A DNA stretch of 64,000 nucleotides from the NCBI GenBank assembly GCA_947503005.1, contig CANNCA010000008.1, forward strand, positions 62,001 to 126,000. The letters run 5' to 3'. The notes under the pieces were generated by a model that worked only from the letters and a program-made list of their open reading frames with translations, did no database searches and was not told the origin of the DNA. Shown here in pieces: positions 1 to 64,000 of this stretch (its first letter is position 1; each line of letters opens with the position of its first letter). The stretch is from an uncultured Flavobacteriaceae bacterium (GTDB taxonomy: Bacteria > Bacteroidota > Bacteroidia > Flavobacteriales > Flavobacteriaceae). The position numbers were made by a program, and so were the translations under genes.

Positions 1-63
1 TGATTTAGTGGTGAGAAGTGAGCATCAAATTTCTACGAAATCAATATTCTTAGTCTTTTGCCT

Positions 64-106
64 GAAAGATATTTAATGAAACTACGCTAGTATATGACAG
101 TAGTCA
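64..106 (-). promoter_or_regulatory. TGAYN4RTCA operator and -7 box, leftward
   Basis: The palindrome TGACAGTAGTCA lies at 95-106. On the minus strand, 23 bp downstream of it, is TATCTTTC (71 to 64), one mismatch from TAnnTTTG. The spacing equals that of the other 13 sites. The rightward side has no box at this distance. It therefore predicts a leftward gene starting outside the window. Confidence 0.6.
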
Positions 107-179
107 GTCAACTTAATTAGTTTGGGGGTGATAACTAGTTGGTATCCAAACAGTTTGAAGCAATAAAAGTTAACTAGAC

Positions 180-222
180 TGATTTTGGTCATTTCATCAT
201 AGTTATTTCGATAGTATTTTCG
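180..222 (+). promoter_or_regulatory. TGAYN4RTCA operator and -7 box for the 342 operon
   Basis: Operator TGATTTTGGTCA at 180-191, a 23 bp spacer, then TATTTTCG at 215-222 (one mismatch to TAnnTTTG). It would drive the gene at 342 with a leader of roughly 115 nt. The rest of 1-341 holds no gene I can support. Confidence 0.65.
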
Positions 223-341
223 ACCTGTAATTACATTTCATAGGAAAGTTTGTCCCATTCTTTCCAGTTCTCCCATTTTACATCAACTAGTTTCAAACTG
301 GCAGCCTACTTAACCGTTGAATTTTTAATAAACAACCTGTC

Positions 342-2171
342 ATGAAATACAATACTATCGTTATCGGAGGAGGTCTAGCCGGATTAACTGCCGGAGCCAC
401 CCTGTCAAAATTCGGAAAGAAGGTTTTACTTTTGGAACAACACCACAAACCCGGTGGCTGTGCCACTACCTTCAAGCGAGGAGAGTTCATTATCGAAGTC
501 GGCCTGCATGAAATGAGCGGCATAGTGGAGAATGGCACGATTCCACAAATTTTCGAAATGCTCGATGTCGATCAAAAGGTCGACCTACTGAAAGTACCTG
601 AATTCTATGCTGTCTACTCAGATCGGGGAAAATTCGTGTTCCCACACGGCTATGATGCAGTGACCAAGGCACTGATAAACAAATACCCGGAGGATGCAAA
701 AGGCATCAAACGCTTCTTGAAGGTGCTCAAAGGAATTCGAAAGGAAGGGACCAATCAACCGCGTTCGTCATTGGTAAAGAAGCTCATCTATCCCTTGATG
801 CCCCTGCTCTATCCCAATCTTGTTGAAGCCAGTCGGCATACGGTCGGATCCTGGCTGGATAAGTACATCACGAATGAAAATGCAAAGATCGATTTGGTAG
901 CACACCTTGCCTATTGGGGTGATGACCCCTATACACTATCCATGTTCTATTATGGCATGCCCTTCTCCGGCTTCATCGAGAATGGCGGTCACTTCGTCAA
1001 AGGTGGTTCACAGCGGCTTTCTGACCATCTCGCCGCATATATTGAAAAACATGGAGGTACTGTTCTATTTGGGAAAAAGGCAGAAAAAATCGTCACTGAG
1101 AACGGCCGAGTGACGGGAGTCACCTTCCGGGATTATTTCAATAAAGACCTTGATCCTGTCACTGTTTCTTGTGACAATGCGGTAGCTAACTGCGCCATTC
1201 CCGTGGTACCTGCTATGCTGGACGAGCCCTTTGCCAGTTCGCTGAAAGAAAAGATCAGCGACAAAATCAATTCATGTTCTCTGCTCTGTATGTACCTCGG
1301 GTTCAATAAGGATGTGGAGGAATTCGGAGTGCAACATTATTCGAATGTCATCGAAGGCGAAGATGTGAGATCCTTGAAGGACGTCAAGCCCAACCACCAG
1401 GGCGATTGGAAAAAGCGAAGATTCATTTTTGTCGACTATGGTAAGGTAGATGCCCAATTGGCACCGCCAAACAAATCAGAAGGGGTAATCTGCACGGTCG
1501 ATTATGTTCAAGACTGGGAAAAATTGAACGATGAAGACTACAAGGCCAAGAAGGAAGAAGTGGCCCAGATACTCTTGGAACGATTGGAGAAACAGTTCCC
1601 TGGAATTCAGGATAGCATTCAATACTACGAGGTTTCTACATCAAAAACGATCCAACGATATACATCGAATCCCAGTGGATCGGTGTACGGTTACGCACAA
1701 ATCAAAGGACAAATCGGGGACATGCGATTCAGAAACAATTTCTTGATTCCCAATTTGTATTTCGCATCGGCATGGGCCTTTCCGGGAGGAGGATTCGAAG
1801 GAAGTATTACAGGGGGATTCTTAGCTGCATTACAGATGAATAAAGATAAAATCTGGTCAGTAGTTGATGATGAAAAAATCATTGACCAAAGAATCGTTCC
1901 ACTCGTTGAGCGTAAGGCAATCAATGAAAAGACAGTGGAATTGAGTTTTGAAAAACCAGCCGATGCTCTGTCCCCAAAAGGTAAGTACGCCTGTCTCAAT
2001 CTCATGAAACCGAAAGTAACCGAGTTGGATCTACCCTATCGCTGGCTTCCCATTGTTTCTTCTCCGGAAGAAGATAATATACGGTTTCATATTGAATTGG
2101 ATGGCAGCAGCTTTTCTAAAAGTTGTGAGTTAATAGGTAGTGGTGAAATGGCAACAATATATGGACCGTAG
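342..2171 (+). CDS. CrtI/retinol-saturase-like FAD oxidoreductase with C-terminal FNR-like FAD domain
   Basis: The N-terminus has the dinucleotide-binding signature GGGLAG (residues 9-14) and an acidic residue E32 ending the second strand, followed by PGGCATTF, as in phytoene desaturase/carotenoid isomerase and all-trans-retinol saturase relatives. The closing FAD motif (ASAWAFPGGGFEGSITGG) is near residue 490. About 110 further residues follow. They resemble the FAD-binding barrel of ferredoxin-NADP reductases (RWLPIVSSP, comparable to the RxYS motif) and stop before any NAD-binding half. Desaturase-type proteins are usually near 500 residues, so this is a fusion or a domain accretion. The substrate is unknown; a carotenoid or polyprenyl lipid is an inference. 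It is the first gene of an operon with an MDR reductase, an MBL hydrolase and a flavodoxin. Confidence 0.8.
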   Translation: MKYNTIVIGGGLAGLTAGATLSKFGKKVLLLEQHHKPGGCATTFKRGEFIIEVGLHEMSGIVENGTIPQIFEMLDVDQKVDLLKVPEFYAVYSDRGKFVFPHGYDAVTKALINKYPEDAKGIKRFLKVLKGIRKEGTNQPRSSLVKKLIYPLMPLLYPNLVEASRHTVGSWLDKYITNENAKIDLVAHLAYWGDDPYTLSMFYYGMPFSGFIENGGHFVKGGSQRLSDHLAAYIEKHGGTVLFGKKAEKIVTENGRVTGVTFRDYFNKDLDPVTVSCDNAVANCAIPVVPAMLDEPFASSLKEKISDKINSCSLLCMYLGFNKDVEEFGVQHYSNVIEGEDVRSLKDVKPNHQGDWKKRRFIFVDYGKVDAQLAPPNKSEGVICTVDYVQDWEKLNDEDYKAKKEEVAQILLERLEKQFPGIQDSIQYYEVSTSKTIQRYTSNPSGSVYGYAQIKGQIGDMRFRNNFLIPNLYFASAWAFPGGGFEGSITGGFLAALQMNKDKIWSVVDDEKIIDQRIVPLVERKAINEKTVELSFEKPADALSPKGKYACLNLMKPKVTELDLPYRWLPIVSSPEEDNIRFHIELDGSSFSKSCELIGSGEMATIYGP

Positions 2172-2195
2172 GTCTAATTCAAAATAGAAACTTAT

Positions 2196-3212
2196 ATGAA
2201 AAAAATAGAGATTCCAGAAACGATGACGGTGGCTGTTCTGAACGACTATTCAGGTGCAGATGCCCTGAGTGTTGAGCAGCGACCGATACCAACACCTGGC
2301 AAGAACGAAGTGCTGGTCAAAGTGGCCTTCTCCCCAATAAATCCGTCAGATCTAGCGACGCTGGAAGGTCAATATGGTTTTGATGATCCAGTACCCATTG
2401 TCCCTGGTGGTGAGGGGTCGGGAGAAGTCATTGCTGCAGGTCCTGGAGTAATGGCCAGCTATTTCAAAGGAAAAAAAGTTGCTTGTGCGGGTTGGGGTAT
2501 CGGCGGAGGTGTGTGGTCTCAGTATGTGGTCAAAAACGTTAAAGGAGGAGTGCTGCCCTTGAACAAGTCCTTGACTTTGGAACAAGGAGCCATGTCTATA
2601 GTAAACCCTCTTACGGCCAGTGCTTTCATATCCATTGCGAAAGAAGGTGGACATGGATCTATTGCCATGACCGCCGCGGCAAGCTCACTGGGCCAAATGG
2701 TGAACAGACTGGGACGCAGCGAAGGAATTCAAATAGTGAATGTGGTTCGCAGGGATGCGCAAGTGGAGCTTCTTAAGAACCAAGGAGCTAACATCGTTCT
2801 GAACAGTACTGAAGTAGGATTTGAAGAAGCACTACATGAGGCCTGTCATCAAAATGAGACTCGTCTTGCATTCGATGCGGTAGCAGGTCAATTGACCGGT
2901 CAGCTTTCAAAGGCAATGCCTCCGAACAGCAAGGTTATCGTGTTCAGCGCATTGTCCCGGCAAGCTATACAAGTGAGTCCCGGCACATTGATATTTGAGA
3001 ATAAGGCGATCGACAGTTTCTGGCTAGGTCCTTATATCGGTAAGCAGAGTATCATGAAGACCATGCGCTTGTGGAAGAGGGCACAGCAAGAGATAAAAGA
3101 CGATTTGAAAAGTGAGGTCAGAAAGATTTATCCGCTTCAAGAAATCAAAGAAGCCATCCGTGACTATAGAAGTCAAATGACTGGGGGGAAAATTCTATTG
3201 AGAATGTCATGA
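2196..3212 (+). CDS. Zinc-independent MDR oxidoreductase (quinone/enoyl reductase-like)
   Basis: This is a medium-chain dehydrogenase/reductase of 338 residues. The GroES-like N-terminal part (PIPTPGKNEVLVKV, NPSDLATLEGQYG, PGGEGSGEV) is followed by a Rossmann domain with AAASSLGQMV and a downstream VVRRDAQ segment. This is typical of NADPH-using MECR-type enoyl reductases and quinone oxidoreductases. The Cys/His cluster of zinc alcohol dehydrogenases is absent. It follows the desaturase-like gene by 24 bp and overlaps the next start by ATGA, so it is translated in the same operon. The substrate is not determined. Reduction of an enone or enoyl lipid made by the upstream flavoenzyme is an inference. 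Confidence 0.85.
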   Translation: MKKIEIPETMTVAVLNDYSGADALSVEQRPIPTPGKNEVLVKVAFSPINPSDLATLEGQYGFDDPVPIVPGGEGSGEVIAAGPGVMASYFKGKKVACAGWGIGGGVWSQYVVKNVKGGVLPLNKSLTLEQGAMSIVNPLTASAFISIAKEGGHGSIAMTAAASSLGQMVNRLGRSEGIQIVNVVRRDAQVELLKNQGANIVLNSTEVGFEEALHEACHQNETRLAFDAVAGQLTGQLSKAMPPNSKVIVFSALSRQAIQVSPGTLIFENKAIDSFWLGPYIGKQSIMKTMRLWKRAQQEIKDDLKSEVRKIYPLQEIKEAIRDYRSQMTGGKILLRMS

Positions 3213-4081
3213 AAAAATACACGAATTGGGGAGAAGTATTTGCATCTGCAAAGCCGTTGGAATTTAACACATTCAATACTGGACGAATTACTGGAAAAGT
3301 CAAAACATATGCTGACACAACATCTTTTCCCATAAATGTTGATTTGAATACGGATTTAGTTTGTGATATGATGGCTTTTAGTTTCGAACATCCTGAAAAA
3401 GGAGATATTCTGATAGATTGTGGTTTTAGCAGATCTTTTACCGATAACCCACCGTATGGAAACCTATCGTTCGTCATGAAGGTTTTTCAAAAACTGAACA
3501 ACATAAGATATGCTCAACAGTCTGGAGAAGATTTTGAAAGTCACATGAAGAGATTGGATATTCAACCCACTCATGTCTTCCTTACCCATTTTCATCCTGA
3601 CCATACATCAGGATTACCTTCTTTGACATCTAATTGTACCGTCCATTTTGGAAAAAAAGAACATAGTTTTTATTATCGTTTAATTGCAGGTAGTCATTTG
3701 AAAGGAAAGAGAATCAAGCTTTTGGATTTTGAAACAAACGGATTCGCTCTTGAACCTTTTGAAAAAGTCTTGGATGTTTTTGATGATGCAAGTTTATTTG
3801 CAGTTTCAACACCCGGACATACAAAAGACCATATTTCTTACCTGATCAATACGCAGCCAACGCCACAATTCATTATTGGAGATGCTGAACTCAACCGTTG
3901 GGCAGTGAAAAATGGAATAAAAGTGAATACCGATTACGGAAAACAAGGGTTGAAAGACGTTTATAAATCTTCTAGGATGATACAAAGCTTCTTAACATTA
4001 CATCCAAATATTGAGGTTCAATATTCTCATGATAAAAAGGATTTGCAAACAGAGACAAAACAAAGGCTAGCAAAATTTTGA
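3209..4081 (+). CDS. MBL-fold metallo-hydrolase (lactonase-like)
   Basis: The metal-binding motif HFHPDH is at residues 127-132. Later ligands are TPGHTKDH and an Asp in IIGDAE, the pattern of the metallo-beta-lactamase superfamily. Architecture and length (290 aa) resemble the AHL-lactonase-like group, whose members also hydrolyse other esters and lactones. No signal peptide is visible, so it should be cytoplasmic. The start overlaps the stop of the upstream MDR gene by 4 bp, implying translational coupling. The exact substrate cannot be told from sequence; quorum-signal degradation is possible but not shown. Confidence 0.82.
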   Translation: MKKYTNWGEVFASAKPLEFNTFNTGRITGKVKTYADTTSFPINVDLNTDLVCDMMAFSFEHPEKGDILIDCGFSRSFTDNPPYGNLSFVMKVFQKLNNIRYAQQSGEDFESHMKRLDIQPTHVFLTHFHPDHTSGLPSLTSNCTVHFGKKEHSFYYRLIAGSHLKGKRIKLLDFETNGFALEPFEKVLDVFDDASLFAVSTPGHTKDHISYLINTQPTPQFIIGDAELNRWAVKNGIKVNTDYGKQGLKDVYKSSRMIQSFLTLHPNIEVQYSHDKKDLQTETKQRLAKF

Positions 4082-4107
4082 AAAATTAATAATTAAAGCA
4101 AAGTAGT

Positions 4108-4623
4108 ATGAAAGGTGCAATTTTCTTCTCAGGAACGTATGGCAGTACTGAACAATACGCCAAATGGATCGGCGAGGCTACAGGATTGCCGGTATTCGAC
4201 ATTAAAGATGCCCATGCCGATCCATCAACATACGATTTTCTGATATTGGGCAGTTCAATTGTCTATTTTAAGCTTACTATCCGAAAATGGGCAAAGACAA
4301 ATTTATCTAAACTTAATGGCAGGTCAAAAATCTTGTTCTCGGTCTCCGGTGCAGGTCCCAGCGACAAACTTGAAAGATGGGTTGCCGCTTCCTTTCCTAG
4401 TCAATTATTGTCACAAACGGAGCATGTGGCCCTTGGCGGCAGGTTAGACCATTCCAAAGTCAATTGGTTGATTCGGTTGAGTTTATGGATCGGCTCACTT
4501 ATCAATCCTGATCCAGAGGCCAGTAAGGAAGAACGCTATGGCTTTGACCATGTCGATAAGGATAGCATTGAACCAATTATTAAAATGATTCAAGGGTATC
4601 AAGCAACTCAGGCAGCAATATAA
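4108..4623 (+). CDS. Flavodoxin-domain protein, HemG-like
   Basis: The 171-residue protein opens with FFSGTYGSTEQYAKW, matching the FMN phosphate-binding T/S-x-T/S-G-x-T loop of flavodoxins. Further flavodoxin-like segments are FLILGSSIVYFKL and ILFSVSGAGPS. This arrangement resembles the menaquinone-linked protoporphyrinogen oxidase HemG family and flavodoxin-domain proteins in general. It probably binds FMN and carries electrons in the cytoplasm. It lies 26 bp after the MBL gene in an operon of redox enzymes, so it could serve the CrtI/FNR-like protein encoded first. A haem-biosynthetic role is possible but has no support from the neighbours. Confidence 0.75.
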   Translation: MKGAIFFSGTYGSTEQYAKWIGEATGLPVFDIKDAHADPSTYDFLILGSSIVYFKLTIRKWAKTNLSKLNGRSKILFSVSGAGPSDKLERWVAASFPSQLLSQTEHVALGGRLDHSKVNWLIRLSLWIGSLINPDPEASKEERYGFDHVDKDSIEPIIKMIQGYQATQAAI

Positions 4624-4646
4624 CGCATGCCCTAATCAATATCGAC

Positions 4647-5273
4647 ATGAAAAATTTCATCACTAATTTATCGACCAGCAAAGCGGCACTCGTTGTGGGA
4701 ATTGCGTTTATCAGTTCGGTTCTAATTGTAACCTTAGTTGATGATTTTCTTTTGGCCAATTTTGTAGTACCTGGCGATACAGAAGCTTTGGCCAGCGCTA
4801 TTGAAGCTAATAGTAAAATTTTTGGTTTTGCTGTTGCGGGCTATCTACTCGTACTTGCCCTTGACGCTATTATTGGTCTCGCCCTTTATGTAGTTCTTAA
4901 ACCGGCGAATAAGAACCTTGCATCGCTAACGGCAGTTCTCAGGTTGTTATACGCTTTTACTTTGATAATTGGAGTGTTTGCTCTGGCATTTCAAAGTATC
5001 GATGTTTACGGCTATGCATCCATAAAACTCATAGGATATTTATTTTTTGCCTTGCACATCTTCGTACTTGGTTATACGGTCTTAAAGTCAGATTACTTTC
5101 CAAAAAGCCTTGGTATTTTGCTACTGGTTGCATCTTTTACCTATATCGTATTCTTTGTAGATTTTCAGCTACCCGAAACACTTGAGGTAATCATAATGTC
5201 AACAATGGGCGTTGCAGAACTTCTACTAAGTATCTGGCTTATCGTGAAAAGAAATAGGCTGCCTGAAAATTAA
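4647..5273 (+). CDS. DUF4386-type integral membrane protein
   Basis: The 208-residue protein has about six hydrophobic segments: AALVVGIAFISSVLIVTLV near the N-terminus, then five more up to the C-terminal LLLSIWLIVK. The pattern and the closing segment match DUF4386 proteins, which are common in Bacteroidota and have no known function. It is the last gene of the 342 operon. A second DUF4386 gene is at 8528-9220. Confidence 0.75.
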   Translation: MKNFITNLSTSKAALVVGIAFISSVLIVTLVDDFLLANFVVPGDTEALASAIEANSKIFGFAVAGYLLVLALDAIIGLALYVVLKPANKNLASLTAVLRLLYAFTLIIGVFALAFQSIDVYGYASIKLIGYLFFALHIFVLGYTVLKSDYFPKSLGILLLVASFTYIVFFVDFQLPETLEVIIMSTMGVAELLLSIWLIVKRNRLPEN

Positions 5274-5432
5274 CTGGGAATCAAAAGAAAACTACTATGT
5301 CCTTGGCTCGTATGAAAAGCCTTAGGCCAATTTTTCAAAATGAACTTTTGTGGACACTTTTAATTTTCTTCGCTCAGTTCAATTAATTATTCTTTTTCAC
5401 TGTTTATTATTTGATTATGGACCACTTACACC
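5274..5432. other. Intergenic stretch before the cytochrome c promoter
   Basis: I see no gene in this stretch. The operator of the cytochrome c gene begins at 5433, and the leader continues to 5528. Confidence 0.5.
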
Positions 5433-5475
5433 TGATGTAGGTCATTTTCTTTGTTTTTTTTAGTTACTATGTTTG
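5433..5475 (+). promoter_or_regulatory. TGAYN4RTCA operator and perfect -7 box
   Basis: Operator TGATGTAGGTCA at 5433-5444, a 23 bp spacer, then TATGTTTG at 5468-5475, an exact match to TAnnTTTG. It drives the cytochrome c lipoprotein at 5529. Confidence 0.75.
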
Positions 5476-5528
5476 TTTTCATCAGCTTCATTATGGTGAA
5501 TCAATTCCTTAATTAAAAACAAAAAATT

Positions 5529-5996
5529 ATGTCTGGTAATAATAAAGATTTAGGCATCCCATCAATTTATTTAATGGCTTTCATCATATTATGTGTAGGC
5601 CTATTTATGAGTAGTTGCAATGAGCAAGCGCGTGGATTTGCATTACCTGAAGGAGACATTGAAAAAGGAAAAGAGACCTATAGGAGGTTGTCCTGTAATG
5701 AGTGTCATAGTATTACGGACATTGAATGGAAGGGAGGAAGTGATAGTCTCAAAATATATCTTGGTGGGGAAGTATCTTCACAGAAGTCTTATGGCGAACT
5801 AGTCACTTCAGTTATAAATCCTTCTCACAAGATTGCTCAGGGATACGATCAAAAAACCATTGCAAATGGAGGTATTTCGAAGATGAAGAATTACAATGAG
5901 GTTATGACCGTTCAAGAACTTGTTGATTTAGTTACTTTTCTTCAATCGGAATTTAAAGTAACTGCACCAACAACACATTACTATCCTTATTATTGA
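5529..5996 (+). CDS. Lipoprotein c-type cytochrome
   Basis: The N-terminus is a hydrophobic stretch ending in LFMSSC (Cys30), a lipoprotein signal. One haem-binding motif CNECH is at residues 56-60. A Met within GGISKMKNYNEVMT is the likely distal haem ligand, followed by the final helix VQELVDLVTFLQSEF, as in mono-haem class I cytochrome c. It would be an electron carrier tethered in the periplasm or outer membrane. It is monocistronic and has its own copy of the regional operator, so it likely responds to the same signal as the stress genes. The partner oxidase or reductase is not in the window. Confidence 0.85.
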   Translation: MSGNNKDLGIPSIYLMAFIILCVGLFMSSCNEQARGFALPEGDIEKGKETYRRLSCNECHSITDIEWKGGSDSLKIYLGGEVSSQKSYGELVTSVINPSHKIAQGYDQKTIANGGISKMKNYNEVMTVQELVDLVTFLQSEFKVTAPTTHYYPYY

Positions 5997-6123
5997 GTAG
6001 TAGATAAGTAGGGCGTAAATAGCCTGGGAGAACCTATATTGAGAGATTACCACGATTCAGAAGGTAGTACAGTTCAACGTGCTTATCCGCCAAAAATGAA
6101 CACTAATTGATTTTCTTTTGAGG

Positions 6124-7170
6124 TCATTTTTTCAACAATTGTTGAATTATTTTTAGCATTACCCTAAATGAAATTCCAGGGTTTGCCACCTGGTTTACTG
6201 TTCCTGAAATGAGAATATCGTTTTTGGGACTATAAAACGCCAATGCACCAGAAAGTCCCGAATGTCCTATGAGTTCGGGAGTATTGCTAAAAGGATTGAA
6301 AATCCAGGGAAGTTTAAACCGTTGTATTCCTATGCCGGATTGTAATGGAAAGAAGATTTTATTCCAAACTTGTAACTCGCTGATATAGGCAACCGGAAAA
6401 AGCACACCGGTAAAAAACGCTTCGATAAATTGCAACATTTCCTTTGATGTCGATACGATTCCTCCATCGGCACCAAATGAAGTCATTGCTTTCGGAATAT
6501 TCAATTCTTGGTTTTTATAGAATAACATTTTTGGCGTTTTATCGGTACTCTCTTGATACAGATACGTTTTGGCTAAATTCAGGGGTTGAATAATTAGTTC
6601 CTCAAAATTATCCGAAAGACTTTTTCGAGTGACATTCTCGATAATCCGCCCAAGGAGTTGAAAGTTGGTGTCGGAATAATGTGCTTTACCTTTTTGATCA
6701 GGGATAAATCTAGGCTTTAGTGATTTGCTTATTGCAATGGCTTCCTCGAATGACCAAAATCTGTCGTTTCCCTTGATCAATTCTTTTTCCAAACTAGTTC
6801 CTTCTGCATCTTTTTGCTGGAAGTAATCCGGTACTCCAGAAGTATGGGCCAGCAAATTCTTGATTGTCAATTTAGTGGAATAATCTGTTCCATTCAGAGT
6901 GTGCAATCCATTCAAAATATCATCTGTTAGGTATTTTGAGATTCGGTCATCAAGCGAAATAGTCGATTTTGACCTAAGATTTAGAATAATTGCAGTAACA
7001 AATAGTTTTGTGGTACTCGCGATAAAATAGGGTTCGTCCTTTTGGAAGTTTCCACTCGTTCCACACCAGGTAAAATTTTTATGTTTTGCACAGAACGACG
7101 TTCCAAAGACATTTTTAGTGTCCACGGTTTTATCCAACAGCTTTTGCAATTTATTTTCAATGTCGCTCAT
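6124..7170 (-). CDS. Serine hydrolase, class C beta-lactamase-like
   Basis: The 348-residue beta-lactamase/penicillin-binding-protein-like hydrolase has the nucleophile motif STTK at residues 52-55, YSDTN as the second conserved element, and HSGLSGA near the C-terminus in place of KTG. This matches the Beta-lactamase (PF00144) family, which includes esterases, DD-peptidases and D-aminopeptidases. There is no signal peptide, unusual for a periplasmic beta-lactamase, so an intracellular esterase or peptidase is more likely than antibiotic resistance. It lies 71 bp after the C_GCAxxG_C_C gene at the end of the leftward gene run. Confidence 0.8.
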   Translation of the reverse strand: MSDIENKLQKLLDKTVDTKNVFGTSFCAKHKNFTWCGTSGNFQKDEPYFIASTTKLFVTAIILNLRSKSTISLDDRISKYLTDDILNGLHTLNGTDYSTKLTIKNLLAHTSGVPDYFQQKDAEGTSLEKELIKGNDRFWSFEEAIAISKSLKPRFIPDQKGKAHYSDTNFQLLGRIIENVTRKSLSDNFEELIIQPLNLAKTYLYQESTDKTPKMLFYKNQELNIPKAMTSFGADGGIVSTSKEMLQFIEAFFTGVLFPVAYISELQVWNKIFFPLQSGIGIQRFKLPWIFNPFSNTPELIGHSGLSGALAFYSPKNDILISGTVNQVANPGISFRVMLKIIQQLLKK

Positions 7171-7241
7171 TAGTTTGAAGGTACTATTGCTTTGTAATTT
7201 TTAGAACTAAGTACCTGAATTGTTCGCCTATGCATCAAACC

Positions 7242-8102
7242 TTAACTTTCCGTTGATGAACTGGCCAAAACATTAATAATTGATTGGCAGCCCCCATTTT
7301 TTACGTATTCCGTATGGTCTTCTAAACTCTTGAAATTTTGTCCGCAAATTTCACTACATAGTATTTTATTATCTGTTGCCACATGAAAGGCTTTAAGCAT
7401 TTTTTTGGCAGCCTTGTTATTGAATAAAGGCGGATTCTTATCTGGGTTTTCCCTACACCAGTCCAACATTTTCTTCCATATCGCAGCACTTAGCGCGCCA
7501 CAAGCTTCCCCACTTAGACCAAGACCTCCGGCAAAACCTGCTACCGTTACCATTTCCTCATCACTACCACCCATTTTTTTTACGACTTGCGAAGCACAAC
7601 TTAAAGGCTTTTGTTGGATGTTTACATTTTCAGATAGCCCTTTTGTAGCTGCTTCCACAGCCTCTGGAGCCCATTGTTCGGCGAGATTGAAACAATGGCT
7701 GTTTTTCATTCCTTGTGATGTCACTTTCAACATGAATTTGGCCATCCCGATTTTGCTAGTAAGATCATAACCGATAATGTCCCTACAGTTTGTTGCACCG
7801 GATGCTTCTATAAAAGATGCCAATACAGCTTTTGTAGCAGTAACGGCAGTTGCAACCGCTTGGTCAAGGTTTCCATGTTTTCGATATGATTCCGCTCCCA
7901 CGGCTAATGTAGCGCCCCAAATCATACCGCACTGATGTCCATGGTTCATAATACCTCCTGCTAACGGATTCATGGCGCGTTCTTCATCTTCCTTTGGATG
8001 CCCAAATTCGCGATTTAAGATATGTGCAAAGGTTCTGGAACAGGTTCCACACCTCTTAAAAACATCTTTGGCATCATTTTGCTTTTTTATAGTTGTTTTC
8101 AT
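7242..8102 (-). CDS. C_GCAxxG_C_C family putative redox protein
   Basis: The 286-residue Cys-rich protein has the family hallmark GGLGLSGEACGALSAA near residue 195, an N-terminal RCGTCSRT pair and further cysteines (GATNCRD, LCSEICGQ, NGGCQS). These match the C_GCAxxG_C_C family (PF09719), thought to be redox-active or metal-binding. The family often has about 150 residues; here there appear to be two related halves (GGIMNHGHQCGMIWGATL and GGLGLSGEACGALSAA), suggesting an internal duplication. It probably acts in the cytoplasm. Its function is unknown. It is transcribed leftward, 80 bp after a small lipoprotein gene. Confidence 0.75.
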   Translation of the reverse strand: MKTTIKKQNDAKDVFKRCGTCSRTFAHILNREFGHPKEDEERAMNPLAGGIMNHGHQCGMIWGATLAVGAESYRKHGNLDQAVATAVTATKAVLASFIEASGATNCRDIIGYDLTSKIGMAKFMLKVTSQGMKNSHCFNLAEQWAPEAVEAATKGLSENVNIQQKPLSCASQVVKKMGGSDEEMVTVAGFAGGLGLSGEACGALSAAIWKKMLDWCRENPDKNPPLFNNKAAKKMLKAFHVATDNKILCSEICGQNFKSLEDHTEYVKNGGCQSIINVLASSSTES

Positions 8103-8182
8103 TTTTCCATTCTTTAGAGTTAACTATTTGTTTTGGTAGCGATTGAACTGACTGCAGAAGGATTAAGCCCCTTGAACAACAT

Positions 8183-8527
8183 TCATAGTCCGATTATTAA
8201 TTCAAAAAGAATACTAGGTACAGCTAATAGCAACACGGTCAAATCAGGAAACAGAATACTTGCGACGGCAAAAAGAAAAACCAGCGCATAGGTCCCTCTA
8301 TAGATGATTATGAAATGGACCTCACCAAAGCTGCCTTGGTGTATTTTATTGATTCCTTTTATGATTGAAGAGGTATCTACGCCCACTTCTTTCAAAGTAC
8401 CTACATCGGGGCCATCATTAATATTTTCAGGCACTTGGTATTTATACGGAACAGCAGGTTGTGACTGACAACCGACCATAAGAAGTACAAGTGTAACAAT
8501 AATTAGATTAAAATTTTTCATTGTCAT
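8183..8527 (-). CDS. Small predicted membrane-anchored lipoprotein
   Basis: The 114-residue protein has a lipoprotein signal LVLLMVGC, a charged middle section and a C-terminal hydrophobic region (ALVFLFAVASILFPDLTVLLLAVPSILFEL) that would form one or two membrane helices. I do not recognise the family. It begins directly after the DUF4386 gene (adjacent stop and start), so the two are probably co-translated. Confidence 0.65.
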   Translation of the reverse strand: MTMKNFNLIIVTLVLLMVGCQSQPAVPYKYQVPENINDGPDVGTLKEVGVDTSSIIKGINKIHQGSFGEVHFIIIYRGTYALVFLFAVASILFPDLTVLLLAVPSILFELIIGL

Positions 8528-9220
8528 TTAATTATTTGTTATGGCAGCTGGATTGAATCCTTTAACCAGCAACCATATTCCTAGAACTATTTCGATCAGG
8601 CCTAAATGGAGACCCAAAACTGCAAGTCCTGAAATCTTGACCGTATACTCGCCGGAAAACTGAAAAATGACCTCATCAATTAACATCAATACAACCGCAA
8701 CCAGACCCCAAACCGATATGAACCTAGGTATGAGTTTTGATCGGTATACTAAAAAGTAAAATATCAATGCACTCAGACCATAGAGGAACCCGATCATAAG
8801 GGAAACCCATTGTGAGCGCAAGGCTTTAATGGTAACTCCCAAAGTTTGGGAATAGGAAGGGTCCTGGGTGGCGGCTTCCAAATACTCCTTACTTAAAGTG
8901 ATGAGGAGTAGCGAGCTGATGGCACCGATAATTAGCATGGTAGCCTCAATAACCCTGATACTAACATAGCCAAGGGCCATAGGTTCATTCTGTTTTTTGA
9001 AATACGGAAACATCATAACCGCAATGCCAATAACTGCGGCTACTTCAATGAGTTCAAAGAAAACCCCTAGAACAATTTTAGATTTATTTGGATAAACAAT
9101 TTGGAGGTAGTCGGGTGCACCGGTAAGGGGTTCAATGAGCGAATATCCCAAAGTCCATGTGACCATGACCATTATAAACAAAGCCCCAACAATTCTTCCG
9201 TTTCTTTTGTTCTTGTTCAT
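8528..9220 (-). CDS. DUF4386 integral membrane protein
   Basis: The 230-residue protein begins NKNKRNGRIVGALFIM and has about six hydrophobic segments. YSLIEPLTGAPDYL and the conserved pattern around RVIEATMLIIGAISSLLL are typical of DUF4386. Its function is unknown; members often sit next to small-molecule stress genes. It lies 26 bp after the 2TM-domain gene and abuts the small lipoprotein gene. It is a distant paralogue of the protein at 4647-5273, and both are in gene sets that carry the TGAYN4RTCA operator. Confidence 0.8.
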   Translation of the reverse strand: MNKNKRNGRIVGALFIMVMVTWTLGYSLIEPLTGAPDYLQIVYPNKSKIVLGVFFELIEVAAVIGIAVMMFPYFKKQNEPMALGYVSIRVIEATMLIIGAISSLLLITLSKEYLEAATQDPSYSQTLGVTIKALRSQWVSLMIGFLYGLSALIFYFLVYRSKLIPRFISVWGLVAVVLMLIDEVIFQFSGEYTVKISGLAVLGLHLGLIEIVLGIWLLVKGFNPAAITNN

Positions 9221-9246
9221 TTTTAGTAATAAAAATCAAGGTTTTT

Positions 9247-9516
9247 TTAATGCTGTTTGTTCATTTCTTCTCTAATCATCCTTTCTAACATATCAGGACC
9301 TTTTTTATCGAACACGAATACGCCCATGGCATGCCAAAATACTCCAATGCCCCATCCCATTAAAGGCCATATAAACCATAATTCATTTGGGGAATTAATT
9401 AGGTTGGCCGTTATAAGAATTGCATTTACAACGAGGAAAACGGTTAAATGAACCTTAAACCCAAGCCTTGCTTCTACTTTTTTCTTTGCCTTTAGATACG
9501 CTTTTGTATTTTCCAT
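9247..9516 (-). CDS. 2TM-domain small membrane protein
   Basis: The 89-residue protein has the flavobacterial 2TM-domain layout: a charged start (YLKAKKKVEARLGFKVHL), a first membrane helix (TVFLVVNAILITANLI), then FIWPLMGWGIGVFWHAMGVFVF as the second, and a charged tail. The same domain is found fused to LytTR and kinase proteins in Bacteroidota. Alone, its role is unknown. It lies 98 bp after the gene at 9615-10091, possibly on the same transcript. Confidence 0.8.
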   Translation of the reverse strand: MENTKAYLKAKKKVEARLGFKVHLTVFLVVNAILITANLINSPNELWFIWPLMGWGIGVFWHAMGVFVFDKKGPDMLERMIREEMNKQH

Positions 9517-9614
9517 GATATATTAATTTAGTACTTAATAATTATTTTATCTGAAGTTTTGAACCGACCAACCAACTGTGGCCTATTCTTTTACCCTTAG
9601 ATGATAGCATATAC

Positions 9615-10091
9615 TTATAACTTTCTCTTAAAAATATACCGAGTAATAAATATGCCTTGGTCATCAGTTTCGCCAGCATCACTTTCTACGCCACTTGTAA
9701 CAAATAGTAAATCCCAACCTTCTGCTAACATTGTTGTGAGTTTTGAAGATATCACGGCATCATTTGCCGCTATATTTTGAAAGCGGATACCTCCAACATT
9801 ATAGAAGTTCAACAGTTTTGTTTCTTCAAAATCTTTTACACGAATATCTTTTCGTTTTGATTTGTTTCTAGTGTTATCTTCTTCCGTTTGTTCCGAAGAG
9901 AATTCTGTATAATCGCGCTCCGCTGTGGACGAAATAATTCTTGAGCGACCTAGCCCAAGAGGGACTATGGACTCTACACTGGTTATTACTTTGATTTCGA
10001 ACTCAGGCTGCGAAATCTCTAATTCGTTTTGTGCTTGTACACCAAAGATTGTAGCTATGACAAATAGGCCAGCTATTAGTATTCTTTTCAT
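9615..10091 (-). CDS. Exported protein of unknown function
   Basis: The 158-residue protein has a clear signal peptide (KRILIAGLFVIATIFGVQAQ) and a mature part rich in acidic residues. The C-terminal pattern KLTTMLAEGWDLLFVTSGVESD, with a closing ITRYIFKRKL, suggests a small beta-rich domain. I do not recognise a named family. It carries its own operator and -7 box at 10119-10161, so it probably belongs to the regional regulon. Confidence 0.65.
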   Translation of the reverse strand: MKRILIAGLFVIATIFGVQAQNELEISQPEFEIKVITSVESIVPLGLGRSRIISSTAERDYTEFSSEQTEEDNTRNKSKRKDIRVKDFEETKLLNFYNVGGIRFQNIAANDAVISSKLTTMLAEGWDLLFVTSGVESDAGETDDQGIFITRYIFKRKL

Positions 10092-10118
10092 GATCTAATA
10101 TTTAATTAATGGATAGTC

Positions 10119-10161
10119 TAAAGGTAAAGCTCTCAAAAACAGTATGATATGACCAAAATCA
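10119..10161 (-). promoter_or_regulatory. TGAYN4RTCA operator and -7 box, leftward
   Basis: Operator TGACCAAAATCA (plus-strand reading) at 10150-10161. On the minus strand, 23 bp further, is TACCTTTA (10126 to 10119), one mismatch to TAnnTTTG. The start codon at 10091 follows about 28 nt later. Confidence 0.7.
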
Positions 10162-10182
10162 TCCTGTTGTTCCTTTTTTGTT

Positions 10183-11115
10183 TCAAATCGCTTTTAGATT
10201 GAAATGTTTTAATACCCGCATAGCCCGCAATGTATTCCACCGGCTCGGTTTACCCGCTTTTTCCATGTCAAAATGGGTTTGTCCCGGATGTTTGGCTTGC
10301 ACGTTCCAAGTACCATCTTTATTTTGTTTTTGAAGTAGGAATTCAATGGCCGGCTGCATTCGTGTATCCCACGTAACTTTTGCATTTTGAAAATAATCCA
10401 AGGCACTGAGTATATCGTAACGCCAACGTCTAGGGTAGGAGAGTCTTAAGAAATCTTTGTTGATGATTTCACCCGTTCTGTCCGAAAGGTAAAATTGATG
10501 AAGTAATATGAATTCTTGAGATGATCGGATTGCTTTTTGCACCTCACTCAACAGATACGTATATCCGTTGTTTTCATATTCCGTAAGGCCTTCCAATACT
10601 GAAAGTGTGGTATGTAGTGAACTATGCCTTGCTCCTGAACGGTTTAAACGACAATTGAATCCACCATCGGGCATTAGTTGGGTCAATATGCAATCAACCA
10701 CAGATTTTAAATCTTTTTCATTTGTTTTGAAATAGGAAGCATAGTTTAAGAACATTCCGTTAATGCACTGATCACTCACTTGATTCGTACCTGTAGGTAA
10801 AATACCCCCGTCTTTAGCTTTCTCATTTTGTAAAATAATGGCAATAGATTCTCTTATTAGCTCATTATCAGATGCTATACAAAGGTTTCGTAAATCAATA
10901 AGGGTATAATGGGTGGATGTCCATTTGGGTTGATAAAACTTTTGGCCCCAGTGGCCATCAGGTTTACGTTTTGATAGGTATTGAGCTCCCCAGCCTTCAT
11001 TTGAAATTCGTTCTCTAAGGTCTGTACGTTCTGTAGATAACAAGTCACGATGTACTTGATATTGTATGGCGACATCGCCTTCTAAAAGCCATTCTATTCT
11101 GTTTTTAGAATTCAT
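10183..11115 (-). CDS. Prenyltransferase/squalene-cyclase-like repeat protein
   Basis: The 310-residue all-helical protein has repeats of the squalene-oxidase/prenyltransferase alpha-toroid type: KPDGHWGQKFYQPKW, a DGGFNCR element and the C-terminal QNKDGTWNVQAKHPG. The catalytic DxDD of class II terpene cyclases is not evident, so cyclase activity is doubtful. Bacteroidota proteins of this length are usually annotated only as repeat-containing. No signal peptide is present. It is the last gene of a leftward run that starts at 15235, 35 bp after the gene at 11151. Confidence 0.7.
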   Translation of the reverse strand: MNSKNRIEWLLEGDVAIQYQVHRDLLSTERTDLRERISNEGWGAQYLSKRKPDGHWGQKFYQPKWTSTHYTLIDLRNLCIASDNELIRESIAIILQNEKAKDGGILPTGTNQVSDQCINGMFLNYASYFKTNEKDLKSVVDCILTQLMPDGGFNCRLNRSGARHSSLHTTLSVLEGLTEYENNGYTYLLSEVQKAIRSSQEFILLHQFYLSDRTGEIINKDFLRLSYPRRWRYDILSALDYFQNAKVTWDTRMQPAIEFLLQKQNKDGTWNVQAKHPGQTHFDMEKAGKPSRWNTLRAMRVLKHFNLKAI

Positions 11116-11150
11116 ATGCTTTCATCATATAATTCATTGAAATAGGGTAA

Positions 11151-11675
11151 TCATCCCACCAACTCTGCAAACAATACCATATAGTTATGCCCTTCTCTTT
11201 TAGCACATTTTGGGCAATAAGCATAATGCACATAATAACGCTTGGCTTTTTGATGATGCTTTTCCAAATAGGCATCCATATGTTTGATGAACCTTGGTAC
11301 GGAATTAAAAGGCCCATCATAAACCTTGCTCACATAAGTACCCGAAAGTGTCGTGTTTTCAGCTTCGGGCACCGTATTTTCTACCGACAAATGCAAATCG
11401 GATTTGAATGCGCTCGGGTCAGAGAATAATAATAAAATATCTTTTCTATCTGTAGCAAGACTATGGGAAGCTTCCGCCAGTTTCATCATTTTAGTTACTC
11501 TATTTCCAATCATAGGGGGCAAGGGAATGTGAAAAAGTGTAGGCACTGATGCCTTGATAAATTTTTTATTATCCCAATGATGTGTTTTTTCATCCCATTT
11601 TTTTTGATGAAAGGCCGGACAACATTCTTCGTTTCTTTGCTGCACAACCGTGCTATCTTCGTTCTCTTGTTTCAT
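11151..11675 (-). CDS. Conserved protein with C-terminal CPKC motif
   Basis: The 174-residue soluble protein has paired cysteines near the start (NEECCPAF) and a C-terminal YCPKCAKREGHNY element that could bind zinc or be redox-active. The region IPLPPMIGNRVTKMMKLAEAS and the closing NYMVLFAEL are reminiscent of GyrI-like/effector-binding proteins, but I cannot assign a family with certainty. It sits 58 bp after the GNAT-YoaP gene in a run of stress-type genes, so a small-molecule or metal response is a guess. Confidence 0.6.
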   Translation of the reverse strand: MKQENEDSTVVQQRNEECCPAFHQKKWDEKTHHWDNKKFIKASVPTLFHIPLPPMIGNRVTKMMKLAEASHSLATDRKDILLLFSDPSAFKSDLHLSVENTVPEAENTTLSGTYVSKVYDGPFNSVPRFIKHMDAYLEKHHQKAKRYYVHYAYCPKCAKREGHNYMVLFAELVG

Positions 11676-11733
11676 GACGATTCATTTAAATAAGCAACTC
11701 ATTCTATCCTAAGAGAGTATGTAAATTGAACCA

Positions 11734-12516
11734 CTAACTTTCTATTCGTTCTTTTGTAGCAAGTTCCTTTTTGAGAATATTTCTAAATCGGGCAGCACTG
11801 ATATAATGATCTTCCAATAATTTTCCATTGTATAGTAGATTGAAAACCCCAAACCCGGAAGGAGCATGTTTTGCCTCTTGTGATGTATTTATCTTCGCTA
11901 CTTTTATATGAACATCATGGTCCATAGCCACATTCAAAATAGCTTCTACCGAATTTTCGTGCCAAGGGCATTGGTCGGCATATAATAAATGCCAGCCTTG
12001 ATATTTTTTTTGTTCTGCCGTCCAGTCCATAAGGCTAGGGTTCGGTGCCGTGGCATTCCATTTTTTTGATAACAATTCAAACCTTCCTCTGCTGTCAACT
12101 TCCTTGAATCCGTTGTTTTCAAAAATCCTTTTGTTGGCAATCCAAACACCTTTGCTGGTCATCACACATACCCCATCCATTTTGTTGGACTTTGCCTCCT
12201 TTTCAGCTTCGTTTATGAGCAGGGTTCCATAGCCTTTGTTTCGGTCTTTTTTGGAGTAGACGTACATGCAATGAATAAACATAAAATTATCGGCATCAAC
12301 AGGCCTCCACGCATATTTAGCAGGAACATATTCTATAAAGCCAATCATTTTGTCATCGGCATTCTTAAGAATTTTCAGCTGTAATCCCTCCTTATATCTT
12401 TTTTCAAACCATTTTCGCTTGTTCTCAAAACCCGGATTAGTAATATCCTTAACACAAAAGAGGGTTTCTTCCTTTACATTTTCGGGTGTTACCGTTATGA
12501 TTTTTGTTGGAATCAT
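11734..12516 (-). CDS. GNAT acetyltransferase with C-terminal YoaP-like domain
   Basis: The N-terminal GNAT fold (about residues 1-160) has the acetyl-CoA motif KDRNKGYGTLLINEAE, followed by VCVMTSKGVW. The C-terminal part (about 165-260) has YADQCPWHENSVEAIL and FGVFNLLYNGKLLEDHYIS, which match the YoaP-like domain that often follows a GNAT domain. The YoaP region resembles a thioredoxin-like fold with a single Cys. The acetyl acceptor is unknown. It follows the FMN-binding lipoprotein gene by 17 bp in the same leftward operon. Confidence 0.8.
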   Translation of the reverse strand: MIPTKIITVTPENVKEETLFCVKDITNPGFENKRKWFEKRYKEGLQLKILKNADDKMIGFIEYVPAKYAWRPVDADNFMFIHCMYVYSKKDRNKGYGTLLINEAEKEAKSNKMDGVCVMTSKGVWIANKRIFENNGFKEVDSRGRFELLSKKWNATAPNPSLMDWTAEQKKYQGWHLLYADQCPWHENSVEAILNVAMDHDVHIKVAKINTSQEAKHAPSGFGVFNLLYNGKLLEDHYISAARFRNILKKELATKERIES

Positions 12517-12533
12517 TTTTTAAAACTTGAAAC

Positions 12534-13208
12534 TCATATTTCTTCTAAATAGTTACGATACTTTCGCAAGCCTTCATTCATCATTTCAACAGCCCCTTGG
12601 CTGGTCATGGTCGCACCTGAAATGCCGTCAATGATAGCACCATCATCCGTTCTCTTTTCAATTGCTTTTTGTAGGTTAAAGGTTTTCTGCTCAAGATTTA
12701 TTTTTGTGTTAATAAATTGATTTTCAAACGTGTTTTGGGTGAACGCCGCACCATAACCTTCCGATTCGGCTTTATGTTCAAAAGCAACTTTTTTTATTTC
12801 CAAAGTCTTTTTGTCGACTAGTACATTGGCCCAGATAGCCCCACCAAATCCTTTGCCTTGAATGGGTAGAATTGAAATGTCCGTGTTTTGTATTTCAAAT
12901 ATTGGCATCGCAGTGACTTGTTTTGGTCCGGTCATGGCCTTGTAAAGGCTTACTGCCCTTGTCATATCTATTGGGTTAACCGATCCGTTAGCATCAAGTT
13001 CTTTGAAAGTCATCAATGAATCTATAGTGGTGGAATCGGAGAAAGTAGGTTCGGCAAAATTTGCCAGTTCCCGTATGATAGCCGGTAACTTTGCAACGAC
13101 TTCAGGTTGCTGCTTTACTTCTTCGATTTGTGGTTTTTCCGTATCCTTATTTTCTTTACAGTTCCAAATCAGGGGAATAATAAGTAACACTACTAGTTTT
13201 GCTTTCAT
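12534..13208 (-). CDS. FMN-binding-domain lipoprotein
   Basis: The 224-residue protein has a short lipoprotein signal (VVLLIIPLIWNC) and a C-terminal FMN_bind domain (PF04205). DGISGATMTS at 194-203 is the D-x-x-S-G-A-T flavinylation motif of NqrC/RnfG proteins, with T200 the predicted covalent FMN acceptor. Nqr/Rnf subunits carry more membrane segments, so this is a stand-alone exported flavoprotein for extracytoplasmic electron transfer. The ApbE flavin transferase it would need is not in the window. It is in an operon with GyrI-like, SDR and WG-repeat genes. Confidence 0.82.
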   Translation of the reverse strand: MKAKLVVLLIIPLIWNCKENKDTEKPQIEEVKQQPEVVAKLPAIIRELANFAEPTFSDSTTIDSLMTFKELDANGSVNPIDMTRAVSLYKAMTGPKQVTAMPIFEIQNTDISILPIQGKGFGGAIWANVLVDKKTLEIKKVAFEHKAESEGYGAAFTQNTFENQFINTKINLEQKTFNLQKAIEKRTDDGAIIDGISGATMTSQGAVEMMNEGLRKYRNYLEEI

Positions 13209-13230
13209 CGCATCAATTTTTTTAGATGAT

Positions 13231-13788
13231 TCAGCCTCTTTTTATCAACTGTTTTCTATACGTGATTTTTTTGTTTTGTACATCCCAAATCTCCATAGCG
13301 GGTGCATCCAATTCATATCCATTTTCTTCTGCAAATTTTTCAAATGCCGGATATACTTTGATTATACCAAGAATCACGGAGGACATGCCCTTATAGGGAA
13401 ACTCGGCTACAAGGTATTCTTCGATAGGATATTCGGTAACTTCAAAATCAGTCTTCAGGGCTTCCAACTTTTCAAAATCAGTTTCTAGAATGCATCCTAC
13501 ATCAGAGCGTAAGGTGCTCTTTTCTTTGGTTTTGGGATTATCGTAATAAATGCCAAAACCTTTTGTGGTTTCAATACCGTGGTCATCTATCAATTTTTGG
13601 TACACCCGATCTGAAACGATAGGGCTTTGTGCGTAATCTCCGGTCATTTTTTCGAAGACCAATGTCTCGCCTCCACATTGTTTAATTTCAGGGGATATTT
13701 TTGTAAAACCACCATAATAAGCATAGGCACCTATTATAGCAGCTAAGATTAACCCAACAATGCCGAGAAGTATTGTTTTACCTTTCAT
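13231..13788 (-). CDS. Membrane-anchored GyrI-like small-molecule-binding protein
   Basis: The 185-residue protein has one N-terminal membrane helix (TILLGIVGLILAAIIGAYAYYGG). The remainder, with TLVFEKMTGDYAQSP, GIYYDNP and VAEFPYKGMSSVILGI, has the shape of the GyrI-like/AraC effector-binding fold. Such proteins bind diverse small molecules. The anchor would place the domain outside the cytoplasm. It lies 12 bp after the SDR gene and 22 bp before the FMN-binding lipoprotein gene, so the three are probably co-transcribed. Confidence 0.7.
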   Translation of the reverse strand: MKGKTILLGIVGLILAAIIGAYAYYGGFTKISPEIKQCGGETLVFEKMTGDYAQSPIVSDRVYQKLIDDHGIETTKGFGIYYDNPKTKEKSTLRSDVGCILETDFEKLEALKTDFEVTEYPIEEYLVAEFPYKGMSSVILGIIKVYPAFEKFAEENGYELDAPAMEIWDVQNKKITYRKQLIKRG

Positions 13789-13800
13789 TTTATTAGTTTT

Positions 13801-14562
13801 TTATGAAGTCAACATTCCACCATCCACCACATGGGTACGACCTGTAATGCATTTACTTTCATCCGAAGCCAAGAACAGGGCCATGTCAGCAATTTCACTT
13901 GATTCTACATAACGACCAAAAGGCACTAAGGCCTCGAAACCTTTCAGTACATCATTAGGGCTTTCAGGGTTGATGTCTTTTTCAAGACGCCGCATCATAT
14001 CATTGTTAACGGGCCCAGGATGAATCGTATTCACCCTGATTTTGCGCTCGGCATTCTCCAAGGCCGCTGTTCGCATAAGTCCAATTACGGCATGTTTGGT
14101 TGCTACGTAAGGCCCCAATCCTGCAAAACCTTTTAGGCCTGCGACCGAAGAGGTAATCATAACACTACCGCCTTGCTTCATTTTTGGAATTACATACTTG
14201 CATCCCAGCCAAACGCCTTTCAGGTTCACAGCAATGACCTTATCAAAGGTTTCCTCAGGATATTCCGCTAATGGCTTTGAAGTACCCTCGATACCGGCAT
14301 TGGCAAAAAAGATGTCGATTTTGCCGTAAACCTCCAACGTGTGCTTAACAAACTTTTCATTGTCATTCGCCTTAGAGATATCGGCGACGCAATAGGAAAG
14401 GTTCTCGTGGTCTAATTCTAAACTGGCTTTTTCCAATACTTCTTTGTTTACATCTACAATGACCACTTTGGCGCCCTCATGCAAGAAAAGCTTTGCTGTT
14501 GCTTTACCTATTCCCGCAGCACCTCCTGTGATGATGGCTACTTTATCCTTTAATCGGTTCAT
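13801..14562 (-). CDS. SDR family oxidoreductase
   Basis: This is a classical short-chain dehydrogenase of 253 residues. It has the glycine-rich cofactor motif TGGAAGIGKAT near the start, DVNKE after the second strand (an Asp suggesting NAD preference), the NAG motif (FANAGIEG), the catalytic Ser in MITSSVAG, and YVATK as the YxxxK pair. GPVNND follows, and the C-terminal LFLASDESKCITGRTHVVDGG is standard. It is cytoplasmic. The substrate is unknown. It is the second gene of the operon starting at 15235, 7 bp after the WG-repeat gene. Confidence 0.88.
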   Translation of the reverse strand: MNRLKDKVAIITGGAAGIGKATAKLFLHEGAKVVIVDVNKEVLEKASLELDHENLSYCVADISKANDNEKFVKHTLEVYGKIDIFFANAGIEGTSKPLAEYPEETFDKVIAVNLKGVWLGCKYVIPKMKQGGSVMITSSVAGLKGFAGLGPYVATKHAVIGLMRTAALENAERKIRVNTIHPGPVNNDMMRRLEKDINPESPNDVLKGFEALVPFGRYVESSEIADMALFLASDESKCITGRTHVVDGGMLTS

Positions 14563-14569
14563 GATTATC

Positions 14570-15235
14570 TTATTTTGATTGTAGTTCTAGCTTGTGTATT
14601 TTCCAATTACCTTTCTTACTTTTTATAGAGATTAGGTTATCGGCAAGCAATTTCGCCTTCAATTCAGGCAATCCATATCTTCTTTTTGACATAAGGATGT
14701 TATCCCTTTCTGCCAAGGGCCATTCGATTTCGCCAGTGGTGTTGAGCACAACTTCCATAAAGGAATAATCATAAATGTTGAGTTGAAAATTGTTTTTACC
14801 ACGCAGGGTCTTCTTTACATAAATACCAACGGCACGGCCCTGATCAAATTCGGTCACGTTCAAATATTCGGGCGCGATAACAATTTTGCCTTCCGTGTCA
14901 ATGAAACCATAATGGGGGATATCCTCTTCTTTTAAAACTTTCACGAGACAGCGACCATCTTTAAATCGGGGATAACTAACCCCCATCACATCTTGCCTTG
15001 TTGTATCGGCTCCTTTGTTCCAGACCAGATCGTCTCTGAAATCAATGACCAATTTTCCGGTTTTATCAATAAAACCCCATTGTTCTCCTTTACGCACGGC
15101 GGCCAGACCTCCATGGAATGGAGCTACTTCATCTAAGCCTTGGATAGTTGGTTTATTGATGTCGTTCAGGGTCTGTGAATTTCCTAAAAGCGGTAAGGTC
15201 AGCAGTACTACGAATGTGATAATTATGCGTTTCAT
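14570..15235 (-). CDS. WG-repeat exported protein
   Basis: The 221-residue protein has a signal peptide (IITFVVLLTLPLLGNSQT) and WG/KWG repeats, such as GLAAVRKGEQWGFIDKTG and GRCLVKVLKEED followed by YGFIDTEGKIV. WG-repeat proteins are common in Bacteroidota and probably bind other proteins or the cell surface. It is the first gene of a leftward operon of about seven genes and has one of the best operator/-7 pairs of the window (15258-15300). Confidence 0.82.
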   Translation of the reverse strand: MKRIIITFVVLLTLPLLGNSQTLNDINKPTIQGLDEVAPFHGGLAAVRKGEQWGFIDKTGKLVIDFRDDLVWNKGADTTRQDVMGVSYPRFKDGRCLVKVLKEEDIPHYGFIDTEGKIVIAPEYLNVTEFDQGRAVGIYVKKTLRGKNNFQLNIYDYSFMEVVLNTTGEIEWPLAERDNILMSKRRYGLPELKAKLLADNLISIKSKKGNWKIHKLELQSK

Positions 15236-15257
15236 TTTGATGTATTTTTAGTTTGTT

Positions 15258-15300
15258 CAAAGATATTATCGAGACTTCTCATTGAAAATGATTTCGATCA
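15258..15300 (-). promoter_or_regulatory. TGAYN4RTCA operator and perfect -7 box, leftward
   Basis: Operator TGATTTCGATCA at 15289-15300. On the minus strand, 23 bp further, is TATCTTTG (15265 to 15258), an exact match to TAnnTTTG. It drives the operon beginning at 15235. Confidence 0.75.
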
Positions 15301-15459
15301 GTCACAGTTGTCTTGCGCTCATTCAACCCAGACTGAACTCGATTCAATAAACGAAGGAAAGAAGCGCTCTCAAAGAGCATCCAGAGTTTCAACTAAACAG
15401 ATTACTATTTCGTCGGATTGGCAAATTAAAAGTAACTTCCGAATAGGAAATTTAACTAA

Positions 15460-15912
15460 TTAAAACATCAGATTCGAATAGATCATACTTTTCAAACCTT
15501 TAGGAAGAACGTCACGAATATCCTCCATTTCCCCAAGGGATACATACTTTCGTAAGTAGATAAAAGTGGTATCGATGTATTTTTCAGCAACTTCATCACT
15601 GTATTCAAAATCGTTTACAGCTGCAGGGCCATCGTGTTGTCGAACAAGATCAATGAACTCGGCCATGTGCTTCACTTTGGGCTTTTTTCTCTTGATATTC
15701 CATCCGTTTACATAAACACCCTTTATGAACATGGGAAGTTGGGCAATAAGTTGCAAAGATTCTTCAGGTGGAATGATATCGCGCAGTGCATGCATGATGG
15801 CCGTAAAAATTCGTCCACCTTTATCTGTATCGTTACCAAGGTTCATTTCTTTGGTGTAATCCTTTAAAAATGTGAATCCCTCTTGGGCATATTGATTGAA
15901 ATTGAGTGCCAT
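15460..15912 (-). CDS. DUF2267 family protein
   Basis: The 150-residue helical protein begins NFNQYAQEGFTFLKDYTKEM. The pattern DKGGRIFTAIMHALRDIIPPEESLQLIAQLPMFIKGVY is diagnostic of DUF2267. Members are found beside Usp, Hsp20 and CBS-domain genes in many bacteria; their biochemical role is unknown. It diverges from the universal stress protein at 16034, with one palindrome between them. A weak leftward box CATATTTA lies 23 bp from that palindrome (15944 to 15937), so both genes may share it. Confidence 0.85.
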   Translation of the reverse strand: MALNFNQYAQEGFTFLKDYTKEMNLGNDTDKGGRIFTAIMHALRDIIPPEESLQLIAQLPMFIKGVYVNGWNIKRKKPKVKHMAEFIDLVRQHDGPAAVNDFEYSDEVAEKYIDTTFIYLRKYVSLGEMEDIRDVLPKGLKSMIYSNLMF

Positions 15913-15967
15913 GATTTGTTATTTTATGATGAACTATAAATATGGTGGTTTTCGTTCTACACCCAAA

Positions 15968-16010
15968 TGACCTGTGTCATATTGGAAGAATTTTTTAGCT
16001 CCTATCTTTG
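15968..16010 (+). promoter_or_regulatory. TGAYN4RTCA operator and perfect -7 box, divergent
   Basis: Operator TGACCTGTGTCA at 15968-15979, a 23 bp spacer, then TATCTTTG at 16003-16010 (exact). It drives the Usp at 16034. On the other strand CATATTTA (two mismatches) sits at the same distance and faces the DUF2267 gene. Confidence 0.75.
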
Positions 16011-16033
16011 AGAATCACTTGAAAAATAGACAT

Positions 16034-16882
16034 ATGAAAAATGTTTTGCTTCCTACTGATTTTTCAGACAACGCTTGGAACGCACTGTTCACAGCGGTAA
16101 AGCTCTATGCTGATTTGCCTTGTCAATTTTTCTTATTGCATACTTACGAACCGGAAATCGCCAATATGCTTGGTGATAAAAGTAAAAGGCGGCTGGGCGT
16201 GATTTATGATTCTTTACGTAAACATTCAAATCAAGAATTGGACAAGATTTTGGAGTACCTTGAGAAAAATCATAAAAATGGGAAACACACCTTTGAAAAG
16301 ATTTCAAAGCCAGACGATTTAGTTTCCGTCATAAAGGAAAAAATCAAGGAAAAGGATATTGATGTTGTTATTATGGGAACAAAAGGCGCCACCGGTGCTA
16401 AGAAAGTATTTATGGGGAGTAATACGGTAAAGGTCATTAAGGCCGTTCGAAACAAGCCTGTTATCGCCGTTCCGGAAAACCACGATCTTCAGCGTTTGGA
16501 GCACATCATTTTTCCTACGGATTTTACAAGGCACTATGAAGCTTTTGAGCTGCAAACCTTGTTAGAACTTTCAGCGCTTTGGAAATCACGTATTTCTATT
16601 TTTCAAGTAGCACAAGAGTTTTTGATGAACGATACCCAGAAATCCAATAAAAAATTATTGACTATACGATTAAAAGATATCATGCACGATTTTCATAAAG
16701 TGGAAATGAAAGTCGATGTTGCAGAGGCTATTGGTGAATTTGCCCAAGAAAGTGATGCCGATATGCTTGCCTTGATACATTACAGACATACCTTCTTAGA
16801 AAAATTAACACGTGAACCCGTGGTTAAAAAAGTCGCATTTCAAACGCAAATTCCACTTTTGGTATTGCCGGAGCTGTCGTAA
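16034..16882 (+). CDS. Universal stress protein, two Usp domains
   Basis: The 282-residue protein begins MKNVLLPTDFSDNAWNAL. An upstream in-frame ATG at 15974 lies inside the operator and before the -7 box, so it cannot be used. The first Usp domain has the nucleotide-binding pattern G-x2-G-x9-G-S (GTKGATGAKKVFMGS), indicating ATP binding. A second domain (HIIFPTDFTRHYEAF) is degenerate. Double-domain Usp proteins act in energy stress and dormancy; the molecular target is unknown. It is a strong member of the regional regulon. Confidence 0.9.
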   Translation: MKNVLLPTDFSDNAWNALFTAVKLYADLPCQFFLLHTYEPEIANMLGDKSKRRLGVIYDSLRKHSNQELDKILEYLEKNHKNGKHTFEKISKPDDLVSVIKEKIKEKDIDVVIMGTKGATGAKKVFMGSNTVKVIKAVRNKPVIAVPENHDLQRLEHIIFPTDFTRHYEAFELQTLLELSALWKSRISIFQVAQEFLMNDTQKSNKKLLTIRLKDIMHDFHKVEMKVDVAEAIGEFAQESDADMLALIHYRHTFLEKLTREPVVKKVAFQTQIPLLVLPELS

Positions 16883-16935
16883 CCAAACGTTAAACGAAGG
16901 TAGATTTATATTTCAATCTCAATTTAGCTTTTAAG

Positions 16936-17808
16936 CTAATCGACTTTAAAATAAAGCGTTTGATGGTTGTGTTCATTATAACTCATCAATGGCACACCGC
17001 CGTAAGACTCCATTTTTTTGACTAAATCTTGATGGAACCATTTTTTGAGGAGGCCCTGTTTTTCACGTTCGAGCATTACAATTAAATCGGCGTTTACATC
17101 GCCAAGATATTTGCGAAGTGAATCATAGATTTCGTCTGAGAACACCAGTTCGAATTCAATCTTTGGGTAATCAACCCTGTCTCGAAGCATATCTTTGAAA
17201 AATTCCATTTGAAGGTCTCCCGCATATTCTTTCTTCGTAACAACATGAACCACCTTGATGTGGGCATCAAGTTGCTCTGCCATTTCTGAAAGTTTTTTAA
17301 TGGCGTGAATATCCTCTTCCTCAAAATCTGTCGCATAGACAATCGTTTTGATAGTGGTATGAGCCGTATCAGCAGGTATTGCAAGAATTGGGCAAGGTGC
17401 TTTTTCGATAAGTTTTTTGGTAGTGCTTCCCACAACTATTTCTCTAAGCTTGCCTCCGCCCTTTATGCCTACTATTATCATAGCGGCATGCCATTCTTCG
17501 GCTTTCGATATAATGCCATGTAATATAGACTCACTTTTTACAGGTTCTAACCGTACGTTAGGAGTCTTCCATTTGTCGTCCAAATGTTGCTGACAAAACT
17601 CTTCCAACTTGGTACGGTGCAGCTTAAAGGTATTTTCCTCTGTATGCGGAAAAGGTTGATCAAGTCCTTCCATACCGAACATGGTCGGAAAATCAAATGC
17701 ATGTGTAATGACCAAACGGAAATTTAGTTGTGTACTCAAAGCAAAGGCGTATTTTAAAGCACCTATTGAATTTTTGGAATAATCGGTGGCATAAAGAATT
17801 GTTTTCAT
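16936..17808 (-). CDS. Universal stress protein, two Usp domains
   Basis: The 290-residue protein begins MKTILYATDYSKNSIGAL, 20 codons after an ATG at 17868 that lies upstream of the inferred promoter. The first domain has the ATP-binding pattern G-x2-G-x9-G-S (GIKGGGKLREIVVGS). A second Usp-like domain begins TIVYATDFEEEDI. It diverges from the phosphate acetyltransferase gene and carries the palindrome TGACCATGGTCA with a -7 box at the standard 23 bp. It is a paralogue of the protein at 16034, and the two genes converge. Confidence 0.9.
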   Translation of the reverse strand: MKTILYATDYSKNSIGALKYAFALSTQLNFRLVITHAFDFPTMFGMEGLDQPFPHTEENTFKLHRTKLEEFCQQHLDDKWKTPNVRLEPVKSESILHGIISKAEEWHAAMIIVGIKGGGKLREIVVGSTTKKLIEKAPCPILAIPADTAHTTIKTIVYATDFEEEDIHAIKKLSEMAEQLDAHIKVVHVVTKKEYAGDLQMEFFKDMLRDRVDYPKIEFELVFSDEIYDSLRKYLGDVNADLIVMLEREKQGLLKKWFHQDLVKKMESYGGVPLMSYNEHNHQTLYFKVD

Positions 17809-17855
17809 CTGTTTTAAGTTTTTATCCGTGATGACAGTTGTATTAAATTGATACA

Positions 17856-17898
17856 GAAACTTAAGCACTAAAATTGACGTACTAAATGACCATGGTCA
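17856..17898 (-). promoter_or_regulatory. TGAYN4RTCA operator and -7 box; also upstream of pta
   Basis: The perfect palindrome TGACCATGGTCA is at 17887-17898. On the minus strand, 23 bp further, is TAAGTTTC (17863 to 17856), for the Usp gene at 17808. Rightward, TAAATTTG (exact) is at 17951-17958, 52 bp from the operator. That is near -70.5, compatible with a class I activator position for pta. Confidence 0.7.
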
Positions 17899-17979
17899 TA
17901 TGAGAGTGTTTTTCCGACCGTGTTGTGCTTGAAGGGAGAAAAGAATCCCCTAAATTTGCATCCTAGAAATCTGTTTTTC

Positions 17980-20073
17980 ATGAGTAAAGCTATCTATATT
18001 GCAACTACTGAACCCAATAGTGGAAAATCAATTGTCTCCCTAGGTCTTATGCGACTTTTGTTGGGGAAGGCCGCGAAAGTTGGATATTTCAGACCTATAA
18101 TTGACGACTATCCAGAAGGTAAAAAAGACAACCATATCAGCACCATTATAGGTCATTTTGACTTGGCAATGGCCTATGATGAAGCATATGCCTTTACAAG
18201 AAGTGAGGTAATACATAAGAATAATCAGAACAAAGAAGACGAGGTACTCGATAAGATTATTGAAAAGTACAAAGCGGTCGAAGAGCGTTTTGATTTTGTT
18301 TTGGTGGAAGGAACCGATTTCTCTGGTGATGGAGCTATAATTGAATGGGACATTAACGTACTGATGGCCAAAAATTTAGGAATCCCAACTATAATTTTAG
18401 CTAGTGGAGTAGGCAAGACCTTAGATGAATTCGTTAGCAATATGTATTTGGCCTATGATTCGTTCAAGGACAAAGGAGTGGAGGTGTTAATGGTCGTTGC
18501 CAACAAGATACAACCTGAAAATGTTTCCTTGGTGACAGAGGGATTACGAAAACTTTTACCCGCTGATGTGCTCATAGGGGCCATTCCGTTGAATCCCATT
18601 TTGGGTAACCCCACCATCAAAGAAATTGTGGAAGAATTGAATGCAAAAGTCCTCTTTGGAGAACGGTTCATTAACAATCAAGCAGGGCATTTTGGTGTAG
18701 GGGCCATGCAATTGCGTAACTATCTGACGCATTTGAAAGATGATGGTTTGGTCATCACGCCCGGCGATCGTGCCGATATTATTCTAGGGGCATTACAAGC
18801 AAACCTATCTTCAAACTATCCCATGGTTTCCGGTATTGTACTCACCGGTGGACTTGTGCCAGAGGATTCCATCATCAAATTGATAGAGGGACTTTCAGAA
18901 ATAGTACCTATTGTTTCAGTGGAAGGAGGAACTTTCGAGATTACCAACATGATCGGTTCAATTCGACCGCGAATTTATGCGGAGAATGCCCAAAAGATAA
19001 ATGCATCATTGCAAGATTTTTCGAAATACGTTCCGGAGGATTCATTGGCAGAACGCTTGATCACATTCAGGGCAAATGGAATAACGCCGAGAATGTTCCA
19101 ATACAACCTACTTCAGAGAGCGCGATTGCACAAAAAACATATTGTTTTACCAGAGGGATTGGATGAGCGAATATTAAAGGCAACAAAAGAGTTAGTCGAT
19201 GCCAATGCGGCGGAAGTCACATTATTAGGAGATCCTAAAAGTATAAGGGAAAAAATCGCACAACTAGATTTGGAGTTGGACATCAATAAAATCTCTATCA
19301 TCGATCCTTCTAAATCTGATAATTTAGAGGATTACGCGGCAACCTTACATGAGTTGCGTAAACATAAAAATGTCGATATGACCATGGCGCTAGATCTTAT
19401 GGTAGATGTTTCATATTACGGAACCATGATGGTCTACAAAGGTCATGCTGATGGTATGGTATCAGGAGCAATGCATACTACGCAACATACCATTCTACCG
19501 GCACTCCAATTCGTAAAGACCAGACCCAACATCGCATTGGTATCCTCTGTGTTCTTTATGTGTCTGCCCGATCGTGTGGTCATTTTTGGCGATTGTGCCA
19601 TTAATCCGAATCCGACGGCCGAGCAACTGGCAGAAATTGCCATTTCTTCGGCAGACACCAGTACCGCTTTTGGTATTGAACCTAAAATTGCAATGCTTTC
19701 CTATTCTTCGGGGGCATCTGGGCAAGGGGAGGATGTAGATCGCGTACGAAAAGCAACAGCATTGGTAAAACAAAAACGTCCCGACCTGAAAGTTGAGGGG
19801 CCGATTCAATATGATGCCGCAGTCGATATGAATGTTGGCAAGAGCAAACTGCCCGATTCGCAGGTTGCCGGTCAGGCGACCGTTTTTATTTTTCCCGATT
19901 TGAATACGGGCAACAATACTTATAAAGCTGTACAACGAGAAACCGGCGCTTTGGCCATTGGACCAATGTTGCAAGGTTTGAACAAACCCGTGAACGACTT
20001 AAGCCGTGGTTGTACCGTTGATGATATTTTTAACACTGTGGTAATTACGGCTATACAAGCTCAGGGATTATAA
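17980..20073 (+). CDS. pta: Phosphate acetyltransferase
   Basis: The 697-residue enzyme is the long form. An N-terminal P-loop-like domain (ATTEPNSGKSIVSLGLMRLL) and a DRTGG-type middle domain (GDRADIILGALQAN) precede the catalytic PTA_PTB domain from about residue 370 (HIVLPEGLDERILKA to the end). It converts acetyl-CoA and phosphate to acetyl phosphate. I chose the ATG at 17980 because the in-frame ATG at 17920 is upstream of the TAAATTTG box. Acetate kinase follows after 10 bp. Acetyl phosphate could feed ATP synthesis and also phosphorylate response regulators. Confidence 0.95.
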   Translation: MSKAIYIATTEPNSGKSIVSLGLMRLLLGKAAKVGYFRPIIDDYPEGKKDNHISTIIGHFDLAMAYDEAYAFTRSEVIHKNNQNKEDEVLDKIIEKYKAVEERFDFVLVEGTDFSGDGAIIEWDINVLMAKNLGIPTIILASGVGKTLDEFVSNMYLAYDSFKDKGVEVLMVVANKIQPENVSLVTEGLRKLLPADVLIGAIPLNPILGNPTIKEIVEELNAKVLFGERFINNQAGHFGVGAMQLRNYLTHLKDDGLVITPGDRADIILGALQANLSSNYPMVSGIVLTGGLVPEDSIIKLIEGLSEIVPIVSVEGGTFEITNMIGSIRPRIYAENAQKINASLQDFSKYVPEDSLAERLITFRANGITPRMFQYNLLQRARLHKKHIVLPEGLDERILKATKELVDANAAEVTLLGDPKSIREKIAQLDLELDINKISIIDPSKSDNLEDYAATLHELRKHKNVDMTMALDLMVDVSYYGTMMVYKGHADGMVSGAMHTTQHTILPALQFVKTRPNIALVSSVFFMCLPDRVVIFGDCAINPNPTAEQLAEIAISSADTSTAFGIEPKIAMLSYSSGASGQGEDVDRVRKATALVKQKRPDLKVEGPIQYDAAVDMNVGKSKLPDSQVAGQATVFIFPDLNTGNNTYKAVQRETGALAIGPMLQGLNKPVNDLSRGCTVDDIFNTVVITAIQAQGL

Positions 20074-20083
20074 AAAAGACATT

Positions 20084-21274
20084 GTGAAAGTACTAGTTAT
20101 AAATTCAGGAAGTTCCTCAATAAAATACCAACTCATAGCCATGCCCTCAGAAGAGGTAATCTGCTCCGGTATGGTAGAACGAATAGGGTCAAAAGAAGCT
20201 GTCTTTACCTATAAAACCCATGCCGTCGATTATAAGAAAGTTGAGAAAATTAAGAATCACAAAACGGGCCTGCATAAGATAGCCGATGCCCTTTTGGATC
20301 CCTTGCATAATCTTGTCAAAGATGCCAGCGAGATTCAAATTGTAGGCCATCGTGTCGTGCATGGAGGTAATGCATTTTCACAAACCACTTTGATAAACAA
20401 GGCAGTAAAAAATAAAATCAAAGAACTTTCCATTTTGGCACCTTTGCACAATCCACATAACTTGGAAGGTATTCTTCTTTCCGAAGAGATTTTTCCAAAT
20501 GCCAAACAGATCGCGGTCTTTGATACTGCTTTTCATCAATCCATACCTACAAAGGCAAAAAAGTATGCGATTCCTAATGAATTCTACTATGAAAACGAAA
20601 TACAGGTTTATGGGTTTCACGGTACCAGCCATAAGTACGTTGCTGAAAGGGCCATCGATTACCTTCAAAAGAAAGACGCTAAAATCATTACTATTCATTT
20701 GGGAAATGGTTGTAGTATGACCGCTGTAGCAGATGGCAAAAGTGTTGATCATAGTTTGGGGTTCACCCCCTCGAACGGTCTTATCATGGGGTCTCGAAGT
20801 GGCGATATCGATCATTCGATCATCTTTTATTTGGTGAACACTCTGGGCCATTCTTTGGATGAAGTGAACGAGCTTCTCATCAAAAAAAGCGGCATGCTTG
20901 GCCTTACGGGATTTGCTGATTTGAGGGATATTCAAGCAGAAGCCCAAAAAGGAAACAACGATTGTATTTTGGCCATGGAAATGAACGCTTATCGAATTAA
21001 AAAGTACATCGGTGCCTATACCGCTGCGTTAAATGGAGTAGATGCCATCGTTTTTACGGCGGGTATCGGTGAGAATTCTTCGGCACTCCGAAAAATGGTC
21101 TGTACCGATATGGACTATTTAGGAATTACTTTGGATGATTCTAAAAATGAATTGAAGTCTTCTTCCGTTCGAGAAGTAAATACCAAGAGTTCTAAAGTCA
21201 AGATTTTGGTGATACCGACCAATGAGGAGTTGGAAATCGCAAAGCAAGCGTTTGGATTGTTCACAGGTCAATAA
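20084..21274 (+). CDS. ackA: Acetate kinase
   Basis: The 396-residue enzyme of the ASKHA fold has all the usual signatures: INSGSSSIKYQL at the start, VGHRVVHGG, FDTAFHQS, GFHGTSHKYV, TIHLGNGCSM, MGSRSGDID and FTAGIGENS. It interconverts acetyl phosphate plus ADP with acetate plus ATP. The start is GTG at 20084, 10 bp after the pta stop; a GTG fits the conserved first residues. With pta it forms the acetate overflow/ATP-forming module in the middle of a stress regulon, which points to substrate-level ATP supply when respiration fails. Confidence 0.96.
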   Translation: MKVLVINSGSSSIKYQLIAMPSEEVICSGMVERIGSKEAVFTYKTHAVDYKKVEKIKNHKTGLHKIADALLDPLHNLVKDASEIQIVGHRVVHGGNAFSQTTLINKAVKNKIKELSILAPLHNPHNLEGILLSEEIFPNAKQIAVFDTAFHQSIPTKAKKYAIPNEFYYENEIQVYGFHGTSHKYVAERAIDYLQKKDAKIITIHLGNGCSMTAVADGKSVDHSLGFTPSNGLIMGSRSGDIDHSIIFYLVNTLGHSLDEVNELLIKKSGMLGLTGFADLRDIQAEAQKGNNDCILAMEMNAYRIKKYIGAYTAALNGVDAIVFTAGIGENSSALRKMVCTDMDYLGITLDDSKNELKSSSVREVNTKSSKVKILVIPTNEELEIAKQAFGLFTGQ

Positions 21275-21355
21275 ACCTTCCATATACAATTGTTTTCAAC
21301 TTGATTTCTTTTTTTAAATTGACTCCAAAATTATGCCTCCTAAGGAGCTATTGAA

Positions 21356-21398
21356 TGACCTATATCATGTTTTCCGATTAGAACCATTAATATCTTTA
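21356..21398 (+). promoter_or_regulatory. TGAYN4RTCA operator and -7 box
   Basis: Operator TGACCTATATCA at 21356-21367, a 23 bp spacer, then TATCTTTA at 21391-21398 (one mismatch to TAnnTTTG). The frameshifted gene starts 26 nt later at 21425. Confidence 0.7.
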
Positions 21399-21424
21399 CA
21401 CCAAACAACTAATTCAATGTCGTA

Positions 21425-21636
21425 ATGAAGGATTTAGGTGAAGTAGTAGCGGAAATTGAGAAGCTTACTACCACTATCAAGACAAATTATCCAGAGCTAT
21501 ATTGTTTTTTGGATGAAAATCCGATGACCATCTAAGTAACGAATCAACCACATGTGACAAGGAAGCCATGCTTGAATATTTGGAAGGCTTAAAACAACTG
21601 CTAAAACATCAGCTGGAAATCCATAAGAAAGTTTAG
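21425..21636 (+). pseudogene. Small conserved helical protein gene with frameshift
   Basis: From the ATG at 21425 the reading frame gives 36 codons (KDLGEVVAEIEKL, then YPELYCFLDENPMTI) and stops at 21533-21535. The next frame is open from 21517 to the TAG at 21634-21636 and reads CDKEAMLEYLEGLKQLLKH to the end. Joined, these make a protein of about 70 residues resembling small flavobacterial proteins with PELY...LDE followed by a helical LKxLLKHH tail. A single indel between 21517 and 21535 is enough to break it. It has its own good operator and promoter. It could be a true pseudogene, a sequencing error or, less likely, programmed frameshifting; no classic slippery site is visible. Confidence 0.6.
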
Positions 21637-21690
21637 TTGAACTTATAATCAGTTAAATTCTAAGGGTAATGAATACTAATTAGATATATC

Positions 21691-22251
21691 ATGAAAACAC
21701 TTTTTATTGCTTTGGTTTACATACTTACCGCAAGTTGTGCGGGGGTAAAGGTAGCATCTGTACAGGACCCCAAAATAGATTTAAGTAAGTACAATACCTA
21801 TTGTTGGATACAGGGATGTGAATTAAATTATCAGGGACCGGATTACGGATATAATCTTGAAAGAATGCAGTCAATACAAAATATCATCAAGGAGGAGTTA
21901 GAATCCAAAGGCCTTGTAAATGATGATAACACACCTGATTTGTTGGTTGGCTTTCATGTCATTCTCGAGGAAAAGGAAAGTGTTATTACAAAACACCCCG
22001 ATATGATGGATCCCTACGTACGGCCAATTCGTTATTGGGATGAATATGAGGAGTTTTATGGTCGAGAAATATACAGGTTTCTTAAAGGGTCATTGATAAT
22101 AGATTTAATAGATTCAGAAACAGGGGCCGTCGTTTGGCAATCTACAGCAGAAAGATATATGGAACTTAATGAGCAAATGGATAAGGATAGGATGATCAAA
22201 GGGGTAAAAAAAGCACTCAAAGAGTATCCGTCAAAATTGGATGTAAAGTAA
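21691..22251 (+). CDS. DUF4136 lipoprotein
   Basis: The 186-residue protein has a lipoprotein signal (IALVYILTASC). The mature part, with DLSKYNTYCWIQG, a helix QNIIKEELESKGL, PDLLVGFHV, and the closing strand GSLIIDLIDSETGAVVWQSTAE, is the DUF4136 pattern. Such proteins are envelope lipoproteins of unknown function. It follows the frameshifted gene by 54 bp and may be transcribed from the same operator at 21356. Confidence 0.85.
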   Translation: MKTLFIALVYILTASCAGVKVASVQDPKIDLSKYNTYCWIQGCELNYQGPDYGYNLERMQSIQNIIKEELESKGLVNDDNTPDLLVGFHVILEEKESVITKHPDMMDPYVRPIRYWDEYEEFYGREIYRFLKGSLIIDLIDSETGAVVWQSTAERYMELNEQMDKDRMIKGVKKALKEYPSKLDVK

Positions 22252-22361
22252 CTTACGAAGTATACTTAACTAGGTGTTAGACGTAAAACTTACCCGTAAA
22301 ACTAACGTTTGCTGGAAAACGACAACTCTTCCGTATAAACTTCAATACACTATAGTATTAA

Positions 22362-23195
22362 TCAATCAAGTACCTTATCCTTGATTTCGACATGTTTTAG
22401 TACCGCTTCATCTTTTGGATCGTAAGGAATGACGTCAAGAATATGTTCAATTGCCTCAATTCTAGCCTCTGTTTTTTTATTTGCCTTGATAATGGTCCAT
22501 GGCGCAATTTCGGTATTGGTATGTTCGAACATTTTACATTTATATTCTGTATAAACATCCCATAGTCTTAAGGCATTTTGATCCACCTTGCTGAACTTCC
22601 ATTTTTTTATCGGATTTGATTTGATCGCTTCAAATCGCATTGCCTGTTCTTCTTTGGTAATAGAAAAATAAAGTTTTATCAGTCGAATGCCCGATTGAAT
22701 GATCATCCGTTCAAAGTCATTGACCTGATCCATGAATATGTTGTACTGTTCTTGCGTACAAAAGTCGTTTACAGGTTCTACCACAGCCCTGTTGTACCAA
22801 CTTCTGTCGAAGAAAACAATTTTTCCTTCCCTTGGTAGTTTGTTAATGTAACGTTGAAAATACCACTGGCCCTCTTCCTCAGTGGTAGGTTTAGGCAAGG
22901 CAACCACCTTGAATTCCCTTGGGTTCAAATGCTGTGTTATCCTTCTAATCGCACCTCCTTTACCTGCGGCATCGCGCCCTTCAAAGAGCACTACGATTTT
23001 CTCGTTATTTTCAGTTACCCAATTCTGAAGCTTGATAAGCTCTTCTTGAAGCTTCTTAATTCGAGTTTCGTAAATAAGATTGCGCAGAACTTTTGTTTTG
23101 CTAATGCCATCGTTCAATAAGAATTGTTTCAATCCTTTTTTGGAGTTCAATAGCTTTAATTCCTTTTGGCTTAATGAGTGCATTTTAAATGTCAA
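22362..23195 (-). CDS. Polyphosphate kinase 2 family protein, second copy
   Basis: The 277-residue PPK2 has the Walker A motif FEGRDAAGKG (residues 71-80) and the Walker B/lid region FFDRSWYNRAVVEPV, with ALPKPTTEEEGQWYFQRY between them. It transfers phosphate between polyphosphate and nucleotides, usually regenerating NTP or NDP. It overlaps the upstream paralogue by 11 bp if the first ATG is used; the alternative ATG at 23183 would avoid overlap. The direction and nucleotide specificity cannot be judged from sequence alone. Confidence 0.93.
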   Translation of the reverse strand: MTFKMHSLSQKELKLLNSKKGLKQFLLNDGISKTKVLRNLIYETRIKKLQEELIKLQNWVTENNEKIVVLFEGRDAAGKGGAIRRITQHLNPREFKVVALPKPTTEEEGQWYFQRYINKLPREGKIVFFDRSWYNRAVVEPVNDFCTQEQYNIFMDQVNDFERMIIQSGIRLIKLYFSITKEEQAMRFEAIKSNPIKKWKFSKVDQNALRLWDVYTEYKCKMFEHTNTEIAPWTIIKANKKTEARIEAIEHILDVIPYDPKDEAVLKHVEIKDKVLD

Positions 23196-24036
23196 TTTGT
23201 TTTACCATGCGATGGTAGCGTTGTATAATATTTGGATCTGGTAACAGAATATCACTTGAATTCCCCTTCCCTTCATAATCGTATTTGGAAAGAACATAGC
23301 GCATACTCTCCAATCTTGCTTCCTTCTTATTGTTTGTCTTGACGATGATCCAAGGACTGAAGTTGGTGTGGGTCTTACTGAACATTTGTTCTTTGTAGGA
23401 GGTGTAGCGGTCCCATAATTTTTGCCCTTCTTTATCCACGGGACTGAACTTCCAGCGTTTTAAAGGGTTTTCAAGACGTGCATTAAATCGTTTTACCTGC
23501 TCGTCTTTTGAAATGGAGAACCAGAATTTGACCATTTCTACGCCATCTTCATACAGCATATGCTCAAATCCTGGTACTTGTACCATAAATTTCTTGTATT
23601 CCTCATCGTTACAGAACCCCATAACGGGCTCTACCACTGCACGATTGTACCAACTTCTATCAAAAAAAACGATTTCCCCGGGATTGGGCAATTCCTTGAT
23701 ATAGCGTCTAAAATACCATTGGCCTTTCTCCACTTCGGTGGGTTTTGTAAGTGCAACCACGCGCATGGAACGTGGATTCAGGTGCTCGGTGAACCGTCTT
23801 ATGGCGCTCCCTTTTCCTGCGGCATCACGACCTTCGAATATGATACAGACCCTTTTCTTCGTCTTTGCCACCCATCGCTGAAAGTCTACAAATTCTGCTT
23901 GAAGTGCCAATAATTCTTTTTCGTATTGAACGGTCTCCAACAAATCGATTACCTCCTCCTTACTTTTCTTTTCTTTGATAAGTTCAATAAATTCTTTTTT
24001 ATTATATGTTTTTTTAAAGTCTTTCGCTGTTAGCAT
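23185..24036 (-). CDS. Polyphosphate kinase 2 family protein, first copy
   Basis: The 283-residue PPK2 has FEGRDAAGKGSAIRR (Walker A from residue 68), VALTKPTEVEKGQWYFRRY and FFDRSWYNRAVVEPV. It is clearly related to the downstream copy, so the pair arose by tandem duplication and then diverged. The two may prefer different nucleotides (ADP versus GDP or AMP) or act as a hetero-complex; this is inference. A palindrome at 24087-24098 with a degenerate -7 box at the standard distance precedes it. The pair complements pta-ackA as a second non-respiratory phosphate donor system. Confidence 0.93.
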   Translation of the reverse strand: MLTAKDFKKTYNKKEFIELIKEKKSKEEVIDLLETVQYEKELLALQAEFVDFQRWVAKTKKRVCIIFEGRDAAGKGSAIRRFTEHLNPRSMRVVALTKPTEVEKGQWYFRRYIKELPNPGEIVFFDRSWYNRAVVEPVMGFCNDEEYKKFMVQVPGFEHMLYEDGVEMVKFWFSISKDEQVKRFNARLENPLKRWKFSPVDKEGQKLWDRYTSYKEQMFSKTHTNFSPWIIVKTNNKKEARLESMRYVLSKYDYEGKGNSSDILLPDPNIIQRYHRMVKQIDI

Positions 24037-24055
24037 ACAATCGGTTTTATCTTGT

Positions 24056-24098
24056 CGAAGATCTTCGTTTTTATCATTTTAAAAGATGACATTGGTCA
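24056..24098 (-). promoter_or_regulatory. TGAYN4RTCA operator with weak -7 box, leftward
   Basis: Operator TGACATTGGTCA is at 24087-24098. On the minus strand, 23 bp further, is GATCTTCG (24063 to 24056), two mismatches to TAnnTTTG. The PPK2 start at 24036 follows about 20 nt later. The position fits the other sites although the box is poor. Confidence 0.55.
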
Positions 24099-24359
24099 GT
24101 TTTAACGTGAAACTGCCAAGAGTTGAAACATCCCAATTTGGTATTGATTTTATTAATTCGAAAACAAAAGACCATATCAAATTTACGAAGGCTAGATGTA
24201 TTAAACGCCGTTAAGACAATTTGGAATGAACTCCTCTCTTAGCGCTAAAAGTATTGACAGTACATTAGCACAGATAGCTACATCAATTCTAGATGACAAT
24301 GGTCAAAGGTATGTGTTCCCCAAAATAGCCATCCGAAGGATCCATGATACTATCGAGCC
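24099..24359. other. Gap with a possible 55-codon rightward reading frame
   Basis: An ATG at 24226 opens 55 codons to a TAG at 24391-24393 (reads SLSAKSIDSTLAQIATSIL near the start). No promoter, ribosome site or recognised family supports it, and it runs into the leftward frame at 24360. I do not call it a gene. Nothing else is evident in this stretch. Confidence 0.3.
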
Positions 24360-24749
24360 TCATGAGAATGGAATACTATCCGTATTGGAATAGGAATAAT
24401 TATAGCCGCTATCGTATCTGATCGGATTACCAGACATAGCATCTTTCCTGTTCACTTTCCACTGTCCATTAGGTTGTTTAGTGGAATCTTTCTTTACCGT
24501 TTTCTGATTTTCCTTTCTTGGCCTGTACCTTCCGTAAAAAGCAATACCAAAAAGGTTGCGATTACATTTTCTAAGTTCAAGAAAGAATTCAGTTAATATA
24601 TTGGATTTATACCACTTCTTCTTATTGATTTCTTTTGGTGCTTGTTCGATTATTTCTTGGGGCGGTTCTGTTACTTCTACCGCGATTGGCATTGTTCTCT
24701 TCATGGTACCTTCGAATGTTATCCTCATTGTAATTTCGTATCCGTTCAT
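24360..24749 (-). CDS. Possible overlapping gene after the lipoprotein
   Basis: The 129-codon frame overlaps the 3' part of the lipoprotein gene by 128 bp in another frame and extends 262 bp beyond it. Its ATG is preceded by AAGGAGGT at good distance, a near-perfect Shine-Dalgarno sequence, unusual for Bacteroidota; the same bases encode LRRS in the lipoprotein. The product is basic and soluble (KKWYKSNILTEFF, YGRYRPRKENQK) and matches no family I know. It may be a real overlapping gene or a chance frame. Confidence 0.3.
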   Translation of the reverse strand: MNGYEITMRITFEGTMKRTMPIAVEVTEPPQEIIEQAPKEINKKKWYKSNILTEFFLELRKCNRNLFGIAFYGRYRPRKENQKTVKKDSTKQPNGQWKVNRKDAMSGNPIRYDSGYNYSYSNTDSIPFS

Positions 24750-25029
24750 ATCTTGACCTCCTTAAATCAATACTCCGATAGCGGGGCGGTAAAACAGTGC
24801 GTCGTACCCAAACACCTCCGTCCTGATACACATACACGCGCGCTGATAGGTCATAATAAATACTCAACTCGGGAAAATATACGTAACGCACAACTTCTAA
24901 TCGGTTCGGGTAGAACCAAGGTGGCGGGGGGTTACTAACCCTTGAAGTGATAACTACCGGGCCACAGCTAGACAATACCACTAGTGTGATTAATGATAGC
25001 ATAATTCGAAATGATTTTATCTTTTTCAT
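24622..25029 (-). CDS. Small lipoprotein with basic low-complexity tail
   Basis: The 135-residue protein has a lipoprotein signal (IMLSLITLVVLSSCGP), a proline-rich section (PPPPWFYPNRLEVVRYVYF), a middle beta-rich part (YYDLSARVYVYQDGGVWVRR) and an Asn/Arg-rich tail (NNANRGRSNRTAPRNN). I recognise this layout from flavobacterial lipoproteins of unknown function. It diverges from the gene at 25253. The shared palindrome at 25168 has a leftward box TTATTTTG at 23 bp (one mismatch), so it may also be in the regulon, with a leader of about 100 nt. Confidence 0.8.
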   Translation of the reverse strand: MKKIKSFRIMLSLITLVVLSSCGPVVITSRVSNPPPPWFYPNRLEVVRYVYFPELSIYYDLSARVYVYQDGGVWVRRTVLPPRYRSIDLRRSRYERIRNYNEDNIRRYHEENNANRGRSNRTAPRNNRTSTKRNQ

Positions 25030-25167
25030 CTGTTAATATTTATTGTTTTTTAAAAGTTAGATGTAGTTCGCAAATCAACATTATTGTTGGTATCTAGATC
25101 TGTTATTGCTCATTTCATAACATCTAGTTTGGATGACAAAATAAAAGAACAGCAAAAACCCTTGAAA

Positions 25168-25210
25168 TGATGTACATCATTTTGAGCACAATCAGATTTA
25201 AATAATTTTG
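25168..25210 (+). promoter_or_regulatory. TGAYN4RTCA operator and perfect -7 box, divergent
   Basis: The fully symmetric palindrome TGATGTACATCA lies at 25168-25179, with a 23 bp spacer and then TAATTTTG at 25203-25210 (exact). Leftward, TTATTTTG (25144 to 25137) is also at 23 bp, facing the lipoprotein gene. Confidence 0.75.
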
Positions 25211-25252
25211 GAATTGAGCCATTAATTGAAGAAAATATTAAAATACCAAGTC

Positions 25253-25639
25253 ATGGAAAAAGAAATCATTTACAATACGAACCTCCATTTTGAGCATCAA
25301 CAATGGCGTTCTGAACTAGCTTTTTGGGAAGATGAACTAAAAACTTTTAAAAACCGATTGAGTGAACTTATAACCCGGTGGACGTCCAAGGAGGTACTTA
25401 CTGAGTTAGAACATTACCAAAACGAGTTCATTTTGCATGGTGGGGTCATTGAAGACATCACTGAAGCCATTGATGAACATGAAATTCGAATAGCTGGTCA
25501 AAGTCAAATGGGGATTGAAGCACTTGATACCCATATGGTCAAGAAACATTTAGATATACGCGAAAAGATGGAAATGCAACGTCAAATCTACGCAGAACTG
25601 AAAAAAAAGTTCTTTCGGTTTCTCAGCAAATATATGTAA
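25253..25639 (+). CDS. Small His-rich helical protein, unknown
   Basis: The 128-residue protein is almost entirely helical and charged. I prefer the ATG at 25253; a TTG 27 bp upstream is possible. His residues recur in HFEHQQW, LEHYQNEFILHGG, DEHEIRI and DTHMVKKH. The spacing on successive helices resembles a metal-binding four-helix bundle such as hemerythrin, but I cannot confirm that family. The gene has one of the best operator/-7 pairs, so it is probably strongly induced with the Usp and PPK2 genes. A role in sensing or storing metal or oxygen is only an inference. Confidence 0.65.
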   Translation: MEKEIIYNTNLHFEHQQWRSELAFWEDELKTFKNRLSELITRWTSKEVLTELEHYQNEFILHGGVIEDITEAIDEHEIRIAGQSQMGIEALDTHMVKKHLDIREKMEMQRQIYAELKKKFFRFLSKYM

Positions 25640-25752
25640 GAACCTTGATTGCTTTTTTCTTGCAAAACGATTGAACAAAAGTAGGTTTTTAGTAAATTAT
25701 CTTTAAGAAATTCATTATCTTAAGAATCCCCATGTTCTAAAACCTACCGCAA

Positions 25753-26130
25753 ATGCAGACCCTTTTGGTTATCGAGGATAATCGTACTATTCGCGAAAAC
25801 ACGGCTGAGTTTCTCGAAATGGAAGGCTATGTCGTACTCACCGCTACTAATGGAATTAATGGTTTTAAAAAAATCACCGATTTTAGGCCTGATTTAATCA
25901 TCTGTGATATACTTATGCCCGAAATGGGAGGCCTTGATTTGCTAGCTAAACTCGGATTACATAAGGGATTGAAAACTATACCTGTTATATTCTATAGTGC
26001 CAAAAGCGAAAAAAAGGATATTAAATCAGCTATGGATATGGGTGCCTACGACTACATTGTTAAACCCTCTGATTTGCAAGATCTTTTGGCATCGATCAGA
26101 GAATGTTTGGGAAACAGGAAATTTTCGTAG
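25753..26130 (+). CDS. Single-domain response regulator (CheY-like)
   Basis: The 125-residue receiver domain is alone. It has the acidic pair ED (residues 8-9), the phospho-acceptor D52 in LIICDILMPEMGG, SAKSE (Ser in place of the switch Thr) and the conserved Lys in YIVKPSDL. There is no output domain, so it would act by protein contact or as a phosphate sink. It closely resembles the receiver of the REC-CRP protein at 28321 (IEDNRTIRENTAEFLE versus IEDNKDVRENTADILE). The LOV kinase could therefore phosphorylate both. It lies 113 bp after the helical protein gene. Confidence 0.88.
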   Translation: MQTLLVIEDNRTIRENTAEFLEMEGYVVLTATNGINGFKKITDFRPDLIICDILMPEMGGLDLLAKLGLHKGLKTIPVIFYSAKSEKKDIKSAMDMGAYDYIVKPSDLQDLLASIRECLGNRKFS

Positions 26131-26299
26131 AATTACCGATGACCGTGTCAAGAAAAGGTTACTATCAAATCTTCGGTATGAATATGTTTCCACTATATTA
26201 TTTTAAAATGGAATGTTATTACTCTGTTATATAAAATGATGGATTAATCGATATTGACAATTCGAGTTTTTATTGGCATGGCTTTCAAAGAGCAACATA

Positions 26300-27070
26300 C
26301 TATTCCTCAGCATACCGTTTGTAAAAACTGGACTTCAAAAAACGTTGGGCATCTTCTAAAAGTTGTGCTACCTCCTGTACGGTCTTGTTACGTATTTTTG
26401 AGATTTCAGGTAACTCGAATTGGTGCTCTGTAAAAAGTTCGAACACTGTTCTCATGGGTGTCGGTAGTTGATGCAAGACCATTTCGGTATGTTTTTTAAC
26501 AGTCTCCTCACTAAGCTTTTTATCCAGTTTTGCCATTTGATCTGCTCTATTATCCTCTAAGAATATATTCTTTACAATATAATCGTGTTTTCGGTACGAG
26601 ATGTCATCTAGTTCTTCGAGCATCACCAAATCGCCATCGCCATCGGTACTGAATTTTTCTTCCATGGCATCCCACTCCTGTTTGGCGAAATCATCAATAT
26701 TTTCAAAAAAGATTGTATCGAATTCCTCTTCTACCAAGACATCTTCTAAAAGGGTGTCTGCTTTTTTGAACAACCATGGGTGTAGGTCTTTTCCATCTTC
26801 TATTTCATCAAAATGTTCATAGGCTTCGATAAAAAGCTGATCCGTAAAATCGTCAGGTTTGTATTTGCCCATAGGAATGGTTTTTTTTAGCAAAGCGGTA
26901 TTAAGCCTTTTGGCAACATAGCGTTTTACTTCAGGTAAGACCTTTAATAAGAGCGCATTGAACGCGGCTCTTTTATCCTCTTTTTTGAACAATGCCAAAT
27001 CGGTATATGCTTTTTGAACAAAAAGATGAAATGCTATTCTGCTTTCGTGGTATGCGGTTGTATGTTCCAT
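26300..27070 (-). CDS. Sigma-70-like protein, divergent
   Basis: The 256-residue protein has a layout like ECF sigma factors. An N-terminal region (FNALLLKVLPEVKRYVAKRLN and DDFTDQLFIEAYEHFDEI) recalls region 2. A very acidic insert follows (about 95-165). The C-terminal helix-turn-helix-like stretch (LPTPMRTVFELFTEHQFELPEISKIRNKTVQEVAQLLED) recalls region 4. The acidic linker is unusual. It may be a sigma factor, an anti-activator or a degenerate homologue. It has a palindrome at the standard distance, though the box GACTTTTA is weak. Confidence 0.6.
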   Translation of the reverse strand: MEHTTAYHESRIAFHLFVQKAYTDLALFKKEDKRAAFNALLLKVLPEVKRYVAKRLNTALLKKTIPMGKYKPDDFTDQLFIEAYEHFDEIEDGKDLHPWLFKKADTLLEDVLVEEEFDTIFFENIDDFAKQEWDAMEEKFSTDGDGDLVMLEELDDISYRKHDYIVKNIFLEDNRADQMAKLDKKLSEETVKKHTEMVLHQLPTPMRTVFELFTEHQFELPEISKIRNKTVQEVAQLLEDAQRFLKSSFYKRYAEE

Positions 27071-27091
27071 AAGGATTATTTTTTAGTGGTC

Positions 27092-27134
27092 TAAAAGTCC
27101 GAACTAGTTTTTGAGGTTGAAATGATTTTGGTCA
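27092..27134 (-). promoter_or_regulatory. TGAYN4RTCA operator with weak -7 box, leftward
   Basis: Operator TGATTTTGGTCA is at 27123-27134. On the minus strand, 23 bp further, is GACTTTTA (27099 to 27092), two mismatches to TAnnTTTG. It faces the sigma-like gene at 27070. Confidence 0.55.
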
Positions 27135-27169
27135 GTCCATCCAGTTTTTTAAGACAAAACAAGATGAAC

Positions 27170-27212
27170 TGATCTTCGTCATTGTTTACAATAATCCTTC
27201 AAAGTAATTTGG
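27170..27212 (+). promoter_or_regulatory. TGAYN4RTCA operator and -7 box
   Basis: Operator TGATCTTCGTCA is at 27170-27181, followed by a 23 bp spacer and TAATTTGG at 27205-27212 (one mismatch). It faces the YtxH operon at 27249. This intergenic region thus has two separate, oppositely used palindromes. Confidence 0.65.
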
Positions 27213-27248
27213 CTGCAGTATTAGTAATAACTTAAAATTCAAAAAATC

Positions 27249-27578
27249 ATGCAAAACGATAGTGGAAGTGTAGTATTAGCCTTATTGACAGGAGCTGCAA
27301 TAGGTGCAGGAATCGGAATTCTCTATGCCCCGGAAGAGGGTAAGAAAACCAGAAAAAAAATCAGACGCAAGGTAGAAGATACCAGTCACGATATTTCGGA
27401 GCGTATTTCGCATGCCAAGGAGGAGTTGACCAAATCGGCGGCCGATCAGAAAGACAAATTTGACCGCAAGTTGGATGAGGCCATCTCGAACATGAGCTAT
27501 AAAGCAGATGATATTATCGCTACGCTAGAGCGCAAGTTGGAAGATTTAAAAAAGAAGAACGCCCAATTACAGAAATAA
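27249..27578 (+). CDS. YtxH-domain protein
   Basis: The 109-residue protein has a Gly/Ala-rich hydrophobic start (VVLALLTGAAIGAGIGILYAPEEGKKTRKKI), the signature of YtxH/general-stress proteins, then a long basic and acidic helix likely to be a coiled coil (to KLEDLKKKNAQLQK). YtxH proteins are induced by general stress in other bacteria; their function is unknown. It is the first of three genes spaced by 3-4 bp. Confidence 0.88.
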   Translation: MQNDSGSVVLALLTGAAIGAGIGILYAPEEGKKTRKKIRRKVEDTSHDISERISHAKEELTKSAADQKDKFDRKLDEAISNMSYKADDIIATLERKLEDLKKKNAQLQK

Positions 27579-27582
27579 GCCC

Positions 27583-27927
27583 ATGGCCTTAGAAGAACTC
27601 AAACAAGACCTCATGGAGGCTGATGCCGATGTGAGGTCTTATTTAGAAACTAGTGAAGAGTACTTGCAACTAAAAGTCTTCAAGATTTTAATGCATTCTG
27701 TAACCAATCTTTCACAAATCGCATTGGTCGGAACTCTTATAGTGGTGGCTTTGGTAATGCTATCACTTGGAGCTTCGCTGGCCATCAATGAACAGATGGA
27801 CAGTTTTTATATTGGATTTGTTATTGTGGGACTTGTTTATGTTCTCATTGCTGTACTATGCTATTTTTTCAGGGAGAAATTAGATAAGCCCTTACTACGA
27901 AAATTCTCCAAACACTATTTTGACTGA
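27583..27927 (+). CDS. Holin-X-like (phage_holin_3_6) membrane protein
   Basis: The 114-residue protein has an N-terminal amphipathic part (YLETSEEYLQLKVFKILMHS) and two membrane helices (IALVGTLIVVALVMLSLGASLAI and YIGFVIVGLVYVLIAVLCYFF). This is the layout of the Actinobacterial Holin-X/phage holin 3_6 family, which in Bacteroidota usually sits with YtxH genes and is not a phage holin. It probably modulates the envelope under stress. It is the middle gene of the three-gene operon. Confidence 0.8.
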   Translation: MALEELKQDLMEADADVRSYLETSEEYLQLKVFKILMHSVTNLSQIALVGTLIVVALVMLSLGASLAINEQMDSFYIGFVIVGLVYVLIAVLCYFFREKLDKPLLRKFSKHYFD

Positions 27928-27930
27928 ACC

Positions 27931-28179
27931 ATGCAAAATCGCTATAGCTCATTTTCGGAAATAGATGAACGTTTGAAAATCTTAAACCTTCAACGGCAAG
28001 TTTATAAAGAAAGCATAAAATTAAACCTAAACAGGGCAAAGACCGATATATACCCTACAGCGTTACTTAGTAACGCAAAAGGAATGTTTCAAAAAATGAT
28101 ACTGACCTTTTTGATCAAAAAGGTATCAGACGTCGTGCGGGTTTTTCGTAAAAGAGAGCGGGTCGAGTTTTTGGAGTGA
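27931..28179 (+). CDS. Small conserved protein of YtxH/holin operons
   Basis: The 82-residue basic protein (YSSFSEIDERLKILNLQRQ at the start) matches the third gene typical of flavobacterial YtxH-holin operons, annotated in some genomes as DUF6327; I assign that name with moderate certainty. It starts 3 bp after the holin-like gene. Its coding sequence contains a perfect 18 bp palindrome (28106-28123). Confidence 0.7.
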   Translation: MQNRYSSFSEIDERLKILNLQRQVYKESIKLNLNRAKTDIYPTALLSNAKGMFQKMILTFLIKKVSDVVRVFRKRERVEFLE

Positions 28180-28229
28180 TTTCCTGTTATTTAAAATCCA
28201 GCTCGTTTTTGCCTTTCAAGGCGTAGCGA

Positions 28230-28246
28230 GCCTGCTCCGGGCAGGC
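28230..28246. repeat. Hairpin GCCTGC-n5-GCAGGC between convergent genes
   Basis: Six-bp GC-only arms enclose a 5 nt loop in an AT-rich gap between the convergent YtxH operon and regulator gene. It could act as a bidirectional terminator or be a remnant of a dispersed flavobacterial repeat. Confidence 0.45.
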
Positions 28247-28320
28247 AATTCCACACAATGAACCTCCACAATGTAAAAAATAGAGATTCGTCATTCCTAA
28301 AGATTATAAATTATCGAAGG

Positions 28321-29391
28321 CTATCGAACCTCCGCAACATGCAGCAACTCTTCCTTATCCAATAAAATGATTCTACGGGCTTTACCCATGGTAATCAGTC
28401 CTTCTTCCTTAAAATCAGATAGGGTTCTTATGGCTGTTTCCGTGGCTGTGCCTATGAGACCGGCAAAATCTTCGCGTGAAATATCGATTCCTTCATCCGG
28501 GGAATCTTTTATGATTCCTTTATCATGAAGATTTAATAAAGCTTTGGCCACCCTTTGCCGAACTGTGGAATACGCCATATCGACCATTTGTTGTTGTATT
28601 TCTGCCAGGTTGTTCGAAATAAGATCCATGAACTTATGGGAGACCTCTTTATTTTCATTGAGTAAATGGATAAAATCTGTTTTTGGTATGCCGTAAACTT
28701 CCGCTGCCTCCAACACGGTTGCCGATTCTAAATACGTTTCATTATGGCTCATTAGGGAAAGTTGACCCAAAAAATCCCCTGTTTTGTGAATACCAGTCAC
28801 GAATTCTTTCCCTATTTCGGTAGATTTATAGGTTTTTACAGTTCCACTTTCAATAAAATAAAGAGTGTGTGCGGCATCGCCCTCCATAAAAACGAAATCC
28901 TTTTTGTCGTAGGTTTTGGGGCGATAATCCCTTGAAATGCGTTCTAAATTGAGATAATCAAAGGCATCTTCAAAAAATTGGTTGATACCTTCGATGTTCT
29001 TGGAAAACTCCTTTCTTAGAAAATCATTTTTTTGTAAGCGACAAGCGACCGCTTCCAATAGTTCATGTTCTTCAAACGGCTTGGTGAGGTAATCATCGGC
29101 ACCAAGGTTCATGCCTTTACGGAAATCCGCTTTCTCTGACTTTGCGGTCAAAAAGATAAATGGAATACTGGCCATAGCTTTGTTTTTGCTCAATTCTTCC
29201 AGTACTCCGTAGCCATCCATTTGGGGCATCATCACATCGCAGATAATGATATCAGGATGGAATTGCTGAGTCTTTTCAACACCTTTTTTTCCATCTTCCG
29301 CCGTTTCCACCTCATAATCGGCGAGTTCCAAAATGTCCGCTGTATTCTCACGAACATCTTTGTTGTCTTCTATGATCAGTACTTTTTTCAT
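28321..29391 (-). CDS. REC-CRP fusion: response regulator with cNMP-like and Crp HTH domains
   Basis: The 356-residue regulator has a receiver domain (about 1-120; phospho-acceptor D52 in IIICDVMMPQMDG, FLTAKSE, YLTKPFEE), a linker, a cyclic-nucleotide-binding-like domain (about 150-265; FMEGDAAHTLYFIESGTV, TGDFLGQLSLMSHNE) and a Crp/Fnr winged helix (ISREDFAGLIGTATETAIRTL). In the recognition helix the Glu and Arg that FNR/CRP use to read TGA half-sites are kept (TETAIR). FNR's iron-sulfur cysteines are absent, so phosphorylation from the adjacent kinase is the likely input. An ATG at 29427 overlaps the kinase stop; I prefer 29391, which starts the conserved MKKVLIIEDN. Confidence 0.92.
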   Translation of the reverse strand: MKKVLIIEDNKDVRENTADILELADYEVETAEDGKKGVEKTQQFHPDIIICDVMMPQMDGYGVLEELSKNKAMASIPFIFLTAKSEKADFRKGMNLGADDYLTKPFEEHELLEAVACRLQKNDFLRKEFSKNIEGINQFFEDAFDYLNLERISRDYRPKTYDKKDFVFMEGDAAHTLYFIESGTVKTYKSTEIGKEFVTGIHKTGDFLGQLSLMSHNETYLESATVLEAAEVYGIPKTDFIHLLNENKEVSHKFMDLISNNLAEIQQQMVDMAYSTVRQRVAKALLNLHDKGIIKDSPDEGIDISREDFAGLIGTATETAIRTLSDFKEEGLITMGKARRIILLDKEELLHVAEVR

Positions 29392-29423
29392 TTGCTGTAT
29401 TTTAAATGTTTTTATAACATCTA

Positions 29424-32400
29424 TCATCTTCTACCCGCGACGGGAAAATCCACATAAAAAATCGCTCCTTTACCCAATTTGCTTTTAAAACTGATGGTAC
29501 CACCCATGAGTTCGGTATACTGTTTTACAATATGGAGGCCAAGGCCGGTACCTTGAATGTTGGTAGCATTCTTGGCACGAAAAAAACGTTCAAATAAATT
29601 GTCTTGCTCTTCAATCGGTATACCCATGCCCTCATCAGCAACCTGTAACGAGACCTTGTCTTCTGTAGCACTAATACCTACATATATTTTACTGTTTTCC
29701 TCGGAATACTTAATGGCATTCGAAATCAGATTAATCAGTATGTGGCGCATCAGTTTTGCATCTAAAAAAACGGAAACTGCAGGTTGTTCATGTTCCAAAA
29801 TAAGGGTTTGACCTTCTTTTTGGCTGGTCTCAATCTCATCTATAACAGATTGTGTAAGTTCTACCAAGTCAAAATCTGCTAGTTGTAATGCGGTTTTCCC
29901 TTCTTCAAGTTTGCTCAAGGAAAGGAAGTCGTTCAATATGACGACCAGGTTACGCACGTTCGATTTAATCTGCTTGATATACTTTTTTCGTTTCTCCTCT
30001 TTACCCGGTTCATTTTGCTTTCCTATCAAAATGGCAGAAGACAATATTGCACTTAAAGGCGTTCTGAACTCATGCGACGCCATAGAAATAAAGCGCGATT
30101 TCAATTCGTTAAGCTCCTGCTCAGTTTGCAAGGCCTTTAAGAGTTCTAGTTGCACCCGTTTTTGATCAGTAGTATTCGTGTGTACGAATAGTGCCCAGGT
30201 GATGTTTTTATCCGCATAAAGTGGTATGGAGTTTACAGAATAGTTTTGCTTACCGTAAGTCATCTCGAACGACAGGTGCTCGCCAGATAAGGTTTTTTGT
30301 ACATCCTGTTTTATTTGCTCCTTCAACTCTTTTGTTATGACAGGTAAATCATTGATACTTTTACCTTCATAATCATTTTTATCGAGTTTGAATTTCTGTA
30401 ATTCTTCCCCTTCCAAATACACCACTTCCATATTGGTGTTAAAGACGCTGATAACGCCTTTCGGAAAGTTTTGGGCAATTGCTGCAAATAGGGCTTGACT
30501 GGCCATGGCCCTATTTTCAGCAACTTTTGTGGTTTCAATCTGATTCTCAAGACTTTGGTTTGCCTCAACGAGTTTCTCAACAGTTGCCGTTATCTCATTG
30601 GTGCGTTGGGCCACTTTTTCCTCCAACTGCTCCTTACTTTTCCGTAACGCTTTATTAACGTTATGCCGCTCTATGGCCACACTGGTCAACTGTGTCATAT
30701 TGGCAACAATTTCCCGTTCACCTTTTGTGGGGGTGCGAACATCATCGCAGTAAATAGCAAATGTTCCTAAAACCTTTTTTTGAGAAGAGAATATGGGAGA
30801 TGACCAACACGATTTTATATCATGTTTCATGGCTAGTTGTTTATAGTCCGGACAAAGGGGTTCGTTGGCGATATCGCCTACAATGACCTCCTTTTTTATG
30901 TAGACAGCTTTACTGCAACAATTAATTTCATCCTCTATTTTAACTCCCACTATACCCTTACTGAAACTATCGGGAAGATTGGGAGCCGCCAATATATTTA
31001 ACGTACCTTTTTCTTCATCAAGCAATAAAATGGAGGCCATACAATTACTTAGATGTTTTTCGACCGTCTCAATGATTTTATGGGCAATTTCAGAAAGCGG
31101 TTGATCTTCCGTGATTAGTTCAAGTACTACCTGAATCTGGTCTTTGAGAAGTTCAGCCTTTTTTCGTTCAGTAATATCATTCTGAACGCCTATAAAATGG
31201 GTAAGTTCGCCATTTTTATCGTTAACGGGCGTAATGGTCAGTTCGTTCCAGAAAAGTGTACCATCTTTACGATAATTTCGAAGGATGACTTGGCAGGCCT
31301 GTTGTTTTTTTAGAGCGGTACGCATCAACGCTATGCCTTCTTGCTCCCGATCATTGTTTTGTAAAAAGCGACAGTTTTTTCCCAGCACTTCACTTTTGTT
31401 ATATCCAGTAATCTTAACAAAAGCATCATTACAGTAGATAATGGGGAAATCTGGTAATTGGGCATCTACGATAAGAATGCCATTGCCCGCCGCCTCCAAA
31501 GCATTATTTCTAATATCCAGTATTTTTTTTAGCGCAGTGCCTTTGCTGATATCACGTGCGACCGATAGAATTTTATCCTTTCCAAAAGGAACTGAGCGTG
31601 CTTCAAAATCAATCTGTCTTTTAATACCGGGCACCGTGACCTCAATTGCCAACATTTTTTTGGTCTCATGCACTTCTTTCAAAGCTTTCAATATTTTATC
31701 GGCCGCCGCAAGAGGTAGATATCGTTTTACATTTTTACCAATTAGTTTTTCCTTTGGGGCGATCAGAAGCGAGGGGTCAGATGCTTGAATCTCTAACGTT
31801 TTCCCATCTTTATCATGTATTAAAATAAGATCGGGTAGGACTCCCAGTATGGCTCTGTTTTTAGCTTCGCTTTCCCGCAATTCTTGTTCCGTCTTTCTAT
31901 TCTCGGTAACATCCCTTACAATGGATAATAACGCGTGGTTATTTAGCGGTACGGTTCGTGCCTCATAATCAAAACGGCCCGTGGGTAGATTCAAAGAATA
32001 TTCCGTTACCTGCAATTTTTGCGTTTTAATGGTAAGATCATGTGCCTTTTTAACGACTTTGTATACCTCTGGCGGAAGCACATCTTTCCTGTTTTTTCCA
32101 ATGAGCTCTTCTTGGGGCACCAGCAATTTTTCAGGTTCTGGTGTAAAGTAGTCTAAATAGTTGCCGTCATGATCCAATATGAACATCATATCTGGTAAGG
32201 CCTCCAATAAGGCATTGTTCTTGGCTTCATTTTGCCGGAGTTCTTCTTCGCCCTTTTTTTGTTCGGTAATGTCTGAAATAAAACCTTCGAGTGCTATCAA
32301 GCTTCCTTTTTTGTCGAATATGCCCTGTCCCAATTCTCTTAAATATTTGACCTTCCCTCGTTTGTCTCGGATACGGTAAGTCACCGTAAAAGGTTTTTTC

Positions 32401-33044
32401 TTGTCCAATGATTTTTGGGTGATTGACCAAATTGGTTCCTGATCTTCCTTAAAAGTTAAATCCGAAAAATGAACCTTGCCTTCTAAAAAATCCTTAGGTG
32501 GATGGCCCGTTACTTGCCGACAGCCTTCACTGATATATTCCATGGTCCAGTCACGATCATTTTTGCATCGATATACAATACCCTGTAGATTGCCGACCAA
32601 GGTGTTCAATTTTCGATTGCTTTCTGCTAGAAATGCGTTTGTTTCTTGCAAAGCGGTCATATCCATCATACGGCTGGTGGCATCCTTAACGAAGGCTACC
32701 GTAACCTGCTTGCCATTTAGAGTTGTGGGACTTAAGCTGATATCCAATGGGAATTCAGAACCTTTTTTTTTGAGGCCCCAAAGATCCAGTCCCAAACCCA
32801 TGGTGCGGGTTTCAGGTTTCTTTACATACTTTTTTCGATGGACACCATGCTTTTTCCTGAATTTCTCAGGAAGTAAGTTTTCAAGCTTAGTATCTTTTAG
32901 TTCTCCTTTGGAATAACCGAACATTCGTTCACAAGACCCATTGGCATCAAGAATTCGACCAGCGTCATCCACAACCAAAATGCCTTCGATGGAGGCGTCA
33001 AAAATGCTTTGAAGCAATGCGGTTTCTTTCTTTTGATTGTTCAT
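29424..33044 (-). CDS. Cytoplasmic multi-PAS histidine kinase with LOV and GAF domains
   Basis: The 1206-residue kinase has no membrane segments. Domains in order: PAS (about 8-125), PAS_3-type (145-262), two related PAS (270-385, 390-500), LOV (513-627), GAF (640-795), coiled coil, PAS (845-962), HisKA with H991 in SMASHEFRTPL, and HATPase (NLISNAIKYSEE, DEGMGIP, GTGLGLHIVKQY). The LOV domain has GKNCRFLQ with C558. N590, N600 and Q621 follow at the spacing of plant phototropin LOV2 (+32, +42, +63), so it should form a flavin-cysteinyl adduct in blue light. No receiver is attached; the REC-CRP gene follows immediately. Confidence 0.92.
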   Translation of the reverse strand: MNNQKKETALLQSIFDASIEGILVVDDAGRILDANGSCERMFGYSKGELKDTKLENLLPEKFRKKHGVHRKKYVKKPETRTMGLGLDLWGLKKKGSEFPLDISLSPTTLNGKQVTVAFVKDATSRMMDMTALQETNAFLAESNRKLNTLVGNLQGIVYRCKNDRDWTMEYISEGCRQVTGHPPKDFLEGKVHFSDLTFKEDQEPIWSITQKSLDKKKPFTVTYRIRDKRGKVKYLRELGQGIFDKKGSLIALEGFISDITEQKKGEEELRQNEAKNNALLEALPDMMFILDHDGNYLDYFTPEPEKLLVPQEELIGKNRKDVLPPEVYKVVKKAHDLTIKTQKLQVTEYSLNLPTGRFDYEARTVPLNNHALLSIVRDVTENRKTEQELRESEAKNRAILGVLPDLILIHDKDGKTLEIQASDPSLLIAPKEKLIGKNVKRYLPLAAADKILKALKEVHETKKMLAIEVTVPGIKRQIDFEARSVPFGKDKILSVARDISKGTALKKILDIRNNALEAAGNGILIVDAQLPDFPIIYCNDAFVKITGYNKSEVLGKNCRFLQNNDREQEGIALMRTALKKQQACQVILRNYRKDGTLFWNELTITPVNDKNGELTHFIGVQNDITERKKAELLKDQIQVVLELITEDQPLSEIAHKIIETVEKHLSNCMASILLLDEEKGTLNILAAPNLPDSFSKGIVGVKIEDEINCCSKAVYIKKEVIVGDIANEPLCPDYKQLAMKHDIKSCWSSPIFSSQKKVLGTFAIYCDDVRTPTKGEREIVANMTQLTSVAIERHNVNKALRKSKEQLEEKVAQRTNEITATVEKLVEANQSLENQIETTKVAENRAMASQALFAAIAQNFPKGVISVFNTNMEVVYLEGEELQKFKLDKNDYEGKSINDLPVITKELKEQIKQDVQKTLSGEHLSFEMTYGKQNYSVNSIPLYADKNITWALFVHTNTTDQKRVQLELLKALQTEQELNELKSRFISMASHEFRTPLSAILSSAILIGKQNEPGKEEKRKKYIKQIKSNVRNLVVILNDFLSLSKLEEGKTALQLADFDLVELTQSVIDEIETSQKEGQTLILEHEQPAVSVFLDAKLMRHILINLISNAIKYSEENSKIYVGISATEDKVSLQVADEGMGIPIEEQDNLFERFFRAKNATNIQGTGLGLHIVKQYTELMGGTISFKSKLGKGAIFYVDFPVAGRR

Positions 33045-33056
33045 TTTTTATTCTTT

Positions 33057-34121
33057 TCACTGTAACTCAACGCTATCAGTATCCATTCGTCTAATTTTCG
33101 GAAAGGTATCTGGATAAGATTCCTGAATGAACCCTATCAGTTTTTCTCGTACACTGCAACGTAAATTCCAGCCAGCAGAAGCGTTTTTAGTACTAAAAGT
33201 TGCCCTGAGTTGCATTGTTCTTTCGTCGACTTCGGTCACCAAAAGATCAGCTACTCTTTTATCCCACAATTTCTCATTTCCCAAAATCTCAATAAATTTT
33301 TTTCGCAATTCGGCCACCGGAAAGCTATAATCCACATAGATGAAAACACTGTTAATGATATCCTTAGAATTGAAGCTCCAGTTCACAAAGGGGTGGTCAT
33401 TAAAATAGTTCAAAGGCAAAACCAACCGTCTCCAATCCCATGTCTTGACAACGACGTAGGTCAGGGTAACATCTTCGACGGTACCAAATTCACCTTCGAT
33501 TACCACTTGATCGTCGATTTTCAAGGGTTGCGTAAAGGCCATTTGAAACCCAGAGACTAAATTTGCGATTGACTTTTGAGCGGCTACCCCGACTATGATC
33601 CCTATAATTCCTGCAGATGTTAAAATGGTTTCGCCCAGTTCCCGGGCTGCTGGAATATTCCATAATATAGAAGCGATGGCCAAGGTTATAATAACCACCA
33701 TGGCCACACTTTTTATAAATCGCAGTTGGGTCAATACTTTTCGCTCCTTGGCTTTGTTGGGGCCATTTATCTGAAACTTTTCTTTTACTACAACTTCCAA
33801 TGCTTGTAATAAGGCCATCAACATCCAAGCAAAATTCACAATGAGAAGAGCTTCTATAAACTTATGACCCAATGAATTTAACTCGGAATAAAAAAGTAAG
33901 GAGGAATAAATAAGTAGCAACGGTATAAAAAACTTGGCAGGTCTTCTCAGGTATTTTAGCAATTGCTCTTTTAGGATCGAAGGTTTTTTTTGGTTATATA
34001 TTCTTAAGACAGAAAAAATTGCCCATCGAAGCGCAAGCCCCACAACTATGCATGCTAATAACACTGTTATGTGCGTCAACCAAGATTCTTCGCCAAAAAA
34101 TTCTGAGACAAGCGCGTCCAT
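33057..34121 (-). CDS. MscS-family mechanosensitive channel
   Basis: The 354-residue protein has four or five N-terminal membrane helices (THITVLLACIVVGLALRW onward), the pore-lining helix with TSAGIIGIIVGVAAQKSIANLVSGF, and the MscS beta domain (IDDQVVIEGEFGTVEDVTLTYVVVKTWDWRRLVLPLNYF). It releases solutes under osmotic downshock. The ATG at 34121 is chosen over 34154, which lies upstream of the inferred leftward -7 box TATTTTTA (34141 to 34134). The kinase gene follows after 12 bp, so channel, kinase and regulator form one operon. Confidence 0.9.
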   Translation of the reverse strand: MDALVSEFFGEESWLTHITVLLACIVVGLALRWAIFSVLRIYNQKKPSILKEQLLKYLRRPAKFFIPLLLIYSSLLFYSELNSLGHKFIEALLIVNFAWMLMALLQALEVVVKEKFQINGPNKAKERKVLTQLRFIKSVAMVVIITLAIASILWNIPAARELGETILTSAGIIGIIVGVAAQKSIANLVSGFQMAFTQPLKIDDQVVIEGEFGTVEDVTLTYVVVKTWDWRRLVLPLNYFNDHPFVNWSFNSKDIINSVFIYVDYSFPVAELRKKFIEILGNEKLWDKRVADLLVTEVDERTMQLRATFSTKNASAGWNLRCSVREKLIGFIQESYPDTFPKIRRMDTDSVELQ

Positions 34122-34133
34122 GAAATTTTTCTG

Positions 34134-34207
34134 TAAAAATAAGGTTGTGGGCAATGCTTAAATATGACCATGGTCATGTGATTGGACTAAAGGATGGAAT
34201 ACTTTTG
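34134..34207 (+). promoter_or_regulatory. Shared divergent TGAYN4RTCA operator (patatin / mscS-kinase-regulator)
   Basis: The perfect palindrome TGACCATGGTCA lies at 34165-34176. Rightward, TACTTTTG (exact) is at 34200-34207, 23 bp away, for the patatin gene. Leftward, TATTTTTA (34141 to 34134; one mismatch) is also 23 bp away, for mscS and hence the kinase and regulator genes. This predicts autoregulation. Confidence 0.75.
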
Positions 34208-34237
34208 ATGTACGTTAGTTTTACCAAAAAATCAAAT

Positions 34238-35068
34238 ATGAAAACAGGTTTGGTGCTTTCCGGGGGTGGGTTTCGCGGCATTGCCCACATTGGTGTCATA
34301 AAGGCATTGGAGGAGCATGATATTTATCCCGATTATATTGCAGGAACCAGCGCAGGGGCTATTGTCGGGGCGCTGTATGCAGGAGGATGCGGTTGGGAAG
34401 AAATACTGGACTTCTTGAAAACCGTACAGATTTTTAGCTTCAGTAACTATGCTTCAAAAAAACCAGGCTTCGTTGATCCAGAAAAGTTCTATGACCGCTT
34501 TTTGAAATTCTTTCCCAAAGATGATTTTGGGTCTTTGAAAACACCACTATATATAGCCACTACGAATATTTTGGATGGCAGTTTAAAAGTGTTTCACCGC
34601 GGAGAATTGATTAGACCTATTTTAGCCTCCGCCGCTTTCCCCGGTTTGTTCGCACCTGTTAAAATCGAGAAAGATTATTATGTAGATGGAGGAATTCTGA
34701 ACAATTTCCCTTCGGACCTTATCAAAATGTACTGCGATAAGATTATCGGTGTATATGTCAACCCATACGAGAAAGTGAAAATCGATGGACTTAAGCATTC
34801 CTATTCTGTATTGGAAAGAGCCTTCAAGATTATGATGGCAAAGGAATCACTTGCCAAATTCCAGGATTGTGATTTCGTCATTAACCCCAAAGAGCTTAGC
34901 AATTATAGTACGTTCGCTTTAAAAGATGTGGACGCAATTTTTAATTTTGGCTATCAAGCAACAGTTAAGGAACTAAGAAATACCGACCTTAAGAAATCAG
35001 AATCCGAATTGAAAGTTCAATTAGAGACGATGAAAGGTGCGCCTATAGCCGCGAGAGAAGGAGAATAA
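34238..35068 (+). CDS. Patatin-like phospholipase
   Basis: The 276-residue protein starts MKTGLVLSGGGFRGIAHIG, the oxyanion-hole motif, followed by the nucleophile elbow GTSAG and the catalytic Asp in YVDGGILNNFP. It is a cytoplasmic-type lipid acyl hydrolase with no signal peptide. The ATG at 34238 is chosen because upstream in-frame ATGs lie in or before the operator. It shares its operator with the mscS-kinase-regulator operon, so it probably remodels lipids under the same stress. It converges with the P-type ATPase gene with a 4 bp gap. Confidence 0.92.
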   Translation: MKTGLVLSGGGFRGIAHIGVIKALEEHDIYPDYIAGTSAGAIVGALYAGGCGWEEILDFLKTVQIFSFSNYASKKPGFVDPEKFYDRFLKFFPKDDFGSLKTPLYIATTNILDGSLKVFHRGELIRPILASAAFPGLFAPVKIEKDYYVDGGILNNFPSDLIKMYCDKIIGVYVNPYEKVKIDGLKHSYSVLERAFKIMMAKESLAKFQDCDFVINPKELSNYSTFALKDVDAIFNFGYQATVKELRNTDLKKSESELKVQLETMKGAPIAAREGE

Positions 35069-35072
35069 CAAT

Positions 35073-37742
35073 TCATGAGGACCCTAATACTCCCCTCAGC
35101 CGTTTTATCAGTTGTGCCAGTATTAAAGAACCAAAAGCAAAGAAAACCGTTAAGGTCAATTGCTCGTTAGAGAGCTGGAGTAATGAAAGTGCTTGCCCAA
35201 TAGGTTTTATTAGATAAGCCCCAAGAGTTATCAATAACGAAAGCAAAATGGCGCTCCACACCCAAATGTTTTGAGTAACTTCATTCTTAATAAAAGATTC
35301 TCGATAACGCGGCATATTGAACACATTGAACAATTGCGCTAGGACCAAAGTATAAAAGGCCATGTTGTTGATAATATCCCAATCCAACATCAAATAAAAA
35401 TCAGCATAAACGACGACACCGATTACCGATGCGCTGATGGATAATCCGTAAATTATCGTGGCATACCATTCATTTCTTGTCATTATAGGTTCCATTGGGT
35501 CTCGTGGTGGTTGCTCCATAATATCCTTCTCGCCCATTCCCAGTCCTAGTGCCAAGGCGGGAAAGACATCGGTAACCAGGTTTAAGAACAAAATCTGCAA
35601 GGGCAAAAGCGGTGCTGGAAGGTTCAATAGGGCGGCAACGCCCACGGAAAGAATCTCAGCCAAGTTGCAAGACAACAGATAGACCACGAACTGCCGAATG
35701 TTCTGAAACACCACCCTACCTTGCCGAATAGCCAATTCTATAGCAGTAAACTTATCGTTCTTTAGAATGATATCGGCGACTTCGCGGGCGGCCTCGGTGC
35801 CACGAATACCCATGGCGATACCAATATCGGCTTTCTTTAAGGCGAGCACGTCATTGATTCCGTCGCCGATCATACCCACAATGTTTCCATTTTTTTGATA
35901 AAAGGATACAAGAGCCAGTTTTTGTTCGGGACTCACCCGTGCGAAAACGGAGGCATCTAGTAATTGTGTTGTAATCTTCTTATCGGCATTGTTGATATTT
36001 TGTAAATCTCTGCCTTGCAACACCTTTTCAGATGGGGCATCATATTCTAGCAGGCCGACATCTTCTGCAATTTTTTGTGCGGTCATGGCATGGTCACCGG
36101 TTGCCATGATGACTTTGATTCCCGCTTTTTTGTAGACGTCAATGGTGGCCTTGACATCTTTTCTGGCTGGATCGATAAACCCTATAACCCCAAGAAAGAC
36201 AAGTTGTTTTATCAGATTTTTAGTTTCCGGGACTTTCTCGATTCCTTTATAAGCGAATGCCAATGTCCGCAATCCTTGGGCGGCCAATTCAGAAACTTTT
36301 CCGTACCATATTTTTTTTCGATTTTGGTCGAAAGGTTTGATTTTTTCATCGTCCAAAATCGTATCGCAAGCTGCGACCAGTTTTTCAAAAGCTCCTTTGG
36401 CATAGACATAATATCCGTATTTATTTTTATGTAAGGTAGCCATCAATTTGCGTTCGGCGTTAAAAGGAAGTTCTGATTTTTCAGGATTTTCTTTCCGAAT
36501 TATTGTTACATCATACCCAGCTTGCCTGGCAAAATCAAGAAGAGCCACTTCGATGGAATCACCCTGTAAAGTTTCCTCGCTAACACTAGCATTGTTACAA
36601 AGAATACTGGCCATAATCATTTTGTTGAAAGCTTCGTTTTTCCGTACAAAATCAAATCCGGACTTGTTTTTCTGTTGTACGTGGGTTAGGGAAGTTTGTG
36701 AGAAAACGACCGTCTGGACCTTAACTTTATCCTCGGTCAATGTTCCGGTTTTGTCGGTACAGATTGTATTGGTGGCTCCCAAGGTCTGCACTGCCTCTAA
36801 CTTTTTAATGATCACCTTTCGCTTCGACAATCTCATCATACCCCGAGCTAGGGCAATGGTGGCCACAATAGGTAAGCCTTCGGGAATTGCTGCTACTGCC
36901 AAGGCCACCCCCGTTTCTATCATCAGCAAAAGATCTTTTCCACGAATATAGCCAGTAACAACTATGAGCACTACGAAGACCAACGTAAGCCAGATCAACC
37001 ATTTGCTGAGTTGGTTCAATTTTTTTTCCAAGGGCGTAATTTCCTTTTCCGCATCAATGCCCATTTGCTGGATTTTTCCCAATTGGGTATTTGCACCGGT
37101 GGCCGTTACAATCGCGCTGCCTGAACCTGTGGTGACCATAGTACCCTTGAAAAGCATGTTGCGTTGATTGGTAATAGGCGTATCGGCCGGATAACTGTCG
37201 GTGGTCTTGGATACAGGTACACTTTCCCCCGTCAAGGCAGATTCCTTTATAGCTAGATTATCTACAGAAATCAATCGTGCATCGGCTGTAACCATATCGC
37301 CCGTTTGCAAGAGGACGATATCGCCGGGTACCAATTCCGAAGTCGTGATTTTTTGAATCATTCCCGAGCGGATGACGCGGGTCATGGACTGCCCCATTTT
37401 TCTGAGGGCTTCCAACGAGCGTACTGCTTTCAATTCCATGAAAAATCCAATACCGACCGAAATCACTAAGACAATAAGAATGGCAACACCTTCCAACCAA
37501 TCACTGAAAAGAAAGGCCAATACTGAAGCAACTGTCAAAATATAGATAATGGAATCTAGTAATTGATCCATTAGGATACGCCATCTACTTTTTGGATCAT
37601 CTTTCGGAATCTGGTTCAGACCATGTTGCCGTAGTAATTTTTTTGCTCTTTCCTCATCCAGTCCAAAATCTAAATCACTCCTTAGTTGTTCGGCGGTTTC
37701 TTGGGCGGATTGTGAACATGGATTTTGAATCATTTCGGACAA
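35073..37742 (-). CDS. Cation-transporting P-type ATPase (P2 type)
   Basis: The 889-residue P-type ATPase has the phosphorylation motif CTDKTGTLTE, the actuator TGES (ALTGESVPVSK), the hinge MIGDGINDVLALKKADIGIAMG, and about ten membrane helices, with AIPEGLPIVATIALARG in helix 4, as in Ca2+-type (P2A/PMR1-like) pumps. Cytoplasmic membrane export of Ca2+ or Mn2+ is likely. Its 5' region may be co-transcribed with hsp20 (105 bp upstream). A degenerate half palindrome (TTAATCA) near 37780 lacks a properly spaced box. Confidence 0.92.
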   Translation of the reverse strand: MSEMIQNPCSQSAQETAEQLRSDLDFGLDEERAKKLLRQHGLNQIPKDDPKSRWRILMDQLLDSIIYILTVASVLAFLFSDWLEGVAILIVLVISVGIGFFMELKAVRSLEALRKMGQSMTRVIRSGMIQKITTSELVPGDIVLLQTGDMVTADARLISVDNLAIKESALTGESVPVSKTTDSYPADTPITNQRNMLFKGTMVTTGSGSAIVTATGANTQLGKIQQMGIDAEKEITPLEKKLNQLSKWLIWLTLVFVVLIVVTGYIRGKDLLLMIETGVALAVAAIPEGLPIVATIALARGMMRLSKRKVIIKKLEAVQTLGATNTICTDKTGTLTEDKVKVQTVVFSQTSLTHVQQKNKSGFDFVRKNEAFNKMIMASILCNNASVSEETLQGDSIEVALLDFARQAGYDVTIIRKENPEKSELPFNAERKLMATLHKNKYGYYVYAKGAFEKLVAACDTILDDEKIKPFDQNRKKIWYGKVSELAAQGLRTLAFAYKGIEKVPETKNLIKQLVFLGVIGFIDPARKDVKATIDVYKKAGIKVIMATGDHAMTAQKIAEDVGLLEYDAPSEKVLQGRDLQNINNADKKITTQLLDASVFARVSPEQKLALVSFYQKNGNIVGMIGDGINDVLALKKADIGIAMGIRGTEAAREVADIILKNDKFTAIELAIRQGRVVFQNIRQFVVYLLSCNLAEILSVGVAALLNLPAPLLPLQILFLNLVTDVFPALALGLGMGEKDIMEQPPRDPMEPIMTRNEWYATIIYGLSISASVIGVVVYADFYLMLDWDIINNMAFYTLVLAQLFNVFNMPRYRESFIKNEVTQNIWVWSAILLSLLITLGAYLIKPIGQALSLLQLSNEQLTLTVFFAFGSLILAQLIKRLRGVLGSS

Positions 37743-37772
37743 ATTGAAGAATAAGATAAATGCCCCCTAAAC

Positions 37773-37804
37773 AAAACTGATTAACATGGACGCATTTCAG
37801 TTTT
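37773..37804 (-). terminator. Weak hairpin between hsp20 and the ATPase gene
   Basis: Perfect 8 bp arms AAAACTGA and TCAGTTTT enclose 16 nt, followed on the minus strand by GTTT. It may attenuate or end the hsp20 transcript. The long loop makes this uncertain. Confidence 0.35.
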
Positions 37805-37847
37805 GGTAAGAGGGCATTTTGGAAAAACCAGAATTTTTAAATAATCT

Positions 37848-38312
37848 TTAAGACACTTCGATTACTTTTGGTGGACGCTTTTTGGCTTCCTCTTTTTTAG
37901 CAAGTTTAAAACTTAAGATACCATCATTGTATTTAGCCTTAATTTCTTCCTCTTTTACGCTGTCTGGCAATTGAAGTGAGCGTTCGAAAGAGTTGTAGCT
38001 AAATTCCCTCCGAGTGTAGTTATCTTCTTTTTCTTCCTCAGCGTGTTCTTTCTCAGCTGAGACATTGAGGCACCCGTCTTCAATCGTAATCTGAAAATCT
38101 TTCTTGCCAAAACCTGGAGCAGCAAGTTCAATCTCGAAATCATTATCGGTTTCCTTGATATTAAGGGCAGGCTCCATGGTCTTACCATTCCAGAATGGGT
38201 TTTTCATAAGACCTGTGTTCCAAAAACGATTATCGAAAAAATCATCCATATCGAAAAAATCTTGTGTAACGAGATTTCCAAAAGGTCTTCTTCTAAATTT
38301 TACTAGTGACAT
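37848..38312 (-). CDS. Small heat-shock protein, Hsp20 family
   Basis: The 154-residue alpha-crystallin-type chaperone has an Arg/Phe-rich N-terminus (SLVKFRRRPFGN, DDFFDNRFW), the alpha-crystallin domain (PALNIKETDNDFEIELAAPGF onward to AKYNDGILSFKL, with the A/G-x-x-x-N-G-x-L motif) and a C-terminal VIEVS (IxI-like). It binds unfolding proteins in the cytoplasm. I start it at the ATG at 38312 (MSLVKF is the usual flavobacterial start); another in-frame ATG is at 38336. The operator and box at 38357-38399 put it in the regional regulon. Confidence 0.93.
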   Translation of the reverse strand: MSLVKFRRRPFGNLVTQDFFDMDDFFDNRFWNTGLMKNPFWNGKTMEPALNIKETDNDFEIELAAPGFGKKDFQITIEDGCLNVSAEKEHAEEEKEDNYTRREFSYNSFERSLQLPDSVKEEEIKAKYNDGILSFKLAKKEEAKKRPPKVIEVS

Positions 38313-38356
38313 AATAGTATATTTTAAGTTAAACAATCATTTATTTTTCAATGGTT

Positions 38357-38399
38357 CGAAAGTACAACAGCGAATGAAGTTTGAAAATGACGTAGGTCA
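38357..38399 (-). promoter_or_regulatory. TGAYN4RTCA operator and -7 box for hsp20
   Basis: Operator TGACGTAGGTCA is at 38388-38399. On the minus strand, 23 bp further, is TACTTTCG (38364 to 38357), one mismatch to TAnnTTTG. It is the last site of this type I found in the window. Confidence 0.7.
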
Positions 38400-38711
38400 G
38401 GATTCAGGATTTTGTTGGAATAGTACCGATTAATTCTAAACTCAAGTGTATTACAAATTATTAGGACTTTCACTGTGACTAATTATCTTTGTAGCCCGAT
38501 TAAGGCGCTTTACCTCAATTGTCTTTTAGGATTTTCTTTTTCATCTATAGCTAATTAGCTTCACAAGCTTCACATTAAGGAAAACTTGATAATGGTACTT
38601 ACAAGCTAGCAGTACAAGATGATCATATCGGCTACATATTAGATCATCCGTATTATCTGTTCCAGAGCAGAATTCTTATTTTTATTATAATAAGATAAAT
38701 AGATACGTCAT
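38400..38711. other. Intergenic region before the utilisation locus
   Basis: There is no gene here. An inverted repeat GATGATC (38618-38624) and GATCATC (38642-38648), with ATAT on the inner side of each arm, may be an operator for the rightward locus at 38712. No clear TAnnTTTG box was found near it. Confidence 0.4.
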
Positions 38712-41700
38712 ATGAAGAATTTGTTTTTTACTGCCTTAGTTTTTACGGTCACATTTTCCATAAAGGCCCAGGTAAAAGTATACGAGGGTACAGAAGTTAT
38801 TCCTACCTATCAAAAAGGAGCGGATGAAGTAAGTCCTATTTTTTACACGGGTAGGGGAGTGCAGGGTGCACAAGGCAAAGTTTATCCATATCCTTCACAA
38901 ACGAAACTTGGAGACTCCTTGACCGATGTGACCTATGAAATGGTCTATTTGGAAAATGAATACATCAAGGTAAAGGTTTTACCTGCTTTCGGGGGTCGGC
39001 TTTTTTCAGCAATCGACAAGACAAACGGTCATGAATTATTCCATACCAATAGCGTTATTAAACCTGATTTGATTGGTACGTTAGGAGCTTGGGTCTCTGG
39101 AGGTATAGAATGGTGCTTTCCACATCACCACCGTACATCGACCTTGATGAAAAGTGATTACCGTTTGGTTAATAATGACGATGGAAGTGCCACAGTTTGG
39201 ATTGGCGAAACCGAAAAAACGATGGATATGCGTGGAGTTGTTGGTATGACCCTCAGACCCGCCAAATCTTATATTGAAGTTGATTACCGAATTAACAATA
39301 CAAATACCTTAACTAAAACTTTTCTTTTTTGGGCGAATGTAGCGATCACTTCTAATGATGATTTTCGAACTTTTTGGCCGCCAACTCAAGAAATTGGAGT
39401 TTTTCATAACAATAGAAGTTTTATACAATGGCCGATATCCAATGCAACTGATGATTACGGCCGTACCAGTTATCCTGAAGGAGTAGATCTTACATGGTGG
39501 AAAAACCATCCAAACCCGGTTTCCTTTTTTATGTGGGATATTAAGGAAGGGTTTATTGGAGGATACGACTATGGTCAAAAAGCCGGTACGGTTCACGTGG
39601 GCGACCCTCACGAAAACAATGCTTCAAAATTATGGCAGTTTGGTCCGGGACTGCAAGGTCAGAACGCAAGAAGAAAGTTAACCGACGACGGAAAAGCATA
39701 CGTAGAATTAATGACCGGCACATTTTCGAATAACCAACCGGACTATAGTTGGATACAGCCCCACTCAGTCAAGGATGCTAAGAATTATTGGTATCCCCTT
39801 CGCGATTTGGAGGTAGTCAAAAACGCAACGATAGATGCTTCGGTCACCTTACAAATGCGCAATACCAAAACTGTTTTTTACGGATTCAACACAACTTCTG
39901 TTTTCAAGAATGCCAAATCAGTCTTGAAAAACGGTGATATCGTCTTAGCTGAAAAAGTAATCGATATCGACCCTGCAAATCCGTTCACGCAAACGTATAA
40001 AAGTCGAAAGCCACTGAATGAATATGAGTTACATATAGCCTTATTTGATTCCGATGGTAATGAATTGGTTTCGTACCAACCGTACAAGCTAAAAAAGCCT
40101 AAACTACCAAAACCACAGGAAGAGGTTAAGGCAGCTTCGGAGTATAATTCAGTTGAAGACCTTTATTTAACCGGAAGATTTGTTGAGCAATTCAATAGGC
40201 CCGGAAAAAATCCCGATGATTACTATTTGGCCGCTTTGAAAAAATCACCTAACGATTATAGAACAAATATCGCTTTGGGCAAGCGTCGCTTGAACCAAAT
40301 GAAATATAGTGAAGCGTTGAAATACTTGCAGACTGCTGCCGATAAACTAAATGTGAAATACTACCAGCCAAAAGAAGGTGAATTATACTACTTCCGCGGA
40401 TTAGCGCATCAAGCTTTAGGAAATTCCGAAGAAGCTTATAAAGATTTAGCAAGGTCAACTTGGTACTACCAATGGTTTTCCGCCGGAAATTTTCAACTGG
40501 CACAGATCGAGAATCAAAAAGGCAATCTTGATAAGGCACTGGAATATATTAGGGAAGCCTATTCAACAAACACGAGAGATAGTCGTATTACTGTTTTGTA
40601 TGCTGCGCTTTTGAGGAAAAAGGGAAACACCGAAAAAGCCAAAATACTTCTTGACGAACAATTGGCATATGACCCCTTGAATTTCGCCGCCATTTATGAA
40701 CAGAATTTATTGTCAGGAAAAAGTGATATGACGGACTGGCATAAAAACATGCAAGATGTTGAAAACAACTATTTGGAAATCGCAACCAATTATATGAACG
40801 CTGGGCTCCTAGAAGATGGTATAAAACTTTTATCAGGACTCGAAAACCCTAAAAACCCCTTGGTGCATTATTACCTCGCTTATCTGCATGACCAAAACGA
40901 AGACCAAAACAAAGCGGAGGGTTATCGTGCTAGTGCTCAAAATTGCGCTTTGAATTATACGTTCCCCTATCGGGCTGAAACTGCAACCGTTTTACAACAT
41001 GTTTTAACCGCAGATGCAGATAATTCTCAAGCTAATTATTTACTGGGGAATCTGTTGTACGACAATCGCCCCGAAGATGCCATGATCGCTTGGAAAAAGG
41101 CAAGTGCCTCAGAAAATGTAGATGCCATGGTATGGCGAAATCTGGCGTTCGGAGCATTTTATCATCATAAAAAGCCGAAAGAGGCTATAGATTATATGAC
41201 GAAGGCGATAGGTCTGAATGGTAGTAACCCCCTTTGGTTTTCGGAACTTTCTAAATATTATGATGAATCCGATGAAGATTTTACCGAAAACCTGAAAATC
41301 CTTCAGGACAATATTGATGTTGTTCGCGAAGATGTAACTGCACCAAAAACCTTGGTAGAACTTTTAAATCTTAATGGAGACTATGACGAAGCGATTACGT
41401 TTTTGGATAATCATCACTTTAGAACTTGGGAGGGTGGCCGTGAAACGTATTGGCACTATGTAGATGCACATACCTTAAAGGCAAAAGAACTCGTTCAAAA
41501 TGAAGAATTCGATAAAGCAATTTCGCATCTGGAACGAGCATTGGAATATCCAGAAAATCTGGAAGTGGGAAAACCTACGCATGATGAGAAAAATGCAATG
41601 ATTTATTATCTAATGGGAGAAGCATATGCGGCAAAAGGAAATTCTCAAAAAGCAAAAGAGTCTTATCAAAAAAGCGCGGCTGCAGAAAACGGTCGTGGTA

Positions 41701-42005
41701 TGTACGACTTACTTTTTTATCAAGCATTAGCTAACGAAAAGCTAGGTGAAAAAGATGAGGCAATCCGTATGTTCGAAAATCTCATTGAATTAGGACAACA
41801 ACAAAGAGCAGGAGGGGATAACAATACCTTAGTAGCCGTAGAAGAAGCGTCTGCGACGAATAAAAAGGCTATTTCGCAATCCTATTTATTAGAAGCTTTA
41901 GGCAACATGGGGCTTGGAAATAAAGACGAAGCGCAACGTCTTCTAAAAACCGCTTTAGATACTTATAAAAACAATCTTTGGGCCATAGTTCTAATGAACA
42001 GTTAG
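38712..42005 (+). CDS. DUF5107 domain protein with TPR array
   Basis: The 1097-residue protein has a signal peptide (LFFTALVFTVTFSIKAQ). The N-terminal DUF5107 domain (about 30-440; YLENEYIKVKVLPAFGGRLFSAIDK, GGIEWCFPHHH) is a beta-sandwich-like fold related to galactose-mutarotase/glycosidase accessory modules. A long tetratricopeptide array follows (about 500-1090; GNSEEAYKDLARS, KGNTEKAKILLDEQL, KGNSQKAKESYQKSAA). DUF5107-TPR proteins are often in carbohydrate-use loci of Bacteroidota; their catalytic role is unproven. It starts a rightward operon with CBM9-like and GH117-like genes. Confidence 0.88.
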   Translation: MKNLFFTALVFTVTFSIKAQVKVYEGTEVIPTYQKGADEVSPIFYTGRGVQGAQGKVYPYPSQTKLGDSLTDVTYEMVYLENEYIKVKVLPAFGGRLFSAIDKTNGHELFHTNSVIKPDLIGTLGAWVSGGIEWCFPHHHRTSTLMKSDYRLVNNDDGSATVWIGETEKTMDMRGVVGMTLRPAKSYIEVDYRINNTNTLTKTFLFWANVAITSNDDFRTFWPPTQEIGVFHNNRSFIQWPISNATDDYGRTSYPEGVDLTWWKNHPNPVSFFMWDIKEGFIGGYDYGQKAGTVHVGDPHENNASKLWQFGPGLQGQNARRKLTDDGKAYVELMTGTFSNNQPDYSWIQPHSVKDAKNYWYPLRDLEVVKNATIDASVTLQMRNTKTVFYGFNTTSVFKNAKSVLKNGDIVLAEKVIDIDPANPFTQTYKSRKPLNEYELHIALFDSDGNELVSYQPYKLKKPKLPKPQEEVKAASEYNSVEDLYLTGRFVEQFNRPGKNPDDYYLAALKKSPNDYRTNIALGKRRLNQMKYSEALKYLQTAADKLNVKYYQPKEGELYYFRGLAHQALGNSEEAYKDLARSTWYYQWFSAGNFQLAQIENQKGNLDKALEYIREAYSTNTRDSRITVLYAALLRKKGNTEKAKILLDEQLAYDPLNFAAIYEQNLLSGKSDMTDWHKNMQDVENNYLEIATNYMNAGLLEDGIKLLSGLENPKNPLVHYYLAYLHDQNEDQNKAEGYRASAQNCALNYTFPYRAETATVLQHVLTADADNSQANYLLGNLLYDNRPEDAMIAWKKASASENVDAMVWRNLAFGAFYHHKKPKEAIDYMTKAIGLNGSNPLWFSELSKYYDESDEDFTENLKILQDNIDVVREDVTAPKTLVELLNLNGDYDEAITFLDNHHFRTWEGGRETYWHYVDAHTLKAKELVQNEEFDKAISHLERALEYPENLEVGKPTHDEKNAMIYYLMGEAYAAKGNSQKAKESYQKSAAAENGRGMYDLLFYQALANEKLGEKDEAIRMFENLIELGQQQRAGGDNNTLVAVEEASATNKKAISQSYLLEALGNMGLGNKDEAQRLLKTALDTYKNNLWAIVLMNS

Positions 42006-42006
42006 T

Positions 42007-42783
42007 ATGGAAAGGTCTGGATTAATTCTTTTTTCAATTCTTCTCATAGGACTTTCTTTTTGTGGATTTGCGCAAACCGATAAAAAATTATCCTTGGGAG
42101 AACAACCTATCTTCAAGGCTTCAAAGACAAATTCGGATATCGTTGTAGATGGAAAGATGAATGAAAACGATTGGCAAAATACGGAGGCCAGAACGCTTGA
42201 TTATTTCTATAGGGTAGAAAAACCCGACGACCAACAGCAAACGACTTTTCGCATGCTTTGGGATGAAAAAAACCTGTATTTGTTTTACGAAATGCAGGAT
42301 AAATTCTTGACCGTTCGAGAAACTAAGCGAGACGGTGAGCCTTATTTAGATGATTGTGCCGAAATCTTTTTCATAACTGCGCCCGATAGTCTCGACACCC
42401 ATTTTGGCTATGAATTGAATTTGAACAAAGCGTCGAACGATTTTATCTATTTCAATGATTATTACAAGGGAAAAGATGTTGTATATAAATCGTTCAATCC
42501 TGAGTTTGAAGTCGAAGTGACTTTTGAAGGAACCATTAACGACAATTCGGATATTGATATAGGATGGACCATGGAAATGGCAATCCCCTTATCGAATTTC
42601 GGGGAATTAGGTCAGGTCGTGCCTGTACGAACAGGAAATCGTTGGGCTTTTTTGACCATTCGCCAAGATAGAAATGATGCTGAGGGAAATCGCAGGTCGA
42701 CCTCCACCATTTTTCCTATTTATGATATATCAAAAAATGTACACCAGGCCAACCGTTTTGGACTGATGGAATTTGTGGATTAA
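42007..42783 (+). CDS. CBM9-like carbohydrate-binding exported protein
   Basis: The 258-residue protein has a signal peptide (LILFSILLIGLSFCGFAQ). The rest is one family-9-like carbohydrate-binding beta-sandwich (IVVDGKMNENDWQNTEAR, FRMLWDEKNLYLFYEMQD, DDCAEIFF, WTMEMAIPLSNFG). Such modules bind sugar chain ends. It begins 1 bp after the stop of the DUF5107 gene, so the two are probably co-translated. It may hold galactan fragments for the neighbouring hydrolases; this is inference. Confidence 0.85.
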   Translation: MERSGLILFSILLIGLSFCGFAQTDKKLSLGEQPIFKASKTNSDIVVDGKMNENDWQNTEARTLDYFYRVEKPDDQQQTTFRMLWDEKNLYLFYEMQDKFLTVRETKRDGEPYLDDCAEIFFITAPDSLDTHFGYELNLNKASNDFIYFNDYYKGKDVVYKSFNPEFEVEVTFEGTINDNSDIDIGWTMEMAIPLSNFGELGQVVPVRTGNRWAFLTIRQDRNDAEGNRRSTSTIFPIYDISKNVHQANRFGLMEFVD

Positions 42784-42834
42784 TAATATCTAATTGATAA
42801 TACAATTGAATTTTTCCAACTAAAAAACATTAAA

Positions 42835-44109
42835 ATGAGATTATTTGCAATCCTTGGTTCCATTCTAATCTTTACCATTTCTTGTACACAAAGTGAAACT
42901 AAGAAAACGGAAGTTGACGAATATCCAGATGGCTTCCCATATGGTAATGTGCCAAGGGAGAAACCCAATACCCCGATGAGCGCGGCCTTGGAACGTGTAT
43001 ACGATGGCACTTATGCGGGATTGGAAAATCACAGCAATCAACTCTTTTCCAGATTTAAATACACACCATTGAAAGGCTTTGATTATGGAAAAAAAGACGC
43101 TAGAATTTCCCGAAGGGATGCCTCGAAGGTTATTAAGGCGAATGGCAAATATTATGTGTGGTACACGCACAGAAATACACCAACACCGCCCGATGCAGAG
43201 GCTGGAAATGATACCATTCCCTCTAGGGACTGGGATCTGGCCGAAATTTGGTATGCAACCAGCGAAGATGGGTTTACCTGGGAAGAGCAGGGAGTGGCTG
43301 TACCACGGTTGGAAAAACCATATCCAGGATGGAGGTCCGTTTCAACAGCAGATATTTTGGTGTACAAAGGAAAATATTACCTATACTACCAAGCCTATAC
43401 GGAAATGCCAGGTGGAGCAGGAAGAGGAGATGATTGTCCTGTCGCCGCCTCGGTATCCGATTCTCCCGATGGCCCTTGGACACCTTCCAACAAAGTAGTC
43501 GTAGAAAATGGCCCGGAAGGAACCTGGGATCAATTCATTATCCATGATCCATACCCTCTGGTTTACAAGGATAAAATCTATCTATATTATAAAGGCGAAA
43601 TGGGCGGTAATCCAAGAGTACGGGCGCAGGGCCTTGCTATTGCCGATCATCCTTTTGGGCCTTTTAAAAAACATCCGCTTAATCCGGTAATCAATTCGGG
43701 ACATGAAACGGCCCTTTTCCCGTTCAAAGAGGGTATAGCGGCATTAGTAAGTCGACATGGATTGGAACACAATACGATTCAATATGCACCGGACGGTGTC
43801 AACTTTGAAATTGCGTCTATTACCTCGTTATTGCCAATTGCCCCGGGCGCCCATGTGCCGGATGCCTTTGTAGACAATGGAAATGGTCGCGGAATTACCT
43901 GGGGACTATGCCATTTCAGGGATGTCTTAAAAGTTGGAGGGGACAGCCAAAGCTACAGCATGCTGGCACGATTTGACTGTGACTTGAGTCTTGACCTTAA
44001 TGATCCTGAAATGAAGGAAAGTGATATTTTCAACGACTCCTCAATAAATTTCAAATTCGGTCTTACCACAGCTCAATTGAAACGAATCAAGGAAGCCTTA
44101 CATGAATAG
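42835..44109 (+). CDS. GH117-like 3,6-anhydro-galactosidase lipoprotein
   Basis: The 424-residue protein has a lipoprotein signal (SILIFTISC, Cys17) and a five-bladed beta-propeller with conserved GH117 segments: FKYTPLKGFDY, SRRDASKVI (D95, aligning with the catalytic Asp), GKYYVWYTHRNTPTPP, DWDLAEIWYATSEDGFTWEEQG, IHDPYPLV, and SGHETALFPFKEG with the His proposed as acid. The family releases 3,6-anhydro-L-galactose from the non-reducing end of neoagaro-oligosaccharides and related ends. The exact specificity cannot be told. It fits the anhydrogalactose oxidation genes at 61512-64000. Confidence 0.88.
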   Translation: MRLFAILGSILIFTISCTQSETKKTEVDEYPDGFPYGNVPREKPNTPMSAALERVYDGTYAGLENHSNQLFSRFKYTPLKGFDYGKKDARISRRDASKVIKANGKYYVWYTHRNTPTPPDAEAGNDTIPSRDWDLAEIWYATSEDGFTWEEQGVAVPRLEKPYPGWRSVSTADILVYKGKYYLYYQAYTEMPGGAGRGDDCPVAASVSDSPDGPWTPSNKVVVENGPEGTWDQFIIHDPYPLVYKDKIYLYYKGEMGGNPRVRAQGLAIADHPFGPFKKHPLNPVINSGHETALFPFKEGIAALVSRHGLEHNTIQYAPDGVNFEIASITSLLPIAPGAHVPDAFVDNGNGRGITWGLCHFRDVLKVGGDSQSYSMLARFDCDLSLDLNDPEMKESDIFNDSSINFKFGLTTAQLKRIKEALHE

Positions 44110-44185
44110 AACTTTTTACCGGTAGTATTTATTGACATTTTATCAAAGAATATCAAGTGGATTGAACTCTAAACAATATTATTAA

Positions 44186-45262
44186 ATGGCGGTCAAATTT
44201 ATAGGTACAACAGTAGTAGCAGTAGCTATTTTAATGACGAGTCAAATTTTTTTCGCTCAGAACCCAGAAAACAGTGGAGATAAGTATAAGGACGCTTACA
44301 AAAAATATTTAAACGCAAGCTGCCCCATACCACATGACAACATTCAACATTTTGTTTATTTTGCCCGAGAAAGACACGAAATTGTCGACCATCCATTGCT
44401 TGAACATCCAATATTCAAAGGTGCTCAAATCATGTACTCCTGGAAAAATTTTGAACCCCAAAAAGGTCAATATGATTTTTCAATAGTAAAAGAAGATCAT
44501 GACTATCTCAAAAAACATGGTAAAAAACTATTTGTACAAATACAAGATGCCACTTTCTATCCAATTTACAATGCTGTACCAGACTATTTGCTATCGAATG
44601 ATTACGATGGAGGGGCTTTATTACAATACAATGAAAATGGAGAACCAGCAGGTTGGGTTGCCAAAAGATGGAACGAAAAAGTAAGAGAACGTTTTTCGTT
44701 ATTTCTCCAAGCTTTGGGAGAAGAATTCGATGGAAAAATTGAAGGAATCAATCTGCAAGAAACTGCCATTGAAGTAAGTGAAAAAAATGACTCCAGCTTT
44801 TCTGAACAGAAATATGCTGCCGGATTGAAAGCAAATATGTTTGCACTAAAGAAAGCCTTCCCAACTTCTACCACAATGATTTATGCGAATTTCATGCCAG
44901 GTGAATGGCTGCCTTGGGAAGACAAAGGTTATCTCAAAAGCATTTACAAGTATGGGGAAGAAATTGGTGTGGGGTTAGGAGGGCCAGATCTGATGGTCAA
45001 AAGAAGAGGACAATTAAACCACACCTTAACACTAATGCATGAGGGTTACTATACAGTACCCATTGGAATCGCCGTACAAGATGGAAATTACATAGGGGAA
45101 ACTGGAAACGCAGGTAATGGAAACACGGATACTTACAATAAGAGCATCGTACCCTTACTTCATGCATTTGCAAAAGACTTTTTAAGAGTTGACTATATGT
45201 TTTGGGTTAATCAGGAGCCGTATTTTAACGAACATGTGCTTCCTTGCTTCGCAAAGAAATGA
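44186..45262 (+). CDS. Putative exported TIM-barrel glycosidase
   Basis: The 358-residue protein has a signal peptide (VVAVAILMTSQIFFAQ). IMYSWKNFEPQKGQYDFS is the first-strand pattern of clan GH-A (GH42/GH39/GH5-like), followed by KKLFVQIQDATF. GKIEGINLQETAIEV holds a Glu placed like the acid/base catalyst, and MFWVNQEPYF near the end could hold the nucleophile. I cannot assign it to a CAZy family. Its place after the GH117-like gene suggests action on the same galactan. Confidence 0.65.
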   Translation: MAVKFIGTTVVAVAILMTSQIFFAQNPENSGDKYKDAYKKYLNASCPIPHDNIQHFVYFARERHEIVDHPLLEHPIFKGAQIMYSWKNFEPQKGQYDFSIVKEDHDYLKKHGKKLFVQIQDATFYPIYNAVPDYLLSNDYDGGALLQYNENGEPAGWVAKRWNEKVRERFSLFLQALGEEFDGKIEGINLQETAIEVSEKNDSSFSEQKYAAGLKANMFALKKAFPTSTTMIYANFMPGEWLPWEDKGYLKSIYKYGEEIGVGLGGPDLMVKRRGQLNHTLTLMHEGYYTVPIGIAVQDGNYIGETGNAGNGNTDTYNKSIVPLLHAFAKDFLRVDYMFWVNQEPYFNEHVLPCFAKK

Positions 45263-45264
45263 CA

Positions 45265-45281
45265 CCAAGGAAATGTCTTGG
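45265..45281. terminator. Short hairpin between convergent genes
   Basis: CCAAG and CTTGG pair around a 7 nt loop just after the glycosidase stop; flanking A and T extend the stem to 6 bp. It could end the rightward transcript, but no T-run follows. Confidence 0.3.
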
Positions 45282-45346
45282 TAAAACATTGCCCATCACA
45301 AAGGCGCTAAACCAAATTGTTCTTTTGATAAAAAGCCGTTACTCTT

Positions 45347-46846
45347 TCATTGCAATTCTTGAATGATTTTTTCCATTTCTTTTTTTGAGGGTCGCGGTCT
45401 CTTTCGAAATGAATTGGGCTTACCGGTTTTTCTGTCAAATTCGTCAGGAGTTCTAAACTCTGGTAAACTATCATTAGTTATATTTCTCATCCGCTTTAAT
45501 TCTTCACGTAGTTTATTGAGTTCCTCTTTGTAAATTGGGTTCTCCGCAAGGTTTTTTAGTTCGAAAGGGTCATTGGCCAATTCGTAGAGTTCTTCTTCCG
45601 GTCGAGGTTTATTAAAGCAGGCCAGCTGTTCATCATTCAATTCTCCCTTTTCTTTCATTGCGCGCATGGTCTCAAAAGTGGCACTTACAAAAGCATCTGC
45701 AGACGGAGTATTTGGCAAATCAGGATAAAAGTTACGGATATACTTAAACTCCTTGGTTCGAACGGCGCGTGAATAGTCTTCATAATCATGCCAATGGTCT
45801 TCTGCATAAATGTAATCTCTAATCGAGCTTTCCGTGTTGGTCAATAGACCCGAAAAGTCCAGCCCTTCAAAAGACGGAATCGGTTTTAAACCGGCAAGCT
45901 GAATAAAGGTTGGTGCAATATCAATGGCACTTACTAAGTTTTTATTGACCGAATTAGCTTTTACCATTTTGGGCCATTTTACGATCCATGGAGTTTTGAT
46001 GCCTCCATCGTAAAGTGTAGTCTTGTCTCTGGGGAAAGGCCTCCCGTTATCGCTGATAAATAAGACCAGCGTATTTTCTGAAACTCCCTGCTTATCGAGT
46101 TCAGCAATAACTTTACCAACATAATCATCAAGCCGGGAAATCTCGTCATAGTAATGTGCAAAATCCTCTCTTACTTCTTTGGTGTCAGGAAAGTACGGAG
46201 GTATAACGACCTCATCCAATGAATGCCGATTTTCAACACTATCTTCTGTATAAGGTCTATGTGGATCAACGGCCGCTAATCACAAGAAAAATGGCTTATT
46301 TTTTGGCCGCTCTTTTAAAAGCGACATCCAGTTTTCACATCCGCTTCCATCTCCTTTTTGGACGGCCTTTTTTCCATCTGGCGCTAATTGAAATCCAGTT
46401 GTTCCAGCATCCTTGACAATATCGAACCTATCTTTTACAGCTTCTCCCAGATGCCATTTTCCAGCTTGTGCCGTCCAATAACCTGAAGTTTTTAAGTGTT
46501 CTACAAAGGTGACCTTGTCCTCAGTTAATGGCCAATGCAGCTGCTCTGCGTTCGTGTTGTGCGGATATAGACCTGTTATTATACTTGTTCGGCTAGGGCT
46601 ACAAGAACTGGCGGTTAAATAGGCTTGGTCAAAGCGCATTCCGTCCTTGGCAAGTTGATCTATATTCGGGGTTTTAATTTTAGGATGACCATACGCGCCA
46701 CTATCATCCCAAGCCATATCATCAGCTATTATAAAAACAAAATTAGGCTGCTCATAACCTACTTTTTTACGCTCCTTTTTGGTAGTGCAGGATGCAAAAA
46801 ACAGGCCAATAAGGAGCATACAGAAAGGAAATCGAATAGCTTTCAT
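45347..46846 (-). pseudogene. Sulfatase (S1 family) interrupted by one in-frame TGA
   Basis: Two open segments in the same frame (46846-46283 and 46279-45347) are separated only by a TGA at 46280-46282. The read-through product would be 499 residues plus a lipoprotein signal (LLIGLFFASC, Cys20). It has the metal site FIIADDMAW, the formylglycine motif CSPSR at 82-86, GKWHLGE, KPFFL-stop-LAAVDPHRPY, ISDNG and PWIVKWP. In homologues the stop position is normally Trp (KPFFLWLA), so TGG has become TGA. It would remove sulfate from algal galactan. It is either a recent pseudogene or a sequencing error. Confidence 0.85.
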
Positions 46847-47015
46847 GCAAAATACTTTATAGTGGATACCAGTTTTGGGTCAATCATCAGCCATCTTATA
46901 AAACACAGAACGGCAAGATTAAATAACCCTACCGTACTGCTGTTGGTCTAACTCAACTCAAACCAATGAATAAAAACTAAACTAACTCAAACTAACTCCG
47001 TTATAGTACTATATT

Positions 47016-48773
47016 TTAATATCCAGGGTTTTCGACTAGTTTTGGATTATCTGAAATTTTACCCAACGTCAAAGGGAAATAATAATGATGCGACTCAAAA
47101 AATCTCGGGGCGGCGAGCCCATCTTTGACTTCAATCTTAAACTTGCCCGTATCGTGATTATACTCAAATGCAAGACCTTGCATCACCTTTCCGTTTAATA
47201 CTTCTTCTGCAATACGCCACCTTCTTAAATCCCAAAAGCGATGTTCTTCAAATACAAGTTCTACCGCACGTTCATTACGTATGGTCTCTTCGTCAATTGC
47301 TATTTTATCGGGCATTCCGGCACGTTGTCGGATTCGATTGAGCAATGTAAGAGCCTCGCCCGTTTTACCCAAATAAAAGGCAGCCTCTGCCATATTGAGA
47401 TAGGTCTCACCCAATCTGAAAATGTGCCAATCTTCACTTGACATACCCCCACCCAATTGAAAACCAGGGCTCTCATCCAAAAACTTACGTAACAAGAACC
47501 CTTGACGTAGTGGTTTTGGTCGTGGTTCGTAAGCCCTATCGGATGCCTTGGCGATTGTGCCGTCTGGCAACACTCCTGTAGTGACCGGTTCACCGTTTAC
47601 CATACTTCTTTCATGAAAATAAGTTTTTCCTCCCCAAAAATCGGCACCGTTATAAATAAAGGCTGCCTTAAACCGAGGGTCGCGATTATCGAACAACTCG
47701 GCCATATCCCACTCTTGGGCAGTATAGTCAGATCTAGGAATCGCACCCGAAGTGCCATCGGCAAATTCAAATTTTTCCACAATGTCTAGAAAAGGTCTGA
47801 AGTTTGAATTCCAACCTGTAGCAAAATCTGCATGTACCGCCAACAGGGCTTGACTATGGCCCATGCCTGAATCAAAATCATAACGTTCCGTAAAAATCAC
47901 TTCCGGATTATTTTCAATTTCGTCGATGAACAATTGATGATGGTTTATTGTCGGATCTGCATGCTTTTCATACAATTGAAGTGGGCTGGTCTCAATAAGA
48001 GCTTTAGAGGCATCATAAGATCTTTGCCAGTATGACATTTCATCTGAGGAAGGAATTCCAACAACTCCATCTAACGCCACGGTACCAAATCTTGCAATAC
48101 TACCGGCATATAACATTGCTCTACTTTGTAAAGCCTTGGCCGCCCATTTATTTACTCTACCGCCTTCCGTCATGCCAATGTCAGGTAAATCATTAAAGAT
48201 GGCATTCATTTCCGAATCGATAAAATCATAGATTTCCTTTTCTGTATTTCTAGGCACGAAGATGGTCTCCGGGTCATCATCAAGCTGCTGAGCTACGGTA
48301 ATTAGTGGTACGCCTCCCCATCGCTTGACCATTTCAAAATATAAGTAGGCTCTTATCCATCTTGCCTCGGCTAATCTTATTTTTTTGAAATCTTCATCAA
48401 ATTCTGAAAAGCCTACTTCCTCAATAAAAATATTGGCGTTCCGAATCACATCATATTTCCAATAATTAAGATTATTATATAGGTTCTCGGCATTCATCGG
48501 AGCTGCAATTGCCTGATTGGGTTCTTGCCATGGAGCGAACTGTGTCAATTCATCAGACATGCCCGATATAAGACCTGTACCTACATTATTGGCACCCAAT
48601 CTTTTAAACTCTACGGTTGAGTAAATGTTGGTTAGAAAGGCATCGGCCAAACCTGGATCATTCCATACCGCGTCGTCGGAAATTCGATCTAGTGGCACTT
48701 TGTCAAGTACATCTTCACACGAGATGAAAAGTGCAGAAAAAACTATTAGTACATATTTTATATTTCTCATCAT
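47016..48773 (-). CDS. SusD/RagB-type surface glycan-binding lipoprotein
   Basis: The 585-residue SusD-like protein has a lipoprotein signal (YVLIVFSALFISCED), the N-terminal TPR-like helices (WNDPGLADAFLTNIYSTVE, ARWIRAYLYFEMVKRWGGVPLI) and the C-terminal RagB part (RLGETYLNMAEAAFYLGKTGEALTLLNRIRQRAGMP, VELVFEEHRFWDLRRW). It caps the SusC channel and binds the glycan. I start it at 48773, 7 bp after the susC stop; an ATG at 48803 would overlap susC. Confidence 0.95.
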   Translation of the reverse strand: MMRNIKYVLIVFSALFISCEDVLDKVPLDRISDDAVWNDPGLADAFLTNIYSTVEFKRLGANNVGTGLISGMSDELTQFAPWQEPNQAIAAPMNAENLYNNLNYWKYDVIRNANIFIEEVGFSEFDEDFKKIRLAEARWIRAYLYFEMVKRWGGVPLITVAQQLDDDPETIFVPRNTEKEIYDFIDSEMNAIFNDLPDIGMTEGGRVNKWAAKALQSRAMLYAGSIARFGTVALDGVVGIPSSDEMSYWQRSYDASKALIETSPLQLYEKHADPTINHHQLFIDEIENNPEVIFTERYDFDSGMGHSQALLAVHADFATGWNSNFRPFLDIVEKFEFADGTSGAIPRSDYTAQEWDMAELFDNRDPRFKAAFIYNGADFWGGKTYFHERSMVNGEPVTTGVLPDGTIAKASDRAYEPRPKPLRQGFLLRKFLDESPGFQLGGGMSSEDWHIFRLGETYLNMAEAAFYLGKTGEALTLLNRIRQRAGMPDKIAIDEETIRNERAVELVFEEHRFWDLRRWRIAEEVLNGKVMQGLAFEYNHDTGKFKIEVKDGLAAPRFFESHHYYFPLTLGKISDNPKLVENPGY

Positions 48774-48780
48774 ACAATTT

Positions 48781-51700
48781 TTAAAGTGAAACGTTAATTC
48801 CAAGTGATACTGTTTTTACAAGCGGATAAGTTCTTCCGCTTTGGGTTACTGGACCCTCTGAATCAAAAGAGTCCTTATAAATGCCCAGATTATTCCAAGT
48901 TACGAGGTTCGTTCCAGAAACAAAAAGTCGTATTGCTTGAATACCTGTTGGAGTCAATACTTCTTTAGGAATGTCATAGCCGATGTTTAGGTTTTTTAAC
49001 CTTAAATAAGTACCGTCTTGTAACCAAAAATCTGAATTTACATTATTGTTCGGGTGCGGTCCCGAATCAGTACTGGCCGGTAGTATGGCATTAGGATTGA
49101 TGTTCACTCCTGGATTGTTTGGATCTGGAGTCCATCTGTACTTGTATTGATATTCGTAAGGTATTTCATTATTGATTAAAATTGTTCTTGCTCCTCCGGC
49201 AATGTTAAAATTAAAACCTGAAGCCCCTTGGAATAATGCAGCAACCGAAAAACCGCCATACGAAAGGTTTAAATTTATTCCATAAGTCATATCTGGTAGC
49301 CCGCCTTTGCCTATTTCGTCTTGATCTCGCCAATTGAGTACGCCATCGCCATTCAGGTCGACATAACGAATATCACCAGGAACCACCCTTTCATTTCCGG
49401 CGCCGCCGGCAACTAAAGATTGGTCTACATTATGGGCATCAATTTCTGCTTGATCCATAAAAATACCATCGGTTTTATATCCAATATTTCTATTGACCCA
49501 GTTGCCATTGCGTTGTTGAATAAGATTAAAACGTCTTAAAAATTCAGGGTCGTTCAATTCTTCGGGCGTTTCTGCAAAAGCTTCAATAGCGTTATCAACC
49601 GGCCAATTTTCGTATTTTTCACGAGCCAAACCGAAGGAAAGAGCCAAATCGTACTTAAATTTTCCGATAGTATTTCTATGTGTGACCACCAAATCAAAAC
49701 CACGATTGCTTGTTGAATTCTGGTTTACTTGAGGTAAGTTCGCACCAAAGGTACTTGGAAATTGATCTAACGGTGCCGCAAAAATACCTTCTTGCAGTCT
49801 GTAGAATACATCAAATTCAATACCCAGAAGCCCATTCCAAAACAGGGCGTCGAGACCTACATTATAGGTGGTCAAATCTCGCCAAGTCACAAATGGGTTT
49901 GCAAGTCCGCTGCTTGCAATTGCCGTGGACAGTCCGCTGGCTCCAAAAAGATAGGCTCCACCAGGTTGGGTTTGAATTTCGTTAGCAGAGAGATATCTAA
50001 AATAATCCGGAACTTGTTCTCCGTCAATTAAAAGGAATGCTTCTGGATTATCCGGATTACGTTTAAAAATCCGGTCATTGCCTGTTTCACTATAGGAAAA
50101 TCTCAACTTTAAATTGTCTATAAAATCGATCTTATCTTTGATGAAATTTTCCTCTGAAATTCTCCATGCGGCCGATACACTTGGAAAGTAGCCCCAACGA
50201 CTTTCAGCAGCGAAATTACTAGTGGCATCCGCCCTTATGGTTCCCTCTAAAAAGTACTTGTTTTTATACCCGTAGTTAAGACGGCCAACAACACTTGACC
50301 GCCCGAATTCGATGGCATCCCCTGAATTCGAGATACCCAATTCTGAACCAAAATTGAGATAGGGCAAATCTGTGCTTAACAGACTTTGTCGACCTGCTCC
50401 TATGTTAATTATTTCTTCATCTATGGTTTCTGTTAACAATAATCCCTTTATTGAATGATCGCCATACTCGCGATCAAAGTTCAACGAAAATGCTGGATAG
50501 AAACTTTTGAACTGATATATGCTTTCATTCAAACTATTATTCTCATTACCACCAACGGCCACAGGTTCTTGTGTCTCGCGATCAAAATTATAAACCAAGA
50601 AACCTTTGTTAAGATCTTTTGTATGTGTGGTTTGTGAAGTATACTGGAAAGACGCTTTTGCCGACAATCCTCTTAAGAAAGGAAACTTGTAGTTTAAAAC
50701 CATTCTGCCATTGAATACTTCATTTTTTTTATCCTCGAATCCTGATATCTCTCTAGTAGATGATCCAATTACAGCTCTGTCGTTAAACCCTCCACCATTA
50801 TTTGCCGCCAACTCAGGAAACCCAGGAATAGTTGGGGGCAATATGGGTTCTGCAACTCCCAGTTGCGTATAGTGCGTATTCAAATCTCGGCCGGGTTCAG
50901 AGGTTTTCTCTTTTCTATAACTCATGTCAATACTAAAAGTCAAGTTGTCGCTAATGTCGGCATCGATATTAGAGCGAACATTCAAACGATTAAAGTTTAA
51001 ATCACCTGAATTGAATTGCCCACCTTGATCCAAGCTCCCGAAAGACGTAAAGAATCGAACTTTCTCTCCACCACCCCTTACACTTAAATTGTGTTGGTTC
51101 ATAGGTGCCCAAGCTCTAAAAAGCGCTCTTTCCCAATCGTAAGATTCATAACCTGGTGCTTCAGCTTTGTACAGGGCTATTTCTTCAGGAGTATAGCTAG
51201 CCGCCCCACCTTCATTTAGCATTTCGACAAATTGGCCGCCATTCACATTATTTCTCCAAACCGTTGGTTGCTGAAAACTGGTAATACCCGAATAAGAAAT
51301 TGAAGGTTTACCAACCCTACCTCTTTTTGTAGTTACCAGAATTACTCCGTTACCGGCCCGTGCTCCATAAATTGCCGCCGATGCATCCTTTAACACATTA
51401 ATTGACTCAATATCGTTCGGGTCGATACGGGCCAATGACATTTCCATTCCATCGACCAAAACTAGAGGAGTTCCAAAACCCCTTATATTCAGTTGGGTGT
51501 TGTCATCACCGGGAACAGCTGAAGTTTGTTTTGTAATAACCCCGGCCACACGTCCTCCTATTAATTCCGTCGTATTCGCTACCGAAACCGTGGTAAGATC
51601 TTTGGCATCTACCTTTACCACTGATCCTGTTATAGCCGATTTCTTCTGTGTACCGTAACCTACTACAACGACCTCATCAAGTTTTTGAGAGTCTTCCTCC

Positions 51701-52002
51701 AAAGTTACATTTATGTTAGTTTGGTTATTTACGGCAATCTCTATGGTATTAAACCCGATATAACTAAAAATAAGTGTGTCATCAGCTTCAATGTCATTCA
51801 AAGTATAATTGCCATCAAAATCTGTCTGGGTGCCGTTCGTGGTTCCTTTTACTACTACACTTGCTCCAGGTAATGGGCCATCCGCGTCGGATACCGTACC
51901 TGATATCGTTTGCTGTGCGTAACCTGATTGTAGCCCTATAAAGAGAAGAAATAGTAGCGGCAGAACTACATTTCTCAAAAATTTAAAATTTGGTTTTTTC
52001 AT
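48781..52002 (-). CDS. SusC/RagA-type TonB-dependent transporter
   Basis: The 1073-residue protein has a signal peptide, a carboxypeptidase-regulatory-like N-terminal domain (TISGTVSDADGPLPGASVVVKG), the TonB-box-like LDEVVVVGYGTQKK, a plug domain (LRGFGTPLVLVDG-like region, ASAAIYGARAGNGVILVTTK) and a large beta barrel ending VKTVSLGINVSL. It imports oligosaccharides across the outer membrane with the SusD partner. The 362 bp upstream holds a palindrome TTGAAC-N2-GTTCAA, suggesting control by the Crp/Fnr protein of the locus. Confidence 0.96.
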   Translation of the reverse strand: MKKPNFKFLRNVVLPLLFLLFIGLQSGYAQQTISGTVSDADGPLPGASVVVKGTTNGTQTDFDGNYTLNDIEADDTLIFSYIGFNTIEIAVNNQTNINVTLEEDSQKLDEVVVVGYGTQKKSAITGSVVKVDAKDLTTVSVANTTELIGGRVAGVITKQTSAVPGDDNTQLNIRGFGTPLVLVDGMEMSLARIDPNDIESINVLKDASAAIYGARAGNGVILVTTKRGRVGKPSISYSGITSFQQPTVWRNNVNGGQFVEMLNEGGAASYTPEEIALYKAEAPGYESYDWERALFRAWAPMNQHNLSVRGGGEKVRFFTSFGSLDQGGQFNSGDLNFNRLNVRSNIDADISDNLTFSIDMSYRKEKTSEPGRDLNTHYTQLGVAEPILPPTIPGFPELAANNGGGFNDRAVIGSSTREISGFEDKKNEVFNGRMVLNYKFPFLRGLSAKASFQYTSQTTHTKDLNKGFLVYNFDRETQEPVAVGGNENNSLNESIYQFKSFYPAFSLNFDREYGDHSIKGLLLTETIDEEIINIGAGRQSLLSTDLPYLNFGSELGISNSGDAIEFGRSSVVGRLNYGYKNKYFLEGTIRADATSNFAAESRWGYFPSVSAAWRISEENFIKDKIDFIDNLKLRFSYSETGNDRIFKRNPDNPEAFLLIDGEQVPDYFRYLSANEIQTQPGGAYLFGASGLSTAIASSGLANPFVTWRDLTTYNVGLDALFWNGLLGIEFDVFYRLQEGIFAAPLDQFPSTFGANLPQVNQNSTSNRGFDLVVTHRNTIGKFKYDLALSFGLAREKYENWPVDNAIEAFAETPEELNDPEFLRRFNLIQQRNGNWVNRNIGYKTDGIFMDQAEIDAHNVDQSLVAGGAGNERVVPGDIRYVDLNGDGVLNWRDQDEIGKGGLPDMTYGINLNLSYGGFSVAALFQGASGFNFNIAGGARTILINNEIPYEYQYKYRWTPDPNNPGVNINPNAILPASTDSGPHPNNNVNSDFWLQDGTYLRLKNLNIGYDIPKEVLTPTGIQAIRLFVSGTNLVTWNNLGIYKDSFDSEGPVTQSGRTYPLVKTVSLGINVSL

Positions 52003-52134
52003 AATCTATATGGTTTTGGTTGAATTAATTTTAGTATAAATCGATTATTGTGGATTCAGTTAATTGATTTGATAACCCTATTGACCTGTTAATACAACAA
52101 AGTTCTTCATGGCTATTTAACAATTTTCTATTTG

Positions 52135-52180
52135 TAAATATCTTGAAGGGAAAGGATAAAAAAGTTGAACAAGTTCAACT
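52135..52180 (-). promoter_or_regulatory. TTGAAC-N2-GTTCAA operator upstream of susC
   Basis: GTTGAACAAGTTCAAC lies at 52164-52179 (perfect 7 bp arms). On the minus strand GATATTTA (52142 to 52135) lies 22 bp beyond the TTCAA end, giving the same 29.5 bp centre-to-box distance as the other palindrome type. The box has two mismatches to TAnnTTTG. The leader to 52002 would be about 130 nt. Confidence 0.55.
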
Positions 52181-52364
52181 ATGGCACAATAATTTGAAGG
52201 AGATTTAATTTTACCTTGAAATAATTAACCAAACCTCAGTTTACAGCAATTCACACTTCAGTAGTTTTAGCTGAATTGTTCGGTTATTTAATGACCGAAA
52301 TCTGTAAAGTAATTTTTTTTTTGGGTGGTGGTGTATTATTTCCTTAGAACGATTTCATTTCAAT

Positions 52365-53081
52365 TTACGGATTCGTAGACCATAATGCGGCACTTTTTAG
52401 CATTGCCCTTCTTGGAAGTTTTAAACCAGCAAGAATTAATTCCGCAAAATCTTTCGGTTGTAGTACATTTTCAGAGCCTTGGCTTAGCATGCCCAGTTCA
52501 ATGGTCATTTCAGATTCTATGGTACTTGGCGTTAAAGTAATCACTCTGATATTGTTTTTACGTACTTCCTTCATTAAAGATTCAGACATGCCAATCACTG
52601 CGAATTTTGATGCAGAATAGGCAGAAATATTTGCATTTCCATTTAAACCTGCCGTTGAGGAAACATTTATAATATCACCTTCATTCTTCGCTAGCAAATG
52701 TGGTAAAACTTCTTTGGTCACATAATACATACCCATTACATTGGTTTGAATGATTTGACTCCATTCGCTAACTTCCATTTTATTGAACGAGCCAATGGCC
52801 GCTATTCCGGCATTGTTTACTAAAATATCGATTCCTCCCAAGGTCTCTATAATACTATATATACTCTTTCTTACAGCATCATAATCACCAACATCAAAAA
52901 CGGAATATATGGCCTTAACGCCATATGTTTTCAATTCAGCAACGGTTTCTTGTAATATGCTTTCTGTTCTTCCTGTAATCGCAACATCAATACCCTCTTT
53001 GGCAAATGCGACTGCAGTTGCTTTTCCCAATCCTCTACCACCTCCGGTTATGATTGCCTTTTTATTGTGTAAACTTTTCAT
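52365..53081 (-). CDS. SDR family 3-ketoacyl-ACP-reductase-like protein
   Basis: The 238-residue classical short-chain dehydrogenase has TGGGRGLGKATAVAF, NNAGIAAIG, the catalytic Ser in INVSSTAGL and YSASK as the YxxxK pair. It resembles FabG-type enzymes, but in this locus a sugar or sugar-acid dehydrogenase is as likely. It is separated from susC by a 362 bp region with the palindrome at 52164 and lies 75 bp after the porin gene. Confidence 0.85.
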   Translation of the reverse strand: MKSLHNKKAIITGGGRGLGKATAVAFAKEGIDVAITGRTESILQETVAELKTYGVKAIYSVFDVGDYDAVRKSIYSIIETLGGIDILVNNAGIAAIGSFNKMEVSEWSQIIQTNVMGMYYVTKEVLPHLLAKNEGDIINVSSTAGLNGNANISAYSASKFAVIGMSESLMKEVRKNNIRVITLTPSTIESEMTIELGMLSQGSENVLQPKDFAELILAGLKLPRRAMLKSAALWSTNP

Positions 53082-53156
53082 TTTCTATCTTTTAAAATGT
53101 TATGTTCAAATTCTCAAGAGTCTTAACCACCATGCAAACTCGTTACATTTAAAACT

Positions 53157-54320
53157 CTAAAAATTAGCCTCTATCAATACCCCTGGAATAAAAGCATTAT
53201 CGATTATACCAGAACCGCCTGGCCGAATATCATATTGCAGCGCAGGTTGCAGCCCAAAATAATTTGTAATCTGAAAGCGATAACCCAACTCCAACACAAT
53301 TTCTGATGACAGCTCATTCCCATGTAAGAAACCCCACTCATCACTAAAACTACCTACAGTAGCAAAGAATAATATGCTATCATTTGCTCTTGAATTGACC
53401 AATCCTTTCCATTTTAGGCCTATACTACTTTGAAAAGGCACTTTGGCAACCCCTCCATAGGGCGAATATGACATCGTAAGAAATGATCTTAAGCCGTCTA
53501 TCAGTTCTAAATCTACATGCCCATAGAAACGCATAAAATAATCGGATTCATTACCAGAATCAAAATTAGCGATCGTACCGAATGCTTGATGCGCCCCTAC
53601 ATAAACCCTGGCAGAGCGATTTGCAATTTTTCCGAACCAATCATATTGAAAAAACACAGATAAATTATCAGAACTCCTGAAAGAAAAGTCAATACCGTGT
53701 TTTGTATCGTCAAAGACACCTTCGCCTAATTGGTAAGTACCCAATTGAAATTGATGCTTGGCACTTGGCTTGTATTTGAGCCTCGCTCCCCATGTTGGAA
53801 AAGGGAAAGTAGTCATTAAGCCATCTAGCAAAAGGGCCCTTATCACACCGTTTACCGTGTTGTTGAGCGAGTAAAAATAAAGCTTAGAACCAGAAAAATC
53901 ATCAGCAGCAGTGGTACGTCCCGCCTTAAAAGAGAAATGATTCCCGAAGTCTTTTTCAATACTTAAATCATATAAAAAAGTATTTTGTCCGCCAACCACA
54001 TTCAAGGGCTCAAAAACAGAACCCACCTCGTTCATAAGCCCACTTCCATGACGGTTTGCAATTGATACTTTTGCACGAGTACCTTTCCAGCCAAGTGTTT
54101 TTTCTAAATCAATATTGAGTCCTGCATATAGTTGCCCAGCGTATCTACTTTTTTGGTCTAGCCCTCCTGAGACATTAGACGCTGCAATAGATACATAAGA
54201 AATAAATGGATCAATACCATTGTTTAACCTTACTTTAGGCGAGATGCTATCGGTTTTCTTTACTTGTGTCATAAGAGTAAACGAAGAAAAAGCAATGGAG
54301 AGTAAAACTATTTTCTTCAT
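53157..54320 (-). CDS. OprB-family carbohydrate porin
   Basis: The 387-residue protein starts MKKIVLLSIAFSSFTLMTQ, a signal peptide; an ATG at 54356 would add 12 unlikely residues. The mature part, with IDLEKTLGWKGTRAKVSIANRHGSG, FSFKAGRTTAADDF, WGARLKYKPSAKHQFQLGTYQ and a final strand ending LIEANF, matches OprB carbohydrate-selective porins. It would let small sugars cross the outer membrane. Pairing an OprB porin with SusC/SusD in one locus suggests uptake of monomers as well as oligosaccharides. Confidence 0.82.
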   Translation of the reverse strand: MKKIVLLSIAFSSFTLMTQVKKTDSISPKVRLNNGIDPFISYVSIAASNVSGGLDQKSRYAGQLYAGLNIDLEKTLGWKGTRAKVSIANRHGSGLMNEVGSVFEPLNVVGGQNTFLYDLSIEKDFGNHFSFKAGRTTAADDFSGSKLYFYSLNNTVNGVIRALLLDGLMTTFPFPTWGARLKYKPSAKHQFQLGTYQLGEGVFDDTKHGIDFSFRSSDNLSVFFQYDWFGKIANRSARVYVGAHQAFGTIANFDSGNESDYFMRFYGHVDLELIDGLRSFLTMSYSPYGGVAKVPFQSSIGLKWKGLVNSRANDSILFFATVGSFSDEWGFLHGNELSSEIVLELGYRFQITNYFGLQPALQYDIRPGGSGIIDNAFIPGVLIEANF

Positions 54321-54488
54321 TTCAAATTGGGCTTGTAGGTTTGAAGGAGATTTCAAGGTTCATTATAAAGAACCCAAAAGAGTTTTAGCGCTGGTTCACT
54401 GACTCCTGACTTCTAAAACCTAACACCTAAGTAGCTATATGGATTAATAATATTTTTACACTGAAATACTTAGACGGTATCAGGCATT

Positions 54489-56015
54489 TTACTTTTCAGT
54501 CCAATAATCCATAACCAAAACATCTGCTATTATGGGACCTATTTTATTGACCAAGGCAATATGTGCTTTGTGAAATAAGTAAATTTCTCGGGCGTGGTCG
54601 TCATTAAAGGTAAGGGTAAACGTATGGGTCAAACCTTTGCTGGCCCCTTCTTTACTATCGTTAACTCCCCATTCTATATGCTCAATTTCGGGAATTTCAT
54701 TTTTAAGATCTTCAAAAACTTTTACCGCCTCGTCAACTTGTGCTTCGGTGGCTTCTTCCTTATACTTTAGGTTTACGATATGTCGTAATACTTTACCGCC
54801 TCTATCGATTTTAGGGGAAACCTTGTAAGTCGCTACCTTTTTCAAATCGAATCTATTTGAGCCTGCTATCAGCAAGTTGGTATCCTCTATTTGATGCGAT
54901 CTTAAACCGTAATAAATCGAGAACCCGGTTTCCAAATAATTTAAGGGTGTAAGCGTTCCGCTTTCGTCCAATTTGATAAGTTGAATACTAGCGTCATCTC
55001 TTGTACCCACTGCCAATACAGCTTCGTTGTCTTTTACCGAAACAATTTCAATTCTTGTTTGCCCCTGTAACTTGGTATTTTCATCATCTTTTAAAACGAA
55101 ATGAGGTTGCAAAGCTCCTTTTCTGTTTATTTTAAAAACACTTACCCCATCACCATGATAAACAAAGTTTGGCCTTTTAATAAAGCCACTTCCTCTCTTA
55201 TAATATTTATGGTGTCTGTGACCGACGATGACATAATAATTGTCCGCTAATTGTACTCCGGTTACAGGGTATGCTCCGGTCAGATATCTGTCTGTGGTAT
55301 TGTCACCAATATTGTTTATGTTTTTGAACGAACCGTTTTCATATACTCTAAAACTACTCACACCATTGTCTTGAAAACCTCCGGTATACAAAAATGTTTT
55401 TCCTTTCATTTTATGGATGAACATCCCAATGATACCATCCGTATAAATGGTTTCATCATCTTTCATAGATTGTACATGGGTTAACTTTCCATCACTATGA
55501 ATTTTAAAACTACTTAAGCCAGGTGTTTCTTCTAAGCCTCCAATAAACAAATAGGATCCCTGTTTCATATGAACAACTTGAAGGGTTATGGCAATACCAA
55601 GGTGGGTGTCGTCGGTATCCATGGTCAGGGAAACCTGTTCTAACAATCCAGTATCTAAAATCTTAAATGTTTCAATGGCGTTACCGTGCTTATTGGCTAC
55701 AAATAAAAAGTCAGTGCCATTAATACGATCGGCGACCATTCCTCTAGCTGGCCCCTCTTTTTTATAAAGCTCCTGGGTACCAACTGGAGTTAGCTTTCCT
55801 TCTTTGTTCAAGCTGAATATATCAATGCCTCCAAAGCCTCCTGCATATACGTAATGTGACCCCCCTTTTTCATAACTAGTAATTGTTACCGTATTATTCG
55901 CGGATACGCTCTTGAAATCCTGCAAATAAGGCATTAAATCAGCTGTGGTTTGCGACAAGCAAATTTGAGATAAAAGCAGTGCGATGAAAACGATGGATAT
56001 TTTTATGATATTCAT
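54489..56015 (-). CDS. Exported beta-propeller protein fused to a Dabb domain
   Basis: The 508-residue protein has a signal peptide (ISIVFIALLLSQICLSQ), then a seven-bladed propeller with repeats such as YVYAGGFGGIDIFSLNKEGKLTPV and TFLYTGGFQDNGVSSFRV, like YncE/lactonase propellers. The last 100 residues (VLRHIVNLKYKEEATEAQVDEAV to VLVMDYW) are a Dabb (stress-responsive alpha/beta barrel) domain. Dabb domains bind or transform small hydrophobic or carbonyl compounds. The fusion is uncommon. It lies just downstream of the GlcG-like gene. Confidence 0.78.
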   Translation of the reverse strand: MNIIKISIVFIALLLSQICLSQTTADLMPYLQDFKSVSANNTVTITSYEKGGSHYVYAGGFGGIDIFSLNKEGKLTPVGTQELYKKEGPARGMVADRINGTDFLFVANKHGNAIETFKILDTGLLEQVSLTMDTDDTHLGIAITLQVVHMKQGSYLFIGGLEETPGLSSFKIHSDGKLTHVQSMKDDETIYTDGIIGMFIHKMKGKTFLYTGGFQDNGVSSFRVYENGSFKNINNIGDNTTDRYLTGAYPVTGVQLADNYYVIVGHRHHKYYKRGSGFIKRPNFVYHGDGVSVFKINRKGALQPHFVLKDDENTKLQGQTRIEIVSVKDNEAVLAVGTRDDASIQLIKLDESGTLTPLNYLETGFSIYYGLRSHQIEDTNLLIAGSNRFDLKKVATYKVSPKIDRGGKVLRHIVNLKYKEEATEAQVDEAVKVFEDLKNEIPEIEHIEWGVNDSKEGASKGLTHTFTLTFNDDHAREIYLFHKAHIALVNKIGPIIADVLVMDYWTEK

Positions 56016-56048
56016 AATTTTAAGCTTTTTATAAGTTTAATTAATTGA

Positions 56049-56543
56049 CTACTCTATGATTGCATTTGCTCCGGCAGTTGCAATTTCGTGGTCTTGCTCA
56101 ATAGTGCCACCGCTGACACCAATGGCACCAATAATTTTGCCTTCACTATTTTTAATTGGAACTCCGCCAGGAAAGGTAACGAGTCCATCATTGGTAAGCT
56201 CGATATTATAGATTATTCCCCCAGGTTGTGTTAACTTGCCAAGTTCACCTGTATTGATGTCAAAATAGCGTGATGTTTTTGCTTTTTTGATTGCTACGTC
56301 TATACTTCCTAAGAAAGAATCGTCCATACGGATAAAAGCTTTTAAGTTCGCTCCAGCATCAACGACAGCAATGTTTACCAATACATTTGAAGCTTCGGCT
56401 TTTTCTTTAGCGGCCATCACGGCTTTTAAGGCATCTTCATGTGAAATATCGGTTACGGTTTGCGCAAAAACAGCTCCTGTGTTTATTACGATTAACAGTA
56501 GTAAGGATGTGATACTTTTTGATATTGGAATTTTTGTCTTCAT
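56049..56543 (-). CDS. Exported GlcG/HbpS family protein
   Basis: The 164-residue protein has a signal peptide (SLLLLIVINTGAVFAQ) and the GlcG/HbpS fold (ALKAVMAAKEKAEASNVLVNIAVVDAGANLKAFIRMD, GGVPIKNSEGKIIGAIGVSGGTIEQDHEIA). Members bind haem or small acids or are of unknown function. A palindrome and a nearly perfect -7 box stand only 24 nt before the start. It is followed after 33 bp by the propeller-Dabb gene, so the two are probably one operon under the Crp/Fnr protein encoded upstream. Confidence 0.85.
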   Translation of the reverse strand: MKTKIPISKSITSLLLLIVINTGAVFAQTVTDISHEDALKAVMAAKEKAEASNVLVNIAVVDAGANLKAFIRMDDSFLGSIDVAIKKAKTSRYFDINTGELGKLTQPGGIIYNIELTNDGLVTFPGGVPIKNSEGKIIGAIGVSGGTIEQDHEIATAGANAIIE

Positions 56544-56566
56544 CGCTATTTATATTTTTAGATATA

Positions 56567-56611
56567 CAAATATCTTGAATGAAGATGTCAAAAAAATTGA
56601 ACTTGTTCAAC
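56567..56611 (-). promoter_or_regulatory. TTGAAC-N2-GTTCAA operator and -7 box for the glcG-like gene
   Basis: TTGAACTTGTTCAA is at 56597-56610. On the minus strand GATATTTG (56574 to 56567; one mismatch to TAnnTTTG) follows after 22 bp. The flanking sequence AAATATCTTGAA is also shared with the susC copy, confirming a common promoter design. Confidence 0.6.
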
Positions 56612-56619
56612 TGTCAAAA

Positions 56620-57195
56620 TTATTTTTGACTCTTTTTTATCTTGCTTAAAAACTCGTGACTAATACCAAGATAGCCCGCTATTTGTTTATCGGTAAGTTT
56701 TGATGCAATATCGGGGTAGGTTTGAATAAAATGGAAATAACGTTCTTTTGCGGTAAAACAATGATTGCGAACTAGCCGCCTTTGCCATGAAACCAACCCT
56801 TTTTGAAACATAATTCGAAACAGCTTTTCTACAATTGGAAGGGATTCATAGAGCGCAATTTTATCTTGTCTGTTAATCAAAAGCACCTTACTATCTTCTA
56901 AAGCCTGCATATTCAAATCGGAAGCAGTTTGATGCATAAAACTATCAATATCCATCAACCACCAATCTTTGGCCGCAAAATAGAGGGTATTTTCATTTCC
57001 CTTTTTATCTAACGTAAAAACCCTAAAACAACCTTCTGTTACAAAGCCTTCGAATCTGCAGATGCTTCCTTGGGTTAGTAGAAATTCTTTTTTCTTTAAA
57101 CTTCGGGACTTAAAATGGTTACAAACAATTTCTAGTTCTGAAGTAGATAGTTTTACATTATTCTTTATATGTTGTTTTAGTAAATCGAAAGACAT
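56620..57195 (-). CDS. Crp/Fnr family transcription regulator
   Basis: The 191-residue protein has an N-terminal cNMP-binding-like domain (KEFLLTQGSICRFEGFVTEGCFRVF, NTLYFAAKDWWLMDIDSFMHQT) and a C-terminal helix-turn-helix (LTDKQIAGYLGISHEFLSKIKK) of the Bacteroidota Crp type. No iron-sulfur cysteines are seen. I start it at 57195; an ATG at 57228 would overlap the upstream glycosidase. It is the likely reader of the palindromes at 52164 and 56597. The signal is unknown, perhaps a sugar or energy metabolite. Confidence 0.9.
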   Translation of the reverse strand: MSFDLLKQHIKNNVKLSTSELEIVCNHFKSRSLKKKEFLLTQGSICRFEGFVTEGCFRVFTLDKKGNENTLYFAAKDWWLMDIDSFMHQTASDLNMQALEDSKVLLINRQDKIALYESLPIVEKLFRIMFQKGLVSWQRRLVRNHCFTAKERYFHFIQTYPDIASKLTDKQIAGYLGISHEFLSKIKKSQK

Positions 57196-57200
57196 TTGTT

Positions 57201-59015
57201 TTACGATTTTGTAATTAGAACGACCCAATCTTTGTCCCGGTCTTTTTTTACAGGTGGCAGACCAAGCGATTGCTTTCCAGAACCTTTTATAGACTTTATC
57301 TTGCCTTTTTGAAGTTCACCGCCTTTTCTTGGATTATACCACGACACATCGTATTCTGAATTCGAGTTTCTCAAATCTAAAGTAGATTCTCCTCCATTTT
57401 TCAAGTAAACTACATAAGCCTTTCCATCGTAGGCCAGAACATAATCACCTACCGAGGACACCAAACTATCATTGGATTCCATTTCCCAAAACGGTATTTT
57501 ATTTTTGTTGAAGAAATCCAAGCAAATTTTTCCTTGGTCCCAGAACAAATCACGTGACCGATAATCTTGACAAGTCAAATCGGAGTGCGGGTGCTCGTAC
57601 CCGAAATACCATTCCGTACCCCAGGCGCCCGCCATCATAGCACCCCATAGCCCGTTTTTTCGGGCATTGTCATGCTCAGGGTCTTCAGCATCCGGAATAA
57701 GCGAATGCCTGTGGTCACCAGGCTCGTCGACCGCTACAGCCCATGTTTTGCCTGCGGCTTTGGCTTCTTTTAAAACCCTGAGGGTCTGTGCGTGTACGCG
57801 ACTAAAATCTTCCATGTTGGTCTGTAGGGAGGCACCCGTGAATTTGGTTTGCGGACCGTAAATGGGATCGTACCAGGCCCCATTGTGAATGACCACATGA
57901 TGCTTATAGGGGTCTATTTCTGAAATATATTCCGCCAATCGAATTCGCTCGGCGGCATCCAAGGGAAATGTAGGCGGGGTTTCCGTCCAATCACCGGTCT
58001 CCTCGGCAAGGTTCCAGTTCAGGGCCAAATGATGGCCAAAACGCGCTATCAATTCTCGGTAATACAATTTTGTATAGAGACCGGTTCCCCCATTATCCAA
58101 TAAGCCTTGGTTCTCAAATTCCAAGGTTTTGAAATGGAGGAACATACCCAGTTTATCGGCTTGCTCGAATACCACTTCCCACTGATCCAGTTTCGAAACA
58201 TCAAATCGGTCATAGGTATCATAATCCACATACGGGAAAACATTTTGGTCATCTCCGGCAATGTTCATGGTTAAAAACGAAAATGCGTTCATGCCTTTTG
58301 AGGCCAAATAATTGATGGCCCCGATAATTTCCTTTCCTTTACCGTCTTTCCATGTTGGATTTCCTTCTTTCCAATCTTGCAAATGGGCACTCCATGTTTT
58401 TACCAAATCGTCTTTATACCCATCGTTATGGAACGTTCCGTCAAATTTGTCATAGGCCAAAAAATTCTCCGGCGCATCGGAACCACATTTGAGAAAGTAT
58501 TCGCCATTTTGAAACTTTAAATAACGCTCGCCTACATATTGCAAGCGTCCTTTTCCACGAAAATCCCTTCCGGATTTATCGGTTTCAGCAATATTGAATT
58601 TTCCGGTTGTGCCATCCATAAACTCAGCGCTTTTTATTTTTTCGGAAGTACGTACGGCAGCCCATTTTCCTTTTTTAAAATCTACATCATAGGTCCACTC
58701 GCCAATTTGGTCCGGCGCAAAATGGACTTTCCAAATACTGCCGGAATCGGCACTCGAATTTCCAGCATTTCCATCCGCTGCGTAATATCCGGGAACAAGA
58801 AATTCTTCACCAGACGCCTGATGACTGAAGGTGACATTTAAGCGATAGTTTAAAAATGGATTCTCCTCTGCGCTTTCAGAAGTGTCGGGACCTTCAAAGG
58901 ACAAGGTTACTTTATGCCATTTTTTTAGTTCTCCTTGAATTTCCTGGGCGAAAACCATATTAAATGAGAAAAGCAGGAGCAGGATAAAAAAAGATTGATT
59001 TCGTTTCATTTTCAA
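57201..59015 (-). CDS. DUF5060 glycoside hydrolase-like protein
   Basis: The 604-residue protein has a signal peptide (FFILLLLFSFNMVFAQ). The N-terminal beta domain DUF5060 (KWHKVTLSFEGPDTSE, WKVHFAPDQIGEWTYDVDF) is followed by a TIM-barrel region (about 150-500; FLKCGSDAPENFLAYDKFDG, LALNWNLAEETGDW and AVAVDEPGDH with candidate Glu residues) and a C-terminal beta domain like the putative collagen-binding module (YVVYLKNGGESTLDLRN). These are apiosidase-like or galactan-related glycosidases; the substrate is unknown. It lies directly upstream of the Crp/Fnr gene. Confidence 0.82.
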   Translation of the reverse strand: MKMKRNQSFFILLLLFSFNMVFAQEIQGELKKWHKVTLSFEGPDTSESAEENPFLNYRLNVTFSHQASGEEFLVPGYYAADGNAGNSSADSGSIWKVHFAPDQIGEWTYDVDFKKGKWAAVRTSEKIKSAEFMDGTTGKFNIAETDKSGRDFRGKGRLQYVGERYLKFQNGEYFLKCGSDAPENFLAYDKFDGTFHNDGYKDDLVKTWSAHLQDWKEGNPTWKDGKGKEIIGAINYLASKGMNAFSFLTMNIAGDDQNVFPYVDYDTYDRFDVSKLDQWEVVFEQADKLGMFLHFKTLEFENQGLLDNGGTGLYTKLYYRELIARFGHHLALNWNLAEETGDWTETPPTFPLDAAERIRLAEYISEIDPYKHHVVIHNGAWYDPIYGPQTKFTGASLQTNMEDFSRVHAQTLRVLKEAKAAGKTWAVAVDEPGDHRHSLIPDAEDPEHDNARKNGLWGAMMAGAWGTEWYFGYEHPHSDLTCQDYRSRDLFWDQGKICLDFFNKNKIPFWEMESNDSLVSSVGDYVLAYDGKAYVVYLKNGGESTLDLRNSNSEYDVSWYNPRKGGELQKGKIKSIKGSGKQSLGLPPVKKDRDKDWVVLITKS

Positions 59016-59139
59016 GTCATTTTGCAGTGAGAATTTACAACTATTCTTTTAGAACACTCATTCGCCTTAAGGCATCAAATGTGCATCGCCTAGGCCGAAT
59101 TGTTCTATTCGCCTTAGGTTTTCAAACAAAAACGAATAT

Positions 59140-60159
59140 TCAACCTAAGCTCTTGCTATAGGCTATGATAACAATTCCGATAATCATACAGGCCAAACCT
59201 CCATAAAGCGCCATCCGTGCTTTTGGTGAAGCCTTTACCCATTCTTTAGTAATCAGCCCACTCACAATAGCCGTGGCAACCGCCGAAGTGTTGAAAATTG
59301 CATATCCGACAGTATTACCGGAAGCACCTAGTTTTGAAGCGGCATAACCGAACAAAGCAGAGGCCGCATAGTGGAATACCGCCATAATCAAAATCAAGAA
59401 GAAATTCTTGGCGAACGCCGAAGTCTTAAAATCGCCCCAAGCTTTCTTGGCACTTAGTTGCCATAAAAAGTAAGCTGTCATGACAATGCCACCACTTATG
59501 AATATGGGAAACATCACTGCAACACCCGTAATCCAATCCGCATTATCATATTTTTTCAAAGCTTCCTGTAAATAAGGTGCTCCGGCAGCGTTAGCGTAAC
59601 TGAAGCCTGTTGCCAGCAACCCTCCTATTACAGCAATGAGAATTCCGGTGGTCATGGAGCCTTTCTTCTGCTCATCTCCATCCTTTTCTTCTTTTGCCTC
59701 ATCTTTTTCTCGAATAAGCCCGGCCTTGCCATTTAGGATAACCCCGATCAATACGATCGCGATTCCGAGAAGTATGAAAACCAAAACATTGCTTTCAGGT
59801 AATCCGTCTACCACGAATGGCAACAACGAACCCACTAAAATAACGGTTCCGATAAAGAGGGAAAAACCTAAGGAAAGTCCGATATGGTTGATGGCCTTGC
59901 TCCACATCATAACCCCAATACCCCAAAGGAAACTGGTGAGACCCATTTTAATCCAAATGTCCATTGGCATGTTGCCGAACACCTCTCCAAAACCATTGAT
60001 AAACGTGACTGATGCGATAATGGGGACCACGAACATGGTCAACAGAAAGAAGAGACTCCAGGTATTCTCATACTTGAAATCTTTGGTAAATTTTTCGGGA
60101 AGGGCGTAGAGCCCCAACATCAATCCCGCGAAAATAGCTAATAATACTCCTGTAATCAT
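59140..60159 (-). CDS. Sugar transporter of the DMT superfamily (RhaT/GRP-like)
   Basis: The 339-residue membrane protein has ten predicted helices with a charged cytoplasmic loop in the middle (NGKAGLIREKDEAKEEKDGDEQ). Motifs such as GVLLAIFAGLMLGLYALPEKFTKDF and FLWGIGVMMWSKAINHIGLSLGF match L-rhamnose/proton symporter- or glucose/ribose-porter-like carriers. It probably imports a monosaccharide, such as anhydrogalactose or galactose, across the inner membrane. It lies in a run with the epimerase and oxidation genes. Confidence 0.85.
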   Translation of the reverse strand: MITGVLLAIFAGLMLGLYALPEKFTKDFKYENTWSLFFLLTMFVVPIIASVTFINGFGEVFGNMPMDIWIKMGLTSFLWGIGVMMWSKAINHIGLSLGFSLFIGTVILVGSLLPFVVDGLPESNVLVFILLGIAIVLIGVILNGKAGLIREKDEAKEEKDGDEQKKGSMTTGILIAVIGGLLATGFSYANAAGAPYLQEALKKYDNADWITGVAVMFPIFISGGIVMTAYFLWQLSAKKAWGDFKTSAFAKNFFLILIMAVFHYAASALFGYAASKLGASGNTVGYAIFNTSAVATAIVSGLITKEWVKASPKARMALYGGLACMIIGIVIIAYSKSLG

Positions 60160-60196
60160 GTTTTTTTATTTTTAGTTGGTTGTTTTTCCTTTTGTT

Positions 60197-60369
60197 CCCG
60201 CCCTTGACAGGGCGGGGTGAATCCCGACGGTTTAGTCGGGAGACGGGGCGGGGTAGAGAGCCCAAGCTTAGGTCGTTTTCAAAAGACCTAGGTTTTGATG
60301 CTAAGGCTTGCGCTTTACCCCTTCCGACCCCGCCTCTCAGCGGGGCCACCTTCCCCTGCATGGGGAAGG
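60197..60369. repeat. Multi-hairpin GC-rich intergenic repeat
   Basis: Five hairpins follow in 173 bp: CCCGCCC/GGGCGGG (60197-60216), CCCGAC/GTCGGG (60223-60240), AGGTC/GACCT (60270-60289) inside a wider CAAGCTTAG/CTAAGGCTTG pair, CCCCGC/GCGGGG (60328-60345) and CCTTCCCC/GGGGAAGG (60349-60369). The GC content is far above its surroundings. It resembles the dispersed palindromic intergenic repeats of Bacteroidota genomes. Confidence 0.7.
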
Positions 60370-60391
60370 AGCTTTTTTGCCCTTATTTTAA

Positions 60392-61435
60392 CTACCACTT
60401 GAATTTAAATATGGTCGTACTGACAAAGGTTTCCCCCTTTTTGAGAATGCTATTCGGCGAATCTGGAATATTGGGTCCGTTCGGATACCGATGCGTTTCA
60501 CAACAGAATCCCCTGAATTTGCCATATTGTAAGCCTGATTCCCTTTTGAGCTCATCGGAAGTATATTTTCCGGTGTAGAAAAGCATCCCTGGTTCTGTGG
60601 TTGAAATCTCTAAAGTTCTACCATGCTTCGGTTCATGGATTTCCGCCACCTTATCCAAATCAAAACCTTTATCCTCAAAAAGGTAGTAATGTTCAAAACC
60701 ATCACCCATGGCTTTTTGGACTTCCCCGATTACCCTTGGGTTTCTCAAATCATCAGCGGCATTTGCGACGGTTATGTTCTCTCCGGTAGCCGTACCTGTT
60801 TCGTCCCAAACCTGCTTTTTGTCGGCATGAATCTGAACCGTATGCCCTTCGATATTATCGGCGAAGCCTGAGAGGTTAAAATAGGTATGGTTGGTCATCG
60901 TGAAGGGCGTATCGGCGTCTGTAGTCGCCTGATATTCAATTCGAATTTCATTTTCATTGGTCAAAGTGAACTTTACAGCGACATCGACCTTCCCTGGAAA
61001 TCCCTCTTCCAAGTGCTTGCTTTGAAGGGTCATTTCAAGCTGTGACTTAGTATCCTCAAAAGGGTTTACCTTCCAAACTTTTTTATCAAATCCAACTTTG
61101 CCGCCATGGAGATTGTTCGCTCCAACAATTTTGGCTAGTTCATATTCTTCACCATCCAAGGTAAATTTAGCGTCCTTTATCTGTGAGCAATAGCGGCCGA
61201 CCGTTCCCCCGAAATATGGGGTATTGGCTTGGTAAGCTTCGGAAAAATAGCTGTCGAAATTGTCAAAACCACATACAACCTCTGCAACTTCTCCCTCTTT
61301 ATTGGGTACAATGATGGAAGTAATCGTTGCTCCATAATTGGAAATTTTGACCGACATACCGTTGTCATTTTGCAAGGTATACAGTTGAACTTCTTTACCG
61401 TTATGTTTCCCGAAATGGGTACTTGTTGTTTTCAA
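60392..61435 (-). CDS. galM: Aldose 1-epimerase
   Basis: The 347-residue enzyme has the galactose mutarotase fold with the usual signatures: SNYGATITSIIVPNKEG, NTPYFGGTVGRY, NNLHGG, NHTYFNLSG (catalytic His), GFEHYYLFE and FYTGKY. It interconverts anomers of aldohexoses in the cytoplasm (no signal peptide). In this locus it would equilibrate galactose or anhydrogalactose before oxidation. It is transcribed leftward with the cycloisomerase and dehydrogenase genes. The REP-like hairpin at 61463-61488 lies just before its start. Confidence 0.92.
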   Translation of the reverse strand: MKTTSTHFGKHNGKEVQLYTLQNDNGMSVKISNYGATITSIIVPNKEGEVAEVVCGFDNFDSYFSEAYQANTPYFGGTVGRYCSQIKDAKFTLDGEEYELAKIVGANNLHGGKVGFDKKVWKVNPFEDTKSQLEMTLQSKHLEEGFPGKVDVAVKFTLTNENEIRIEYQATTDADTPFTMTNHTYFNLSGFADNIEGHTVQIHADKKQVWDETGTATGENITVANAADDLRNPRVIGEVQKAMGDGFEHYYLFEDKGFDLDKVAEIHEPKHGRTLEISTTEPGMLFYTGKYTSDELKRESGLQYGKFRGFCCETHRYPNGPNIPDSPNSILKKGETFVSTTIFKFKW

Positions 61436-61462
61436 ATCAATTCATTTTTACATAGCTCGGTC

Positions 61463-61488
61463 TCACATCTCGACTGCGCTCGATGTGA
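61463..61488. repeat. REP-like hairpin with TCGACTGCGCTCGA core
   Basis: TCACATC and GATGTGA pair around TCGA-CTGCGC-TCGA. The core is a sequence I recognise as recurring in flavobacterial intergenic regions. It lies between the epimerase start and the cycloisomerase stop, so it may tune expression of the downstream genes. Confidence 0.5.
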
Positions 61489-61511
61489 CAGCTCGACCTT
61501 ACAGTGTTAAT

Positions 61512-62603
61512 TCATACTTTAAATTCCTTCAATTTTTCCCAATCAAATTCAACTCCTATACCCGGTGCATCGGGAGCTACCGCTCGATAATTCTGAACGA
61601 CCAAGGGTCTTTTGGTGTATTGGTCAATGGGGAAACTATGTACTTCGAGCCAACCTGAATTCGGTTGTGCCGAGACTAAACTTACATGCAATTCTTGCAT
61701 ACCGTGTGAACAAGCTGGAATATTGTAATCATTCGCCAAGCGTGCCGCTTTCAGCCAGCCTGTGATTCCTCCACAATTGGAGGCATCCGGTTGTACATAA
61801 GAGAGTTTGGCCTGTTCCATGGCGTATTCAAATTCATGAATGGTGTGCAGGTTTTCACCCATGGCCAAAGGAAAACCAGTGGCATCGGCAATTGCTGCAA
61901 ATCCCTTATAGTTATCTGGTATAATCGGCTCTTCGAACCAAGTGATATCATATTGCCTAAATTTCTGAATGGCCTTAATCGCTTTCTCAACGGTCATCGA
62001 ATAATTAGCATCAACCATAAAAGTCACATCTGGACCGATAAATTCACGGACGGCTTTGATGCGTTCGATATCCTCGTTGAGGTTTTCGCGACCGATTTTG
62101 ATTTTAACGGCATTGAATCCGGCAGCCAAATAGCCCTCCATGTTCTTCAACAGCTTTGGAATCGGGAATTGCAAATCGATTCCCCCACAATACGCTTTAC
62201 AGGTATTTCCAACACCTCCTGCAATTTTCCAAAGGGGTTGTCCCGCCTTTTTACATTTGATATCCCAAAGGGCGATATCGATTGTGGAATTGGCGAAAGA
62301 AACGATTCCGCCTCGGCCTACATAGTGCATGTGCCATTCCATAAAATCGTAGATTCCGTCAATATCGGAACCATCTTTGCCAATTAGAGCTGGTGCAATA
62401 TCATAATCAATCATTGCTTTAATAGAATGTCCACCCTTGCCTCCTGTATAGGTGTAACCAGTTCCATAAGCGCCGTCATCCAAAGTAACGGTGGTCGTAA
62501 CCAGTTCGAAATGCGTGTGGTCACCGTGTTTGGCGTCATTTAACACTTCAGGTAACGGTATTCTAAACAAGGTACAATCAATGGTCTTTATCTGTGTGCT
62601 CAT
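61512..62603 (-). CDS. Enolase-superfamily cycloisomerase (anhydrogalactonate-type)
   Basis: The 363-residue enzyme of the mandelate racemase/muconate-lactonising branch has the catalytic KxK (AVKIKIGR), metal ligands in MVDANYS, WFEEPI and AMGENLH, and a C-terminal His (CSHGMQELH). In agar- and carrageenan-using bacteria such an enzyme opens 3,6-anhydrogalactonate to 2-keto-3-deoxygalactonate. The assignment here rests on the adjacent aldehyde dehydrogenase and the GH117-like enzyme. Other sugar-acid dehydratases share the same fold, so L- or D-form specificity is open. Confidence 0.8.
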
Positions 62604-64000
62604 CTAGGCTTTGTGTCTGACGTAGAAGGTCTTCTTTTCTAAGTATTGTTCAAATCCGTATTTACCATCTTCACCACCGCTACCGGAAAGTTTATATCCA
62701 TTGTGAAAGCCTTGATGCTGTTCTCCATGTCCTCGGTTTACATAGATTTCACCATATTCGAGTTCATCGTTGCATTTCATTATGGTATTCATATCGTTGG
62801 TAAAAACCATGGCTGCTAAACCATATTCGCAATCGTTGGCATAGCCAATAACTTCATCAAAAGTCTTAAATTTTAATACTGGCAGAATGGGCCCGAATGA
62901 TTCTTCATGAACAATGGTCATATCTTGGGTGACATTCGTTAATACAGTTGGTTCGAACCAATACCCCTTTTCAAATTGTGCTCCTTCTGGTCTTTTTCCA
63001 CCAGCAGCCAGTTTGGCGCCTTCTTTCAAACTTACTTCCACCAAATGCTCCATATGTTTTAATTCGGATGCGTTCACTTTAGGTCCCATATCGGTATCTT
63101 CCAACATGGGGTCACCTACTTTCAACGCCTTGGTTTTAGCTATGAATTTTTCCATGAACGTGTCATAAATGCCTTCATGTACATACATTCTTTCGTTGCA
63201 GGTACACACCTGCCCGCAATTATCGAAACGGGAATGCAATGCCGCGTCGACAGCATCTTCAATATCGGCATCTTCAAAGACAATGAAAGGTGCTTTTCCA
63301 CCTAATTCTAACTGTACGTGTGTCAGATTCTGTGCCGCATTTCGTGCAATCTGTTGCCCAACAGGTGTAGAACCCGTCATAGTCACCATTTTCGTAATCG
63401 GATTTTCTACAAGTGCATTACCCATAGCCCGACCAGGGCCGGTTAAAATATTTAACACTCCGTCGGGGAGTCCTACCTTTTTTGCTAGATTACCCAATTC
63501 CAAAGTGGCCAAAGGCGTTTCGGAAGTCGGTTTAATTACAACCGTATTTCCAGCCACCAAGGCAGGGCCCAATTTACGTCCGGCCAATGCCAATGGGAAA
63601 TTCCAAGCGGTAATAGCTACAACAACACCTCTTGGGATTTTCTGAATCCATATTTGTTCGTTGGGATTATCCGATGGAATGATATCGCCCTCGATTCGTC
63701 GCGCACCCTCACAGGCATACTCAATAAAGGAAGCCGTAACAGCTACCTCCATCTTCGCTACTTTCAAAAGTTTACCTTGTTCCTTTACTAAAAGTTCGGC
63801 CAACTCATCGGAGTTGCCCTTAATTTCATCGGCAAGTTTATATAGGATTTCCGCACGCTGACGTGCCGGTAATTTTTTCCATGATTTTTGAGCGATTTCA
63901 GCTGCTTCCAAAGCCATCTGGGCCTCTTCAACCGTTCCATTCTGGACTCTAGCTACAATTTCTTCAGTTGACGGATTTACAACGTCGATGGTTTCCCCAG
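62604..64000 (-). CDS. Aldehyde dehydrogenase, cut at the window end
   Basis: The reading frame continues past position 64000, where GETIDVVNPSTEEIVARV is read before the internal Met at 63917, so the N-terminus is missing. The visible 465 residues hold the NAD(P)-binding part (WNFPLALAGRKLGPALVAGNTVVIKP, GSTPVGQQIA), the catalytic Glu (LELGGKAPF) and catalytic Cys (NCGQVCTC). It belongs to the family that includes 3,6-anhydrogalactose dehydrogenase and lactaldehyde/glycolaldehyde dehydrogenases. Next to the cycloisomerase gene, oxidation of anhydrogalactose to its acid is the likely step. Confidence 0.88.
   Translation of the reverse strand, partial: GETIDVVNPSTEEIVARVQNGTVEEAQMALEAAEIAQKSWKKLPARQRAEILYKLADEIKGNSDELAELLVKEQGKLLKVAKMEVAVTASFIEYACEGARRIEGDIIPSDNPNEQIWIQKIPRGVVVAITAWNFPLALAGRKLGPALVAGNTVVIKPTSETPLATLELGNLAKKVGLPDGVLNILTGPGRAMGNALVENPITKMVTMTGSTPVGQQIARNAAQNLTHVQLELGGKAPFIVFEDADIEDAVDAALHSRFDNCGQVCTCNERMYVHEGIYDTFMEKFIAKTKALKVGDPMLEDTDMGPKVNASELKHMEHLVEVSLKEGAKLAAGGKRPEGAQFEKGYWFEPTVLTNVTQDMTIVHEESFGPILPVLKFKTFDEVIGYANDCEYGLAAMVFTNDMNTIMKCNDELEYGEIYVNRGHGEQHQGFHNGYKLSGSGGEDGKYGFEQYLEKKTFYVRHKA

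Follow-up and report, generated by a model that had tools for sequence, protein, structure and literature searches.

We found that dozens of promoters in this flavobacterial genome carry the same palindrome, TGAYN4RTCA, at a fixed distance from a TAnnTTTG box, and that one cluster of such promoters, in the 64-kb window (the whole stretch of DNA analysed), contains the genes for a response regulator fused to a CRP/FNR-type protein (REC-CRP1) and for a histidine kinase with a LOV domain. We consider it probable that the LOV kinase/REC-CRP1 pair activates a survival island inside an FNR low-oxygen network. This reading draws on features that are present in the sequence itself, i.e., the promoter architecture and its fixed spacing, the enrichment in the genome and the family, the association with regulators, a half-site subtype tendency and the LOV signature.

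A full pattern search of the window yielded 17 palindromes compared to 4.57 +/- 1.98 expected, and the largest count over 100 shuffles of the window was 9. The preliminary description listed 14 of these palindromes, all of which are located where it placed them, and its count of boxes at spacing 23 was also correct: five are exact, seven have one mismatch and two (24087 and 27123) have two. The three further palindromes (1111, 24294 and 37373) have no box with fewer than three mismatches, and 1111 and 37373 are within long ORFs. When the 17 palindromes were read in both directions, spacing 23 gave 5 exact boxes, 14 with at most one mismatch and 18 with at most two, whereas the other 39 spacings tested gave means of 0.03, 0.28 and 2.3 and maxima of 1, 2 and 8, respectively. 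A box with at most two mismatches occurs at 6.1% of random positions; thus, the boxes at 24087 and 27123 are individually weak, and each ends approximately 20 nt ahead of an ATG. Thirteen of the 14 sites have an ATG-started ORF (80 aa or longer) whose start is 0-292 nt past the box; for the site at 95, the ORF is off the window, 62 nt beyond the box. A chance origin of the composites is ruled out by the shuffles, the other-spacing controls and the reversed controls (see below). According to passages of a study of Flavobacterium psychrophilum (PMC9723704), the -7 box occupies -12 to -5 in that species, which would place the palindrome centre near -41.5; this position is derived from the fixed 23 bp spacing and the -7 box of a related flavobacterium. 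The window sites are predicted class II CRP/FNR-type activator sites on TAnnTTTG promoters, in agreement with the arrangement proposed earlier.

At the left end of the window, the composite TGACTACTGTCA / TATCTTTC (64-106, minus strand, one mismatch) faces an ORF past the window start (C8:61294-62001), and TGATTTTGGTCA / TATTTTCG (180-222, plus, one mismatch) is 119 nt ahead of an amine oxidoreductase-like ORF (342-2171). The exact composite TGATGTAGGTCA / TATGTTTG (5433-5475, plus) faces a cytochrome c-like gene (5529-5996; a weak Pfam match, under its cut-off), and TGATTTTGGTCA / TACCTTTA (10119-10161, minus, one mismatch) faces an unknown ORF (9615-10091). Two exact composites follow, TGATCGAAATCA / TATCTTTG (15258-15300, minus), facing a WG-repeat protein gene (14570-15235), and TGACCTGTGTCA / TATCTTTG (15968-16010, plus), facing the Usp gene 15974-16882 (ATG at 16034); another Usp gene (16936-17868) is faced by TGACCATGGTCA / TAAGTTTC (17856-17898, minus, one mismatch). 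The composite TGACCTATATCA / TATCTTTA (21356-21398, plus, one mismatch) is 292 nt ahead of a DUF4136 ORF (21691-22251), and the weak TGACCAATGTCA / GATCTTCG (24056-24098, minus, two mismatches) is 19 nt ahead of PPK2, of which there are two genes (22362-24036, minus; Pfam PPK2). The palindrome at 25168 is part of an exact composite, TGATGTACATCA / TAATTTTG (25168-25210, plus), facing the gene of a small unknown protein (25253-25639, plus) that has no Pfam match and whose family recurs in both islands; the box on its opposite side, TTATTTTG (one mismatch), faces 24622-25029. The weak TGACCAAAATCA / GACTTTTA (27092-27134, minus, two mismatches) faces the ORF 26300-27070, and TGATCTTCGTCA / TAATTTGG (27170-27212, plus, one mismatch) faces the gene of a YtxH-like protein, followed by that of a small protein with a weak holin-superfamily match (together 27249-27927, plus). 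The palindrome 34165-34176 has a box on each side: with TATTTTTA (34134-34176, minus, one mismatch) it faces the regulator operon, and with TACTTTTG (34165-34207, plus, exact) it faces its predicted target, a patatin-like phospholipase gene (34145-35068, plus). Finally, TGACCTACGTCA / TACTTTCG (38357-38399, minus, one mismatch) faces Hsp20 (37848-38336, minus; Pfam HSP20).

We then compared the upstream regions of relatives, as the preliminary description had suggested, counting as a relative any best hit that covers 50% or more of the query, a definition under which Usp paralogues are included. The relatives' islands comprised 32-40 kb around REC-CRP1 in 10 family genomes and in L047, L048, L050 and L051 (n=14), with L052 added for footprinting and half-site counts (n=15); some of these may belong to one species, and comparisons among relatives are uncorrected for phylogeny. 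In the 14 neighbourhoods, 185 palindromes had 67, 154 and 193 boxes with zero, at most one and at most two mismatches at spacing 23, compared to means of 0.28, 3.7 and 27.7 at other spacings. The site is kept in 59 of 76 best hits of the C8-island targets, versus 30 of 132 for other genes (at most one mismatch); targets of the C2 island footprint less well (17/30 vs 14/51). By gene, relatives have the site for YtxH (9/9), Hsp20 (12/13), 25253-25639 (7/8), patatin (9/11), the WG-repeat protein (4/5), Usp 16936-17868 (3/4), Usp 15974-16882 (4/6), 24622-25029 (2/4), the ORF 26300-27070 (4/8), the kinase (5/10) and MscS (1/2), whereas the target genes of the sites at 95, 180, 5433 (cytochrome c) and 10150 are without relatives in the neighbourhoods examined. 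Among the members named earlier, DUF2267 is weak; with two mismatches in its box and the site kept in 0 of 3 relatives, it was rejected as a firm member.

The candidate regulator is encoded inside the cluster. REC-CRP1 (28321-29427, minus) combines in one protein a receiver domain, a domain of the cNMP-binding fold and a Crp HTH (Pfam Response_reg, cNMP_binding and HTH_Crp_2). As expected for class II CRP/FNR-dependent promoters, the TGA-N6-TCA palindrome occurs together with a Crp-type HTH whose recognition helix bears Glu and Arg. The adjacent LOV histidine kinase gene (29424-33044, minus) overlaps REC-CRP1 by 4 bp, and 12 bp separate it from the gene of an MscS-type channel (33057-34154, minus; Pfam MS_channel_2nd). 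These three genes, with MscS as the first, presumably form one co-transcribed operon, which the palindrome 34165-34176 faces with its one-mismatch box, and we propose that the operon is autoregulated through this site. Its position in the site cluster and the site of its own operon support REC-CRP1 as the proposed regulator of the island sites, the role implied for it in the preliminary description. The ATE[TS]xIR helix is found in three paralogues of the genome, REC-CRP1, REC-CRP2 and an FNR-like protein, and by eye their recognition helices are similar, such that at least three proteins could share the box. By regular expression, this helix was matched in 14 of 16 REC-CRP1-type proteins (G119 and G054 unmatched) and in 4 of 4 REC-CRP2-type proteins, and the phospho-acceptor motif CD[IV]MMP is in 20 of 20 REC-CRPs read.

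The kinase and regulator beside MscS had been noted earlier, but the photoreceptor domain went unmentioned. The kinase contains several PAS domains, a LOV domain (residues ~516-626), GAF, HisKA and HATPase. Its signature, GKNCRFLQ, fits GxNCRFLQ with the photoactive Cys; the motif, the LOV-type PAS and HisKA/HATPase, as expected of a LOV photoreceptor kinase, are all found in the sequence. Solved LOV structures that the domain matches in the PDB include 2pr5, a blue-light photoreceptor (E 6.5e-31), and 8qi8, a phototropin (E 9.6e-31); the best-scoring hits (1e-42) are chimeras of LOV and FixL, for which the kinase part counts in the score. The genome has no other close LOV match, and quick scanning of a second, weak match (L181, 26% identity) revealed no LOV motif. 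A strict LOV regular expression matches four of the six loci closest to REC-CRP1 and none of the remaining 74 that encode a REC-CRP, many of which are incomplete.

A different input to the same regulator is rather unlikely, namely that REC-CRP1 regulates the island in response to redox, oxygen or energy state as sensed by the remaining PAS/GAF domains, with a LOV domain that is vestigial or serves as a redox sensor; because REC-CRP1 is common to this reading and ours, their probabilities overlap and do not sum to one. The target set resembles the microoxia-induced genes of Bradyrhizobium, which in passages of PMC6515984 include several universal stress proteins, Hsp20, cbb3 oxidase and a 1-phosphofructokinase-family kinase, as well as Pseudomonas Anr targets in those of PMC6588701. 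For the kinase of REC-CRP2, which contains PAS domains, there was no match to LOV in the PDB at E 1e-10. G063 lacks the LOV domain, as does the adjacent kinase of L048 (Pricia), and in L052 and L053 no kinase was found next to REC-CRP; thus, light is not a universal input. Conversely, the LOV Cys is kept in this kinase and in nine of 10 family relatives, which is unexpected for a vestigial domain.

The island is not a self-contained regulon. The whole-genome scan proposed in the preliminary description found 26 exact composites versus 0 reversed, so that the 14 sites are real but belong to a larger set; these composites, together with the cbb3, hemN and nosZ members, rule out a self-contained 14-site regulon. 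It had been stated beforehand that a motif equally common inside genes would count against the idea; one of the 26 composites overlaps an ATG-started ORF of at least 150 aa (that of patatin, L024, through an upstream in-frame ATG), which rules out a motif spread through genes. According to a script, 23 of the 26 face, at no more than 300 bp, an ATG-started ORF that is 80 aa or longer; on inspection, L013 and L024 do as well, and L019 (C8:52655) faces none. With any spacing between 13 and 33 allowed, the genome has 43 matches, of which 26 fall at exactly 23 and no more than 3 at any other spacing, compared to 6 matches in the reversed control; the 23-bp signal is also seen in the C8 and C2 islands. 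Exact composites are located before hemN, between fnr and a CcoI-type ATPase gene (facing fnr), and at the nosZ locus. Given these loci and the position of the fnr-like gene by the cbb3 oxidase operon, the core of the network looks like a low-oxygen network.

This makes it necessary to consider that the FNR-like protein alone drives all sites, those of the window included, with REC-CRP1 and its kinase as mere neighbours and targets. The cbb3, hemN and nosZ loci are among the members. The FNR-like protein bears cysteines, and Cys 9, 12, 58 and 111 are invariant in 30 of 30 such proteins read, a spacing other than that of E. coli FNR. In 149 family genomes, we counted 1170 exact composites, spread over 134 of the genomes, versus 21 reversed; REC-CRP1 (E <= 4e-123) is absent from 138 of the 149 and thus cannot explain the motif as a whole. 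An FNR-family hit, i.e., any match at E <= 1e-3, weak ones included, was obtained in 129 genomes, 63 of which have no REC-CRP, and the FNR-type subtype TGAYANNTRTCA with an exact box is in 119. Nevertheless, composite numbers follow regulator content monotonically, climbing further with REC-CRP and REC-CRP1: with classes assigned by hand from match listings and phylogeny ignored, the means per genome are 17.9 (REC-CRP1), 10.6 (other REC-CRP), 6.05 (FNR family only) and 0.55 (none), or 4.23, 3.10, 1.82 and 0.27 per Mb. The 80 REC-CRP loci fetched contain 49 composites versus 0 reversed. Only 10 of 30 fnr genes have a composite upstream, and REC-CRP1 lies within its site cluster with a site at its own operon.

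The inner half-sites also speak against the FNR-like protein acting alone. Near REC-CRP1, the sites tend towards a TGACCTAGGTCA-like subtype, unlike the FNR type, which is TGATAAATATCA-like. The fifth base is C in 22 of 44 half-sites of the C8 island, 4 of 24 in the C2 island and 2 of 20 elsewhere in the genome. In relatives, the counts are 87/274 in the REC-CRP1 neighbourhoods vs 4/70 outside (p 1.7e-6), where island sets are boxes with at most one mismatch, outside sets are exact boxes and the outside half-sites come from three of the 10 REC-CRP1 relatives (G119, G037 and G129); limited to exact boxes, they are 11/22 in the C8 island and 40/136 in relatives. Eight FNR-only genomes gave 7/146; these and 6 REC-CRP2 genomes come from the 16 genomes whose matches were listed, and of the remaining two, G119 served in another set and G093 was omitted. 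The C..G subtype with an exact box is found in 6 of the 11 genomes that have REC-CRP1 and in 11 of the 138 that do not (p 3e-4), and each of the six has one such site within about 15 kb of REC-CRP1. The strict subtype is absent in 5 of the 11 and present in 11 genomes without REC-CRP1; in G018 and G007, it is near another REC-CRP. Taken with the counts above, we regard the FNR-like protein as sole regulator as distinctly unlikely.

Binding of the box by yet another CRP-family protein is highly improbable: the genome has 15 PF00027 matches (12 over the cut-off), and composites L003, L004 and L010 are just downstream of other CRP-family genes, but by eye the recognition helices of the other 12 differ. 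That the palindrome is a by-product of promoter composition and no operator can be dismissed: the sites have AT-rich flanks and are associated with promoters, but this reading is contradicted by the fixed spacing, the reversed controls (26 vs 0 and 1170 vs 21) and the near absence from the 20 genomes without an FNR-family or REC-CRP hit, 15 of which have zero composites.

In the mechanism that we favour, with the LOV kinase and REC-CRP1 acting inside the FNR network, a CRP/FNR-family dimer would bind [A/C]TGAYN4RTCAT with its centre 41.5 bp ahead of the start and would lie immediately next to the RNA polymerase bound at the TAnnTTTG -7 box, and we infer activation rather than repression. The box would be read by up to three paralogues, the FNR-like protein, REC-CRP1 and a second receiver-CRP/FNR fusion, the window cluster being mainly the regulon of REC-CRP1. 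Blue light would change the activity of the kinase, together with further signals that its remaining PAS/GAF domains read, and the kinase would phosphorylate REC-CRP1; the latter would then bind the TGACCTAGGTCA-like subtype and activate Usp, Hsp20, patatin, YtxH and its own operon, with cytochrome c and PPK2 as probable further targets. Light may thus help to switch on a low-oxygen and stress survival programme. More tentatively, and with slightly less than even confidence, we suggest that in a clade of Flavobacteriaceae-like bacteria LOV-sensed blue light and FNR-sensed oxygen converge on one promoter architecture via paralogous CRP/FNR DNA-binding domains with slightly diverged half-sites, jointly setting a survival programme (Usp, Hsp20, patatin and energy metabolism), and that fusing a receiver to CRP is an innovation widespread in Bacteroidota, by which different kinases are connected to an FNR-type box.

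Several known systems are partly similar. In FixLJ-FixK2 of Bradyrhizobium, as here, a two-component system feeds a CRP/FNR-type activator; however, that system senses through a haem PAS and its FixJ is a protein distinct from FixK, whereas REC-CRP1 unites receiver and CRP domains in one protein and its kinase has LOV. The DosR dormancy regulon differs in its regulator, DosR being a NarL-type response regulator; no NarL-type HTH is among the Pfam matches of REC-CRP1. In LovK-LovR (Caulobacter) and YtvA (Bacillus), a LOV protein is likewise wired to a stress regulon, although through a sigma-factor pathway, whereas the output here would be a CRP/FNR-type factor at housekeeping promoters; in passages of PMC4844311, blue light induces the Bacillus stress regulon and the Caulobacter stress effect seems light-independent. 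The Bacteroidetes HcpR and MalR-type proteins are also CRP/FNR regulators: the HcpR2 motif is GTAACnnnnGTTAC and its regulon is mostly hcp in Bacteroides (from part of PMC1274295), and MalR-type regulators are predicted in a Flavobacteriales genome (from part of PMC8510549).

Among the matches listed in the open-access literature, with most subscription journals outside it, there is no flavobacterial regulon of such composition; in the same literature, we found no paper on REC-CRP fusions and none joining the FNR motif, Flavobacterium and cbb3. Low-oxygen and stress regulation of this group is little described in the open-access papers searched, and the present results provide a large bacterial family with a defined, testable global regulon at base-pair resolution with named candidate regulators. 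They also suggest that a LOV kinase and a fused response regulator may put a CRP/FNR-type regulon under the control of light, and because FNR-type and REC-CRP1-type sites tend to differ, it can be tested directly how an operator is partitioned between paralogous regulators. FNR/Anr regulons are similar in having a CRP/FNR box upstream of cbb3, hemN, denitrification and ackA-type targets (in passages of PMC6588701), and FNR/Anr regulators in having four conserved Cys, located here at 9, 12, 58 and 111. Unlike in those regulons, the box is MTGAYN4RTCAT rather than TTGATN4ATCAA and is shared by REC-CRP paralogues: in 200 island site-box pairs, T is at -1 in 1%, A is at +12 in none, and the fourth base is C in 56%.

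We searched the window for the palindrome TGAYN4RTCA and compared the boxes found at a spacing of 23 bp with those found at 39 other spacings. All 14 palindromes of the preliminary description were recovered by pattern search at the positions it gave, and its grading of their TAnnTTTG-like boxes was confirmed, with five exact boxes, seven with one mismatch and two with two mismatches. The window contains 17 palindromes, compared to 4.57 expected; the three additional ones (1111, 24294 and 37373) have no box. When the 17 palindromes were read in both directions, 5, 14 and 18 boxes with 0, ≤1 and ≤2 mismatches, respectively, were found at spacing 23, compared to means of 0.03, 0.28 and 2.3 at the other spacings. 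Boxes with ≤2 mismatches occur at 6.1% of random positions; therefore, the two-mismatch boxes of palindromes 24087 and 27123 are weak when taken alone. The 14-site observation is real and strong.

In the 4.58 Mb source genome, where the window corresponds to C8:62001-126000, we found 26 exact composites, i.e., palindromes with a mismatch-free box 23 bp away, versus none for the reversed control. When the spacing is allowed to vary from 13 to 33, we obtain 43 matches, 26 of them at 23, compared to 6 in the reversed control. Only one of the 26 composites overlaps an ATG-started ORF of at least 150 aa, and this overlap is due to an in-frame ATG further upstream; thus, the motif lies upstream of genes rather than inside them. 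Twenty-five composites point at a start, 23 by script and two on inspection. The exception (L019, C8:52655-52697, on the contig of the window) is an exact composite with C at the fifth half-site base (C..G subtype) and has no ATG-started ORF of at least 80 aa within 300 bp downstream; its target is possibly a small RNA or a short gene. Since 11 of the 26 composites fall in C8:37560-96207 and five in C2:857575-889324, we distinguish two islands plus scattered sites. The second island (C2:853001-891000, loci L044 and L045) contains 12 palindromes with ≤1-mismatch boxes and encodes REC-CRP2 (a receiver domain fused to a CRP/FNR-type module) together with its PAS kinase. It also has several genes that look Usp-like from the start of their sequences, a thioredoxin gene, and one ferritin-like and one PPDK-like gene. 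Three exact composites, C2:82239, C2:92010 and C6:63884, each follow a CRP-family gene, starting either on its stop codon or a few bases later, and all are directed at the next gene.

The box begins 29.5 bp downstream of the palindrome center. In Flavobacterium psychrophilum, the TAnnTTTG box is found at -12 to -5 (PMC9723704); therefore, the predicted center is at -41.5, in agreement with the class II arrangement proposed earlier. Among 200 island site-box pairs (≤1 mismatch), the palindrome is preceded by A or C (T in 1%) and followed by T in 94%, hence the motif MTGAYN4RTCAT. Its flanks set it apart from the Anr box, TTGATN4ATCAA (PMC6588701). The target set resembles that of Pseudomonas Anr (PMC6588701) and the microoxia-induced set of Bradyrhizobium, in which universal stress proteins, Hsp20 and cbb3 oxidase are found (PMC6515984). 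As receiver and CRP domains form a single protein here, the system is not a member of FixLJ-FixK. The box is not the FNR box, and the site matches neither the MalR-type regulators predicted in a Flavobacteriales genome (PMC8510549) nor the HcpR motifs (PMC1274295). The claim that no such flavobacterial regulon has been described is not contradicted by the open-access papers listed, the first 20 for the longer result lists, among which neither this regulon nor a REC-CRP fusion was found described.

Across 149 family genomes, 1170 composites are spread over 134 genomes, compared to 21 for the reversed control. Of 118 genomes drawn from across the phylum, 51 contain the composite; among the 118, 11 family genomes have 2-26 each, two of the same order have 6 and 10, 16 of the same class have 0-9, and the other 89 have 0-3. 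The 185 palindromes in 14 relatives' neighborhoods of REC-CRP1 (encoded in the window at 28321-29427, minus strand) have 67, 154 and 193 boxes with 0, ≤1 and ≤2 mismatches at spacing 23, against background means of 0.28, 3.7 and 27.7, and 80 loci of REC-CRP relatives contain 49 composites versus none reversed.

The cNMP-binding domain has 15 matches in the source genome, 12 of them over the cut-off. Three proteins, REC-CRP1, REC-CRP2 and an FNR-like protein, have an ATE[TS]xIR-type recognition helix in common. The gene of the latter has a composite upstream and adjoins genes for a CcoI-type ATPase, CcoNO, CcoG and a CcoP-like protein (match below the model's cut-off). The FNR-like protein scores highest with the Fnr model, yet below its cut-off; its Cys 9, 12, 58 and 111 do not vary among the 30 nearest relatives read, and a composite precedes 10 of 30 fnr genes. 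Members outside the window include hemN and a cytochrome-fasciclin-NosZ locus. With classes that ignore phylogeny and count any match at E ≤ 1e-3 as an FNR-family hit, the composites per genome (per Mb) number 17.9 (4.23) in 11 genomes with REC-CRP1, 10.6 (3.10) in 55 with another REC-CRP, 6.05 (1.82) in 63 with an FNR-family hit only, and 0.55 (0.27) in 20 with none of these, 15 of which have zero. Genomic association thus makes REC-CRP1 a well-supported candidate regulator. It should be noted that G050, a genome of the same genus without a REC-CRP1 match, has five composites versus 26 in the source genome, so the regulator varies within the genus.

The fifth half-site base is C in 22/44 half-sites of the C8 island versus 2/20 elsewhere in the genome (p 0.002), and in 4/24 of the C2 island. 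The corresponding frequencies are 87/274 in relatives' REC-CRP1 neighborhoods versus 4/70 outside them in three of those genomes (p 1.7e-6), and 7/146 in eight FNR-only genomes; with exact boxes only, 11/22 (C8 island) and 40/136 (relatives' neighborhoods). The strict C..G form with an exact box is found in 6/11 REC-CRP1 genomes versus 11/138 others (p 3e-4); in G018 and G007, such a site is near another REC-CRP. The FNR-type form TGAYANNTRTCA is present in 119/149 genomes. These frequencies point to a tendency, not a rule; under the subtype reading, REC-CRP1 would prefer TGACCTAGGTCA over TGATAAATATCA.

The gene of a 1206-aa kinase precedes REC-CRP1, and the two genes overlap by 4 bp. In this kinase, residues 516-626 match LOV proteins of known structure (among them the blue-light photoreceptor 2pr5, E 6.5e-31, and phototropin 8qi8, E 9.6e-31), contain GKNCRFLQ with the photoactive Cys, and are the sole close LOV match in the source genome; the REC-CRP2 kinase, with two PAS domains, has no LOV match at E 1e-10. 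A Cys-bearing LOV is present in 9 of 10 family relatives with REC-CRP1 (G063 lacks it), with variant motifs GKNCNFLQ in G061 and GLNCRILQ in G108. LOV is found in loci L047, L049, L050 and L051; the adjacent kinase of L048 is without LOV, and no kinase was found adjacent in L052 and L053. Culturable relatives with both REC-CRP1 and a LOV kinase include Arenibacter and Pelagihabitans. A strict LOV motif search gave no matches at the 74 loci whose REC-CRP is more distantly related, although many of these loci are short. Judged from these sequences, light is a good candidate input to the regulon. LOV proteins are known inputs to the general stress response in both Bacillus and Caulobacter, in the latter apparently independently of light (PMC4844311).

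In relatives' REC-CRP1 neighborhoods, the site is kept in 59/76 best hits of C8-island targets, compared to 30/132 for other genes, the window targets of sites 95, 180, 5433 and 10150 having no relatives there. Conservation is 9/9 for YtxH, 12/13 for Hsp20, 9/11 for patatin and 7/8 for the small protein encoded at 25253-25639. For the C2 island it is weaker, 17/30 versus 14/51. Pta and AckA, with sites in 1/4 and 0/5 relatives, do not behave like targets. Palindrome 34165-34176 points both ways, at the patatin gene and at the MscS-kinase-REC-CRP1 genes, and 5/10 kinase genes of relatives have a site upstream, which suggests autoregulation of the latter genes in the source genome.

The small protein at 25253-25639 belongs to a family (~130-160 aa) with four copies over both islands (window 25253-25639; L044:4649-5074, L044:19025-19474 and L044:3993-4463), each preceded by a site whose box has ≤1 mismatch; the two members scanned have no Pfam match. 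Of 23 members in the islands examined, 12 have a site, and an alignment of 15 sequences shows no variation at W18 and H76. Near REC-CRP1, window 25753-26130 encodes a stand-alone receiver-domain protein, and similar ones are found in the islands of G056 and G108.
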